Positions 1 to 64,000 of a stretch of DNA of 64,000 bases are shown piece by piece; positions within the stretch are counted from its first letter, which is position 1, and each line of letters opens with the position of its first letter. Both the position numbers and the translations under genes were made by a program. The DNA comes from Nereocystis luetkeana (Eukaryota; Sar; Phaeophyceae; Laminariales; Laminariaceae). The stretch is from assembly GCA_031213475.1 (NCBI GenBank), contig JARUPZ010000013.1, positions 4,196,739 to 4,260,738 of the forward strand. The letters run 5' to 3'. Below the pieces are notes generated by a model, which was not told where the DNA came from, made no database searches, and saw only the letters and a program-made list of their open reading frames with translations.

Positions 1-242
1 CGAAAAGCCGGCTCACACGTTTTGAATATCGCCATCGAATATCTCGCTCTCGTCTGGTCCCTTCGCCGTCTCCCCTCTTGGGCATACTTCAAGTCGCCAC
101 TGCTGTTGTCTATGATTGGTACTTGCTCGTGAGAAGCGACGTCATCACTATTGATATGAGAGATTGTACGTTCGTTTTATACTTCGTATATACCTATAGA
201 ATATCTGCTGGCATGATTTCATATGATAAACCGGTTAATGTC

Positions 243-340
243 TTAACCCTTTTAGAACCGCAGTCCCGTTCTGGGGACAAACCGGTCAAATTTCAAGTAG
301 GTTTGTCCCCAAACGGGACCGCGGTTCTAAAGGCCGTCAA
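243..340. repeat. MITE-2 hairpin, copy 1
   Basis: About 98 bp imperfect palindrome: arms read roughly TTAACCCTTTTAGAACCGCA, then GTCCCGTTCTGGGGACAAAC, around a short loop TCAAATTTCAAG, then the reverse complement. The same structure recurs at 6326, 33151, 50264, 52694, 53463, 59271 and 59722, so it is a dispersed non-coding family and not a one-off terminator. No coding capacity. Confidence 0.85.
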
Positions 341-859
341 TGCCAGCAATAAACAGCAGCACCATGGGAGTATCATATACGAGATGGTACAATATAATAC
401 AACGTCGTAAAATATCAAGGCAGCAGACTGATATTGTTGTCAACAACAAACGGCAGCAGCATTATAGCCGAATATATACGCTGTGCCAAAAAAAAGGGGC
501 AACCCCCCCCCCAGACTAATAATAACATGGCTGTCTGGTCTATGCACTTCAGATTTTGAGCTCCAGGTTTTGAACCGATTGCATTTTCAGCTGTGAAGTT
601 CACAAGTCGAAACAGTATTTCTACGCGAAAAACTCCGATTTATGGTCCGTGCAGAGATTCGATAAAACGTCGAGACCAACTAACTGCTGTAGTTCTGGTC
701 TAGCGCTACGAAGAGACGCGCCGAGTGCGCTGCACTGCGGGTAGGACCCTAGCGTCTGAGCCCACGCTGACTGCCTCTGGTCTGGTGGTGAAGAGGCTTG
801 CCGAGAGAGCTAGAGCCAAGCTGTCTTGGAACTTAGTATTTTAACACAGATGTGACTGA

Positions 860-860
<1 letters not shown>

Positions 861-899
<39 letters not shown>
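861..899. repeat. (CTG)n microsatellite
   Basis: About 12-13 uninterrupted CTG units. On the minus strand it would read as a poly-serine run, but the surrounding frames do not look coding. Confidence 0.9.
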
Positions 900-1161
900 A
901 GGCTACGAGTTCGTATCCACGGAGAGGTGGGGGCCGAGTGTGCTTGACTTGGAATCTAGGCCCGAGCTCGCGCCAGCCGATGTAGTCTGGGGACGGATAG
1001 ATGTGCCACCCGCCGACTGCGCGGTGGGCGCGACGCAACGTCGCTATAAAGCTGTGTCACCATCCAACTCATCGATCGTGCTGCTGCTTGCTGTCGTCGT
1101 GGATAGCATCTTGAATTTAGAGACCATCGCATTTTTTCTATTCGAAAAGCTGATGACACAG

Positions 1162-1192
1162 GTCGTCAGATTTTGGGCCAAAATCTGACGAC
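1162..1192. repeat. Perfect 15-bp-arm palindrome
   Basis: GTCGTCAGATTTTGG, one central G, then CCAAAATCTGACGAC: a perfect inverted repeat with a 1-nt centre. It is single-copy in the window, and no terminator-like T run follows. Confidence 0.8.
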
Positions 1193-1528
1193 TTGGGCCA
1201 GCGGATTCTCAAACCAAAGACATTCCGGTCAAATTTTGCATTTCCGGACTGCACAAGCAGGTGTTTTTTTGGGATCGAAAAACACAAATCTGACGTTCGA
1301 ACGAATCGCATAGGGAACACCCCAAGACCTATGCCAGTGAAAAGGCAATTTCCCACCCACAAAGTCGAATTTCACAGATACACACCATATATATTGTTTT
1401 AGAACAAACAACCTTGCTATGGGCACGATTCTTCAAACTAAAAGTTCCAAACTTTTGGGAAACCGCGAAAAACACAATTCTGGGCCCGATGTTGGGCCAA
1501 GATCGGGTTCAGAAAACTCAAGCGGATG

Positions 1529-1563
1529 CTTAGCTCGAAGAGGCGAGGGTTCGAGTCCTCGAC
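1529..1563 (+). other. tRNA-like T-arm fragment
   Basis: TTAGCTCGAAGAGG resembles a pol III A box and is followed at once by CGAGGGTTCGAGTCCTCG, a perfect 5-bp T stem with a TTCGAGT loop. The anticodon arm is missing between them, so this cannot be a working tRNA; it is a pseudo-tRNA or the head of a decayed SINE. Confidence 0.35.
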
Positions 1564-4500
1564 AGACATCGATCGACAAAACCAACGACTGCGTCATGAA
1601 TTCTGAACGGGGGCACTCGCTAGGGGCTCCGACCCACCCGACGGTCACCATGTGCTTGCCCCAGGGTAGTATGTGACGGGTGTTGGCCTGGCGTCGATAA
1701 AAGACGATTCGCCACCGATGTGCGCAAAGCAGATGACGAAATTCCTCGATCTGTCTCGAAAGGGAAAAAAACCCCTTTGGCCAGGTCTGGAAGAAGAGCG
1801 TAGGACGCCGCCGACAAGCTCTCACCCCCTGGCCCATGGATCCACCTGGGACATTCGAGGCCGTCATCTACACTCGCTGGGCTTTCCCGATCCCAATCGG
1901 GTAGATCGTGGGCTGAGTCTATGTCGGGGTCGAAGGTCTATCGTCGCACGAGCCGAGTGAGCTTCATCAGCGTGTCGAAATATTGCGACGAGAAAAAACA
2001 AAGCGCGCCGCCTGCAACCGCTTGAAAATATCAAATGAAAGTCAAACCTTTTCCCCCTTCATTCCCACGGCGACGGTACGAGAACGTCTCCGTCCGTTTC
2101 TTGAAAACACTTTGGTTGGGACAAAACTTTCAAACTTGGCGTTCCCATTGTCACGGGTCTAAATATGTTGGATTCGAATCGTGAAACGCTTGATTGAAAG
2201 TGAACGGGCGCGCGTTGGGCCACACGGCCTCTAGTACTAGACGGATGACTTTCGCTACGCACGAGGAGACGCTTGAGTTTTTTTTGTCAAAAGCACGATT
2301 TCAGCACTCGTCTCCCTGGATTCGATTCGAGCCGGACGAGGCCGCCACTGACAGAGTCGGGAGGGGCGAGTAAGGTGAGGCACCTCCGGCAAACCGCGCA
2401 CTAAAAGATGGACCTCATCTAAAATTAGGTGGGTTTCGGTGAGAAGCCTAGTACGAAGTCGATATTGAAAGCTCGTGAGCTTCCACTTCATGGGTCGTCC
2501 TATATATTTATATGGTGTGGGAGTGCTTTGAGGCATCTGAACTTAGACGCACTGTTAAAAGCGGTTTAATAGGTACGTTCTCATAGTAGTAGTGGCGTGG
2601 TGGCGTCTCACCACGCCGAACACAGACGGCGTTTTTAGCCGAAAATAAGACCTTCAGTTTGCCGTCAGCTTGCATCGGTGACTGCCGATAACCAGCTTCT
2701 TTCGTACAACTGACGGTACAGCACCAGTACAAGACACCCGCTACTAACAATAAACAGGAAAGCTGATGCACCTCGAGTTTTCGCGTGTGGTTCCAATATT
2801 TCTGCGGGATCTTATCGAGGTATCGCTTCGCTTCCCCTCCAAATGAAAGTTATGGGTCGAAATGAAATGAGACCTCTCGGCCACGTTTGCTTTATTCCGC
2901 CAATAATTCCACCATATCTCCGCAGCTTTACGTCTCGTTTTGGTCTTGGAGGTCAGGTGCATCCAACGTGGCCTTCGTGATACCTATACTTTTCATTACG
3001 CCTTGTTGTTTAGACGCTCCCGACGTACGCGCAGACCCGAAACTGGCAATGGTTTTCTGGAACCGTGGTTCAGGGGTTTTCTGGAACTACTGTGGTTAAA
3101 GGGGGGACGACAACCTGTTCGCTTGGTTGTACGTCAACTCTGAGTGCTATCTGTCGTAGCTGACCGTGTGTCCGCGCTGCGCCTGCCCTCATTTAGACCG
3201 GCTTGTCGTCACCCCGATGTACGTTTCTTCTCCGGAACGCGTTTCCACCCGAGTAACCTCATGAGGAACTGCATCGTATAACTCTGGGCAATAAGATTCG
3301 CCCTCCGCATGTATTGCTACAACTTCACAGTAGTAGTAATCTTTGAGGCGGGTGAAGGGGTGGGGGATGCCCTCGCCAGGGGGGAGGATGCCCTCGCCCG
3401 TCGAGGTTACGGTCAGGCAACGGTGCCCTTGCGACAGTCTATGGTTAGTACCGTTTGGTGACACTTTGACAAAACTCTAACCCCGCAAATATCCGGGCAC
3501 TCGTGGTCTCGCCGCGGTGCTTGGTCTCAACGTCTTACCGACGTGGAAGTTGATGCGGTGTGCGGATCCGGTATCGTGGTGGGGAATACTGCGCCCAGAA
3601 ATGCTTAGTTTCTGTAGAGGTGATCTATGAATGGTCCTCGATGTCAGTGGCGGAGGGGGTCATACACATGTACCCCCACCCCGTAAACATCTATGAGGGA
3701 CGTTTTTACGTTTTTCTCAGCAGTTCGGCCCCACACGATGCCTGTTTGGCCGTTATCCGTGGCGACATGTGTCACAAACAACGGGTAGGGTATGCCATGG
3801 GAGCCGTCTCAACGAACCTCCCCCACGGCCATGAGTTACCTCCGCGCTGACCGGTAACGCACCCAGCTATGCTCGTATGCTGCCGGTGATTATCCGCTCT
3901 CGCTCCTCCACGGACAAGTCGGGTACCTCAGGATACGTCGCCGGAGTTCGAGTACAGTACGCGATCGACTGCCAAGAAGGGGGCAAGAGTGTTGCGGCAC
4001 AGTGCAGTGTGCTGTTGTCGCCCAGCGGACTAGTCCGCAGTCAACCAGCCAGAGCTCTAACGCACGCAGTCTCAGACGAACCAGAGACCTCCCGAGGCGA
4101 CAAACCCTCGGCATACTGGAAACGCCGAGGTCCCCGTTTGATACTACAGTGTTTTGGCAGCATACGGTTTCACCCTGGCCCGATCCGAGTAACGCGCGTT
4201 AACCCGCATCGTGTAGAGGGTTCCTGAGGGTGTACATCTTGGGTGACTCTGAATACTTCCGTCTACCCTCTCTGAGTCGCTCTTTGCGACACGTCCCCCC
4301 ACGAGTGCGGAATGAACGAAAGGTACCTTCGTCGGGAGTCGTCTCCCGCCTTCTCCTCTACGAGAGTACCACCTGGCGAAGGGTTCAACGGAGGCCTCTG
4401 TGTATCCCCGCACCCTAAGCTAATTGCCATACTGAACGACGACAGGAGGGCGTTTTCTGTCACTGTCGGATAACTTCACAGGAAATTCCGCCTGGAGCGA

Positions 4501-4768
4501 GAGATGGCACCTCCGCCCACGATTGGCTCGAACGAGCTGTCTCCAAGGAGCCGATGTGTATGTATGCGCACGATACCCTTCGCTTGTTCGCAAGGCTGTG
4601 AGAGTTGGCTGGACTTCACTCCTGCAACCATTGCTGATATAATGGCTAGGTGTGGCGAAGTGAGTTAACTGATTGAATTACATCTTTCGTATTAAAATTT
4701 TCCTAAAACAAACAAACGTGCTGCATGTAACCCGAGACATGAAAAATGCAGACGCCACCCAATCTACC

Positions 4769-4877
4769 TATTACCGGGGACCATAGTTAATAGGACCTAT
4801 GGTAGACATAAAAACCTAGATATTTAACCATTTTTACTAACAATATTTGGTCCCATGAACTATGGTCCCCCGTAATA
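4769..4877. mobile_element. MITE-1, copy 1
   Basis: About 109 bp, ends TATTACCGGGGACCATAG and CTATGGTCCCCCGTAATA, that is terminal inverted repeats of about 28 bp; the middle carries the family signature ATAAAAACCTA..TATTTAACCATTTTTAC and CAATATTTGGTCC. No coding capacity. Sister copies start at 12744, 17839, 28653, 32277, 49180, 51358, 54416, 55759, 59884, 60036 and 61859. Confidence 0.9.
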
Positions 4878-4930
4878 GGCCAACTACTAATAGATGCAAT
4901 TCCTAGCCAACTAATAACTAGTCGGGCGAC

Positions 4931-5371
4931 ATGTACTTAACAATATATGTATATACACTATACTCTACCAACTCGAAACCCTACCTGTTAGGCCTGGTCG
5001 GCGGCACGGCTGCGAAAGCAGAACCTCGATTTACTCGTAGCGCAATGCCACTGCAAAAGTCGAATGTATCTGTAGTGAAATATGACCACTCACCCAAGTC
5101 CTTCTCCTCCTTCTCCAGGGCGAGCCAAATTCGAGTGCTATTAAATCCGTCCCCTGTATTTGGTTTTGTTTCTGCCGACAATACACTACAATTATACCAG
5201 GAAATGCTTGCCGGGAAGAAAGAACGTTTGGGGAGAGGCAACATTCGAGACGTTTTCCTGGTCGACTACCACGGCCGGAAACTCGTGCTCAAGACCCTCC
5301 GAGAGGACTTTGTGGCAACCGCGACGCGAACGAAGAAAATGCACCGGTGGGAAGCCGCGGCTCTAGATGCG
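4931..5371 (+). CDS. Kinase exon 1 (N-lobe start)
   Basis: Open from an ATG at 4931; residues 99-110 form the glycine loop, Lys121 is the ATP lysine, Glu141 the alpha-C glutamate. It ends ...GATGCG before donor GTGAGG (5372). Joining to exon 2 gives LDA-VRGHPN in phase 0. The first 90 residues are not kinase domain and the true start may lie in an unseen upstream exon; an in-frame ATG also exists at codon 39. Confidence 0.75.
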
Positions 5372-8300
5372 GTGAGGGGGTGAAATGAAAGACAGACATC
5401 ATTCGTAGCAGTCGATATTATTCAGGAACTCCCGACAATAGGATGGTTGCAATTGCCATCATGTCGCTAACATGTGGGAAATAGCGAAAAAGGATAGCTG
5501 AAATTGTCGTGACGCCGCTTATATCTAGGAACTCGCGAAACAGAAGGTATGTAAGCGTCATCACCTTGGGTGCGCTGGTTGAAAAAGCTGCCCCCGTCGC
5601 CCTTGTCTGCTCACACGGCAAGGCCCCCACCCCGGGTGGTAATGAGCTGGTTGCTCACCGCCTGCATCGCAATGTTATTAAATACACCACTCTCTGCTGT
5701 GTCTCCACGGGTATGTGTTTCTGTGTTGATTTGCCGTATGGAATCGTTGGTCGAACGTTCTCATTCCTGTCCTTCGGGGGGGTCTCGGTCGACGGTCGTG
5801 GGCTCGGCTTCAGCCAGATCAAAAGAAGTCCCCATTATCTTTTTTGTCGAGGTGAAACATGCAGTAAGTAGTAGCTTGCGTGCGCTCGAAACAAACAAAT
5901 GGAAGAGAGGCGTTTTGGATACTCGGGGGAGGTTTTTGCTCAAACGCATGGGAGTTGCCACTTGTTTTTGTCAAGCTCGCCGGGGAGATCATGTAATTCT
6001 ACCCATCTTTGTTGTGTGTACGTACAAACACAAAAAGAAAGGCCACGTATGTCCGTATTACCTGCCGTATCGTACAACAACCCCGCGTCAGGTTGGCAAA
6101 CTTCCAAGCTTTTTCACCAGGAAATGCCATGTACCGGAGATTGCCGCGGCTTGTAGCTGTTGCGGGTCGCACACATTCCCGACCTACCGGGGACCACCCC
6201 ATTCCCCCCCCCCCCCTCCCCCACTACCACCACGCTCGTGTGGATACGGTGTTTTCGCGAAGAGTTCGGTTGGGTTGGGTTTCTTGTATTCTGTGTCCCA
6301 ACCCGCGAAAAAAACACAATATTCATCAACCCTTCCAGCACGGCAGTCCCGTTTTGGGGGCCAACTATTTAGACTTTGAGTGGTTCGTCCCCAAAATGGG
6401 GCCTCAGTTCCGAAAGGGTTAAGTCAGCGTACAGAGAGAAACATTGGTTTTGTTGTCAACCAACCGAAGTCACTTTTTGATTTGTAGTCAGGGACTCTAC
6501 CGACGTGTGGGCTCTACCGACGAAATGTGTTTTTGCTGGGGGGGAAATGGGACAAAAAATACAGCTTTCAGCCTGCCGAGCACTGTTGGGTTGGGTAACT
6601 CGTCGGGTTGGTTTGCAAACGGACGGATTATCATGTGCTTCGTTGCCTACTTTCAGCTTCACCTCTTTTAGCTACTTAGCTTCTCATGCTTGTCGGCTGT
6701 AAGTTTTTTCATTTCCCATACGTACGAAATTGGACTATATAGCGCAAACACGCCTCTTAATCTGAAAAGGTCCGAGGGCATCCCAACATCGTCGGCCTTC
6801 TGGGTTCCTGCGGAACAACCCACTTGTCGGAGTATCTGCCCGTCTCTCTGGACAAGCTAGTGCTGTCCTCCCAGGAGCTTCTCCCCATCGAAAGGGTGGT
6901 CAGGATTGCTCGCGACGCCGCCCGCGGGCTGCAGGGGCTGCACGAGGTTCCTGGCGGGGCCGTGGTCCACTTCGACTTGAAGCCTCACCAGCTGATGCTG
7001 GGGGTGAACGGTATAGCGAAGATCAACGATCTGAACATGTGCCGCTTCACTGGGATCGATGACGACGGTGACACTTGCCCCTTCACGGAGTCCCACGCTT
7101 CGCGACCTGGTACGTACGTATGCATGTCATACCTGGTACATGTTATACCTGGTATATGTTATGTGTGTTGGCACATGAATACATCGTGTTCCCCTACGTG
7201 TAATATTTACAGGAGCAGATGCGCGGTTTCAGATTCGTAGTCGGAAGTATTGGGGGGGACGTGGCGTGATCCTTTTTGGAGATTATACACGGCAGACGCT
7301 CGGTACCTCTCAGTGCATCGTTCGCCGTCGACTGATATATATGTGTTTCTTTGCCCAAAAGCCTACGATATCCAAACTACCGAACGCCCAACAGCGAGCG
7401 ACCCCCTCCACGCGGATGAGCATAAGGTCATCACACGCCTCGAATCGGTGCTTTCCTCCCCTCCGGTGCAGTGACGCCTTCCCAAGGTAGATCAAACCTA
7501 TACCCAACGTGTACTCGACGACGCTGCTCGCCCGGGGGTCCTCTGGAGCGTATCAACGCTAACGTGCTCGTTTTTTGCTGCTGATGTTACCCCCCGTGTT
7601 TAACGTTGTCAGGGCCTTGGCGGTCGCCAGAGAACATCGCGGGAGAGGTGAGGCATGCAGTTCAGTATGCAGTCCCCTTTGGTATATCCTGTAGCTCACC
7701 CTGTAGCTAGTAGGAAGGGTGCGGTTGTTCTGTGGGAGGCGGGGTGCTAGTTCGCGCGATCACACTATTTATATCCCTGCTGGCTTTCGATGAGAACGCC
7801 AGGACTTGCACGCGAAATGCAGTTTTGTCGAATACCCGCGGTGTTGTGTCGGGGGGGGAGGAGGGGAGGCGACTGTCTTTCGACCGCAAGCATGCGCCTG
7901 GCGGAACGGTAGCCGAGCCTGCAACACCAGAGCACGCGGTTCGGGATGATTGACGGGTATGGGTGGGTACCTTTTTCTTCTGTCGGGCATTATCGTGTTG
8001 ACGCTTACAGTTCGGGTTTGCGATGATCAACTGAGTGTTCCGAAGAATTTGTCGCGCTCCGTCAATTGTTTTTGTGTTGGTATATCTTAGGTCAGTCACA
8101 TTCGGTTAATACCCCCAACAAGATACTACGCCGGCAAGTCGAAGCGAAGTCTACAAAAAGCTAAAAACACCTCAAAAATCAAACACGACGAGCTTGAAAG
8201 CAGAGGTGCGTATGTACGATACAGCAGCAGTAGGTGTTGTCGTGTTGTTCGAGTCACCTAATTCGAATCCAAGGCTGATGCACGAACCAAAGCCTGATGC

Positions 8301-11300
8301 ATGGCGTACTTCGTACACTGCTGTGTATTGTTCTAGCGTCCCGCCGATTGCCGCAGCTTATCCCGTACCTCCTACATGTGTTTGAGCCAGCCTTGCGCTA
8401 TATAGGGAAGGAATATGCTGCACACTTTCCCAAATATGTTTTCACGTACGCAGTGTACACACCGTAGTTTTTTCTGAGAGCGTGGGCGCAAATCGTCAGG
8501 AGCTCTTTAACACGTTGAGAATAACCCCTCACGTTTTCGGGAACAAAAAGACTAGGAGTTAAAGTAGGCTAACTTTTGTCCTGAGCGACTGCTTTATTAA
8601 CGACTCCTTTCCTGTTGGTTTTGTAGCTTCACTTCGTTTTGAAAGTATCCAAACCCCCTCCACCCACCTCTGCTCTAGACTCTCGTTCACGCTACGAACT
8701 TAGAGACGGTTTTTATGTTCGGTGAGGTCTGTCGTTCCTGCGTGGGGGACCCAACGCTTTTCAAGTCGCCGGCTGGGCTACGACGAAGCACCTACTGGTA
8801 GTAGATAAACCCAGCGCTTACCCGCACCCTTCGCCCGTGCTACAGTACATGGTACACGCTACTGGTTTACCTTTTCCCTTATTTTAATCTTCCGGCGGAT
8901 TGGAAAAAAAAAACTTAAGCTCACCACACTCCCACGTTCAAATTTCGTATCGTGTGTTGATTTAACCCATAGCTCCCGTTGCAACATTAGAGCAGGCTGC
9001 TGTTACCACTGTCGCTTGAGCACGTTGACCAGACCTGATGACCCCCGAGAGGGGAAAGTGCCGTGGGGATAGCCATTCAGAGAGAGTCATCTCTCCCGGG
9101 TAGTGTGGGACTTGCGCGAGCTCACCCACTAAAAAAAACCGAGGCTATGAGGCCTTCCCGCCGGACTTGGTCCATTTACGGTCCACCCTATCCGTTGGGG
9201 CGTTGGTCCTCAGTCTTGACCCTACTGCACCCTCGACCGCAATAATGTACCATGTATGCTGATACAGGGGTACACGACAGGGAAAAAGAAAAAATAACAA
9301 GGGTCCGCCCTCCCCAGGCCGGAATGAAAATAAAACCAGTGGTGGAACTCCTGTACGACGAATATGAATATCATTTAAATTTTCGTTTTTCTTTGTTTCT
9401 TCTTGGATAACAAGTCTCGGAAATTGTAAGGGGGGCGTCAGCTGGGCTCGTGCATTCGTCAGAAATTATATAAGGGGGTCGATTGCTTTCGTGCTAACCT
9501 GGTTATTCGCATGTGGCTAGAGAGCCCCCATTCTCTCAGAGACCCCGTACCCCCCCCACCCCCTCCGTCTGTCTAAGAAACCCCACCCCCTCTTCGTTCC
9601 CGACGTTATCTCGGTTGTTCTGCACGTAAACGCCCCCTTCCTGCCGTGGTTGGGCGCTGTTCGACCCTGTGGTACGCTTCCTTCAGCCCCTCACAGAGAA
9701 GCTCGACATCTACAGCATGGGGATGGTATTCTACTCGATGCTAGCGGGGCACCCGCCTTTCGAAGGAGAGAAGGGGGCTCTCAAAAATATCATGGAGGGA
9801 ACGCCTCCCAAGGTCGACCGCTCCTGGAACAGTGACTTCATGGATGTAAGTGATACCGTGCACGTAGTCTCGACAGCATTTATCTACGGTCCGGACATTT
9901 CCTATTTGTTCAGGACAGACGTTTGCCACGGTCCGTGAAGCAGAGCCTTAACCTTACTCCCTTTGCGACCACACTCTCGCTTTTCGGAAGGACAAATTTA
10001 CTTGAAATTTGAGCCAGATTTTTAAGTGTCTGCACTCAGCATTGCAGTGCTGAACGTGTTGAGCTCAGTTCTCAGTTATCACCCCTTTAATACTCGGCGG
10101 GGGTGGAAAACGTGGAAAATAAATGGCGACTGTAGCGTCGGGCCACAAGAAGCAGTGCGGGGTGCTGAGGTATGGAGGGGTGTTTCCGAGGTGTAGCGGT
10201 AGGAACTACTGTACATGAGGACACGCGCGCACCATTTCCCTACTCTGGGGAGGGGGCGAGGGGGGCGGGGGCGGGGGCGGGGGTACTCGACATCATGCAT
10301 GACCGTCGTTGTATGTATGCCCAAAGACCCTCGCATCAACATAAGGCCTGGACGGAGCACGGTCGGGTTTTCACCGACCAGGCAGACATTGATTGCACCG
10401 AGCGCGAAGCGCCGTGATGTGTTTGGTGGGCTGCATGAAGGGTGAGCTGAATCCTACGAAGGACCGCTTGTAAGGCGGGTTTGCTTATGGGTGATAACCT
10501 CCATTAGGGGGAGGGGGGGATAGTTATCAGAACCTCCGATGGGTCCGAACTTGGGTATCCCCCCCTATATACCCATCATGTTCGGTTCTGGTCATGTGTT
10601 CCACACCTCGGACATGCCATCGATTCCTTCTTGATGATCTAGACCTTCTAAGGAAGATCTATCCCGATCTTGTACACTCTAGCTCGTGTTGACGGGTGGG
10701 GCCTGTACAATCTGCATGATGTCGCGTATGTTTTCCTGGGTTGGATCTGTACCATGTAGATCCTGCGCAACCTCTCACGACGGGACGCGAGGATTAGATG
10801 ATATATCTGTAGAGAGATAGATAGATATAGCATGATCTATCAGTCCGAGGTGTGCTGCGTTCCCACGTAGACGCTTCGTGATGCCACACCTCTCCTGGTG
10901 TTTTGGTCGATATACGTGCGACCCAACAGAGTGTCGGAAGCAGTAGGGCAGAGTGTAGCGATCTGCAGAGCTTACGACTTGTTCGATATTCGGCCCGATT
11001 GGCTTAGGGCTAGGATTATGGTTGTGCACTGACTGGCCCAAGGCTAGTTACCACTCGTCTCGTACACGACGACACTAAACCATTTTATCGGATGTCATAT
11101 GATAAGACTCTCTAATGGAGAACCCTATAGCGTAAGGATCTGCACAAAGTAGCGAGACTCGAGGTCGAGTGGTGTGTCACATCGGAATATGTATATATAC
11201 ATAAGAAGGGCGTGTTGCTGTACACGTCTTCAGCTGAGTCCGGAATGTACTAGCGTGGTTTTGTGCCGCCATGCTGACTCGGACCCAACCTCGCGTCCTC

Positions 11301-13392
11301 CAATGGTTTGGTATTCCAACTGCCCTGACTGCACGTGAAGTACAAGTATACCTCGGGCTTTTGAACCATCGATGGTGCAGATGGACTGTAGGTGTTGCCC
11401 CCCGGCCCGGTCGAGTAGAAAGCACAGACAGCTCGTCACGCTTTTGAGGACCCTGGCTCTGCGCTGCGACACCTCAAAGTGGAGGGCTGTTGGCATATCA
11501 GCTGGCCTACTGCAAGGGGGGCGCTGCCGTAAGTAACCATACCTTGCTGCTGATGTAGCGTGTCGTTCAACTCCACGCCGTTTCGTCGGGAACGGTTGGC
11601 GGAACCCAGCGGCCTAAGCTTCTTCGTCCCTTCGATGTTCTAATCGCCAACCATGTTCTTCACACGTTTTTCGTTCTGAAGCCCTTGAAAGGCTGGCAAC
11701 AGCAAAACTCCAAATTTGTTCGCGGGTCAATATATTCACGGGCTGAGAAAGGCGAGTCTCTAATTTTGCCGGCGCCCGAAATGCAGGGGCGTTTTTCGAG
11801 ATCGATGGAGTCTACCCGGTACCTGGGGGTATTTAGGACAGCACGGAATCCCCGGAAACAAAAAAATCAGGGTGGGCGGTTAATATGTGGAGCTTATTTT
11901 ACCGACAGCTGCACTATCCATCTGTCCGCGTACAGACCATGCCCAAAATCGAAAGAATGGGGTATTCAGTCTTTCATAAAAAATATAAGATACGTTTGTG
12001 CCCATTGCGGCAACCGAATTGTGCCTGATCGTTTCGATCAGACGGGTAAGTTACTTTCGAGGCGTGCTGCGGTAGGGGTGGTACTTGTTTCGGCGAAACT
12101 TTTCTGGCTCAGAGATCTGCAGCACCAACAACATTTTGCAGTAGCTTACGGTGCCATTCGTAATGTTCGGCAAACATCCTCGGTACGAGGCCATGGGACA
12201 GATTGAATCGGGCTTGCCTTTCATTTTCATCAAATTCAATTTTCAGTCTGGATTAAATCAAAAGCTGTTTTTGAATGAGGTACTTGTTGGAATACGCTTG
12301 CTGTATAACGTGACCTATGCAACCCCGCGGCGTGCCCCTATGGCGTAGGCCGAGGAGAGAAGATAAAAAACTCGTACAATAAACCAAACACAACACACAC
12401 CAGGTTGGGTCAATACCGTTCTGTCAGAGACCCCACCACATGAACCACACACAGGAGGTAAGCCGCACCAAGATTATCACCGGTTGCACCACTCACATAT
12501 AGACAGGCAGTATGGCTATTCATCGAAGCCCGGGTCGTATCACTAACATCAGCGACTGTTCCAGGAGGAGCAGCCCCCCCCCCTCCATCCACGAGGCATA
12601 CTAAATAATGCCCCGATACATAATACGAAACCCCACAATACATGAACCCCCAATATCCGCAGACCTGTATCAAGCTACCGCATACGACAAGCAGTACTTA
12701 CTGTTGATATCTACTCACCATGGAGAAGCCTCAGGGAAAGCTCTATTACGGGGGACCATAGTTAATAGGACCAAATCTTGTTAGTAGAATATTAAAATAT
12801 ATAGGTTTTTATGTATACCACAGGTCCTATTAACTATGGTCCCCCGCAATACTGTAGGCGCACATCAACCGTATGTACCGTTGAGGTTGTACCCTTGGGC
12901 GTGTTCCCTCATGAGTACCGCTAGGAGACAAACCGCTGTGGGGAATATCCACTCTGACTGTTTGTGTTTCTAGTGAGCTCTTGAGTGACGACGAACAGCA
13001 AGGCCGATGCCTTTGGCTTGGCACCTCCTTGTGTTACAACGAACCAACTTTTTTTTCATCCTGGACGAACGCACTCCGAGCCTACCAGGGGGAAGTCCTC
13101 GGAGCTGATACCACGGGCCCCGCGGTCGCGAGTGGGCATACGCACGTGTGTGCTGTGGGGAAGCCTCGTTCAACGAGAACGACTTGACCCGACCGCCCCC
13201 CCCCCCCTACCCCGCCTCCGAAATGTACTGCATCTCCCGTCGAACTAGATCGTGAGAGATATGTGGCAGCGCGACCCCGAAGCCAGACCTTCCGCACGGG
13301 AGGTGGTTGCGCGGTTGGAGGCGCTGGAGAAGGAACTGTCCGTATCAGGGGGCGACGATTCTGGGGAGAAGGCGGCTATCCTCAGTCGTTAA
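4931..13392 (+). CDS. Protein kinase, stramenopile-type, five exons recognised
   Basis: A Ser/Thr-kinase-like catalytic domain split over about 8.4 kb. Seen: glycine loop LGRGNIRDVF and LVLKTLR lysine in exon 1; alpha-C glutamate in HRWEAAALDAV; HPNIVGLLGSC and the catalytic loop VVHFDLKPHQLML in exon 2, followed by KINDLNMCRF, where DLN replaces DFG; the F-helix PLTEKLDIYSMGMVFYSML in exon 4; and the C-lobe end RDPEARPSAREVV in exon 5. The catalytic Asp and Lys are kept; HRD is HFD. Kinases with NDxN-type magnesium loops are familiar to me from ochrophytes, so activity is likely. Three of four introns have clear GT-AG borders and consistent phase. The piece between exons 2 and 4 (APE region) is unresolved. 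Substrate and pathway cannot be told from sequence. Introns carry MITEs and a dispersed repeat. Confidence 0.85.
6326..6422. repeat. MITE-2 hairpin, copy 2 (in kinase intron 1)
   Basis: Palindrome with TCAACCCTTCCAGCACGGCA on the left and CAGTTCCGAAAGGGTTAA on the right. It lies wholly inside intron 1 (5372-6769). A long open frame through this intron (about 5570-6379) runs across the hairpin and is therefore not taken as a gene. Confidence 0.8.
6770..7109 (+). CDS. Kinase exon 2 (hinge, catalytic and metal loops)
   Basis: Acceptor CTGAAAAG precedes GTCCGAGGGCAT (VRGHPN). It contains the hinge region SEYLPVSLDKL, helix VVRIARDAARGLQGLHEV, catalytic loop HFDLKPHQ and metal loop NDLNMCRF, then CPFTESHASRPG. 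Donor GTACGT begins at 7110, leaving phase 1. Confidence 0.85.
7213..7260 (+). CDS. Kinase exon 3, tentative
   Basis: After acceptor TTTACAG the frame left by exon 2 reads GADARFQIRSRKYWGG, reminiscent of the activation-segment end (G.RFQ.RS) in related kinases. The donor is weak (GTGGCG at 7261) and the phase does not fit exon 4, so the 3' edge is wrong or another small exon is missing. Confidence 0.35.
7261..9686 (+). other. Kinase intron 3 (approximate)
   Basis: About 2.4 kb without recognisable coding sequence apart from the possible missing activation-segment exon. It contains short C-rich and G-rich runs (for example 7851-7868 and 9549-9562) and ends in the pyrimidine-rich CTTCCTTCAG acceptor. 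Confidence 0.5.
9687..9845 (+). CDS. Kinase exon 4 (F-helix region)
   Basis: After CTTCCTTCAG the frame reads PLTEKLDIYSMGMVFYSML, then AGHPPFEGEKGALKNIMEG and TPPKVDRSWNSDFMD, ending at a perfect donor GTAAGT (9846) in phase 0. The DIYSMG aspartate is the conserved F-helix Asp of protein kinases. Confidence 0.85.
10247..10283 (+). other. G-rich tract, predicted G-quadruplex
   Basis: Runs GGGG, GGGGG, GGGGGG, GGGGG, GGGGG, GGGGG separated by one to three bases satisfy the four-run G-quadruplex pattern several times over. On the coding strand it would be in the kinase pre-mRNA. Confidence 0.6.
10300..10495. repeat. Dispersed repeat R, copy 1 (kinase intron 4)
   Basis: It shares with 13570-13772 an order of blocks: CATGCATG, GGACGGAGCA, GTCGGG..TTCACCGACCAG, TTGCACC, GTGTTTGG, GGATGAAGGGTGA-like and GAAGGACCGCTTG-like. 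Identity by eye is about 70-75%. It is non-coding; the family is not recognised. Confidence 0.65.
12744..12851. mobile_element. MITE-1, copy 2 (in kinase intron 4)
   Basis: TATTACGGGGGACCATAG at the left and ACTATGGTCCCCCGCAATA at the right; 108 bp, close to the family consensus. Confidence 0.9.
13249..13392 (+). CDS. Kinase exon 5 (C-lobe end and stop)
   Basis: Acceptor CGAACTAG then ATCGTGAGAGATATGTGGC: IVRDMWQRDPEARPSAREVV, ARLEALEKELSVSGG and a TAA at 13390. RDPEARPSA is the RDP..RPSA arginine motif at the end of kinase C-lobes. It joins exon 4 in phase 0 (FMD-IVRDMW). The short acidic tail suggests no further domain. Confidence 0.85.
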   Translation: MVRDMWQRDPEARPSAREVVARLEALEKELSVSGGDDSGEKAAILSR

Positions 13393-13569
13393 GGGGCCTA
13401 ATATAGCCTGTGTGCCTCGGGTGATGATGTGTGCTAGCTTCGCTTTCGAGGCCAAGTGAGATGTTTTTTTCCAATGCGGAGTATAGTTAGCAGCTTACCG
13501 CTCGTATCCTCACGATGTAAACGCATCGTCGCCTGGTTTTTGTGTAGGGGACGGGGGGCGTGTACTCAT

Positions 13570-13772
13570 GCCATGCATGGCCGTAGTCATGTGGCCACAA
13601 CAGAGCTTAACATCCCTAAAGTTACCGGGACGGAGCATGTCGGGTCTTCACCGACCAGACAGACCTCGCTTGCACCAAGCGCGCCGTGAGGTGTTTGGCG
13701 GATCGCAAGTAGGATGAAGGGTGACTCTGCATCCTGCCAAGAACCGTTTGCGAAGCGGACTTTCCTGCATGT
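13570..13772. repeat. Dispersed repeat R, copy 2 (just 3' of the kinase)
   Basis: Same block order as 10300-10495, including GGACGGAGCATGTCGGG, TTCACCGACCAGACAGAC and GGATGAAGGGTGACTC. It starts about 180 bp after the kinase stop. Confidence 0.65.
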
Positions 13773-14822
13773 TGATGACAGCTTCGGAATCATAGTGTTT
13801 AATTCGCTGGGGGTGGGGGGGGGGCAGGTAGAGCGGACCCGTCCTCGAGCTACGCGTACGCCAACTCGGGAACATCTCGAGAAACCTGGCCGTAATCCAT
13901 GGGATACACAACAATATTTCGCCGTAGGTTTGAGGGTTTGAGTCCCTTTGCAGCCTCCCCTGTAAGCGAAAAATCCTTCTTCGACTGTCGCTTTCATGCG
14001 CCAAAAGACGAGAGTCCCAAACGCTTGGGAGTGTAGACGAAAAAACCTTAGTACGCTACGAATGGAGTAAAAAACGTTTTGAGGCTGGATGCGCTTACGT
14101 TCGGCTCTCAACGCAAGGGACGCACCTTGGCATTAGTCCCACTACACCCGGTAGAAGCACATATATCTACATAGCTAATGGGGTGGACGAGCAATAAGGG
14201 GAATCCTCAAGTACGGTACCATAAAAAATAATAACCGTGGCCAAGTTTGACACCCCACCCTCAACGCCTTCAGGGAATGGAATGGACATTTCGCACGAGG
14301 GTCTGTGCAGGTGCTGGTTCCATGCGGACGCCCCACATGCTCTGCCTGGAGCTTCTTCCCCCGTCGCTTGACGAGCGCTGGGGGCGAACGTCGTGTGACG
14401 CGTGAAGCACGACTATTGTATCATAATACTATTTTTAGTTTGGAACGTTTACGCTCTCGTAGGTAGTTCATTGTTTTGTTACGCACGGCATATATATACC
14501 GGTCGGCATGCATCAGAGGGAGAAACTTCATGCCCCAAGGGTGGCTGCCTTTCGTCGGTTACATGTTATACATTGACGGACAGGCCTCGACTCGCCCTCG
14601 ACCCCGAGGGTAACCATTTTTTGTTTTTCAACCCTATATTCTACCTGGCTGGGCATTTCACGTTGTGAGAACTTTTTCCCTTGGGGTACTTGGATACCCG
14701 GGTATGGTATGGAATTAAGAAGTAAGACCACTCAACGATTACTGTGTTCCAGCGCTGTTCATGGATCACGACCCGACCGGCGGGTTTGGTGAGGAGGTCT
14801 TCGAATATTTACGTGTACGGTT

Positions 14823-14934
14823 GGGGTCGGGTCGGGTCGGGTCGGGGCAGGAAACATTCGAAATCTCACGGGTCGGGTCGCGTCGGGTCGGGTCGGATTA
14901 GGGAACCCCATCCGACCCGACCCTCGAGTTTTGA
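14823..14934. repeat. (GGGTC)n tract with inverted end
   Basis: Two runs of GGGTC units (14823-14846 and about 14872-14900) and a short reverse-complement run (CCGACCCGACCC) to 14934. Each run meets the G-quadruplex pattern with 2-nt loops, and the opposite-strand run allows a hairpin. Confidence 0.75.
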
Positions 14935-16734
14935 CCTGAACCGACAACAGCCGTGATATGTTCCTACTGCTATGAGGGACGGCCGTCGGGGTAAAGTGGA
15001 TAGCTACTGTAGTGCGATATTTCTGCGGGTAAAATTACCCGAGTAACCTGGTATCATCCGCAGTGTATGGGTGGGTATTTTTGTTCGTGGCGTGGTAGCC
15101 CATCGTGCTAGTCGGTCCCTAATCAACATATTTGCTGTTTTACTGTAGTGGTACCACAGGGAGGCATGTATATATGTTTAGAGAAAATGTTCCCCTCATC
15201 GCGTCGAAGCAGAGAGACCCCGCGTCATCCTCTTCCAGGGATGGAGCTTGTGATTCCATATGACTCCATCAGAGTGCAGCAGCAGAAGCAGTGGCGGGGC
15301 GGTGTGGTTGTACTACTACGCTCTTAAATCCAGAGACGTTTTATTGTGGGATGCACATTCATCTTGGCTCGAGTGGCGCACAATGCTCAAATTCCACGGT
15401 TCAGACACAACATGCTCGGGGAAACGCACCAGACCCACCAGAGGATGAGTCGGGGAAGATACGGGCACAGTAGTGCCTAGTATTTTCAGGGCTCTGCCGA
15501 AGACGAGCAGCCACCCGTATATGAGTTTGATGACCAGTATATCGCCAGCCTTGTTGTACGTATAGGTGATAACTAACTGTCCGATACATTCCTTTAGAGT
15601 ACATATTCGCATTGTCGCTGTCGGGTGCGGGTAGAAGAAACGACAAGTAAGTATCTGAGTATTCTCAAAGCATACCGGGTGAGTCCTACAAGCCCCCCAC
15701 AGGCGATTGAGGGGGTAGATGTGAGCTCGAAACGAGATCGCATGAGCGAGCAGAGATGCGCCAGGTATGATCGTGCAAGAGAAAAACTGCTGGAAAAGCC
15801 AGTGCACACACACGCGAGGACGAGAGGGAGAACGGGTTTTTGAGGGAGTGTGGGGTGCTGCGGGAGTAATGTCTTACGGTGGAGGGGCGGTAGGCATCGT
15901 TGGAACAGATGCGTGCATCGATTCTTCGTTCGACGACGACGGCCGTGGCAGCAGCTATAATATACCAGTATTGTGGGCAATACAATGTCATTGTGTGGGC
16001 GATGTACTTATAATAGTACACACATGAATTTGAACTTGTTTCGAAGAAATACTTATCCTGAACAGTACCAGATCCTGTGATACGATTGCCTTCATTTCGC
16101 AGCGATCTGCGGCCAGCCCCCCTCCTACAGACAGCCAGGGTGGTTTCACCGACTCCTGTTCCACGTTACGACAAAGAAAGGTCGAGAGACACCAGCCCCG
16201 TAGTCACATTCCACACGACAGGGAGCACACCCACACCAGACACAAGCTCCGTACAGTATACCTGGTAGTCGCAAGGTACACTCGCATGCGAGACAGGAAG
16301 GGTACCGGCGGCATACAAGACACACGTCACGCAGACGAAAGTGGAGACGATGACCAATGCTCTGTGCAGTATCACTCCGCACCTAGATATAAGCACACTT
16401 TCATTTGACAACTAGTTTAAATACGGTTCTTATGTTATGGGACAAAGTGGTGTAGCTCAACAAGCTTGGCGCGAAAATGCAGGAGACACGGTATAGCCTC
16501 TGGCCCCTACTGGGGTCTCAACCAGTACTTTCAATCAGTTTAAGGCCGCGGGTCAGACCCTTTCCTCCCCACCCCCTGCACTTTGTTGTCTTAGTATTTT
16601 GTATAGGCTTTGGAGTGGGGTTAGTGTGCTCCGATTCCCGCGTTATTTTTGTATACCCCGGGTTGATCTTGGTAAGCGTTGCACGGCGGTAGGTTGGTTT
16701 TGGCAATCAATATAGCAATAAGGCAAAAAGGGCT

Positions 16735-16925
16735 ATTTTGTAGGTTTATTTCAGTAGTTTCACGAAATTTCGGTATTTGTCGGTTTTCTCCTATCTAGGA
16801 AGTCCTATATATAGGAAAAAAATACCGAAATTTTGAGAAAATACTAGAAAAAATAAAATATAGGGAGTCCTAGAGGAAAATACCGAAATTTCGAGAAAAT
16901 ACTGAAAAAAACTGAAAAACACTCC
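16735..16925. repeat. AT-rich inverted/direct repeat
   Basis: CACGAAATTTCGGTATTTG on the left is mirrored by AAATACCGAAATTTCGAGAA on the right, and ATACCGAAATTTTGAGAAAA repeats once more between them. It could be a small decayed MITE; no sister copies seen. Confidence 0.5.
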
Positions 16926-17838
16926 TCGTTAAGATAGGGTGGTGGTTTTGTGGCGCCATAGACTACGCGAAATTTAAAAGACTGCGGTCGAGGTGCAATC
17001 GGGATCAGCGCGGAACTTCGTACTCCGTGCGGCGTACGGGAGAGCTACCGCCCACCTGCTAGCGAAGGAGAGCTTTGCGACTCGGGGTTGGTGCCTTTCG
17101 AAGACGGCGAATGAATGTGAAACATCGAGGATCGAGGAACAGAAAAACACCACCACAATCAAATCATGTTTACCGCCGAATGACTGCCAGAGGAGCATAA
17201 ACCTCGTACCAGGTAGTCCACAGAGGCACAGGCCACAACAGCGACGAAAAGCCGCAAACCCGAGAAAAAGGGTACCAGGTATATTCTTTGTGTGGGAGGA
17301 GAGTGCTATACTCTGGCTCCGTCCGTCCGCTGCAGGTTGAAAATATGCAAACCGCTGTTAAGTTGTTGTGGTGTGGGGGGGTCCGGGTGTGGTTTGGGAT
17401 TCTCTTTCCCATCAAGGTGATTGCAGCAACGAAACCATTTCCCGATTTGCAACCACCCTTTGCGAGACTTACCCTCCAGCTACCGCACTACTCATAGAGA
17501 CCTACCTGTAAGCGTCAGCAGGGTGTCATGGTGCAACATGTTCATCACCATTGCCATTGGGAAAACCTGGTTGTACACCTGGAATACACCAGGTTTGTTT
17601 GCGTTATTGATGCCGCGTTGCCTCATTTTTGAGAATCTCCCAGAAACGCGCGGCTTAATGTTTTAGACCACGCACGCGCTGTGAAAACGCACAAAGTGCA
17701 CGGGCAGAAAGAAGTGTGTGTCTGTTGTCCTGTTGTGGCTGTCCCACCGCATGCCCCCGAGACTGCCAATAAAACGCATACGGAAGCACTACTGCTGCAA
17801 CAGCATTATTGCACGTAAACACATCTTTAAAACCTTTA

Positions 17839-17955
17839 TATCTGGGGACCATCATAGTTAATTAATAGGACCAAATATTGTGAATAAAAATGGTTAAATA
17901 TAAAGGTTTTTATGTATACCACGGGTCCTATTACCTACTATGGTCCCCCGTAGTA
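17839..17955. mobile_element. MITE-1, copy 3
   Basis: TATCTGGGGACC start with small insertions in the left arm (ATCATAGTTAATTAATAGG), signature AAATATTGTGAATAAAAATGG, and right end CTATGGTCCCCCGTAGTAA. An older, diverged copy. Confidence 0.8.
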
Positions 17956-18627
17956 ATGGCATTCACTTTAGAATGCGGGGTTAGGGTTGAATAACCAATA
18001 CTGCTACGGTAACAAACAGCGGTATTGCTGCTGCTGTATAATAGTCAAAGCAACCTTTCCTATATTTCTACATCATCAGTAATTGTTGTGCTTGATGTTA
18101 TCAATACTCGTACGTAACATAATGGGTATTCGTTGTATTATTATTTCTCTTTATTGCCACCCGACAATATGCAGCAGGATCTTCAGCATTGATCACTCAT
18201 AACTTTCCCGAAAGAGGAAAATCTCGGAAACAAAATGAAACCCATGCACCAAGTCTACCTCCCTTCTGTGCCAACTTTCGGCTTGTCTACTCCATTTTTT
18301 TGCTGTCCTTGCTCATTCCTTCTCATCACGTTCTATTCATTGTATTGTTGTTCGCATCGCTGAAAAACTAGCCGTGGTCCGGGAAAGTTTGGATCGTGGG
18401 GGACGACCTACAGTACGCACCTCTTCTAACAACGGTCATCCCCCCATCGGTGCATCATCGCATCATCGGTGTGGTCCTGTGTGAACCTCCTCTGACTCAA
18501 ATATTCATCACACTCATCCCCCTCAATTAAAAAAGCTTTTGAAAATAATTGTGTACCACATCAGTTATTATTCTAGTGCCGGGTACAAGTTGGAGAGCAA
18601 ACTACCAGTACAGCAATACGAATCTGA

Positions 18628-18969
18628 ATGCGAATGTGTAAAGCTTTCTTTGACATTCACATACCATACGATCAGCGATTCGATCGGAGTTTAGAGGTTT
18701 TGTCTTATACCGGTCAGAGAAATGAAATCGAGCTCGACCCGATGGCGACAAAAAACGAAGTGATATATACGACTTCGATATTTGATACATACGTCAAAAC
18801 GTTCGTTCAGTATTCCAAAAATACGGGGATGCTCGTAGTGGAAGGAACGTTGCTACGCATCAATAGCAGCAGTAGTCAGTACGTATCCTTTGGCTCACTT
18901 TCAGGCATACAGGAGTCATTTGATTGCTCCAACAGTCCGTACGTACAAGACAACACAGAACAGGAATAA
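18628..18969 (+). CDS. Unrecognised 113-codon reading frame
   Basis: An open frame with ordinary amino-acid composition (ELDPMATKNEVIYTTSIF, TGMLVVEGTLLRINSSSS) lying just outside the 3' end of the LINE. The frame just upstream (about 18545-18700) also reads protein-like in another phase (VYHISYYSSAGYKLESKLPV), hinting at a broken gene or separate exons. No family recognised, no signal peptide, no splice sites I trust. Confidence 0.25.
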   Translation: MRMCKAFFDIHIPYDQRFDRSLEVLSYTGQRNEIELDPMATKNEVIYTTSIFDTYVKTFVQYSKNTGMLVVEGTLLRINSSSSQYVSFGSLSGIQESFDCSNSPYVQDNTEQE

Positions 18970-19041
18970 TTAATGGTAGAATTGTGCTGTAAAAACACGA
19001 GGATCGATTAATCGTCATTTTTATATCGTTCCAGGTACCAG

Positions 19042-22000
19042 GTGTGTGTGTTCTTCACATTAAACCGTTCTTTCTACCCGTCGACATCCAGCACAACCAG
19101 TGTCCGTGCCGATTCTTCCATCCTAGAAGAGATACAAGTTCTGTGGTCACAAAGCTACGCCACAGAGATACTACGTTGCCACGTGTGCAGTGTGAACTGC
19201 AGTGGGCAATGCAAAGCCATGTCATCATACTAGATACGACAGGCACGACATACGCAATCTATGAAATAGTGAAACGAAAAGAAACAATCAAAGAGAAAAC
19301 AAAAACAAGGTAGACAAGTCGAAAAAGAAAAAGAAGAAAAATGAAAGCAAAATCTAAGAGAAACAATCTGTCGTGCCCCCCCCCCCGCAGGCGAGGTGGC
19401 CTACACTTGAAAAAGAACGAGCTGGAAAAAAGAAGAAATAACAAAAAACACCACTGCTTGTGAACAGAGTAAGACAAAGAACCAAGGAGAAAGTAACAAG
19501 GAAAAATAACAAACGGGAAATAACAGGCAGACCAAAGCCCAAAGCACCTTCTAGGTGGCGGCAGCAGCTTGTGGTACGAGTAGTATAGCCAGGTTCTCCC
19601 TGCTAATCCGCCTGGTACCTTGCTACCCAGACTGCCGTCTCCGCCCTGCGTTCGTCCACTATGCCCAGCCCCTTGGCGTCAGACAATACGAGCCGAGCAG
19701 AGCAGGTTCGTCTTCCAACCACGCCACACGGCTCCTTGAGTACGGCTTATCAATCAGAAAAGGAAGAGGAAGAGAAAAATGAAATGAAAATCACGGAGAG
19801 TCAGCGCAAGAAAGAAAAAAAAACAAAACTAAAAGAGAAGACAAGGGAAGACCACGTTGGAGCCAGCTGCACCAGTTGGTAGCACTAGTAGTATGGTCAT
19901 ATTCTACTTCCTAGTCGACTTGGTGCCTTGCTACCCTGTCTGCCATCTCCTTCCTACTTTCGTCTACCGCCGTTTCCCTTCTACCCCTCCTGTTCCCCCC
20001 CCTCTCCGCATTCACTCGGTCGGGCTTTATGCCACTTCTCCTGTTGCCCCCTCCCCCCCCGTTCCTTTGGGCACCATCCACGGCGGATGCGCGGCGCTGT
20101 CTACTCATCTCAGCCTCAGCCTCGTGCCACCTCACCATGAACCGTTCGGCTGCTTCAAGGATCCCCCGATACCACTTCCCCACCTTTTTGGCTGCAGTGG
20201 ACCACAACGCGGTCTCAACTCCAAACACCAAGGGGGCAACTTCCGTTGACCCTTCGGTGGCTCGGAACTCCCTAAGGTCTTCGACTATGCATCTATGCCA
20301 AGTCTTACACTGTCCGCCTGGTCTCGGGTTCTCCCCACCAGCTATCGTCCCGAGCATTACCCGATTGGGTAATCGCTCCTTGCTTTGCCGTGCCACGCCC
20401 CCCGCAAAGAAGAGCCGCCGTTTGCGAATGGTCGTTTCGATGCTCTCGCAACGTGTCATCTTGAGGGCCTTCGCGTACGAGAGGGTGGCATGGTCAGTAC
20501 GAAGTCGGCGCTGGAAGCCAATGACTCGCAACAGGGCTTGGTGGTGAGCCGTTCGAAGCTTGGCAAAGTGTTCCGCTCTGAGGGTCCACGTCACACACCC
20601 GTACAGCAGGGTCTCAATCACCTCGGCCTTCAGCATTCGGACTTTAAGGCTAAGGGGGGCGGTCGTCCTATCATACAACTCCGGGCCGAACCGTTTGAAG
20701 CATGCTCGCATGAGGCGGATCCGTCGGTCGATTTCGAGCGAGAGGTCAGCGTTTTCGTGGATAACGCCGCCTAGGTATAAGAACTGGGTCGTCTGCTTAT
20801 ACCTCTGACCTGCCGCTTCGATGACGAGCGGTGGTGCGAGGGTTGTCCGGTCTGGTGTTTGTAGGACCATTGTCTCAGTCTTCTTTTCCGACACCGTGAG
20901 GCCTGCTGCTTCGAAGACAGTCACGATGACTGTCATCATTTTTGCGAGCCCTTCAGCCGACTTCGAGACAATTCCTGCATCGTCGGCGTACAACATGCCC
21001 CATACAGACCTTCGCACGCACGCCAATGGCTCCTCCTTCCCTGTTCGAACTACTCCAGCTTCCAAGAGTTGGACCAAATCCCTTACAATGGCTTCGTCTT
21101 GGCTGAAGCGTACTAGTACGACGTGTAACGCAGCAGCGAAGAACACGTTGAACAGTAACGGTGACAGTACACAGCCTTGCCGCAGCCCCTGCGTGACATC
21201 AAACCATTCCGAGAGCTCGCCGTCATCAGTACGCACGCGAGCCCGCATGCCATCGTGGAAATTACGGATAATTCTCAGCATCTTGGTTGGTATGCCAAAG
21301 CGTGTGAGTACCTTCCATAACAGCTCTCGGTCGACAGAGTCGTACGCTTTCTGCAGATCGATGAAGCACACGTATAAGGGGATTTTCCTCTGTCGTCCGA
21401 GCTCTTGCAGCCGGCGCACGACGAACAACATATCAATCGTTGATCGTGCGGGGCGGAAGCCGCACTGTTCCTCGGGGAGTAGTTCCTCGGTCTCGCAGTA
21501 GTTGCTGAGGCGGGACGCGACGATTTTCAACAACACTTTGCCTGCGTGGGCAACAAGCGAGATCCCTCTATAGTTGTTGCAGTCAGTTCGATCCTTCTTT
21601 TTGTGAAGGACCTTGATGATCGCATCTTTCCATTGCTGAGGGACTTCTCCTGTTAACCAAACATTGACAAGGATGTTGTGAAAGCGCTGGGCGAATGCCG
21701 GGTGGTCGATTTTTAGGAGTTCGACCGGGAGACCATCTGGCCCGACAGCTTTCCAATTCGACATCCCCTTAAGTGCTTCGGTCATCTCGTCTATGGATGG
21801 TTCATCTTCAAGCGACAGTTTAGGCGGTCGCGGTGGCAAGAGGTCGATGATCGTGGGATCGAGTTTCAGCGACTTCGTGTTCAAGAGTTTGTGATAAAAC
21901 CCCGCCCATCGTTCACGAATTCGCACCTTATCCCGTAGGATCGTGCCATCCTCGTCCCTAATGAACTGTTCGCTCCTCGCTTTAGTCCCTTCCAATCCTA

Positions 22001-23830
22001 CCGTACTCTTAAGGTGCTTGTAAAAGCCTCTTTGGTCGTTGTTCGCTAGGAGTCGTTCGGTTTCGGCAAGGTACGCTTCGAAGTACGCATGCAGTCCTGC
22101 GGCAATCACCTTCTGCAGGTTCGCACACGCAGATCTCAGGGTCTTCCACGCGGTTCTGTCCCGGGGGTGGGCACGCAAGAATTGTCGTGCATCCTCCCTC
22201 GCTGTCCATGCTGGCATGAATGCGGCCAAGGTTTCGGCAGACTCACACCATCCATGTCTGCGGTGGCGACGTGCAGGGGGTGGTACCTCTTTTTCGACCG
22301 CATCAATAACAGCCGCAGTGAAAATCTCAACCATACCAGACGTATTACGGGGCTGGATAGGCTGGTTGAGAGTGGAGATGATCCTGGAGACTACTCGTTC
22401 ACGACAATTTCCATCGGACATAAAAAGCTGCCTGTCGAACTCTCGGCATTTCGTCGGTCTACGTATTTGTCTGTTGGGCGCAAAACGACCACCGAGTCGG
22501 ACTTTGATATACAAGATGTTGTGGTCTGAGTCAGCCTTAGCTGGGGCAGGAGGCTGTGGGACGACTTTCGCATCTTGTACTCTAGGTCGATGGACTTGAC
22601 GGGTTAGGATGTAGTCAATCCGCTTACGGTCATTCGGGCCGGTGCCGTTGTAAGTATGCGATATCCCACCCTTGCGCGTGCTGAAAAACGTGTTGGTGAG
22701 AGCCAACTTGCAATTGGTGGCGAACGACAGGAGCCGTCTGCCATTATCGTTACGAACATCACGTCCATACGCTCCCAGCACTCTGCTTTCATCATCACCG
22801 CACCCTTCCTTCCTCTGTCCAGTTCGCGCGTTGGCATCCATCAGTACAAACAGACACTCTTTCGTCGGGATTTTTTTCACCAAGTACTCCAGCTTCTGCC
22901 AGAAGATACCTTTCAGTTCGGCGTCCTTGGTACAATCAGTTGGAGCATACGCAACGACGAAATTGACTGCCTCGCATTTGCCAGCCAGCTCAAAGCGCAT
23001 AGACATTAGCCGCTCGTCAACGAACTGATGAGTATACACAGACTTACTGCACAACGATTCCTTGACAGCTAGGCCTACTCCGTACAGCCCTTGCCTGGTG
23101 GCTGTTGTTTCCTGTCCTGAACAGAAAACACGATACCCTGCCGCACGGAACGTCGTGCTGCCGGACCTCCGAGTTTCTTGCAGGCCAATGAAGTCACAGC
23201 CGAGTTGCCGTCCCTTCGCCAGTACCCGCTCGTCATGTCCGTACCCGTTCTTCCCCTTTACAGCCAGGGTGCGCACATTGTAGGTCGCTACCGTCACAAG
23301 TGCCTCCTTCTGTCTCTTACGAGCCTCGCGTGCTGCTTTCTTTGCCAGCCGACGTGAGGCTCGTCCCCGCCTTCTTTTTTTCTTTTTTTGTTTCTTTTTT
23401 TTCTCTATGGCGAAAGTGGCTCTCCGTTTCGTAGCCCGGTACGCGCCTTGGTTTCCGTTGGCTGGGTGCAGCCGTCCCAACCCACGCCGACAATCCCATC
23501 CTTCCTGTCGTGCATGCATACCCACGCTGTGGCCAGCCTCTCCACTCCACCGGCTGCCCACGTAGCGCTCTCTGCTGTGGTGATGTACCCGTCCCGCCTG
23601 AGGGATGAACTCCTCGGCGTCGGGGTTAAGAAGAAAAAACATCACCACCACCCCACGCGGTCCTTAAAGCGAGCAGGCCACCAGCCGGACCGCGCAAGGT
23701 TCCCTACCTACGTAGTCCGAAGCTCGATGTTCGTGTGACTGTCGCTAGACCGCTGCAGGTCCTGGCAGACTTCCTCGGCCCACCCCAAGGACGGGGCAGG
23801 CCGAAGCAGGCAGAGGTACCTGGTATCAGT
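19042..23830 (-). mobile_element. LINE (endonuclease/RT non-LTR element), near full length
   Basis: On the minus strand: about 180 bp 5' leader, the 1246-codon ORF (23651-19911) and an 870-bp 3' UTR that is pyrimidine-rich on the element's own strand and ends ..GGTTTAATGTGAAGAAC followed by a (CA)n tail instead of poly-A. The 3' end is fixed by four other copies sharing it; the 5' end is estimated. A 1-kb truncated copy at 51491-52540 differs by only about five substitutions plus a poly-A expansion, so the family moved recently. No clear target-site duplication was found by eye. Confidence 0.85.
19911..23651 (-). CDS. LINE ORF: AP-endonuclease and reverse transcriptase, 1246 aa
   Basis: One uninterrupted frame. 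Residues 84-115 are a lysine/arginine-rich block, probably RNA or nuclear binding. Residues 118-385 are an AP-like endonuclease: TYNVR (Asn125), GLQET (Glu159), MDANARTG (Asp272), RIDYIL, and SDHN (374-377). Residues about 630-930 are the reverse transcriptase: GPDGLP, the NNYRGISL block, EEQCGFRPARSTIDMLF, FIDLQKAYD (763-771, first catalytic Asp), GLRQGCVLSPLLF, and LYADDAG (YADD 888-891). The C-terminus has RRLFFAGGVARQS and GQCKTWHRC but no clear RNase H and no CCHC knuckle. All catalytic residues are present, so the protein looks functional. It nicks target DNA and copies its RNA there. The clade (RTE/CR1-like) is not settled. It may mobilise the SINEs nearby. Confidence 0.9.
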   Translation of the reverse strand: MVVMFFLLNPDAEEFIPQAGRVHHHSRERYVGSRWSGEAGHSVGMHARQEGWDCRRGLGRLHPANGNQGAYRATKRRATFAIEKKKKQKKKKRRRGRASRRLAKKAAREARKRQKEALVTVATYNVRTLAVKGKNGYGHDERVLAKGRQLGCDFIGLQETRRSGSTTFRAAGYRVFCSGQETTATRQGLYGVGLAVKESLCSKSVYTHQFVDERLMSMRFELAGKCEAVNFVVAYAPTDCTKDAELKGIFWQKLEYLVKKIPTKECLFVLMDANARTGQRKEGCGDDESRVLGAYGRDVRNDNGRRLLSFATNCKLALTNTFFSTRKGGISHTYNGTGPNDRKRIDYILTRQVHRPRVQDAKVVPQPPAPAKADSDHNILYIKVRLGGRFAPNRQIRRPTKCREFDRQLFMSDGNCRERVVSRIISTLNQPIQPRNTSGMVEIFTAAVIDAVEKEVPPPARRHRRHGWCESAETLAAFMPAWTAREDARQFLRAHPRDRTAWKTLRSACANLQKVIAAGLHAYFEAYLAETERLLANNDQRGFYKHLKSTVGLEGTKARSEQFIRDEDGTILRDKVRIRERWAGFYHKLLNTKSLKLDPTIIDLLPPRPPKLSLEDEPSIDEMTEALKGMSNWKAVGPDGLPVELLKIDHPAFAQRFHNILVNVWLTGEVPQQWKDAIIKVLHKKKDRTDCNNYRGISLVAHAGKVLLKIVASRLSNYCETEELLPEEQCGFRPARSTIDMLFVVRRLQELGRQRKIPLYVCFIDLQKAYDSVDRELLWKVLTRFGIPTKMLRIIRNFHDGMRARVRTDDGELSEWFDVTQGLRQGCVLSPLLFNVFFAAALHVVLVRFSQDEAIVRDLVQLLEAGVVRTGKEEPLACVRRSVWGMLYADDAGIVSKSAEGLAKMMTVIVTVFEAAGLTVSEKKTETMVLQTPDRTTLAPPLVIEAAGQRYKQTTQFLYLGGVIHENADLSLEIDRRIRLMRACFKRFGPELYDRTTAPLSLKVRMLKAEVIETLLYGCVTWTLRAEHFAKLRTAHHQALLRVIGFQRRLRTDHATLSYAKALKMTRCESIETTIRKRRLFFAGGVARQSKERLPNRVMLGTIAGGENPRPGGQCKTWHRCIVEDLREFRATEGSTEVAPLVFGVETALWSTAAKKVGKWYRGILEAAERFMVRWHEAEAEMSRQRRASAVDGAQRNGGGGGNRRSGIKPDRVNAERGGNRRGRRETAVDESRKEMADRVARHQVD

Positions 23831-23885
23831 TATCAATTTTGAAAGATTCAGTACGGATACGTAAAGAAGCACCCGCATACCTGGT

Positions 23886-24001
23886 ATGTGTGTGTGTGTT
23901 CTTCACATTAAACCGTTCTTTCTACCCGTCGACATCCAGCACAACCAGTGTCCGTGCCGATTCTTCAATCCTAGAAGAGATACAAGTTCTGTGGTCACAA
24001 A
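23886..24001 (-). mobile_element. LINE 3'-tail fragment, 116 bp
   Basis: TGTGTGTGTGTTCTTCACATTAA.. through GTTCTGTGGTCACAAA matches the last 115 bp of the LINE. It is severely 5'-truncated, lies about 60 bp beyond the full element's 5' end in the same orientation, and has its own (TG)n end, so it is a separate insertion. Confidence 0.85.
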
Positions 24002-24225
24002 TACAGCTCGTACGTGGGAAGATATTACCCGAGTTCTTCCGCAGGGTCATCATGTTGATTGTTCCCCGAGTGTGGTGCCATCTGTCATCAGATTCTGTTT
24101 TTTCTCGTCGAGCTGGGATCTATGAGCGCATGCATACTCGTGCGCCACAGCAGTAATATACGACAGCAGCTGCTTAGCAGCTACATCAGCAATGATATCC
24201 TCTTTCAGCTAAGGCGCGCGGCCTA

Positions 24226-24582
24226 TGTATGTGAAGGTGTTACCTACTGAGCTATTATAGGGGTAAAAGACGGATCGAATGCCAGGCCCAAGGTAATCCT
24301 TACAACACTCTCCCCCCCCTCTAAACGGCGGGATCTTTGGGTCGTCGGAACCGTATACATACTTCCGTACGCTGACCTACCCGCTTCGTTTCATTGCCTG
24401 AAGAACCAGGGAGATGAGTTTTTTAGGTGTGCAAGCGCAAGCGTTTCTGTAAAAGAAACGTTCGAAGTGAGGTTCGAACCCGTGATGACCTGGACGACGT
24501 CAAATATGAAGGTGTTTTTAGCTGGGCTATAGGGATAAAAGACCGATCGATTACCCGGCCCGAGGTAATCCTTGTAACAACT
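24226..24582 (-). mobile_element. SINE-C, copy 1 (tRNA-derived, dimeric)
   Basis: Read on the minus strand. The + strand shows GAGGTTCGAACCCGTGATG (complement of a B box/T arm) near 24470 and two A-box complements, GTTACCTACTGAGCTATTAT (24240) and a decayed one near 24510. GGTAATCCTTACAAC-like blocks follow each A-box complement, so the unit is a dimer. Homologous to 36841-37213. Confidence 0.7.
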
Positions 24583-25555
24583 ACCCGTGGTGTCCACGTT
24601 GAGAACATGCTTTAGAAATATACTGTTTTTGCGTTCCAGGGCATTTGCAGTCATGCGTCAGGTTTTTTGGGGAATTAATAGGGGGTTCTATAGCGGAGCA
24701 CGCAGAGGTTTTGGGCGATCATAACTGTTGGGCAGGGTGCGAGGGGTTTGATAGTTCACGAGTTGATAGACTTCGACGCAACCGGGACGTTTTTATTAAT
24801 AATAGGAAAGGCTTACTTGCCTGGCACTACAACGGAGCGATATCACGCCGGCCGAATTTGACAACCATGTAGAGGCGGGAAACAGGCCCTGAGTTGCAAA
24901 GGAAGTGAGTAGAGAAACTTCTCAGATGGCCAGGGCTGCATCCTCAGATGGCCAGACTTTGTAGACGTAACGATCCACTCGACACAAAACATACGTGTTT
25001 CCGCTTGGAGTAGAGAACACAGGTTGTCCTGGGATGGGCGTTGACTCAACAAAATCTGCCGACGCGTTCCTTTCAGCATGGACTCGGTCGGAAAAGTAGC
25101 GCAAACAGCGCGAGAAGGGGCTTTTCAAGCGGCCCTCAATCACTCAATCACTCAATCACTCAATCGCTCAAGCGGGTTCCATCGTGTCTTATTAGACGCC
25201 GCATCCATGCAATATGTTGGTTTCTGCTGGAAAGGGGAATATTTTGTGCGATCCTCGCCATGTTTTGGTTGGTGCTCATCACCGGTAGTACCGCACACTG
25301 GCTTGTTCTCGGCAAAAAAAGCACAGTACCTGCGGGAGTAGGGCGTACCGGTCATGGCGTGGAGAGACCACTTTCACATGTATGTGATGAATTTTCGCTC
25401 GACGAAATAACTAAATAGCACAGACACAATTAGAATGACCTGCTCGAGCTGCGGTACGCTCGACCCTGTGCGTGTTCCACGGAGCAGGCTACTTAATGCA
25501 GGTGATGAATCGTGTTTAGATGCCTACTACGCGCCTCTTATGCTTCGGAGTAGGA
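24583..25555. other. Unassigned stretch
   Basis: No gene recognised. It contains a short (CAATCACT)n minisatellite at 25137-25170 and a tandem CTCAGATGGCCAG duplication at 24919-24956. On the minus strand 25143-24922 a frame reads VFSTPSGNTYVLCRVDRYVY, protein-like but unrecognised. Confidence 0.4.
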
Positions 25556-25559
25556 GCGA

Positions 25560-28060
25560 CCGATGCCTCATCTGAGGGTGCGGAGGAGTATTGAAAGGCC
25601 CTTCAGGGGTAGCTTTCAAAGCAGCGGATGGCTTCATAATGGAGGTGGTTGGCGAGCACATTATTACCGTGAAGGAAATCACGCACCACTCGAGTCGCTG
25701 CAACTATACGGAGAGGCACAACCCCTCGAGATTAAAGAGTCCACAGAGGTGGTAGACAAGGACAACATGGCAGTGCTCCCCACGCGTGCCGGCGCGGAAC
25801 GTCACAGAGTCCACAGCTTCACGAGTTGATCATTGAATTCGTTGGGCTACACGGTTTCACTGCTTCTACCTGGAGTTTACGTCGGGTGCGGTCGGCGGAT
25901 AGCGAAGAGGCGGACGGAATATATATCATTGGCAGACTACGAGGACTAATTCCGATTTAATGAGAAGGTGTTTGGCGGCCTCTGGCGAGAGTGGGGAGAT
26001 ATAGACGTAGACATGATGGCCACGACGGCATCCGCACAGTGCATATCAAAAATGTTTAATTGTTTTCGAGGTACGACATCGATGTCAGCGCGGGGGTAGA
26101 TGTTTTCAGCCAGGGCGTGACCATGATCCCGCACTCTGAGAGGGAGTGTTTCGGCTTCTGTCTTTCGCCCCCCCCCCCCCCAGACATGGTGGGTGTGGTT
26201 CTGCAATATCTAGAGGAGATAAAAGCTCATGCAGTGGTGATCGGACCAAACCAGAGACCATCGTGGTTTCTCAGACTAGAAGGGGCGAGCGTACGCACGA
26301 CGCCGATCTCTGAGCCGCGGTAAATACATCAGTTTTTCAAGATGCACCACCAAAGAGGCACAGGGGTTTTCACGTTTCAATATCGGGGAATGCGGGCACT
26401 GGAGACAGATCTTCAAAGGAAAAATGGCACTATTAATAACATAAACTGAACCATCTAAAGAAAAAAAAACGACATATTGGTTTTCTCTCCTTTCGATCAA
26501 TGTGCTGCAGGGCACGACAGGCTCTCGACTAGCCGCGATATATTCACCGGTGCAACGAGAAAAGTGACGAAAACCATACTAGCTATGCTCCAACCGGCTC
26601 CGGTACGTTCACCGGTACAACGAGAAAACTGACGAAGCGCATCTATTATAAGGGTACCAGTAGTTCGATGACGAGACCTGTGCCCAGAACGCCAAGGTGA
26701 AAACGACGAACGACGTCGTCTTCTGCCGATGGTGTGGGGAGTCGAGGGAGGCCGACAATTGCGGACAGACGGACACCACCATCATCGAACATGAAAAGAC
26801 AGTGGGCAGACGACTTTTTTTATACAATTTTTTATGGCTTTGGCAGAGAGCACTTCCGAGATGAGAAGAATGTTCAACCACGAGTTTGTTCCACCGATTC
26901 CTTCTGCCAGGCAACAAGGTAGGAGCCGAGTACATGGTCCCGGCACAGCCTGAAGACATAGCTATTAATAGTGGCGTTTTTGTGTAGGCTGGATGCTTCT
27001 TGTGAAAGCCGACGCTCAGTAGTACACAGAATGCACCGCACGGTGGCAGCGACGGAGAGTTTGATTGCTTGCTGCTTAGAGACAGGGACGTGTGGAAAAA
27101 GAAAAGTACACGACTCCCTACAATATCAAACCATGTCTAAACGCTAGCGGTGGCGTACGAGCGAGACTTGGGGACATCAACAGGTTGGTGCGACAAGCTG
27201 AGGGTAGGTAACCCGGTAAGGACCGATTTGACGAATGGCGTTCACGTGGTCAGGATAAAGGCGAGCGGGTGTGTTAGTAAAACAAGCGCACCAGCACCAC
27301 TACGCAATCACCTAGTAGAGCCAATAGGAGCGCCGATGCAGCAGCAACGGAAGGCTACGACGGACCAGACCCAGAAGGTGATACCCTCAAGGAACATATC
27401 TGTGCTCATGGTAGCGTTCAGTACGATGACGCGTGGGGACGAGTTGACGCGCACACTCGTCTAAGGCATTCTCAGACTGACAAACCGTAGCGGATTCATG
27501 TTCAACTTTCGATGGGATGGCACAATGAGGGACAGCGGGGTGGACCATGATCCCGCACGAGGAGGTTCGCGTGGTGACATTTCCGATCATGCCAGTAGAT
27601 CAGCGGATAGCGGCCGGAACACACGCGGGAGGGGACACGACTCAGGGTTACCTGTTCCTACAAATAACATCAGGGGAAGACAGAGTGCCAGAGAGAGGAT
27701 CCTTGTTCCTCACAGCTCCACAAAGGACGGTTTCGCTCAAGGATCATTTAGAAGCATCAAACGTTGAGCAATCATTCTTCACGCACTCGTTTAGTTCAGG
27801 AGAGGAGGCTTCGCGAGCATGCACAGGAGAGGATGTGGAAACGATTATGCAGAGAGCATTCTGGGAGAGTCCAAAAACGGCATGGAGGCACATACATGAG
27901 GCTACCCGAAGTACTTTCCCCAGGAACGACCGGATACACTAAGGTCAAAGGGATTGCTGATGAGCAATAGAGGGAAATCAACGAATTTCCGTTGAAGGAA
28001 CTCGGACAATCGTGAGTGGCGTTCGGTAACGCGCCCATGATGGAACAGAGCTATTTTAGA
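25560..28060 (+). mobile_element. DIRS-like tyrosine-recombinase retroelement, fossil
   Basis: Two parts can be told apart. About 25560-26330 resembles the RNase H and adjoining region of DIRS-type elements, with a stretch PDMVGVVLQYLEEIKAHAVV that I associate with that family. About 27150-28060 resembles the tyrosine recombinase of the same elements (peptide blocks around LMVAFSTMTRGDELTRT and TIMQRAFWESPKTAW). The order RNase H then recombinase is that of DIRS. Upstream reverse transcriptase and the ends were not found. It is clearly broken, with many breaks, and old. A Crypton-type DNA element is the alternative for the recombinase part. Confidence 0.5.
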
Positions 28061-28652
28061 GTCGACTAGCCACCGACGAGGAAAGTGAAGAATGGGATAA
28101 AACGGCCTGACAGTGTGTGCGTGCAATCTGTACACGAATTACACGATCCATAGTACGAAAGGACTGTTGAAAGTAAGGCTGGGGGAGCAGAACCGACAAT
28201 GGGAAGGGTTTCCATCCCTTCGTCCCATACTCTAAACCGAAAAACTGCCGACAAGATACAAACGGATCCTTGGCCAAAGGAGGTTGAAGTTAGTTCCAGA
28301 ACAGTTCCCGATCCCCGTATCGAGAACCACCTCATCGTGGACAAACCTGCAGCTCTGACAAGATCATTGGGCAAGCTCTGCTTCTTCTTAGAGCCCATAA
28401 AGAAGCAAGAAAAGTAATCGAGTACAAACTCATAATATTGGAGTACGGTGTAAATTTTGTTCAGGTAAGGAAGTCGGGAGATATTCCACGCGCACACGCA
28501 AATGCACGAGCATAGATGGGCACCAGGTATTCTTTATCTTCCGAGAAACAAACGCAAAGTGGATGACATGCGCGAATTGATCAATGCTCTGTGGCGGTTT
28601 TCCCCGATGGGGCGGAAGCGCCTTCGCAAAAGGAAACCCTTTCATACCATAC

Positions 28653-28762
28653 TATTACGGGGGACCATAGAAAGTGGGACCAAAAACTGTCAGTAAAAAT
28701 AGGGAACTATGTAGGTTTTCGTGTGTAGCGTAGGTCCTATTTACTAATGTCCCCCAGTCATA
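28653..28762. mobile_element. MITE-1, copy 4 (diverged)
   Basis: TATTACGGGGGACCATAG left end; the middle keeps TCAGTAAAAATAGGGAA and GTAGGTTTTCGTGTGTAGCG; the right end GTCCCCCAGTCATA is eroded. Confidence 0.8.
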
Positions 28763-30850
28763 TCTGAGGACAAAACTGTCGACAAGATACAAACGGATTT
28801 AGAGTAGCATCCTTGCTGAGCAACAATGGTTAGCTGTACATTCTTAGAATATAAAAAACTCAGCCTCAAATTCCTAACCACCGAAGTCTTAAAACGGTTT
28901 CGTGTAATGTATATAATTTCTTCTCCTCGTCCACAGATCTTCTCCTCTTCGAGGCCGCTGATATTGCAGACAACGAGCGGGAACATTACTTTTACCAGCT
29001 CTACGGAGCTCCCAGCTCATGCTCTATCACTCGATCGACACCGATTGAGTGCTTGGCTCTGTCACATGCAAGGATGATAATTGGTAGGTTTTGAGCCATT
29101 GATCTACGGCAAGAGCTGCAGGGCTAGCTGCGAGCCACGAGGCACGCCTTGAGTACGAGTGTACGTGTGCATCCCGTCAACTATGAGCTACGGTACCCCC
29201 TGGAAGCTGAGCCGCTCGACCGAGCCGCCAGGGTCGATTGTCGTCGTCAACTGGAGCTACTGTGAGCGACCTCAACGTCGTCGTACGAGTACATCGTCGG
29301 AAGACTGCTTGAACACGGCATGGAGTACGTCACCGGCAACACCAACAACAACATCAACCTGATCAACGCGGTGGGACGGACTAAACCATACAGAGGAGAG
29401 AGATCTCAAGAAATGGCCCACTGACACAGGAAGGATGGCTGCATCGTCATCATGCAATGCCCAACACATTTCCAGTAATGGAGGGTCATACTAAGCCAAC
29501 AGAGGCACAAGCAGAGGATAATGACCCGCTGCGAACGCCTTGTCTGCTATACACACCTCGTGGTACCCTACTGCAGCGTCAAGGCGTATACCACCGCGCG
29601 AACCAAGTCATCTATAGCCGTACACAATCTTGTACTTGATCACGGATACAAAAGCAGTAGCTCGTCTGGTGGCGATCCACGCTTAGGACGAGCGTGGCAC
29701 TTGTGGTGATGGCGGGAAAAAGACGCAAGAGTTAGAGTCCACGTACCCCCGGGTGATGAACAAAACCGATCGCACTTTGCAGGAAGCTTTACCAATGACA
29801 TCTATGGAGCCGGGTGAAGATCCCGACCCTAACATCATTCATGTAGGCTACGCGCATCCGCCGCCGACTCGCCGCGGTCAAGAAACCCGTGACCGATCGT
29901 CACTCTACTGACATCACCGTCCAAGGGCTCCCAGAGAGCTATCGCGACATCAAGCTTACGAGCTACAAGGATCCGGGAATTTCCGGCCACCATGAGACAC
30001 ACTTATTCGAACGATTTATATTAAGGAAGAAGACAGCATCAAGAAAAACTGCTGCACGTGACACGGTCATGAGGGCAGCAATATCCTTATCGGAGCCCAA
30101 CTTCACCGTCACCCGCTAGAACTGCGATAAAAAACGGCCGCTGTAAGAGCGGTGGGGCCGTGCCTGGCGATTTCTACGGCATAGGTAAAACACTCGGTGC
30201 TGGACGAACTAACAATAAGACTGGGAGCTGGGCGAAAGTGGTGCTCCGTGAAAAACACGGCCACACACGACGCCATCGAAGCGCAAAGGGCTCCGCGCCC
30301 AACGGGGACGACGTGTAACACGCACACGGCTACTGTACTGTGCTGGGAGTCGACACTGGGGGGAGGCCTACAGTCGATGTCGACGACGATATCGACAAGG
30401 GCTTTGAGTACTTCTGTTGAAACACCGGTCCAGTATCCGGGGTCTATGGATCGAAACGTTTTTCAAATCGCTGGAGTATCGTATTATCGCGGGGTCGTAG
30501 ACGCAGGTTCACAGATCCCGTAAAAAAGCGATTGAGGATGTCGGAAAAGGTACCTTCCGGAATCGTTGCAGCACCGACGCTGGGACACGCCGAGCTACGA
30601 GGTTGCCATAACAACACAACGTGGGCTTGCTGGAGAGAGATAGTTCAAGAACGGGCCACCGCAACATCTGCAACTATTGGGATTGCCTGGGAGAACATAT
30701 GCTGGAACTTCCACCTGGTGCACACGACCACCAGTTATCTGGATCGCGGGAAGAATATATTATCTTCCTGGGTCGAAGACGTTATCAGCTTAACGGAAAT
30801 ATTTTCTCTGTTTCGTAGCACCCGGTGTTCCTCAATATTTCGCAAAATGT
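28763..30850. other. Patchy, coding-like but broken stretch
   Basis: Short protein-like patches occur in changing frames, for example ATSTSSYEYIVGRLLEHG near 29280, TVQGLPESYRDIKLTSYKD near 29920 and SREEYIIFLGRRRYQL near 30740. This looks like a second decayed element or a host pseudogene; I cannot name it. Positions 28925-29060 are also homologous to 46590-46750. Confidence 0.35.
28925..29060. repeat. Dispersed repeat Q, copy 1
   Basis: Shares TCCTCTTCGAG, ACAACNA-rich middle, CAGCTC-like blocks and TCACTCGATCGACACCGATTGAGT with 46590-46750. The last block is a small hairpin (ACTCGATCGA / TNNATCGAGT). Confidence 0.5.
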
Positions 30851-32097
30851 GTGGAAGCTCCCGCTAGACTTCCATTTGACTTCCAAAACTTCGATTGGAG
30901 TTCCATTCGACTTATAGAAGTTCCATTCAGCTTCCAAAATAAATGTAGTGGAAGTCAACGTGAAAGTTGTGGAAGTTGAACGGAAGTCAAAGCTAAATTT
31001 CGGAAGTCGAATGGAAGTCGAGTGCAAGCTTTAGGAGTTAAACGGAAGCGGATCGGAAGTAGATGGAAACTTTCATTCACTCCCATGAAAGTTTCCACGT
31101 TGGAAGCTACTAGTAGCGCAAGCCAGGGGAAGTTTCCAAAGTAGAAGCAAAGTGGAATCTTCCACGGCCATGTCAGGTCGAAACTTCGTCCAGCTCCCAC
31201 TAAGCCTCCATATACCTTGATATAGTTCCACCTACTTCCAACCACTTCTACCTTTTCTTCCACCTACTTCCACCTGCTGCCACCCGCTTTCAACCACTTC
31301 CATTCAATTTCCAAAATCGTTATAACTCCCACCACTCCCACTTAACTTCTATATATTCCAATTGAGTTTTATCTTCAAGGAAGATTGCATCGGCGTCCGC
31401 AGAAGCTTCTGCCAACTCCCACACTCTACCCCGACCTGATCCCACCCGGATTTGAACATTTTTTACCCTGCTCCCACCAACAAGATGCAGATATATGATT
31501 AACCTCCTGCAGGAGCTGCCGGAGGCTGTGAGCGCGAAGCCCGAGCCGTAAACGGTCTGAAATCGGCGAACGGTCACAAATCTTCGGATGAGAGCGAACG
31601 GACGTTTTTGCGGACGTGGGGGATGGAAATTTCCGCAAGAAGAATGAAAGCCAAATGGAGGTTCGTACTGGAAGCTTAATGGAACTTAATGGAACTTTTT
31701 AATGGAAGTGGGCGGGAGTGTAAAAGTTTATTGGGGCACACATGAGAGTGAATGGAATTTTCCGCGGACGATGATGGAATATTCCGTAAAAAAAAAAGCA
31801 GATGCCCAATGAAAGTACTGGAAGCGCTTTGATCGGAAGGAATAATAGGAGAAGGTGGAAGGAGATGAAAACCCTGCTTGCCTAAAAGAGTGGATGGGAG
31901 CTTCTACGGACGTGAATGGAAGTTGCCGCGGAGATGCATGGAAGTGTATATTTCATGGGCTTCCATTATACTCACATGGACGCTTCCATTTGGAAGCTTC
32001 CACTCGACTTCCACTGGCCTTCCATTCAACTTCCCAAACTTCCATTTGACTTCCATTTATTTGACTTCCGAAACTGAAGTCGAGTGGAAGCTTCCAC
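30851..32097. repeat. Foldback array of TGGAAGTCGA / TCGACTTCCA words
   Basis: About 1.25 kb in which GGAAGT or ACTTCC occurs every 10-30 bp in both orientations, densest at 30860-31060 and 31990-32096. A perfect 21-bp inverted repeat closes the right cluster: 31991-32011 starts TGGAAGCTTCCACTC and pairs with 32076-32096. The left edge (30854 on, TGGAAGCTCCCGCTAGAC) matches the right terminus at about 18 of 21 positions, so the whole block may be one foldback transposon. No coding frame. The middle (31100-31950) has fewer words. Confidence 0.65.
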
Positions 32098-32276
32098 CCA
32101 TTTATCGAAGAATGAGGTGGGACCTTCGCACCACACAACTTCTTCGCACGGCGGGGCGGCACAAACGTGGTGTGCTGCTGAGACTCCGGTATATATACGG
32201 TATAATAGTACGAGCATGAGCTTGTTGGTGTTTTTAGGGGAAAACGATTAACTGCTACGAGTATTAATAATATTTG

Positions 32277-32395
32277 TATTACGGGGAACCATAGTTAATA
32301 GGACCAAATATCGTCAGTAAAAATGGCTAAATATATAGGTTTTTATGTATGCCATAGGCCCTATTAAGTGTGCCCCCCCGTAATAATAGTAGTTT
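32277..32395. mobile_element. MITE-1, copy 5
   Basis: TATTACGGGGAACCATAG to GTGCCCCCCCGTAATA with the signature ATCGTCAGTAAAAATGGC and ATAGGTTTTTATGTATGCC. Confidence 0.9.
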
Positions 32396-33150
32396 CTTGA
32401 ACTGCTCGCCCCTGTCCATCTGTCATACTGTTGTTAGAAGAAATGCTGAATGGCGTGGTATATTCCCAATCTACGGAATGAACCCGTCAAATATTTGTCT
32501 GTCAGTGTGTACGTATCAAAGCCCACACGCAGATTCTGTGTCTCATTTTTGGTTCTCGTGCTACTCAATGCGTTGGGCGTGTCACATCAGCAGCCTTTAC
32601 GTTGCCAGGTTGTGTGTTGTAGTTTGGTTTCGCGTTGTTGGCTGTAGAAGGGTTTATCAGTCGAAATCTAAGCAGGTACGGTTGATATTATTTCGACGCA
32701 GCAAAAAGGAATACTTAGTTTTTGTCATAGGATTCATCCCACTTAACATTTTTTAGTATTTTATAAAATATGCAGACAAGTACTCGTAGCTCAGACACAG
32801 GTAGGTGCACCGGCAAGCAAAATGAAAACCCGAACTGTCGGAAAGACAATATGGAACAGGATAAGGATATGTTGCGGCGAATATCAATCATCGAAATGAT
32901 CGGATATTTCGACCTGAAAGTTGAACAGCAGCTTGACTTCATATCCCACATCCATTGCTGGGTCACGTTAGAAACAACTACGACTATTATTAATAACGAC
33001 TATAATGCTGCTGTAACTGTAGTACGTACGCAACATCAATTGTTGTAGTAGTAGGCACCTACGATACCGGTTCGATGTCAGGGACACAGCAGTCTCATCT
33101 GGTTGATAGTTCGTACTAAGCCCCAACTAGTAACGGACGCCGAAATCGGG
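32396..33150. other. Unassigned stretch
   Basis: No gene recognised. A 92-codon frame (32770-33048, + strand) includes MEQDKDMLRRISIIEMIGY and is followed by TATTAATAACGAC-type low-complexity DNA; it might be an exon, but nothing confirms it. Confidence 0.35.
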
Positions 33151-33247
33151 TTAACCCTTTTTAGGACCCGAGTCCCGTTTAGGGTAAAAATCACTTGGAA
33201 TTAGACTGGTTTGTCCCCAAATCGGGACTGCGGTACTAAAGGGGTTG
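33151..33247. repeat. MITE-2 hairpin, copy 3
   Basis: TTAACCCTTTTTAGGACCCG to TGCGGTACTAAAGGGGTTGA around GTCCCGTTTAGGG..; 97 bp. Confidence 0.85.
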
Positions 33248-33310
33248 AGGCATGCGCCGTATAGAGCGCCGAAGGCAACCCCCCCCCCCGGGACCGGGTA
33301 AGTTATACTT

Positions 33311-33396
33311 GGAAGGCATTTATGCCTTAAGTGCCTTATCTGCCTGAAGCGAAGGCCTTAAAAATGCCCTAGACGTGCCTTGCAGCCTTTCTTCGC
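33311..33396. repeat. AAGGCA/TGCCTT word cluster
   Basis: GGAAGGCATTTATGCCTTAA followed by GTGCCTTATCTGCC, GCGAAGGCCTTAAAAATGCC and ACGTGCCTTGCAGCC: seven or eight copies of TGCCTT/AAGGC in both orientations within 86 bp. Confidence 0.6.
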
Positions 33397-33777
33397 CCTA
33401 TAACGCGCGTTTGATACTTAGAGAAGTGGAAATATAGGTTAGAGGTACTACTACTGTATATGCATCACGTGTAACAAGAGTCGGGCACGATTGGACTGCT
33501 ATTATTGCAGCAGCACCAGTCAGTAGGGAAAATATGTGCTTGTCAGAGTCGCAGTAGTGAATTATTGGTAGCCTTGTACCAGGAACATCACACTCCAACG
33601 ACACAGCTTGCACTTTCATAGATAGATACCTCAGCACAGCTCTCAACATACATCACCCGCAGTGCGGATGCGTGCATGCATGCGTGCATACACCAGCGGA
33701 AAGAGATATATACAACAACAGCGCAGCAACAGTGGACTGTACGCGTTCAGCTTACCGTTGTTCTGTGGTCGAGGGTA

Positions 33778-34622
33778 AGGTTCATTCTTATCGGAGAGCG
33801 TTTTTTCCTAAATTTTCAAAGAAACAGGAAAATTAAAATAAATCTGGAAGATTGAAAAATTGCGCAAAAAAAAAATCGAAATTTTGGAAAAAAAAGTCGA
33901 AATTTTGGAAAAAAAAGCTCTCCGATAAAAGAATGACCCTAAGATATTCGTCGGTAGTAGTAGTGCATTCTTGGTATTATAAACCGTTCTCTCCACTCAA
34001 CTCAAGCAAAACCAAGTTCGTTCGTACTCTTATGCAGCTGCTGGGCCAGCTCAGCAGCCGTCTTGTTGTGTGGTACCGATTACTTCAGGTGGTGGCGGCG
34101 CCGCAGTAGCTGGGACATATCTTCTTGCGTAGACATGGTGCCGAGCGCGGAGCGGTATCGTGGTGTCCCCAACCGAGCTCAGTATCTATCTATCTACCTG
34201 CAGATGGCTGACCTGAAGCCTGGAGCTTCGAGCAGAGCGACTTATTATGTGCTATACGTGACCCCAAACCCCGTTTTTAGGGAGTTCGTATCTAACGGCG
34301 TTATTTTGGTGCACAAAACGTGCCTTATTGCCCCTTTTCGAGCGCAGGCACGTTGCCTCACGAGAGTAAAGCCTCGAAAGCCACGAAACAACAGCGTCTT
34401 TTTTCCAAATATTCGACATTTTTTTCGCGCAATTTTTCAATCTTCCATATTTTCCTGTTTTTTTTTTCCAAAAAAATATTGGAATGTTAACGAACTTGAT
34501 AATTTTGGTTCTGGAGAAATTCACGAACAGTGACAGAACGCCTCCGTATATTGATACATATCTCCAATTATTTCCAAACTTTGGAAATTATGGAAAAAAC
34601 GCTCTCCGATAAGAATGAACCT
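33778..34622. mobile_element. Foldback/MITE-like element with 31-bp perfect TIRs
   Basis: 33778-33808 (AGGTTCATTCTTATCGGAGA..) is the exact reverse complement of 34592-34622. A third copy of the inner end, GCTCTCCGATAAAAGAATGA, lies at about 33915-33934, so 33778-33942 is itself a 165-bp foldback unit. Both TIR-proximal zones carry AATTTTGGAAAAAAA tracts. No transposase frame between them. A duplicated or nested MITE is the simplest reading. Confidence 0.75.
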
Positions 34623-34785
34623 AAGGAAGGCCTCTGCTGAGAAAAGGCTCTAAGACATTCTTTAAGGCATGACTTATACTCGTTAAGGTCTAGTTCGTTC
34701 TGCTGTAGAAGACAACAATAATAGCAAAAGTACACAAAAACTATAATGTTGGGGTAACACGAGATAGATGGTGATGATAACACTT

Positions 34786-35385
34786 TGATCCGCATTATAA
34801 GCGATCAATTTTTATTTACAACATTTCTCCGGATTTCTGGATGTTTTTTTTGTAGTATTAGGCCACTTCTTATGCAGTCGGATTTGCAGTCAGTTGGAAA
34901 TTTATGGTGCTATCGGCACGTCCTTCGCACGAGAGCTTTTGCCCCAAAAATGTGCGAAACTGCTGTTTCTTGCCGCAGAATGACTTGGACGTTTCTCCAA
35001 GACTTATCTAGAGCTGGTTTCCTCTTCTCCAGGTAGGTGCCCAGTTGTTGCAGGAAATCGGATCGAAAAAAAACGTTTTTTTTTCCGATCCGATCCCTGA
35101 TCGTAATCGTATTTGACCCAGTTGGTTCGGAAAAGCACCGAAGGTGATTTCCTGCAACTGGGCGCATGGAGAAGCGGGAAACAGCTCTAGGTAGGTCTTG
35201 GAGAAAAGTCCAAGTCATTCTGAGGCGAGAAACAGCAGTTTCGCACATTTTCGGGGCGAAAGCTCGTGCGAACGTGCGGATAGCACCATTTTCCAACTGA
35301 CTGCAAATCCGATTGCATAGATAGTAAGAAGTGGCCTTAGGGCACAAAAAAAACATGTCTTACGTACCAATTGATCCGAATCCTT
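34786..35385. repeat. 600-bp imperfect palindrome (long hairpin)
   Basis: The left arm (about 34850-35066) and right arm (about 35138-35350) are reverse complements at roughly 85-90% by eye, with a loop of about 70 bp that itself contains CGGATCGGAAAA/TTTTTCCGATCC. Marker blocks are GATTTGCAGTCAGTTGGAAA, ATGTGCGAAACTGCTGTTTC and CAGAATGACTTGGAC. Because the arms mirror each other, both strands show the same short peptide by chance. A foldback transposon or a transcribed hairpin locus are the options. Confidence 0.7.
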
Positions 35386-35399
35386 GCGTGGGGTCGTGT

Positions 35400-36779
35400 T
35401 CAGCCCCCCCGGGGTGTGGTGCAGCAAGCTTTATGAACCGAAAACTTAAATGGCCTCGATAATTTTTCCATTTCAACCGCAAAAGTGGGCTGGTTTATCA
35501 GTTTCGGGCGGTTCAAACCCGACTGAAGAGTTACCCCATGGTTCGTAGGGGTTACACTCTTTGGCCCAAAGGTTTCTGACCAATTGATTGAGTCCCTTAG
35601 GCGAGGAACAATCAGTTAGGATGAAACGATTACTCGTATATTCGTTTAGGACTAGCCCATACAAGTAGTGCCGGTCGGGAGGCACGAACGAATTTCTTCC
35701 AAGTATTGTATCTCGGGTGAGATATTGAGCTCCCAATCAATGTATGTGAGGGATCCAGGAACTTCTGGTGCACCCCTACGGTGGGGTGGCTCTGAAAACG
35801 AAACTGGACCGAACATTTTTTTGTCGGTTCCTCAACCGATTTTTTCTCGGTGAAACCCGCCAAACGGTCAACATTTCGAAGGGTTTGGTGTGCAACTAAC
35901 ACTGTTGTTGGCATGCGATGACGAAATTAAATGAACGAATGGCGTAGAAGACATATAATCCTAATAAAACCGAACCATTTTTTTTTCGGTCGGTTTCTCG
36001 GTCGGTTTCTCGTCGAAACGAGTCAAATGGTCAACGTTTTGAAGGGCTGGCATGCATGTGTTGGCCTCTAATTATTTGACGACACGATCGAATGGTATCA
36101 AGCGCAGTCAAAATATAGTTTAGTATAACAATGTATCATAGATCATAGAGTGTGTACGAGGCAATGCAAATTTCCTTGGAAAACATCCATCTACATATAT
36201 ATATATATATACTAAAAGGGTGTGTCTTAAACCCCCCCAGAGAGCATTGATTGGAACAAACAGAATGGAATATTATTTGCGGCATAAATCGGTGTTGATT
36301 GCTTGTGAGAAACGAATATATTCAGTGCAGGCCAAGAAAAACAGTAGTATATCTATGCTATAGGAAGAGGAAGAATAGGTGTTGCACCGTTTTGCACCCC
36401 TTTTTCTCGTTTGGGAGGGAGGGACCGAACGGCCCGACCGAACGGGAACAAATAGCAGATTATTTGATGTAGTAGATGGGGAAACCACCGAAGATGGATG
36501 TGGACACCAATGTGCAAAATATACAGTTCGTGCCGATTTTGGCTGGCGAGGCCCGTGATTGCTTTTGCATGTTGACCTACACACGTTTTGTTGGAGAATG
36601 AATAGAAATAATGACTACGAACAGCCTCGTTCCGTTCCGCTCGTTCCCATGCTCTGGTGGTGGGTGTTAAACGCCCTAACTCCTGTATATCCCATGTACC
36701 TGGTAGAGAGGATTCGAGGCTACCAAGGTACATATATATAGCTATCTATACTGATTCCTAAAGAAAAAGTATTCCATAC

Positions 36780-36780
<1 letters not shown>
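35400..36780. other. Unassigned stretch with a tandem duplication
   Basis: No gene. 35806-35950 and 35965-36112 are diverged tandem copies (CCGAACATTTTTTTGTCGGTT versus CCGAACCATTTTTTTTTCGG; AAACGGTCAACATTTCGAAG versus AAATGGTCAACGTTTTGAAG). An (AT)n run lies at 36195-36211. Confidence 0.5.

Positions 36781-36782
<2 letters not shown>

Positions 36783-36816
<34 letters not shown>
36783..36816. repeat. (TA)n microsatellite
   Basis: About 16 TA units directly upstream of SINE-C copy 2. Confidence 0.9.
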
Positions 36817-36820
<4 letters not shown>

Positions 36821-36840
36821 AAGCAGGTACAAAGGGGGTC

Positions 36841-37213
36841 TGTGAATGTGTTACCGACTGAGCTATAGAGAGAGGTAAAATACCGAAGAGCCCAGAGCTC
36901 AGGGTAATCCTTATTATTAATAGTTACCCCCCTCGGAACGGCGGAACCTTTTGGGCGCCGGAAAACCGTATACTTACGTCTGAACGCTGACCTACCCGCT
37001 TCGTTTCATTACCCCCGGGGAACCACAGGTAGATGTGTTTTCGAGGCACGCGCAGGCGTTTTGATGAAAGAAACGTTCGAAGTGAGGTTCGAACTTATAT
37101 ACCTTTCGCCTGGACGAGACGCCAAATGTTAAGGGAGATTGTTACCCACTGAGCTCTGAGCAATAGAGGTAAAATACCGATCGATTGCCAAGCCCAGAGT
37201 ATTTCTTACAACA
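36841..37213 (-). mobile_element. SINE-C, copy 2
   Basis: Same layout as 24226-24582: GTTACCGACTGAGCTATAGAG, then GGTAATCCTTATT, GCTGACCTACCCGCTTCGTT, AAACGTTCGAAGTGAGGTTC, and a second A-box complement GTTACCCACTGAGCTCTGAG. The second A box is better kept here than in copy 1, which supports a genuine dimer. Confidence 0.7.
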
Positions 37214-37653
37214 TTTTGAAACTACAGTATCCCAGGTATAATACTAATCCCTACCTGGTTACCTAGTCCATAATAATAAAATAATATTTAATAATGACAG
37301 ATAATAATGATAATAAAATAATATTTAAGAATGACAGATAATAACAATAATAAAATAATATTATAAATAGTTCCACATACTAAATCCGATAGGGGTAAGG
37401 GATACAAGACCATACTTGCTCGTATATGCCCACAAAATTTACGTCTATTTTATCAAATCCTTCCTATGTATGTACGAGTACACTGCAGCTGTAAACGAGG
37501 TACCAGGTAGATAAGGAGTATGAGGCCATACGATTCCTGGAATATAACAAATAAATGTTGTTTGCTACCGTACTACTGACTGTAAGTAATCTTAATCTTC
37601 TATATACCATACCAGGTACATGGTACCTGGTATAAATAATAGATAGCTGGGGG
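37214..37653. other. AT-rich spacer with tandem repeats
   Basis: About 37270-37370 has two to three units of ATAATAATAAAATAATATTT.. with AATGACAGATAATA. TACCAGGTA/TACCTGGTA words occur at 37500, 37609 and 37619. No gene. Confidence 0.6.
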
Positions 37654-38552
37654 TAAGTGTGATAGAGTACCTTGGTTTATAGTACACCAGGTAGGGACCA
37701 ACCATCAGTACGTATATAGACCAATCATCCGTACGTATATAGACCAGCCGTCAGTAAATAAGATAGTTGTAATCGCAGAATGGATACGTACACCTAGCAT
37801 CGCAGTAGCCGAGGAGATAGAGATATACGTACGTACTATGTTCATACAGAACTCACGGGGTGTTGCGCTGCATAGTATCTTCATACAGGATACTATGTTC
37901 ATACAGAACTCACGGGGTGTTGCGCTGCATAGTATCTTCATACAGGACACTATGCCCACACGGATTTTCCGCGGTGTTACACTACATAGTATACGTAGTG
38001 CTCCCATACAGGATTCTCGGGGTGCAGCATTATATATTATCCTCATACTAGGTACAGGACTAAAGGCGAGGCCACATATATATATGCCAGATGCCCAAAC
38101 TAAAGGTTCCCTTCATTTGCGAACGCAATCGTGAAGTCGTTGAGCGTACCACGCACCTGTTGTGTCGTCCGTCTCCAAGCATCGGGTGATCCGCCTGATC
38201 GGAGAAGAACGGTTGTAGGAATTCTAGATTGCATGACTAATTAATGCTGGAAAACATGCTGTAGGCATGGTGTAACCGAGCAGGATACCTTCCTATTTGA
38301 CTCTCCAAGATTAGTGGCCCAGTGTTGGAGACACGAAGCGAAAGGGGGGATTAGGATGCCAATAGGCGGTAGGTAGTTTCCGTGCTGGGGGGGTGTTTGT
38401 CACCACCTTTCTACAACTACTTTCACGAAAACCGTTATACAAGGGGTACGATCTGAAAGTGGTGGTGGATGAATGACGTTTGAGGACTCATGAATAAGTT
38501 TTAGCAAGAAAGGGTCTCACCAGTGGACACTGTTCGGGCTGGGGAGGTGGCG

Positions 38553-38985
38553 TGAAGGTGGCGTGAACGTCAGTGCCTTGAAATGACTTACTTACTCGGA
38601 GTCATGTCAGTACCTTCAAACGTGGCGTGCAAGTCAGTACCTTCAAACGACTTACTTACTCGGAGTCACGTCAGTGCCTTCAAACGACTTACTTACTCGG
38701 AGTCACATCAGTACCTTCAAACGTGGCGTGAACGTCAGTGCCTTAAAACGACTTACTTACTCGGAGTCACATCAGTACCTTCAAACGTGGCGTGAATGTC
38801 AGGGCCTTCAAACGACTTGCTTACTCAGAGTCATGTCAGTACCTTCAAACGTGGCGTGAATATCAGGGCCTTCAAACGACTTGCTTACTCGGAGTCACGT
38901 CAGTACTTGAGGGGGTGGCGTGAACGTCTGAACCTTCAAACGACTTACTTACTTGGAGTCAAACGTCAGTATCTTCAAACGACCA
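38553..38985. repeat. 64-bp minisatellite, about 6-7 units
   Basis: The unit is built from two alternating modules, GTGGCGTGAACGTCAGTGCC and CAAACGACTTACTTACTCGG followed by AGTCACATCAGTACCTT. Units vary by point changes and by loss of a module. It stays open in one frame by virtue of unit length, not coding. Confidence 0.85.
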
Positions 38986-39039
38986 CAGTAGGGGTGCACC
39001 AAACGTTCCTGAGCGAAGTTTCACACAGAGCTTGCAAAG

Positions 39040-39414
39040 ATGAGTTTCGACGAAATCCTCGATTGCACAGCTGGTGTTGGGGTATTGGCAGCCAAACTCA
39101 AGATCTTCCATGAGCGGCCGGAGCACATGAGGCGTGAATTCAAGATCCATGAGTGGCCGAACCACATGAGGCGCGAATTCGTCCAATTTCGTGGCGGAGA
39201 GGCAGCAGGTGTTCTGGAGGCTGAGAGGATACTCAAGAGACAGCAGGGGGAAAAGAGCCCCAGAATAGCGCGGGACGACGCGGCAACTGAGAGGAGTTCC
39301 TCGGGTGAGCAGACGTTGGGGGGTAACAGGGTCTTGATCAAGGAGGCGGCCAGCAAACGCGGAAGGGAAGGCATCCACGCGAATCGGGCGCACGAGCATT
39401 GGACCGGGGGGTAG
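39040..39414 (+). CDS. Unrecognised frame in the LTR insert (MSFDEI start)
   Basis: 124 codons starting MSFDEILDCTAGVGVLAAKL and including an in-frame 14-residue duplication (EHMRREFKIHEWPNHMRREF). The opening MSFDEI.DLTAG resembles a short hypothetical peptide that I remember from many eukaryotic genomes and suspect comes from a mobile element; this is recollection, not a search. The following 39460-40110 region is low-complexity and open in several frames. Confidence 0.25.
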   Translation: MSFDEILDCTAGVGVLAAKLKIFHERPEHMRREFKIHEWPNHMRREFVQFRGGEAAGVLEAERILKRQQGEKSPRIARDDAATERSSSGEQTLGGNRVLIKEAASKRGREGIHANRAHEHWTGG

Positions 39415-41429
39415 CGAATCACTTCCGTCGAGCAGCCCGGTCTGAGCTATCAAGCGTCTATGAGAGGACGCCGGATCAGGGGTCGGGTAGGTTTTGTGTG
39501 CACCCCGTTACATGAGCGGCAAAGGATGCTAAAGCCTCGTACCATTTTCAAGTTAGATGCACGGAGCCGCAGTCGCAGTCGTGACCGCCGTAGCAGCCAC
39601 CACCGCCGTAGCAGGAGCGCCACGCAGGAGCTCAACCGTAGTAGCACCAACCGAGCACGGCAACGGGAACCCGCAGGACGGGGGGCCTATGAGGTCCACC
39701 GCCTCCGCCGCCGCGGAGGGAGCGCAAACAGCCGGCCCAGCAGGAGAAGAAGGAGGAAGAGGTGGAACAGCATCAGGCGCAGCAACTGGGTCATCATCAG
39801 CAGCAGCAGCAACAGCAACGGAAGCAACATCAGCAAATGCAGCCGTCGCAGAAGTCGAAACAGCAGCAGCGACCGTCAGAAGGAGAAGCGGAAGGCGTAG
39901 GAGCCGCATCACGAGCATCGGGGATGTCCGTACGTGGCCGAAGCTCGTTAATCGTCGAACGGACAAGGAAGGACGCGGCAGCCGGTTCGTCGGGGATATG
40001 GAGGAGGGGTTGCCCACGCTGTTACCGGATAGTGGCCAGAATACCCGCTGTGCACCGACGATAGTTATGCGTCGGGACGGGGGGGTGTTGCAGCGCTACG
40101 GGCTCTAGGAGTCGCCCAGGTGGGCGGCAGCGTATTCTGTGATGTACGTCGACTGACCTAACCAGTGACGCACGGAGGGTGCATCGTGTAAGGCAGCGAT
40201 AAAGCCGTAGGATGGCTCGCTGTCATATCGATGTAGGTATACAATGGAGTGCCCCCGGCGGGGGAGGCCATTGTCTGGGTCATGGAAACCGCATATCGGC
40301 TGTAATGGTCGATACGGGTGCTCTGTGGCCCTACCTGGGGTTAGTCGATCCCACCAAAGAACGAAAGAAAAAGTCAAATCATATCCTGTTCACACACCGT
40401 GCATGCGTATTGCCTATCACGTGCCTGTCTGTTAATCACACGTCGCAGTTGCTCAGCAATACCAACACTCAACTCTCGTGGCGTCTGGCCACCCCGTGGC
40501 CAGAGAGGATTCAGGAGCGAGGTACGGAGGAGATCCTCACAAGGACTCTCTCAACGAACGACAACAGCTGGCTATCGAGGTGAGACCGAGCCGATAGCGG
40601 CACACAAGAGGAGATCAGCCGTAACATTGTTGCGCTTCATAGTACCTTCTTACATGAGGTTTTACGGGATGTCACGCTTGAAGTTGCGGGTGGCGCGTGC
40701 CCCCAGTTGAGGGTGACGCGTGCCTCCCTGCCAGTAGATTATAGCCGGTTGAGCCTCCTTGCTAGTAGATTATAGCCGGTTGAAGACAGATCATACTTCT
40801 GTCTTCAAAACCAGCAGCTTACCACCCCCCCCTCTTAGCTCACTCGTCTCTTGCTGCCTTCGAGCAAGCCGCCCACTCATAATAGAAGAGAACATCTCAT
40901 GAACTGCGTCTGAGTTTGTCCAAGCACAGATACCTGTGTCACACTTCTTCTGTGGATCATCATCACTGGTACCCTTGCCTTCTCTTATCCTTCGAGGGCA
41001 TCACTAAGGTCGGCGAACACAACGCTCGCGTCCAACGCTGGCTGGAATTCCTCTCGGCTTACTGCTACACCCTGGAATACCGGAGAGGCTCAGCCAATGG
41101 TAACGCCGATTTTCTCTCTCGACTCCCACAACCAGCCACCGATCTCGACTGCACCGGACCCAACCGCCTCACCACTCCCGACACCGTCGGCATCTATCTT
41201 ATCCAAGCCCGTGGTTTCACTCCGGTGGACTCCTTCACCCCGGGCATCGGTTTGGGTGGGCTCGTCCCGCCCTCACCCGTACCCTGCGAAACCATCCCGC
41301 CACTCCCTTGCACCAACGATGACTTCGGCGATTTCCGCCGCCACGGACCACGTATGGACACCTCGGACTTAGTACATATCCCCTACTCTATTGTGGCTTC
41401 TGCGGCCGTAGTAGATACTCGCCCCTGGA

Positions 41430-41860
41430 GCGCCTCGCAGCCCTCCCGCCGGTCCCCGCTTTGCTCAAGAACCCGCCGCTGGACCGCCTCGCAGCCCTCC
41501 CGCCGGGCTCCGCCTTGCTCAAGAACCCGCCGCTGGACCCCCTCGCAGCCCTCCCGCATGCCACCGCTTTGCTCAAGAACTCGCCCCTGGAGCGCCTCGC
41601 AGCCCTCCCACCGGCCCCCGCTTTGCTCAAGAACCCGCCGCTGGAGCGCCTCGCAGCCCTCCCGCCGGGCCCCGCTTTGCTCAAGAACCCGCCGCTGGAC
41701 CGACTCGCAGCCCTCCCGCCTGCCTCCGCCTTACTCAAGAACACGCCGCTGGACCGCCTCGCAGCCTTCCCGCCGGCCCCCGCTTTGCTCAAGAACTCGT
41801 CGCTGGAGCACCTCGCAGCCCTCCCGCCGGCCACCGCTTTGCTCAAGACCTCACCGTCGA
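41430..41860 (+). repeat. 54-bp coding-like tandem repeat in the LTR element
   Basis: About eight units of 54 bp; one reading gives an 18-residue unit LDRLAALPPAPALLKNPP. It sits between the RNase H and integrase parts. Units differ mostly by point changes, so the array is probably younger than the element family. Confidence 0.75.
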
Positions 41861-44800
41861 CTCGCTCCGCGACGCCTTCGTCGGTCACCTCTCCGTCCTC
41901 GACCATATCGCCGAATCGCCTTCCGGCTCCAAGAAAGCCGCCGTGGCCGCTGGCGCTCCTGCTGGTGTGGCTTTCCGGCCATCCTTCGTCTCGCCATCAC
42001 CCATCTTGGGCGTCTCTCCTTCGGCCGCTCCTCGTCCCTCGTCGGGCCTAATTTCTTCTGGGACCCGTCCCCGTTCTGCCGCTGCCGCTGGGGACTCCCC
42101 TCACTCCGACGGACTACGGATTTGGCCGTCGAATGTCTACTATGGCTGTCTCATGACTGTCCCCACCTCACCGCCGTCCGCCCACCGTCGCGCCCAGACC
42201 ACTCCCTCGACAACCTGACGCAACTCGCTGCAGCGCCGCTCTAGACTCGCCTTCGCAAGCGACTCCAGCCAGCGCTACCTCACCAGTGTTCTACCACCGC
42301 CACGGTCCCCCACCCCAGGGCCCTCTCCCCCGCCCTCATTTACTCAACAGCCCCCGCTACCTGAACCCGTTGTCCAGCCTGCTGACGAGCCACACCTTAG
42401 TTCCTGCGTTGAGCGCTACACTTACACCGATTGGGCGCGCGAACAGCGCACCCAACCTCTTTGCTCCGCTACCATACCCTACCTTTCCTTGGGCTCACCT
42501 TCACCACCACCGAACGACCTCTTGGATTACATTCCCCCGACACGTCGCCCACTTCTCTCGGAGGTTCTCGCCCTCGCCGCGAAAGGTCGGCTGCATACAA
42601 CCGTCGACGACACAGTCCTTCTCGTTCACCGAACACGCACGGCCCCCCTAGGCCCAGCTCGCGCGATCACGCCGCAGCCCCTGACGTCGCCACCTCGCAT
42701 CTACGTTCCGATGTCGATGCTACCGGGGGTCCTACACACATGCCACTCCACCACCTCTTGCCGCCTGGGTCTTTCCCGCACATGAAGCATGCTTATGCGC
42801 TTCTACTGGTGGACCGGCATGGATATCTCCACCCGCTGGTGGCTCCGTCGCTGCCTCAAGTGCCAGGCGCGAAAGTCTTCGCGCCAAACAATTCGTTGGC
42901 CCACCCTTTCCCTGCCGCTACCAAAAGGCCCCGGTATTCTCGTCAGCGTCGACGAGTTCGGGCCCCTACCCATCCCGCCTCGGGGCAAAGCCTATATTCT
43001 ACTTTTCACCGACCGTTTCAGCCGCCGCGCCGACATGCACGCCACGACTGAGGCCGAGTTCACCGCATTCGGCACAGCCGATATCCTCGTCGACCGTTAC
43101 ATCCCTCTCTGGGGATGCCTCGTTACCCTTCTTTCCGACAACGGCCCACAATTCTGCGCCAAACTCTCCCGTGCTCTCTATGAGCGTCTCGGCATCAACA
43201 AAATCTCCACTAGCTCTTACCACCCCTGCACCAACCGCGAAGTCGAACGCGTTAACCGCACCATGGCCCTGATGCTCGCCATGGTGGGCAACGAACTACA
43301 AAACGGTTGGGGCCTGCATCTTCCTCACGTCGAAAGTGCCTAAAACAACTCCGTCATCGCCGCGACCGGGCTGGCCCCCAACGAAGTACACATTGGCCGG
43401 CTACCTCGCCTCCCCCTCATCGTGTTCGACTCTCCTAATATCGACGGACATCAAAGCCTCAACTGTGGCCAGCTCGCTTACATTGACCTCGCCACTGCTC
43501 GCCAGCAACGCGCCTACCGCGCCGTACGGGAACTCCACGCGGTGTACGTCCACAACCTCGACCGCCGCAACGCCCCCATCATGGACGCCCTCCGCCTTTC
43601 CCCCCCGTTCTCTGTCGGCGGATGGGCATGGATCTACAACACCGCAGCCACTATTCGCCAAGGCGCCAAGAAAGGCACCGACGCCACCGCTCTCAAGACC
43701 AAATTCTCCTTCAACTGGATTGGCCCGTTCAAGATTCTTGCCGTGGGCGCAGCACCAGCCTCTGCCGTTCCGGATAGACGGCTCCTTCACGATAAGCTCC
43801 CGTACTTCGGCCTTCCCTCGGACATGCTTGGGCGGGACTCCAAGCACTGCGTCTCCGTTCTCCCCTGCAAGCCCTGCCGGAACCCCGACGACATCGACTA
43901 TCTCCCCAAGTACCTACCGGCCGACCTCACTACGTGCGTGCTCATCTCCTTCTCCATTAAGTCCCCGCCCTTCCACGTCAGCTTCGACGACATCTTCCCA
44001 CCGCCCGAACGCCTCGAGGTCAATCAGATCTCGGGACACCAACTCGTTCGTGGTCGGGGAGGCATCCTCGCCGTAATGTACGAAGCACATTGGGCCGGAC
44101 TCCTTAGCCCTTCTTGGGAACATGAACGATACCTGCAGCTTCACCGACCCCACATGCTTTGCTATTGGTTGGGTACCCCTTCCCAGCATCACCAGACCAA
44201 CCGGCTCTACCGCCAGATGCGCATCGGGGCCGCTCACCGCGGACTATCGCGGCCCGGGGCGAAATCTTCCTCGCCCCCGGGTACAGCCTCGTACCGCGCA
44301 CTCTCTGGCTTCGCCGCTTCAGCTCTTCACCTCTACCCGCCGGGGCGCACCTCTGGTACAAGGCCCGCGATGGACTTTGGTGGTTGGGCAAAGTTGCCCC
44401 CCGCGCCTCGACCGACACCTCTTCCACTGCCTTCTACATCGTCCGCTTCCTAGACGACCCGGGACCGATCAAGATTACTCTACTTCCGTCCCTTTACACC
44501 ACTGCACGGAGCGCGCCCCACGGATCCCGGTGCCTGCAGCGTCATCAGGCCGGAGGACTGGCCCGCGGTGTACTGCGTGATGCCAATGTACCCCCCCCCC
44601 GACCACTCATCCGCCCGACCAGTTAACAGTAGCTGATGGTGGGGGGATGCGCTAGATTGTCGTATACTAGTTTCGGGACGGGATACTCTCTGCGTTCGCT
44701 GTCTGGGACACGCGTTCGCCTTGTGTGTTGACTCCATCTAGCACCTCACGTTTCGCTTGTTTCACTAGGGCACAACTCGCAACAAAAAGTGTTATTGTAC

Positions 44801-45123
44801 CTATCTGGCTGTTGCACCTCCTTTTTGCCTTTGCTTAAGGGTGGTCGTTTGGTAATTCGGTCCTTCGGTATTGCGATATTTCTTCTTGTCTCTAGTTTTC
44901 TTCTTCTCTTTCGTTTCCTATGTTTTCCTTCTCTAGCTCGACTGCTATCCCTACCAGAGGTATCTTAGCCTCATTGACGAGGTGTGGGTTGGTCTATGGT
45001 CTCATTTGGTTGTTGGTTTTGAGTAGCAGTATCTTCGACCCCTTCTTTCGATTTTCTGATGTCTAAGTAGCCATCTCTGTATCGTTGTGGGATCTGCATC
45101 CACGGCTATTCAGGGTGGGCTAA

Positions 45124-45910
45124 TGTGATAGAGTACCTTGATTTATAGTACACCAGGGAGAAACCAACCATCAGTACGTATATAGACCAACCATCAGTAC
45201 GTATATAGACCAGCCGTCAGTAAATAAGATAGTTGTAATCGGAGAATGGATACGTACGTCTAGCATCGAAGTATCCGAGGAGATAGAGATATACGTACGT
45301 ACTATGTTCATACAGAACTCACGGGGTGTTGCGCTGTATAGTATCATAGTATCTTCATACAGGATACTATGCCCATACAGAAATCACCGGGTGTTGCGCT
45401 GCATAGTATCTTCATACAGGATACTATGCCCACACGGAATTCCCGGGATACTACACTACATAGTATACGGAGTGCTCCCATACAGGATTCTCGGGGTGCA
45501 GCATTATATATTATCCTCTACCAGGTACATGACTCATGAGTTGTTGCGCTTCATAGTACCTTCTTACATGAGGTTTTACGGGATGTCACGCTTGTAGTTG
45601 AGGGTGGCGCGTGCCTCCAGTTGAGGGTGACGCGTGCCTCCTTGCAGTAGATTGTAGCCGGTTGAGCCTCCTTGCTAGTAGATTATAGCCGGTTTAAGAC
45701 ATATCATATTTCTGTCTTCAAAAACCAGCGGCTTCCCACCCCCCCTCTTAGCTCACTCGTCTCTTGCCGCCTTCGAGCAAGCCGCACACTCATAATAGAA
45801 GAGAACATGTCATGAACCGCGTCTGAGTTTGTCCAAGAAACAGACACCTGTGTCACACTTCTTCTGTGGATCATCATCACTGGTACCCTTGCCTTCTCTC
45901 ATCCTTCACA
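45124..45910 (+). repeat. 3' LTR, 787 bp
   Basis: Starts TGTGATAGAGTACC, ends CCTTCACA, followed by TAAG. Internally it has two to three near-repeats of TCATACAGGATACTATGCCC (45355-45430), also found in the left part of the 5' LTR. Confidence 0.85.
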
Positions 45911-45914
45911 TAAG

Positions 45915-47110
45915 ACGCCGCACGCATCCTAAAAACGTTAAGATTTGGTGCGTACTATTAATAGGTGCTGTGTTGCTGCTGCTATGGCCTAGGGCTGGTC
46001 CGTACATAGATATATGGGGTTTCCATACAGATAGGAAGGTGTTGTTGGCGTGCAGAATATACCCGCCAAATAGAAAGTGCCCAATGAGAAGATAATGCTC
46101 ACTGTTTGGAGAACGCTAAGAAATTTAGGCCCAGAAAAACGACTCAGCAGTCAGTGAGTGGTGGTGAACTCTATAAGCTAAATCCTGTGCAATAGCCTAT
46201 GCTCACAAGGTTGGTTGACGATGGCGCCACAATAAGAAAATCAGGCTTTCCCAAATTAGCTGTTTTTTGTTGGCGGGCCCATACTGCTGTATAGGGTACG
46301 AGTATAGGAAAGAAAAGCAATAACCGATCAACACCGAGTCAGTCTTTCGGCTCGTTTTTTTCTGACCGAGTCGGTTTGTCGGATTTTATAAAATCATGAA
46401 ATAAGTCAGCTGCTTCAAAAACCGACTGTTAATAATATCCGCCCGAGAAAACAACTGCGAATCGGTTACCCCGGCTCAAAACTCTATTCTTATTACCGCA
46501 AAGTGTCACGTGATGAGTTTGTTTTGGGGGTTGAGCTGTGCGATCGGTGAGCGTACATCGCGCACACGCTCTCTCGCAAATTCTTATTATCCACCCATCG
46601 CCTCCTCTTCGAGACCTCTGACGAAACAACAACTAATTACTACTCCCACTGTAGGACCATCTTTTTCACCAGCGACACGGGGCTCGCGGCTCGCGGTCTC
46701 ATGCTGTATCACCACTCGATCGACATCAATCGAGTAGTCGGTAGTTGCGTCAGTCACGCGCGAGGGAAATCGTTTTTATTTTTTTTCAGGGGGTGTTGGT
46801 TGGCGTTCGATACGATAACGGGGAAACATCGAAACTTCGATAATCCTCTGCGGTCGCGCGCAAGGAGGATCGATAGTATACTATTTCAGGCAGCATCACC
46901 ATCAGGTAGGTGGTGCGGTTGGTGGTTGGTGGAGGGCAAAACACGTTCGATACAACACCAATGTATCACAACAATATATCGAAACTTCGATAACCCTCTG
47001 TCACGGGCGAGGAGAATCGTTGTTTTGATATTTCAGTGAATGGAGGGCAAATCACGTACAATACGATAACAGCAATTATAAATAGCATATATATGTGCAT
47101 ATATATTCGA
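45915..47110. other. Unassigned stretch with repeats
   Basis: No gene. 46590-46750 is homologous to 28925-29060 (repeat Q). About 46800-47060 is a tandem duplication of about 150 bp, each unit carrying ATCGAAACTTCGATAA followed by CCTCTG and GAGGATCG/GAGAATCG; the same ATCGAAACTTCGATAA word recurs just after the LINE copy, at 48604. Confidence 0.5.
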
Positions 47111-48602
47111 AGTACCGAGGGAGTTCCGAGCCACCGAAGGGTCAACGGAACTGGCCCCCTCGGTGTTTGGAGTTGGGACCGCGCTATGTATGGTTCACTG
47201 CAACAAAAAGGCGGGGAAGTGGTACCGGGGGATCCTTGTAGCAGCCGAACGGTTCATGGTGAGGTGGCACGAGGCTGAGGCTGAGATGACTAGGCAGCGC
47301 CGCGCATCCACCTTGGGTGTGTGGTGTTCAAGGGAATGGGGGGGGGGGGGGCAAGAACAGGAAGAGTGGCAGAAAACCCGCCCAAGGGAATGCGGAGAGG
47401 GGGGGGAACAGGAGGAGGAGTAGAAGGGAAACTGCGCTGGACGAAAGTAGGAAGGATATGGCAGACAGGGTAGCAAGGCACCAGGCCGACTAGGAAGTAG
47501 AACATGATTATTCTACACGACGGCGTGCCACCAACTACTGATACATACAGCTGGTGCGAACGTGGTCTTGCTTTGGCTTTCCTTCGTCTTCTCTTGTTTC
47601 TTTCTTTTTTTTCTTTCTTGCGCTGATCCTTTCTTCGTGATTTCCAGTTTATTTCTTTCTCTTCCTTTCTTCGATGTATAAGCCTTGTTGAAGGAGTCGT
47701 GTGGCTTGGTGGGTGGATGACGAGCCTGCTCTGCTCGTTTCGTATTTTCTGACGCCAAGGGGCTTGGCATAGGTGACGAGCGCAAGACGGAGACGGGGCA
47801 GTCCGGGTACCAAGGTGCCAGGTGGACTATTAACAGCAGGGAGAGAACCTGACAATGCTACTCGTGCCACAAACTGCAGCCGCTAACTGGAGGGTGCTTT
47901 GTGCTTTACTTGCCTGTTATTTTCCCTTGGTTCCGTGTCTTGACACTGTTTACATGTATGTAGTGGTGAGTTTCATCTTTTTTCTGTTTTTTCCAGCTCG
48001 CGAGTCGTTCTTTTCAAGTGCCTACCACAATCCCTGCGGGGGGGGGGCACGACAGTCTGTTTCTTCATTTTTTTTTCAATTTTTCTTGTTCTCTTTTGAT
48101 TTGTCTTCTTTTTGTTTTTGTTTTTCCTTTGTTTCCTTTCTCTTCTTTATTTCATAGATTGTGTATGACATGCCTGTCGTATCCAGTACGCACACATATA
48201 TGGTGACAAGGCATTGCATTGCCCACTGCTGCTGCTGTGCTTACTGCATTGGGGGCAACGTAGTATCTCTGTGTGTGTCGTTCTCATCAAACCGTTCTTT
48301 CTACCCGTCGACATCAAGCACAACCAGTGTCGGTACCGATTCTTCAATCCGAGAAGAGATTATTACTATCATTAATATTAGTTCTGTGGTTACAAAGCTA
48401 CGGCACAGAGATACTACGTCGCCACGTCAGACGTACCTGGTAGTAAGCAGCAAGCACAGCAGTAGTGGGCATTGCAATGCCATGTCACCACATAACTTGT
48501 ATCTCTTCTAGGGTTGAAGAATCGGCACGGACAACTTGTTGTGCTGGATGTCGACGGGTAGAACTAACGGTTTCTTTTATGTAAAGAACACGCACGCACA
48601 TA
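47111..48602 (+). mobile_element. LINE copy, 5'-truncated, with a nested insertion
   Basis: The start corresponds to LINE ORF residues near EFRATEGSTE; the frame reads AERFMVRWHEAEAEM and then loses similarity in a G-run. The 3' UTR follows on the + strand and ends ATGTAAAGAACACGCACGCA, the family's CA-rich tail. It is clearly diverged from the 19-kb copy (older). Positions 48282-48495 are a reversed LINE tail inserted inside it. Confidence 0.8.
48282..48495 (-). mobile_element. LINE tail nested, inverted, in another LINE copy
   Basis: TGTGTGTCGTTCTCATCAAACC, then the LINE tail in minus orientation to about ATGTCACCACATA; the host copy's own + strand tail resumes at 48497 (ACTTGTATCTCTTCTAGG). 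A 20-bp ATTACTATCATTAATATTAG insertion marks this copy. Confidence 0.7.
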
Positions 48603-49179
48603 CATCGAAACTTCGATAATTCGGGTATAATATTGGAACTTTAGATACGATATCCAACACCGAAAATTTTGGCCGGACACTGGCACAGCAGAATGTACTG
48701 TCAGTGGTAATCTACTGATTCGGTTGGTCAGTATATTGGCCAGCAGTTTTTACATTACGTACATCCACGGAACACGCAATAATATAGCATAGAAACCCCT
48801 GCAACGCGTTTCGCGAGGAGAGAGGAACACTGACTGCCACATTCATTTATGGTATCACGTTTCACTCATTACTGCTGTTTTTTCTGTGTCGATGATCGCA
48901 ATCACCCCCCCCCCAGGGCAATGCCGTTTTGAGGCGCGATTGTCATGGGAAATCTAGAGAAAATGCGTAGACATTATTTTTCATTCTACGGCGTTCCCAT
49001 CGGAGACCCCTCCACTCCCAGCCGGACGGGGGCGATTATATTGGCCTTTAGCGTAAGCTCGGCCGCGCTTCTCTCGGCTAGTATACTTCTGAAAATCACT
49101 GATTGGTTTTGTCCACGGTGGTGTCATCGCTACCGACTGTGAGTGGCCCACTGTTATTACTATTTATAGTAATAATTGC
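48603..49179. other. Spacer before MITE-1 copy 6
   Basis: Contains one 65-codon frame (48945-49142), listed separately. Nothing else recognised. Confidence 0.4.
48945..49142 (+). CDS. Possible small membrane protein or exon
   Basis: ATG at 48945; 65 codons MGNLEKMRRHYFSFYGVPIG.. with one hydrophobic segment at residues 29-50 (GAIILAFSVSSAALLSASIL) followed by a basic, Cys/Trp-rich tail. The stop overlaps a CT|GTGAGT donor, so this may be a first exon. No family recognised; about 800 bp upstream of the plastid-leader exon on the same strand. Confidence 0.25.
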   Translation: MGNLEKMRRHYFSFYGVPIGDPSTPSRTGAIILAFSVSSAALLSASILLKITDWFCPRWCHRYRL

Positions 49180-49287
49180 CATCACGGGGGACCATAGTTA
49201 ATAGGACCAAATATTGTTTGTACAAATGGGTAAATATAAAGGTGTTTGTGTATACAACAGGTCCTATTAACTATAGTACCCCGAATA
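49180..49287. mobile_element. MITE-1, copy 6
   Basis: ATCACGGGGGACCATAG left; AAATGGGTAAATATAAAGG middle; CTATAGTACCCCGAATATT right end, eroded. Confidence 0.8.
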
Positions 49288-49965
49288 TTAAATATTGTAC
49301 CTCGAGCTCGCAGGCTGATTTTGGTACAATGCCTGTTTTTGTGATAATGAAATTGAAATTTCGTTTGTCGTTTACATAACCATTGCCGAAGAGGGTGATC
49401 TTTGTGTTTGGCAGGGGAGGGGAAGCTACGGCCTTTTTATGAAAAAACCCGCTCTAATATTTGGTCGGCGTTCATAAGTTGGCACACCAAGAGCGTTCAA
49501 CTTGGTTTCTACTGTAGACCAGAAACGCTTTTATATTTGTTTATCCGGATGATCTAAGATACGAAGCACATACGATTGATTGCGGCATCGACCGCAGGAA
49601 GGAAGCGCCGCGGGCTGGTCAGATGCATGAGATGTATTTATTTAGCGAAATTTCCTAAAAGCGCGCAGCGTAATATATATATATATATATGCAAATGGTG
49701 TATAATTGCGGCGTATCCGAAGTGCGTGGGGTGATCGGGAGATAGATATGATATGGTGAGAGGGTAGCTCGAGGAAGAGCATAATATATACCAGTATGCC
49801 TACGTAGTCATACGTGCGACGTTGTTGCACCCTCCTCCTCCTGCTGTTTGTTGTAGATAAGGAAGGGAGGAATATCAGACCGCATTTTCTTTCATAATCG
49901 TGTTGTTTTCCACGGTTTTGTTCCCACAGACAGGCTTGTTAGCGTAGACCATCACGCCAATCAAG

Positions 49966-50235
49966 ATGGCCCGGCGCTGCCTGTTGCTGGGCTTACTCGG
50001 CGTTGGCCTCGGGTTTCAGGTGCGTGTTCCCCCGGCGCTGCAGCCGAAAAAACTACATCTGTCCTCAAGCAGAGTGCACTCCAGCAGTAAGGAACGGCCA
50101 GTCTCGAGCTCAAAGAGTACCACCACGGAGGAGTCGGCGGCGGCGGCGGCAGCGGCGCGCGCCCCGGTCCAGGCGCACGAGGATTGGGCACACAAAGAAG
50201 CAGGAGAAGCAGAACGCGTCGACTGGGCAAAGCAA
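49966..50235 (+). CDS. First exon of a probable plastid-targeted protein
   Basis: ATG in the context ATCAAGATGG. Residues 1-16 are a signal peptide (MARRCLLLGLLGVGLG), predicted cut just before Phe17, then VRVPPALQPKKLHLSSSRVH and a long Ser/Thr/Lys-rich, acid-poor stretch. Signal peptide plus phenylalanine at +1 plus basic serine-rich transit region is the bipartite (ASAFAP-type) import leader of ochrophyte plastids: ER entry first, then crossing of the inner plastid membranes. A run of alanines follows (residues 58-65), then WAHKEAGEAERVDWAKQ, probably the start of the mature protein. The exon ends CAA before a perfect GTAAGT donor (50236); the next exon was not found within the following kilobase. 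The mature function is unknown. Confidence 0.65.
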
Positions 50236-50263
50236 GTAAGTTCGTAGAGGTACGAGACAAGAG

Positions 50264-50360
50264 TTGACCCTTTTAGTACCGCAGTCCCGTTTTTGGGGCG
50301 AATTACTTAGAAATTGGCTGGTCTGTCCCCGAAACGGGACTGCAGTCCTAAAAGGGTTAA
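50264..50360. repeat. MITE-2 hairpin, copy 4
   Basis: TTGACCCTTTTAGTACCGCA to CTGCAGTCCTAAAAGGGTTAA; it begins 28 bp inside the putative intron. Confidence 0.9.
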
Positions 50361-50529
50361 TCTATATGCATGCGTGCGGCTTATGGCTAGTTGCGCTCTT
50401 TCGTCTCCCGCACCTTGGATCACGCGTCGACCACATCGAAATGCTAAGCACGTATCATGACCACACTCGAACGACGAGAGATGACGATGGGCCATGGTAA
50501 TCAGGACTCGTTATGCATTCAAAACCTAT

Positions 50530-50591
50530 GTATTACAGAATTTTTAAGAACCATATTCGGTCCTATTATTAATAGTTTGGCCCTCCGTAAG
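50530..50591. mobile_element. MITE-1 remnant
   Basis: TATTACAGAA.. then ATATTCGGTCCTATTATTAA and GGCCCTCCGTAAG: the right half of the family with the centre deleted. Confidence 0.55.
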
Positions 50592-51220
50592 AGTTACCTG
50601 GGATTATATGCCAGGTATGTATATGTTACCAGGGTAGGTTATAGCACTCTTGACCCAATATGTCAGGAGACGTGTCAAAGAACGCCATACGTGCGCCGTC
50701 AAGGGTGTAGGGGCCGAGAGTCTAACACTAAATCCTACCAGGTAGTCGTTTGGTGTCAGTCGAGGCATGTCAAGGCTAAGCTGGTGTCTGTCGAGGGGTG
50801 AAGCCCTGTCTCCTGACCGATTTGCTCTTCTGAAGGAAGTATGCCGAAGGTTTTGTACCTCATACTCTGGTGTGGTGAACGCATGCCAACATTTAATTTC
50901 CGTCCAGTGTGCGGGGGGCATTTTGCTTTGCGACTCGCATCAGTCCGCATGGCTACGAGGTGACAACCTACAGCAACATATACGAGTGTATATGTTGTTG
51001 CTGTTGTTGTATTTATTTGTCGTTGCTGTTGTTGTTGTTGTTACTCTCATATTAATACGTAGGCGAAGCCGTAAGTTCATACCTGGTATCCAATATTGAG
51101 ATTGTGGCTCCCAAAAACTGGATCGGAAGAATGCGTCGGATAAAAAATTACGTGTAGAATACTCGTATATACAGTCGTACAGCCAGTCAAAGCCGAATGA
51201 CACCAAAAAAGCGGTCAAGT

Positions 51221-51276
51221 ACCTGGTGCGTGGTACCTGGTACCTGGTACCTGGTGCCTGGTACAAGGTACCAGGT
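51221..51276. repeat. Cluster of TACCTGGTA/TACCAGGTA words
   Basis: GTACCTGGTGCGTGGTACC, then TGGTACCTGGTACCTGGT and GGTACCAGGTAG: a local (GGTACCT)n expansion of the word dispersed through the window. Confidence 0.8.
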
Positions 51277-51357
51277 AGACATCATGGCGAGTTGATCATG
51301 GCTGATGGTGATGATGGCCTCACATGATTAATATTCATGTTACTATTTAATTCCTGG

Positions 51358-51466
51358 TATTACGGGGGGCCATAGTTAACAGGACCTATGGTAGACATAA
51401 AAACCTATATGTTTAACCATTTTTACTCACAATATTTGGTCCTGTTAACTATGGCCCCCCGTAATA
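51358..51466. mobile_element. MITE-1, copy 7
   Basis: TATTACGGGGGGCCATAG to CTATGGCCCCCCGTAATA; the ends are perfectly complementary, suggesting a young copy. Same CATAG/CCCCCC variant as copies 8 and 9. Confidence 0.95.
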
Positions 51467-51490
51467 GTTCACTTCCTTCCCTGAATCCTG

Positions 51491-52275
51491 TCTGTGTGTG
51501 TGTGTGTGTGTTCTTCACATTAAACCGTTCTTTCTACCCGTCGACATCCAGCACAACCAGTGTCCGTGCCGATTCTTCCATCCTAGAAGAGATACAAGTT
51601 CTGTGGTCACAAAGCTACGCCACAGAGATACTACGTTGCCACGTGTGCAGTGTGAACTGCAGTGGGCAATGCAAAGCCATGTCATCATACTAGATACGAC
51701 AGGCACGACATACGCAATCTATGAAATAGTGAAACGAAAAGAAACAATCAAAGAGAAAACAAAAACAAGGTAGACAAGTCGAAAAAGAAAAAGAAGAAAA
51801 ATGAAAGCAAAATCTAAGAGAAACAATCTGTCGTGCCCCCCCCCCCGCAGGCGAGGTGGCCTACACTTGAAAAAGAACGAGCTGGAAAAAAGAAGAAATA
51901 ACAAAAGACACCACTGCTTGTGAACAGAGTAAGACAAAGAACCAAGGAGAAAGTAACAAGGAAAAATAACAAAGGGGAAATAACAGGCAGACCAAAGCCC
52001 AAAGCACCTTCTAGGTGGCGGCAGCAGCTTGTGGTACGAGTAGTATAGCCAGGTTCTCCCTGCTAATCCGCCTGGTACCTTGCTACCCAGACTGCCGTCT
52101 CCGCCCTGCGTTCGTCAACTATGCCCAGCCCCTTGGCGTCAGACAATACGAGCCGAGCAGAGCAGGTTCGTCTTCCAACCACGCCACACGGCTCCTTGAG
52201 TACGGCTTATCAATCAGAAAAGGAAGAGGAAGAGAAAAAATGAAATGAAAATCACGGAGAGTCAGCGCAAGAAAG

Positions 52276-52311
<36 letters not shown>

Positions 52312-52540
52312 GAAACTAAAAGAGAAGACAAGGGAAGACCACGTTCGAGCCAGCTGCACCAGTTGGTAGCACTAGTAGTATGGTCATATTCTACTTCCTA
52401 GTCGACTTGGTGCCTTGCTACCCTGTCTGCCATCTCCTTCCTACTTTCGTCTACCGCCGTTTCCCTTCTACCCCTCCTGTTCCCCCCCCTCTCCGCATTC
52501 ACTCGGTCGGGCTTTATGCCACTTCTCCTGTTGCCCCCTC
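51491..52540 (-). mobile_element. LINE copy, 5'-truncated, very young
   Basis: Matches 19042-20053 almost base for base (about five substitutions seen in 1 kb). Differences include an internal poly-A run grown from 13 to about 33 nt (52277-52310). It includes the 3' UTR and the last 50 or so codons of the ORF; on its 5' side it stops at a TGTATATATATA tract. The 3' end has (TG)n on the + strand. Confidence 0.9.
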
Positions 52541-52693
52541 TGTATATATATATATATACTGGTTGTGAAAGAAGCAAGCTGTAGCAAGAACGCATCTCGA
52601 TGGGAGCAAAAAAAACGAAATACCAGGTAGTGCGCACGGCGACACCATACCAATCCGTAAGGGAAATGGTACTATTAATAGTAATACCCGGTA

Positions 52694-52768
52694 TTAACCC
52701 TCTTAGGACCCCAGTCCCGTTTTTGGGACAAACTACTTATAATTATTGTAGTGCTTTGTCCCCATGTG
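52694..52768. repeat. MITE-2 hairpin, copy 5, cut short by SINE-A
   Basis: TTAACCCTCTTAGGACCCCA through CTTTGTCCCCATGTGG; the right arm is missing and SINE-A begins within 8 bp. Confidence 0.75.
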
Positions 52769-52775
52769 GCAAGCC

Positions 52776-53120
52776 GGTCGCCCCGGTGGTTCAAGTGGTT
52801 AACCTCGAATTCTACTTGTTTGAGTCCTGGGTTCGAGCCCCAGGTGGGTCGGACTTTGACTTTATTTTGCAAAAATAAAAAAGGATTCAATTGTTGAGAG
52901 CGCCTTGCAGCGTGGGTAGGCACAATTCGATGCGAGTCGACGAGGGAAGAAAAGGCTGAAATCTTCTCGCGATAAAAATGAAGGCACGTACCGTAGCGGG
53001 AAGGGGGGAGAAGAGCCTGTTATGTGACCCCGGATCTGAGTTACGAGTGGGAAGGAGAGAGAGAAGAAGATGTGCGAAGATAATGAATGGAATGAGGAAA
53101 AAAAAAAAAAAAAAAAAAAA
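52776..53120 (+). mobile_element. SINE-A, copy 1, full length
   Basis: The head GGTCGCCCCGGTGGTTCAAG has a pol III A box and GGGTTCGAGCCCCAGG a B box with paired T stem (tRNA-derived). The body contains GAGCGCCTTGCAGCGTGGG, GATGCGAGTCGACGAGGG, GGCACGTACCGTAGCGGG and CTGTTATGTGACCCCGGAT; a 23-nt poly-A ends it. About 345 bp. Non-autonomous: it would need a LINE for movement. Confidence 0.8.
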
Positions 53121-53246
53121 TGTGGCGTAGCTTTGTGACCACAGAACTTGTATCTCTTCTAGGATTGAAGAATCGGCACGGACACTGGTTGTGCTGGATG
53201 TCGACGGGTAGAAAGAACGGTTTAATGTGAAGAACACACACACATA
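53121..53246 (+). mobile_element. LINE 3'-tail fragment abutting SINE-A
   Basis: TGTGGCGTAGCTTTGTGACC through GGTTTAATGTGAAGAACACA and (CA)n: the last 120 bp of the LINE on the + strand, starting exactly after the SINE poly-A. Confidence 0.85.
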
Positions 53247-53462
53247 TGGGAGTGCGGTGCTAAAGGGGTGAAATAACGAGCTGTGGTATATTACCATTCT
53301 TTCGGTATCACCTTCAACAGAAAACACCCGAAACATCCACGGCAGTACATGCACACGCACTCGCAAAGAACGGAAAGGTAGAAATGGAAAAACGTCATGT
53401 TCTACTATTATACTCGTAGAGGTTCATTTCCGCTAAAATGTTTCTGAATGACGGGGCTCCCT

Positions 53463-53607
53463 TAAAACCCCTTTAGAACCGCAGTCCCGTTTTGGGGACA
53501 AACCACTCAAATTTCGAGTAGTTTGTTCCCAAAACGTTTTGGGGACAAACCACTCAAATTTCAAGTAGTTTGTCCCCAAAACGGGACTGGGGCTCTATAG
53601 GGGTTAA
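53463..53607. repeat. MITE-2 hairpin, copy 6, with internal duplication
   Basis: The normal arms enclose a direct duplication of about 46 bp (TTTTGGGGACAAACCACTCA and following), so the central hairpin occurs twice. Confidence 0.85.
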
Positions 53608-53609
53608 CC

Positions 53610-54415
53610 TAAAATTGTCGGAATGCCAGTCTTGCTTCGAAGAATGACGTTTTGGTATCCTTGGGGCCATGGGATTGCCCATGGGGATGCAATTTGATTT
53701 TTGCTGAAGTCAGTTGTCGGGTGAGGTATGGAGCTCTCCTTCATTAGGTAGGTGAGGAGCCCCAGACAAATTAGGGTGAAGCTCGACCGTACACCCGTAG
53801 TAGGCCTCAAACACGAAGAGAAAAAATAAAGAAGAAGAAAAAGAAAAACGAAGCAAACATGCATGCGCTGGAGGCGCAGGCCGAGTCCCGAGGATGAGGT
53901 TGACGTTTTCTGGTACGATCAGTCGTTTGGCATGTGCAGCTGATGAGCCAACGTAAGGACGTACGCCACAAGAAGACCAGACGGAAGGCAAGAAGACAAG
54001 AAGAGGGTAGAGACATACAGAGCAAGAAAAAATGTCAACATCACCGGAGAAAAGGGCAAAGTAGCAAAAAAATGATCACTCAAATACATCAATAAGATGA
54101 GCAGGGATCGGGGGTACGATGGACTTGGCAGGGAAAAGGGCACCACAACAAACTAAAGTAACAACACATAATAAAACAGATATTGTGCAACACCGCGTAA
54201 GACAGTAGTAGTGACTGGGCGTCTCAACTAGAAAGACGGCAAGAGAGCCAAGTTTCGGCGGGTGCCTCACTTCTTCAATCGGCCTATTCATAGCTGCTGT
54301 TGCCACGCCTCCTTCAACGTGGCTCCTCCTATTCTCCTCCCCTGGCCTTGGGCCCTACGGCATCTTGATAAAATTGCTGTGCATTTCAAACCTCAAGCGC
54401 TCGCCGTTTTGCTAT
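53610..54415. other. Unassigned stretch
   Basis: Purine-rich DNA (53810-54070, many AAGAAGAAAAAG tracts). Frames here are long on the minus strand only because of that bias. No gene recognised. Confidence 0.45.
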
Positions 54416-54564
54416 AATATCGGGGGACCATACTTAACAGGACCTATGATATCATAAAAGACCTATATATTTAGCCATTTTTACTACCAATATTTGGTCC
54501 TATTAGTTTAGCCATTTTTACCATTACCAATATTTGGTCCTATTAACTATGGCCCCCCGTAATA
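54416..54564. mobile_element. MITE-1, copy 8, with internal duplication
   Basis: TATCGGGGGACCATAC to CTATGGCCCCCCGTAATA; TTAGCCATTTTTAC..CCAATATTTGGTCCTATTA occurs twice in tandem, making this copy about 40 bp longer. Confidence 0.85.
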
Positions 54565-55011
54565 CATTCTCCTCCTCTTCAACGAAGCAGCGCTTCTTGC
54601 ATGTACTGCTCTGCCGCTTCTTCAACACGCCTCAGCCACTTGCCCGATTTCCTCGCGGCTGGCGCCCATTGTTTTTGTTCGGTGAACAAGTTTAACAACA
54701 ATAATTGGTCGCGTTCGAGACAACCTATCCAGTCGTCCTGCTCTTCTTGCCCGACAAAAGTAACCTTTTCCCTCCTTCAGTTCCCCTAACATCACTCTTT
54801 CAGGTATAGGCTCTCGCCATCCATACGAGCCACGAACCCCACGAAACCTATGATCGGCTTTCGCACGGTCGTCTCGACGTCATCACAGCCAGTCGTAGCC
54901 AGTGCGTCTGCGTATTTATGCAAGCAAAATGGTAGCCGTCGCGAGGTTTAGTCTTCCATGCAATGCAGCGGAGGAGCCATCGGTGATGATCTGTCCACAG
55001 TATGGCGAGAT
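54565..55011. other. Unassigned stretch
   Basis: Between MITE-1 copy 8 and SINE-B. Frames of 60-80 codons occur but none is recognised. Confidence 0.4.
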
Positions 55012-55382
55012 GGGCCACGGTGGGGCTATACGTGACAGCCTGTTAGATTACTCCCATGCGGTAGTATATATTGTATTAACACTCTGCAGCATGCTATCAA
55101 GATCAATTTCGGAGGTTCGAGTCTCACCGAGTGCTTACTCGTAGGGACTTTTTCTTGCATTAAAATTTACTAGCGGTAAGCGCGAGAGCGTGAGTTAGCT
55201 ACATTCGATGAAAATTGACGAGCAGTGGGAATGCTGAACCCTATGCGCGACAAAAAAGAAAGGCACGTACCGGGGGGGAGAAAGGACGACACCTGTGACC
55301 ACGGCTTGTCCAGAAGATCGCTGAGGGTAAAAACCCCCTACGAGTTAGTCTGAAAAGTAAAAGTGATGACTGAAAAAAAGCA
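55012..55382 (+). mobile_element. SINE-B, copy 1 (altered head)
   Basis: B box GGAGGTTCGAGTCTCACCGAG, then TGCTTACTCGTAGGGACTTT, GAGCGTGAGTTAGCTACATT, GGAATGCTGAACCCTATGCG, GGCACGTACCGGGGGGGAG and CACCTGTGACCACGGCTTG; A-rich end near 55380. The tRNA-like head differs from 62038 and may carry an insertion; the start is approximate. Confidence 0.7.
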
Positions 55383-55758
55383 CCTCCCTGCTAGCGAGCA
55401 GAATGCCCTATTACAGTAAGTAGGATTGCTCGTGTCAAGGAATGGATATACGAACTCTGTGCGAGATAGTATTTCATTGTATCGATGCTCTGCAGCAGCG
55501 ATAATATTATATGACGATATGACATATACTCGTATGTCATACACGTACGCATACGCAGTGTGCGTATCTTGTTGCACAATGAGACCTGTGAGTTACGGTT
55601 CGAAACCTCAATTGTAACGAGGTTACGCTTCGATGACCAATTAGTTGCGCCGCTACGTCGTCTGAATCGGCTTATCATAACACTTACTTGTGTAAATTCA
55701 GTTAAATGGGATACAGACGAGACGTATTGCGCAGCTTGCAAATTTTAGTATGAACTCG

Positions 55759-55867
55759 TATTACGGGGGGCCATAGTTAACAGGACCAAATATTGTTAGT
55801 AAAAATGGTTGAACATATAGGCTTTTATATATGCCATAGGTCCTGTTAACTATGGTCCCCCGTAATA
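55759..55867. mobile_element. MITE-1, copy 9
   Basis: TATTACGGGGGGCCATAG to CTATGGTCCCCCGTAATA, centre TAAAAATGGTTGAACATATA. Confidence 0.95.
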
Positions 55868-56229
55868 GTATCAACTACTCATCAGTCGAACTCACAGCTG
55901 ACGTGTTTCCTTTTTTTTTTTTTTTTAATGACAGTTGATGGTATAGCGCGAGTTGCAGCGAGAGATATATATATATATATATGTCGACAGTCTCGTGGGA
56001 CGAGAACAAGCGCGCACCCCCCCCTGCGATGCCGCCCGGCTTCACCCGCCTTCATCTGAACTCTTGCCACCTCACCGTGATAAAACATCAACAAGTCCCG
56101 AGAGCGACAATTACCAACTGAGATACCACCGTCTTACGCGTCTTCATTTCCTGTGCAGCTAGGGCTGTCTAACCGCAGCTTCTCGCGCTAGCCGCTGAAG
56201 ACTGTCATCGGCCAGGCACGTTAAGACCA

Positions 56230-57535
56230 GTCCTACTCATAAGACTTGAAAACAGTCATCTCCAGACGACCTCAACATTAAGGCGCCCCGTTGAGCATGG
56301 TCTCCATTAACTCGCCTATTATTGAGCATCCGTACTTTGAGCCGGAGCGGTGCGGTGGGTTGATCGGACAGCAGTGGCAAACTCCGTGTGTCGTCTGGAA
56401 CGTTGGTTGCCCAGCAGCGCGCACCGGTTGATTTCAGCAGTACGGTTGGCCTTCTCGCACACAGTCGTACCACGGAGTCGAGCGGGGCGCGTGTCATGCA
56501 TGATGGCGTAGAATTATCGGGCCCTCCGACCGATATAGCTTATGCCCGTCATAGGGCTGCTCAAGAAGGACTCACACTCTAAAACATCATGTATTGTTTC
56601 GTTCTGAGAACAAACAGGGCCAGAAGCCGTCTGGCACTCGTTCACACGCTCGAGCTCTTTCAGCTCAATACAAATACTGCCACCTGCATTTCCCGTTGTT
56701 CCTCACAGCCTGCGGAACGTACGCCTGAGTCGTGTCCTAGTTGTCTCAGTCGGCACTCTTCTGGTGTCGGGGAACACTGCCACCGGCAACGGGACGAACT
56801 GTAAAAAGCTAAAGGGGCGGAGAAGGCTTGCGACCATCCGCTTACACACCCACGGACTCCGGGTTCAATTCGCCTTATTATCCCCTTTGCCCATGTGCCG
56901 TGTCCACTTCTGGAAACCCCATCGGGTCCCTGGACTACCACCGTAACAGTTGCCCCGAGGTGCACAAAAACTTGGTGGTTCGTTGGTACACCTGGCCGGC
57001 TTCCTCAGTATCGAAAGGGACCCTCTCCGTAAGTTTTGTCATCAGGCACATGGTCTCCGTCTTGGCTTCCGAAACTGTCAGTTCGAACAAGCCTCACATC
57101 GCAAATAATATCTGCCATCATCTTCGCAAGACCGTTCCTCGATCTGGAACCGATTCCCGAGTCGTCGTCTGCACACAACATTCCCCCGGATCGGTTCCGG
57201 CTCCCGACACAGTCTGGCTGGGTCTTTTGCCTCGCCCTTTCTTCGCCCCCCCCTCGCCCCCACCCCTCCCACCCCTTTTCATATTTCACCTTCGTGCACA
57301 CCATACCCTTCACCAGATCGGCATTGGTGCTGAACCGCTCCACCGTCACACGCAGTACGGCATTGAATAATATTTTCGTCAACCAAAGAGCGAGCACGTA
57401 TCCTTGCCGTGAGCTCTGCCCCACGCCGTACCAGTCTGATTCTTCACCACCGACCGTCCGGACGCGCTCACTCACGCATTCCATTGCGGAAGTGGCGAAC
57501 AACCGCGAGCATCTTTGGTGGTACGCCTACTAACC
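56230..57535 (-). mobile_element. Decayed LINE fragment (RT to post-RT), older family
   Basis: On the minus strand 57502-57005 reads RT-like (VGQSSRQGYVLALWLTKILF, GGMLCADDDSGIGSRSRNGL, with YADD changed to CADD), then RTTKFLCTSGQLL-like sequence in another frame, and PTAPLRLKVRMLN near 56340, which parallels DRTTAPLSLKVRMLK of the intact LINE. Several frame changes and stops separate these. The order matches the intact LINE, so it is one fragment of a related but distinct lineage, without endonuclease or 3' tail. Confidence 0.7.
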
Positions 57536-57539
57536 GAGC

Positions 57540-58570
57540 GCGACCACGGTCCACAAGAGGGCCCCCGGTCGACTGAACCACACGTCTTGGCGTGGTCGAC
57601 GAATACGTGGGGCTGAGACGCATTGCATATTATTAACGGAAACGATTGCATGCGCCACTGGCAGCGTATATATCCACTCCATTCGCACCTATCATACCCC
57701 AGTTACAGCAGTGGGCGCCCGTTGTTCAGAAACGTCAATGTGGTGTCCAGGCTCAGTGCCACAGTTTTTTCCGGCCTTGATCCGCAGCGACAATAATAAC
57801 TGTATACCCTCGTACCTGGTAGGATTTTGATTTTTTTTTCCTCTGTTGAGCTGTGCTGCTCGACTCAAGTTTCTTATCGTTGGTGCCGATATGGTCCTAC
57901 TTTTCTCACCTTGATGTTTCTTCGCCGCGGACGCCCACTGTCCTACTATGATTGACGCCTATAGCCGACCCACATACCCTAAACCTCGTCCGAACCCTAC
58001 CCCTCATGCAATCTCTCCACCGTATACGCCTCAAACAGGGAATAATAATAGTCATACTACTCGTATCACCGCCGAATATGTAACACGCAAGATCACACAC
58101 TCTCCCCGGGAGCAAAATCACCGAGCCGACTTCCTACACAACAGTAATAGGGACACACAGCGTGTTTGTCTCCTTTGTTTGGGAATCTTTTTGCCGCCGA
58201 GGTCTTTCCCGTTTATTGTGTGTATCTCTATATACATCGAATACGCATTGCTCGGCGTTTGCGCTCTCTCCTCGGTCGAGAAACTCAGACGGGACACTCT
58301 CGTTCGAAGGGGTGGACGACCTTGCGTGTTTTATAGACCCCCGAGATCCATATGCTAGCGTTATATTCCCCGCCGATGATGCCACTTGGTAGTCAGTTGG
58401 GTTCGTAGCTGGTAACAAGATGTTGATCGATCGCCTATCCAACCTAAGCCTTTTAACACCCCCCCCCCCACCCACTGCAACCGACTTGATACATACACGC
58501 ATCACCAACCCGCGGTTTCAGTTTCTGGGGATCCAGAAGTCAGGACATTAAAAGACTTACGTGAAAAAAA
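57540..58570. other. Unassigned stretch
   Basis: No gene recognised; short frames only. A C-run lies at 58461-58470. Confidence 0.4.
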
Positions 58571-58572
58571 AT

Positions 58573-58672
58573 GGTGGTGGACGTGAGATTCGAACTCACG
58601 CCCATGAACTACCGACGACGCTCTTTGCTAAGGTCTTACTGCTGAAGTCCGTTGGGCTAATAGTACTGGTAA
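58573..58672 (-). other. tRNA-like pol III unit with T-run terminator
   Basis: Minus strand: TTAGCCCAACGG (A-box-like), a possible anticodon loop TTCAGCA, and CGTGAGTTCGAATCTCACG, a perfect T arm, then CCACCACCA and TTTTTTTT, a pol III terminator. The acceptor 3' strand finds no matching 5' strand and the anticodon stem works only if an intron of about 25 nt is assumed. Most likely a degraded tRNA or SINE founder; an intron-bearing leucine tRNA is a less likely alternative. Confidence 0.35.
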
Positions 58673-59082
58673 AAAATTAACCAGGCGGTTACCCAAAGTC
58701 GAGCCTTACATAAATAAGGGGAAACGTGTCTGCGGGCAAGAGGGACCGCGGAATTACGGAACCCCTAGTTTGCTAAAACGCAGGATGCTGGAATATATAT
58801 ATATATATATAACTTTGTGTAGATGTGGAGCATCTCGTCGACAGATCATACAAAGGTCTGTGAGGCACGCAAGTCTTGTGTACTTGGATGTGAGCAAGGA
58901 GAGGGCATACTGAGGATCAAGCATGCTACAAGCAATATCGGAGAAGAGCGTCACGGGTGTATGTGAGAGTGGGCGTTATACACGAAACGTGACATCGTTT
59001 TCTTGTCCCATGGTGCTGCAGCTCACTATTAATACTGCTCACGCTAAGAGTTGGCCTGTATACGGTTAACCCTCAAGGCAAG

Positions 59083-59660
59083 ACATTAAGACCCTAACAG
59101 GGTCGGATACCCGTCCATCTAGTCCAGGTTTCGATTGCCCAGACCCTGCCACAAGTCTTAGGCAGCACAGGGTCTGGACGATCGACCCCGTGCAGGGTGT
59201 CAACCCTGTGTTACGTAAGGCGATTAGACCCTGGCAGGGTGAGGGGCCTGCCCATCTGGTGCGAGGTTCCTTAACCCCTTTACAACCGCAGTCCCGTATT
59301 GGGGACAAACTACTTGAAATTTGAGTGGTTTGTCCCCACCTATGGGACTGCGGTTCTAAAAGGGTTAACACAAGACCTTGCCAAGGTCTTGACCTGAACA
59401 GACTGTGTGCGATTGCCCGTGTACAAGGTGAAAAAGTTGTGCAGGGTTTCTATCCAGAACCTTACCAAGGTCTTCAACCGGTACAAGGTGTGTGTGTTCA
59501 CGCTTACCTACCCTGTGCAGGGTTTTTACCCTGACAGGGTGTCCCCACATACACATACCTGGTACCTCTACAGGGTCCAAGACGGTAGGCAAGGTCGCCA
59601 CAAGGGTCACCCACATGATGTGGACACTGGCAGGGTATTCACAAGGCATGGCCGAATGTT
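59083..59660. repeat. Array of ACCCTG..CAGGGT palindromic words
   Basis: Over about 480 bp, excluding the inserted hairpin: GACCCTAACAGGGTC, CAGACCCTGCCACAAGTCT, CACAGGGTCTGG, GTGCAGGGTGTCAACCCTGTG, GACCCTGGCAGGGTG, AGACCTTGCCAAGGTCT, ACCTTACCAAGGTCTT, CCCTGTGCAGGGTTTTTACC, CCTGACAGGGTG, CTACAGGGTCC and ACTGGCAGGGTA. Each is a quasi-palindrome of about 13 bp; spacing is irregular. No open frame follows the array. Confidence 0.75.
59271..59368. repeat. MITE-2 hairpin, copy 7, inside the palindrome array
   Basis: TTAACCCCTTTACAACCGCA to GCGGTTCTAAAAGGGTTAA; it interrupts the ACCCTG array. Confidence 0.9.
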
Positions 59661-59721
59661 CACGTGTGCATCAAAATATCTATTATTATAGTACCAGGTA
59701 TTGATATTTATAGTAACTGTT

Positions 59722-59832
59722 TTGACCCTTTTAGAACAACAGCAGTGCCGCTTTGGGACAAAATCAGCTGGAATTTGAGCGGTTTGCCCCCCAGATAGAT
59801 GAGACAACAGTGTCTGTCTCCTGAAAGGGTTA
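59722..59832. repeat. MITE-2 hairpin, copy 8, diverged
   Basis: TTGACCCTTTTAGAACAACA left, CTGAAAGGGTTATA right; the right arm carries unrelated changes (AGATAGATGAGACAACAG). Confidence 0.65.
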
Positions 59833-59883
59833 TAGCAGTGCTACAATGCCGCGTTAGACTAGCTTGTGCGCTTAAGATAATAC

Positions 59884-60011
59884 TAATACGGGGGACCATA
59901 GTTTTAAATGGGGCCAAACATTGTTTGTAAGAATAGGGAAATGCTTCGTATATATATTTATTGTATTTTTTGTCTGTACCATAGGTCCTATTTACTATGG
60001 TCCCTCGTAGT
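59884..60011. mobile_element. MITE-1, copy 10 (diverged)
   Basis: AATACGGGGGACCATAG to CTATGGTCCCTCGTAGT, with an inserted ATATATTTATTGTATTTTTTG segment in the middle. Confidence 0.8.
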
Positions 60012-60035
60012 CTAGGAGGGTTAACCCTGATTACT

Positions 60036-60146
60036 ATTACCACGGGGGACCATAGTTAATAGACCTATGACATACAAAAAAAACTACATATTTACGCATT
60101 TTTACTGACAATATTTGGTCCTGTTGACTACGGTCCCTTGTAAAAA
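60036..60146. mobile_element. MITE-1, copy 11
   Basis: ATTACCACGGGGGACCATAG to GACTACGGTCCCTTGTAAAA; only 25 bp from copy 10 and in the other relative orientation. Confidence 0.85.
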
Positions 60147-60867
60147 TACGAATACGCTAGTAATGGCATTGTGTTCGTATGCCAATTCGGGCGACAACGG
60201 CGAATTACTTCAAAACCAAGCATATTTAGTATATACCTGGTACCACAGTATGCGGTATGTACTGGTGCGTGCTTTCTTCAGGTCCGTCCCTTTCGCAAAA
60301 ACCCATCGGGTGGCCACTGGGGTACCTTCAGAGCGTGCTCTAATTGACCTGAACAAAAAAACACCTTCAGCCACAAATATCAAGGTCCATTATTGTACAA
60401 CCCAACCATTCATTTTTTTTACTTGTATGTACGAGGTACCTGGTAACATTTTTGTCAACTATCCAATATTAAGTGCTTGCCAGCTTTTGCCAGTCGACGC
60501 CCTGCTTTCGAGTTACTATTACTGTACTACCGAAGGGGGAGAGAAGCGAACACTTTGCATTATTTGCATGAACGAATCTTAAAAAATCCGATTCGGGGAT
60601 GCAATCTGATCAAGGCACACAATTAACTCTGAATATAAAATATTTATAATTTCAACATTTTCAACTTGTTTCGTACTGGAAATATAGCTTAATACCTGGT
60701 ATTACTTATTTTCCGAGTTCCGGCACACGATATGCACAGCAGAGATGCTGCAGTTTTTGCCAACCATTTTCTCGAGTATGTTGCTAAGGTGTAGGCTACG
60801 TCATTTTGACGAACGAATACTACCAGGTGCTGTACCAGTAGGTACCAAGTGTTCATTACCTCGCTCG
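60147..60867. other. AT-rich unassigned stretch
   Basis: A frame at 60115-60582 begins inside MITE-1 copy 11 and is not trusted. TACCTGGTA words occur at 60234, 60438 and 60692. Confidence 0.45.
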
Positions 60868-60990
60868 GTGATCTAGAGGTTCTCCAACAAGAGTGCTAAC
60901 TAAGGTTGATGTCGGGCGTTCGAGTCTCGGCATGGAGGTTTTGATCCCAAACCTACACCAAATGTCGACGGCACTTTTTAGAAGATAATG
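60868..60990 (+). mobile_element. tRNA-like head of a further SINE (single copy)
   Basis: CTCGGTGATCTAGAGGTTCT has an A box and GTCGGGCGTTCGAGTCTCGG a B box, about 45 bp apart, followed by GGAGGTTTTGATCCC.. with no recognised body or tail. Related to, but not the same as, SINE-A/B heads. Confidence 0.45.
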
Positions 60991-61368
60991 ACCAGGGATA
61001 TGGCCAACAGAAACATGATAAATAAAACGTGGACAGGATTTCATCTCGCCAATCGTTCGGGGCACAAAGAGGGAAAACGAGAAAAAACGTGCAGTCGTCC
61101 ATCACACCATCACACCAGATATCGGGAATGTCAACCAGGGGACCTCACCTGTCAACGCAAACGGCCGAATACTTCACGAAGCACCACGCACGAAGCTTGT
61201 GGGGGAGACGGCACAGGTCACAGGTCACCTACCTCCGAAACTGTACGTCCGGGCCATTCTGAAGTTTGCTTCCCTTGGTCACATACATCCCATTTTCTCG
61301 TGTTTTGCTCCGTGAAGCTCAGCCTGTCTGCCGTTCGTAAGTTTGTGGTGCCTACAATCTTGGTAACA

Positions 61369-61410
61369 GTTACCGGTATCGGTTACCGGTATCGGTTACC
61401 GGTATCGGTG
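61369..61410. repeat. (GGTTACCGGTATC)n, three units
   Basis: GTTACCGGTATCGGTTACCG repeats at a 13-bp period; the unit is itself two overlapping palindromes (GGTTACC, CCGGTATCGG). Confidence 0.85.
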
Positions 61411-61521
61411 GTGGGTCTTTTGTACATTGTGGATGTGGCTGCCGTCGGCACAGCAGACATGCTCCGGGAAGGGGTGGAGGGGATTAGGGGTGAGACGAGT
61501 GTTGGGAGATATATACCATCA

Positions 61522-61774
61522 TTTTTTTTTTTTTTTTTTCTCCTCCCATTCATTTTCTTCGCCCATCTTCTTCTCTCTCTCTCCTTCCAACTCGTAACTC
61601 AGATCCGGGGTCACATAGCAGGCTCTTCTACCCCCTTCCCGCTACGGTACGTGCCTTCATTTTTATCGCGAGAAGATTTCAGCCTTTTCTTCCCTCGTCG
61701 ACTCGCATCGAATTGGGCCTACCCACGCTGCAAGGCGCTCTTAACAATTGAATCCTTTTTATTTTTGCAAATTA
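61522..61774 (-). mobile_element. SINE-A, copy 2, without its tRNA-like head
   Basis: The + strand shows T18, then reverse complements of SINE-A body blocks (CGGGGTCACATAGCAGGCTC, CGTCGACTCGCATCGAATTG, ACGCTGCAAGGCGCTCTTAA). It ends near TTTTTGCAAA, so the head is lost (5' truncation). The poly-A end here has no LINE tail, unlike copy 1. Confidence 0.85.
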
Positions 61775-61858
61775 AGTTACATACTATTGTAATGGCAGGT
61801 GTTTGAAAGTCGACGGCACACATTCTCCGGCGAAAAACAGGAGGAGTGTATGTTATTA

Positions 61859-61968
61859 TTATTACGGGGGACCATAGTAAATAGGACCTATAGTACAGAC
61901 GAAACCCTATATATTTACCTATTTTTACCAACAATGTTTGGTCCTATTTACTATGGTGCCCCGTAATA
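61859..61968. mobile_element. MITE-1, copy 12
   Basis: TATTACGGGGGACCATAG to CTATGGTGCCCCGTAATA; the ends are almost perfect complements. Confidence 0.95.
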
Positions 61969-62037
61969 GTTGAATTGCGGGATCGAACAATGATACATCG
62001 CCTTAGCATTACACAAACGGGACATAATGTAAATAAT

Positions 62038-62370
62038 GGCGTCCCCGGTGGCTTGGTGGGTGGTCCGCGTGCCTATCAAGATCTCTTTCGTGGGTTCAAG
62101 GTTCACCGAGTGCATGCTCGTAGGGACTTTTTCTTGCTTTAAAAAGTTGACTAGCGCTGAGCGCGAAAGCGTGAGTTAGCTCCATTCGATGAAAATCGAC
62201 GATTAGTGGGAATGCTGAACCCTATGCGCGCGAAAAAACCTAAGGGCACGTACCGGGGGGGAGAAGGGACGACACCTGTGACCACAGCTTGCCCAGAATA
62301 TCGCTGAGGGTAAAACCTACGAGTTAGGCTGGAAAGTAAGAAGTGAAGATTAAAAAAATAAATAAAAAAG
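62038..62370 (+). mobile_element. SINE-B, copy 2, full length
   Basis: tRNA-like head GGCGTCCCCGGTGGCTTGG with A box and GTGGGTTCAAGGTTCACCGA B box; body AGGGACTTTTTCTTGC, GAATGCTGAACCCTATGCGC, GGCACGTACCGGGGGGGAG, CACCTGTGACCACAGCTTG; A-rich tail AAAAAAATAAATAAAAAAG. About 333 bp. Confidence 0.85.
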
Positions 62371-62497
62371 TTCCCTCATCGCGCGTCATCACGGCTCACC
62401 GCGGCACACGAAGCGCAGAGCACACAGCAGACAACACACAACACAAACTTGTTTAGGTCCTTCGTGCCAATTTTATATTTCATACTGGTACCACGCA

Positions 62498-62776
62498 TTG
62501 CCAAGACCCGTTTCACTACGTAGCTGTAAAGCGAAGTGCAACTATGAGGCACATCCGTCTACTCTGCAATCGTGTCTGACGTTTGTCCGGACTGTGTATA
62601 GACAATTTACATGGCGTGTTGTGTGTTGTGTGCTTCTCGGGACTGCGGCCCTCGCTGCCGATCAATGCCTATACCTAGGTGATTATGAAGATCTGTGTTG
62701 TCGCGAAGCTACAGTAACTGCGGCCATTAAATGGTCAGGATGCCAAGAACCCACGGATACCATTAATACATACCAG
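62498..62776 (+). CDS. Candidate exon, Cys-rich, unrecognised
   Basis: 93 codons to a CAG|GTATAT donor at 62777. Residues 39-54 (WRVVCCVLLGTAALAA) resemble a signal peptide core, followed by DQCLYLGDYEDLCCREATVT and KWSGCQ, a possible secreted Cys-rich domain. The ATG used is the first in frame; the leader before residue 38 is long for a signal peptide, so the real start or exon border may differ. Confidence 0.25.
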
Positions 62777-62940
62777 GTATATATATTCCCCTTTCTCCTC
62801 GGTTGCTGGGAGGACGATACTCGTAACAGCCTCCTCACCCTAAAACCCTCGTACTAAAAGATCTGACATCCGCGAGAAACAAAATCGCGGAAAGTCGAGA
62901 CTTCGCTCGCTTGATCAGTAGTTCCCCCCGGCAGGGAGCA

Positions 62941-63355
62941 GAGAACCCCACGCGCGCGCTCGCGGCGTGGTCGGAGCTCTCGGGGCTCGTCGTTGGAGCG
63001 GAAACTCGAGGCGTACCCCCTGCCGGGGATGAAGCCCCCGAAGCGGAAGCCGTATGAGCAGTGGATCGACGAAGCTAAACAGGCGGTATTCATACGGGTA
63101 TGTCAGTAGGAACGGGACCTGGAACATCTCCTCGCGGAAGCGTTGATTGTTTGGCGAGCGACGATCGTCTGATTGCATTCATGTCGTCAGATGGACCTCT
63201 GAATGAAGAGCAGGGGTTTCCCTCGGTCTCGAGACAAGGCCAACCCAAGGCCCGCCTGATACGCACCCGACAAGGCCTGAAAACAATGAAATTGGGCTTG
63301 AAGAGGTACAAAAACGTCCATGCTCTGAGGCGCGAGATACGGGGGTTGGAGTAAG
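62941..63355 (+). CDS. Candidate exons of an unrecognised gene
   Basis: After a CCGGCAG acceptor, 62941-63097 reads basic SRRGRSSRGSSLERKLEAYP, then KPPKRKPYEQWIDEAKQAVF, ending at a GTATGT donor (63098). Then 63100-63355 holds an open frame ending RTRQGLKTMKLGLKRYKNVH and ALRREIRGLE before TAA. Both segments have low-redundancy, charged composition unlike the repeats around them. How they join is not resolved. Confidence 0.3.
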
Positions 63356-63782
63356 CCGCTCGAGGTGCAACATCAGAGCAACAGCAGCGTTTTTTCATGT
63401 AGCCACTCTGGTGGACGGAACTAAGTGTACGTATCCTAAGCTCATACGAGAAACCCAACGAAAAGCCCCTAACTTTCCTCCAGCGAGGTACGAGATTTGA
63501 ACCACAAAAAGCGTTTCATTGGTCATTTGCTAGCGACGTCGACAGCCTCCCATTCGAGCTGAGATGGCGTCGGCATCCCGCGCGCTCGCGGCTGACAGGC
63601 CGTGTCGAGGCATACCGGTCTGGGGCTGTGGGGTCCGGTTGGGCCCGAGGCGTGTCGGCCGCGTCAGGACCCTCGAGAATGCAAGCACAGCTGGTGCAGA
63701 CCAGACCATTCCAACCAAAGTTGTAGTTTTTTTTCTTTACGCAGAAACAGGAGGGGTTGCATGCAGGTCGCTATGTTATTAA
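63356..63782. other. Unassigned GC-rich stretch
   Basis: A frame starting ATGGCGTCGGCATCCCGCGC at 63564 (about 50 codons, Ala/Arg-rich) could be a leader peptide but lacks a hydrophobic core. Nothing else recognised. Confidence 0.35.
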
Positions 63783-64000
63783 GGCCGCCCCGGTGGGCTA
63801 GTGCCATGGTTACCCACGAGCGCTGCTAAGAGTTGATTGGTGCTGGATTTTCGAATCCCAAGTGGGTCGAACGTTCGAGATTTTTATGCAAATAAATATC
63901 AATACGAAGAAAAACGAAATCAAGTACTCTGAGTGAGCTTAGTAGCGTCGTGGGCAGGCGCAATTTGATGTGAGTCGAACAACGAAAGAAAAAGCCTACG
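63783..64000 (+). mobile_element. SINE-A relative, runs off the window
   Basis: Head GGCCGCCCCGGTGGGCTAG with B box GGATTTTCGAATCCCAAG; body TAGCGTCGTGGGCAGGCGCA and GATGTGAGTCGAACAACG correspond to SINE-A blocks. Diverged, and cut by the window end. Confidence 0.75.

Follow-up and report, generated by a model that had tools for sequence, protein, structure and literature searches.

The word TACC(A/T)GGTA (TACCTGGTA/TACCAGGTA), which recurs throughout the genome of Nereocystis luetkeana, is very probably the footprint left by excision of a mariner-like DNA transposon that is present in few copies, to judge from sequence comparison of homologous sites and of element ends. Its core, CC(A/T)GG, would derive from the 5'-CCA tips of the terminal inverted repeats (TIRs), with which it is identical in sequence. 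Excision footprints as such are already known; it is the scale and the exactness that are notable here, and a search of open-access papers by titles and abstract starts found none reporting this phenomenon.

Abundance and exactness of the word

The window, the whole 64,000-nt stretch that was analysed, contained 26 copies of the word (16 TACCTGGTA and 10 TACCAGGTA; Table 1), versus 0.33 expected from 100 dinucleotide shuffles (sd 0.55, maximum 2), an excess of about 80-fold. An earlier note on this DNA had counted about 26 copies by eye, with an excess of about 50-fold; the number was exact, the excess was larger, and the positions were right within 5 bp (7148, 37619 and 45524 correspond to 7146, 37624 and 45519, respectively). 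Genome-wide (465 Mb), the word was likewise above background, with 182,395 copies versus 1,744 of the reversed word (about 105-fold). It was also sharply defined: in a 244-kb sample, the word itself occurred 90 times and each single-base variant 1 to 11 times. The flanks of the 26 window copies differed from one another, as the earlier note had described, and the copies did not all belong to one repeat consensus; in a larger sample, flanks were near base composition beyond about 8 bp from the word.

In cyanobacteria, the short HIP1 palindrome is vastly over-represented across the genome. A eukaryotic counterpart, maintained as a protein-binding or modification site, would likewise be sharp, palindromic and spread over the genome, and the present word contains CCWGG. 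We consider such a site, which the earlier note had also suggested in the form of a binding site, scarcely credible in view of the insertions, decay and outer flanks described below.

Most statistics were drawn from about 283 kb of the 465 Mb, at chosen places that included loci fetched for the word or for a transposase match. Flank, decay, PWM and variant statistics came from 286 kb of sequence, where loci L003, L005 and L006 overlap by about 2.7 kb, a few sites being counted twice (112 instead of 108); the empty-site comparison was redone without this overlap.

Table 1. Putative excision footprints in the window (positions from the first base of the window).
Feature	Position	Strand	Basis
Putative footprint TACCTGGTA	7130-7138	+	window count, shuffles
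Putative footprint TACCTGGTA	7146-7154	+	window count, shuffles
Putative footprint TACCTGGTA	16259-16267	+	window count, shuffles
Putative footprint TACCTGGTA	17207-17215	-	window count, shuffles
Putative footprint TACCTGGTA	17273-17281	-	window count, shuffles
Putative footprint TACCTGGTA	23817-23825	+	window count, shuffles
Putative footprint TACCTGGTA	23878-23886	+	window count, shuffles
Putative footprint TACCTGGTA	36697-36705	+	window count, shuffles
Putative footprint TACCTGGTA	37501-37509	-	window count, shuffles
Putative footprint TACCTGGTA	37610-37618	-	window count, shuffles
Putative footprint TACCTGGTA	37624-37632	+	window count, shuffles
Putative footprint TACCTGGTA	45519-45527	-	window count, shuffles
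Putative footprint TACCTGGTA, in repeat	48434-48442	+	9 sample homologues align better without the word, raggedly
Putative footprint	50736-50744	-	one homologous repeat copy (L012:1008-1135) has a clean empty site
Putative footprint TACCTGGTA	51080-51088	+	window count, shuffles
Putative footprint, tandem cluster	51234-51242	+	read as nested footprints
Putative footprint, tandem cluster	51241-51249	+	read as nested footprints
Putative footprint, tandem cluster	51269-51277	-	window count, shuffles
Putative footprint TACCTGGTA	52621-52629	-	window count, shuffles
Putative footprint TACCTGGTA	57813-57821	+	window count, shuffles
Putative footprint TACCTGGTA	59556-59564	+	window count, shuffles
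Putative footprint TACCTGGTA	59692-59700	-	window count, shuffles
Putative footprint TACCTGGTA	60234-60242	+	window count, shuffles
Putative footprint TACCTGGTA	60437-60445	+	window count, shuffles
Putative footprint TACCTGGTA	60693-60701	+	window count, shuffles
Putative footprint TACCTGGTA	62771-62779	-	window count, shuffles
Putative minor footprint variant TACCAGGGTA	50627-50636	+	CCA kept at one end

Insertion at empty sites, variants and decay

Compared with homologous repeat copies, the word corresponded to 7 bp inserted at a TA (TA-CC(A/T)GG-TA), an insertion with duplicated TA relative to an unoccupied site, as is characteristic of Tc1/mariner excision footprints. Among 108 distinct motif sites, 106 were usable as query and 20 had a homologue in the sample; 16 of these were mainly empty and 4 mainly filled. 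With overlaps removed, the pairs comprised 64 empty, 8 filled and 1 unclear, several of the 64 being ragged alignments and 26 of them coming from one site (L028:2269). Control pairs, taken from 800 other TAN5TA sites (215 with a homologue), were 120 empty, 1,712 filled and 78 unclear; by site, 30 were mainly empty and 180 mainly filled. When the few overlapping loci were counted twice, the figures (empty/filled/unclear) were 66/8/1 for the motif versus 105/1,631/85 for the controls. In a 109-bp MITE, one site held the word in 60 copies genome-wide and lacked it in 11,073, and reversed controls gave 0. Such insertions are not expected of a maintained site.

Tandem and overlapping copies were also observed, for example at 51234-51249, and would suit a microsatellite built of the heptamer TACCTGG, or fragments of it. 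We give this explanation next to no credence: most of the 26 window copies were single units, which also speaks against the microsatellite seed proposed earlier, and mainly same-orientation tandem arrays were found neither in the window nor in the sample. Moreover, adjoining pairs occurred in both orientations (TACCTGGTACCTGGTA 4, TACCTGGTACCAGGTA 3 and TACCAGGTACCTGGTA 0), and all 14 bp of a double copy (L008:1501/1508) were absent from the empty site in L006. The sample also contained a small structure at L003:2208-2236.

Single-base variants were in excess, with a transition bias (66 in 9 transition classes versus 70 in 16 transversion classes), and the ratio of excess variants to perfect words was about 0.85 (interval 0.61-1.15). 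Of the nine control words, TACCTGCTA (22 and 157) was excluded from this estimate, repeat words being among its variants; had it been kept, the background would have been about 13 and 45 and the ratio about 0.71. The word thus decays like unconstrained DNA, and the sample variant counts gave no sign of conservation against substitution, as would be required of a HIP1-like site. Other, minor variants kept CCA at one end: TACCAGGGTA was found 8 times versus 0 for TACCTGGGTA, and TACCACGGTA 6 times versus 0 for TACCTCGGTA. A TIR beginning 5'-CCA(GG) was predicted from them before any element end had been seen.

The mariner-like family and its target preference

A mariner-like family is present in the genome, with a DD34D transposase, a TA target duplication and the inverted repeat 5'-CCAGTCCGAC; DD34D is the class name used for Mos1/mariner. 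The transposase is 437 aa long, with a DUF7769-like N-terminal region and catalytic residues D182, D303 and D338, the last two being 34 residues apart. The helix-turn-helix match fell under its cut-off (HTH_Tnp_Tc3_2, 31.4 versus 31.5), as did DUF7769 (23.5 versus 27). Up to E 1, the L036 protein had no Pfam match to Transposase_1 (PF01359) or DDE_3 (PF13358). Genome searches with these two profiles returned 0, one of them also missing copies of a protein with a DDE_3 match and the other being blank in control genomes as well, so that neither result establishes absence. Transposase match pieces were graded from 100% identity down to about 30%.

Twenty end pieces were fetched by position from the transposase genes, and 8 of them read TA-CCA(G/C)TC. 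The remaining 12 showed no canonical end: one (L053) had CCA without TA, some were odd (L048, TACCTGG-AGTC, and L054), and the others lacked a clear inverted repeat. Further odd ends were the left ends on C20 (TACCAGG-AGTCC), C24 (TACTGGT-AGTCC) and C1. TIRs and TA duplication were seen at both ends of one C3 copy (L050, L051) and of a 576-bp copy on C10 (L066). About 70 near-consensus ends were found among the matches listed; CCA was kept in 35 out of 35 ends with ≤2 mismatches among these matches, partly by construction, since the search word itself contains CCA. TA was absent from 4 of 33 ends with CCA; the TA and CCA of 22 of the 33 are largely built in, because these stretches were picked by a word starting with TACCA, which does not apply to their outer flanks.

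These outer flanks link element and footprint. The flanks of the footprint form a symmetric TA-centred target, with W at -7, A at -6 and a purine at -1 on each side; the element flanks had W at -7 in 26, A at -6 in 14 and a purine at -1 in 25 out of 29. The footprint PWM fitted the mariner ends (mean +1.01 bits, a value equalled by 0 of 2,000 random samples) and did not fit MITE ends (-1.41). The internal control was another transposon family, which has a different footprint, TATTAATA; the PWM of that footprint behaved in reverse, fitting the MITE ends and not the mariner ends. Such a shared preference is characteristic of Tc1/mariner footprints and is not expected of a maintained site. Three of the 29 element ends lay in the TA of an older footprint and were left out of the PWM comparison (29 to 26). 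Among the earlier readings, the scar of an unrecognised element is supported by the empty sites and the matching family. The footprint also seems to attract new insertions, given these three ends and the tandem copies. At no locus was one allele seen to hold the element and another the footprint.

With about 182,000 scars versus about 70 ends among the matches listed, the footprints exceed the near-consensus elements in number roughly by three orders of magnitude. This surplus would also be expected if germline-limited elements were removed from the sequenced tissue in each generation, as in ciliates; the available part of PMC12242761 implicates Tc1/mariner transposases in removal of this kind in Oxytricha. 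Scars made afresh should, however, be perfect, whereas variants here approach the number of perfect words, and the MITE site carries the scar in only a small minority of its copies; we therefore regard programmed excision as highly improbable.

Several other candidates were discarded as sources. The inverted repeat at L009:6066-7168, starting with CCAGG, sits within a longer inverted repeat. DDE_1 (pogo-like) matches were found in 28 places, and the 6 loci read had no convincing TIR. No ends were found for a single IS630-like gene on C17 (L035) or its degenerate relative (L042), and L043 was an inverted pair related to a TTAC-family element. No source element emerged when the sample was scanned for TIRs.

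Proposed formation, significance and known systems

On exit, the transposase would cut one strand at the very end of the element and the opposite strand 3 nt further in, so that each flank retains a 5'-TACCA-3' overhang. End joining could then overlap the two terminal A's and fill in to TACC(A/T)GGTA, the central A or T depending on how the A-A mismatch is resolved; TACCAGTA and TACCAGGGTA would be minor products. A 5-nt overhang model (TIR CCAGG) was dropped because the true TIR, CCAGTC, was seen. Cut-and-paste transposition does not change the number of elements but adds one scar at every excision; in this way, a few dozen elements persisting over a long time may have accumulated the roughly 182,000 scars that are still perfect, and the scars would mutate neutrally once formed. 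Other families with CCA ends could contribute to the word.

Surviving copies are the usual measure of transposon activity; given the surplus of scars, a family negligible by copy number would have jumped far more often. Sequence alone suffices to read from the scars which targets were preferred, how the breaks were repaired and how fast the word decays; the scars should also serve as low-homoplasy markers between individuals and species, and the same word test is applicable to any genome for hidden transposon histories. More speculatively, and in our view rather doubtfully, the two footprint families might together amount to an almost complete and datable fossil record, covering well over 10^5 transpositions by a source population that always stayed small. 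Scars would then be uniform owing to dedicated, highly accurate end joining, perhaps in a haploid phase, in which exit would never restore the element because no homologous template is present.

HIP1 is a maintained word, whereas the present one would be an insertion scar. As in Mos1/mariner, the last two catalytic D are 34 residues apart; the transposase differs in its length of 437 aa, its DUF7769-like region and its weak sequence similarity to Mos1 (3hos, E 0.033). The Mos1 inverted repeat reads CCA-GGTGTAC, versus a continuation of CCA-GTCCGAC here, and TACCAGG is also found at one Mos1 end, among the ITR oligonucleotides given in the accessible portion of PMC2642840. Mariner cuts are staggered by 3 bp, as stated in the consulted part of PMC5714172. 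For rice DNA transposons, scars were likewise read by comparing homologous sites; excision was clean in 8 out of 94 cases, the rest having deletions or filler, whereas one exact product dominates here (excerpt of PMC4423477). Tc1/mariner footprints described in the available text of PMC3878927 are C(A/T)GTA for Sleeping Beauty and T(T/A)A for Hsmar1, with 2-3-nt 3' overhangs. They share with the present word the TA duplication, a short core from the element tips and an ambiguous A/T centre. Their core is 3 nt long, versus 5 nt (CCWGG) here, which counts against the proposed origin, as does the presumed one-base A-A overlap; here the 5-nt core recurs about 182,000 times as the dominant exact word.

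Abundance of the word and comparison with empty sites

The nine-base word TACCTGGTA/TACCAGGTA is over-represented, as the earlier note had claimed, with 26 copies in the window, which spans C13:4196739-4260738, versus 0.33 in dinucleotide shuffles. Over the whole 465-Mb assembly (1,987 contigs, with large contigs at least to C38, where one place lies at 2.8 Mb, and with C50 measuring 95 kb), 91,155 and 91,240 copies were found on the two strands (182,395 in total, i.e. one per 2.55 kb), versus 883 and 861 for the reversed word. The word occurred 90 times in a 244-kb sample (the window and loci L009 to L026), versus 1 to 11 times for each single-base variant.

Each word site was set against homologous repeat copies from a hand-chosen sample of one genome, about 283 kb of sequence, on which most of our statistics rest. 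Among 108 distinct sites, 106 were usable as queries and 20 had a homologue across the site; these gave 64 pairs with a better alignment when the 7 bp were left out (empty; 26 from the single MITE site L028:2269), 8 filled pairs and 1 unclear pair, with 16 sites mainly empty and 4 mainly filled. The control consisted of 800 TAN5TA sites picked at random from those with another sequence; 215 of them had a homologue: pairs were empty, filled or unclear in 120, 1,712 and 78 cases, respectively, and 30 sites were mainly empty versus 180 mainly filled. Clean cases were seen at five sites (see table); other pairs were ragged alignments. At one MITE position, the genome contains 60 filled copies versus 11,073 empty ones, and both reversed controls scored 0; this filled share of 0.54% is near the 0.71% of TA dinucleotides genome-wide, a value extrapolated from the sample. 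The word is therefore TA-CC(A/T)GG-TA, a 5-nt core flanked by a duplicated TA, which supports the note's suggestion that it could be the scar of an unrecognised element.

Coordinates of the sites and elements discussed
Feature	Position	Compared with, or remark
Clean empty-site case	L009:7935	L003:1724
Clean empty-site case	window 50736	L012:1008-1135
Clean empty-site case	L017:3808	L017:3547
Clean empty-site case	L002:1501	L019:6272
Clean empty-site case	L028:2269	MITE copies
TATTAATA (11 in window)	window 24794, 26431, 26963, 32262, 32988, 36915, 45956, 50567, 51050, 52673, 59027	
109-bp MITE TTACGGGG...CCCCGTAA	window 32277-32385, 51358-51466, 55759-55867, 61860-61968	TA duplication
LINE-like ORF	window 19911-23663 (-)	1,250 codons between stops
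29-bp structure	L003:2208-2236	TACCTGG at one end, CCAGGTA at the other
IS630/Tc1-like gene	L035 (C17:1211500-1216500)	single, intact, 597 aa
Decayed mariner-related copies	C29:3890716-5049678	thirteen copies, ~31% identity

Mariner-like elements and their probable link to the word

Minor variants of the word retained CCA at one end (TACCAGGGTA, 8 versus 0 for TACCTGGGTA; TACCACGGTA, 6 versus 0 for TACCTCGGTA; TACCAGTA, 30 versus 18 for TACCTGTA, with 8.7 expected). Before any element end was known, we recorded the prediction that the source inverted repeat would begin 5'-CCA(GG), with overhangs of 3 or 5 nt.

An IS630-type profile gave 24 matches in the genome, none above its cut-off. One of these, L036, encodes a 437-aa protein with the catalytic residues D182, D303 and D338, the last two separated by 34 residues; this protein matched HTH_Tnp_Tc3_2, DUF7769 and IS630, all below cut-off, and Mos1 weakly. 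A protein search of the genome returned 105 match pieces, with identity graded from 100% to about 30%. Comparison of copies gave element ends of TA-CCAGTCCGACAAAAAATATAACC, and 8 of the 20 end pieces retrieved by coordinate carried TA-CCA(G/C)TC, the other 12 being odd, without TA, or without a clear repeat. Irregular ends (e.g. TACCAGG-AGTCC, TACCTGG-AGTC), seen at the left of L036, L044 and L045 and in L048 and L054, are possibly failed one-ended excisions or re-joins.

A 22-mer of the inverted repeat, with up to 3 mismatches, was found at 223 genomic places (reversed control, 5). Among the 100 listed, 35 ends had at most 2 mismatches, all 35 with CCA, and 37 further ends had 3 mismatches and were distinct from the repeated word TACCCGTCCAACAAAAAATAGA. 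The other 28 were TACCCGTCCAACAAAAAATAGA, repeated on many small contigs (C53 to C150); it is perhaps an unplaced array and probably also represents many of the remaining 123 places. The roughly 70 listed ends thus correspond to tens of near-consensus elements, versus 182,395 footprints; copies further from the consensus are also present.

Pooling all fetched pieces gave 33 element ends with CCA, 22 of them from pieces picked by their match to a word starting TACCA; TA preceded 29. In these 29 flanks, W occupied position -7 in 26 and A position -6 in 14, while position -1 was a purine in 25 and T in 2. Footprint copies without an adjoining copy had a symmetric, TA-centred signal, mirrored on both sides: position -7 favoured W (T 0.48, A 0.35), position -6 favoured A (0.45) and position -1 a purine (A 0.38, G 0.39, T 0.07), as would be expected from the choice of a dimeric TA-specific transposase. 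A matrix built from footprint flanks scored a mean of +1.01 bits on 26 element flanks, matched by none of 2,000 equal-size random TA-site samples, and -1.41 bits on the MITE flanks of the other family. The test excluded three flanks, at L066, L071 and L073, where the element occupies the TA of a pre-existing footprint, an arrangement that would account for nested footprints. Among the loci compared, none had the element in one allele and the footprint in the other. Other CCA-ended families may also have contributed to the footprints.

Variants of the word exceeded background, and transitions (66 in 9 classes versus a background of about 12) were favoured over transversions (70 in 16 classes versus about 31). 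With background taken from eight control words, the ratio of single variants to perfect copies was 0.85 (0.61-1.15), or about 0.71 if the omitted ninth word is counted. On a constant-rate model, a ratio of 0.85 implies that the scars built up over a span of at least about 0.2 substitutions per site; they look old and unmaintained, and seem to have been produced continuously.

A second family and other elements

The second dispersed word, TATTAATA, is also an insertion: 14 of its 74 distinct sites had a homologue, giving 47 empty, 5 filled and 3 unclear pairs versus 199, 825 and 79, respectively, in its control. It shares the flanks TAC...GTA with the 109-bp MITE (37 MITE ends), of which the window also holds further single ends. 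The TATTAATA matrix scored +1.07 bits on MITE ends (none of 2,000 random samples was as good) and -1.44 on mariner ends, and we read TATTAATA as the footprint of the TTACGGGG family. Two families of one genome therefore each leave their own footprint, and the second acts as an internal control. The autonomous partner of the MITE is likely to be an IS630/Tc1-type element whose end reads ...CCGTAA-TA; its copies, spread over six contigs, agree at 99.4-100% along the right end.

Several other features were noted. The L035 gene, around which inverted repeats were looked for and none was detectable, is possibly domesticated. The decayed copies on C29 are mostly 82-104 kb apart, with one 200 kb gap and opposite strands on its two sides, a spacing that suggests large segmental duplications. 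The 29-bp structure of L003 lies near tandemly duplicated DNA. The LINE-like ORF matches Pfam RVT_1 and Exo_endo_phos; scoring 40 of 3,201 candidates gave 40 full-length matches at 100% identity, so the family is very young. The EsV_1_7_cys domain, whose expansion is a hallmark of brown algae, had 1,710 first-look candidates genome-wide, with all 150 scored ones above the cut-off, which points to a brown-algal host.

Proposed mechanism of footprint formation

The copy-number paradox would need no special rule, because conservative transposition would keep copy number flat while scars pile up. Purely as an illustration, if some 50 copies are assumed to have produced about 4x10^5 events in 10^8 years, each copy would have left its site some 10^-4 times per year, in order of magnitude.

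Element tips of CCA would leave each flank ending in 5'-TACCA-3'; we infer that the two terminal A's are overlapped, which would yield TACC(A/T)GGTA. The alternative, blunt joining, would produce TACCATGGTA, of which 0 copies were present in the variant count of the sample. According to passages in PMC3878927 and PMC5714172, known mariner transposases generate 3' overhangs of 2-3 nt, whose nucleotides are retained in the joined flanks.
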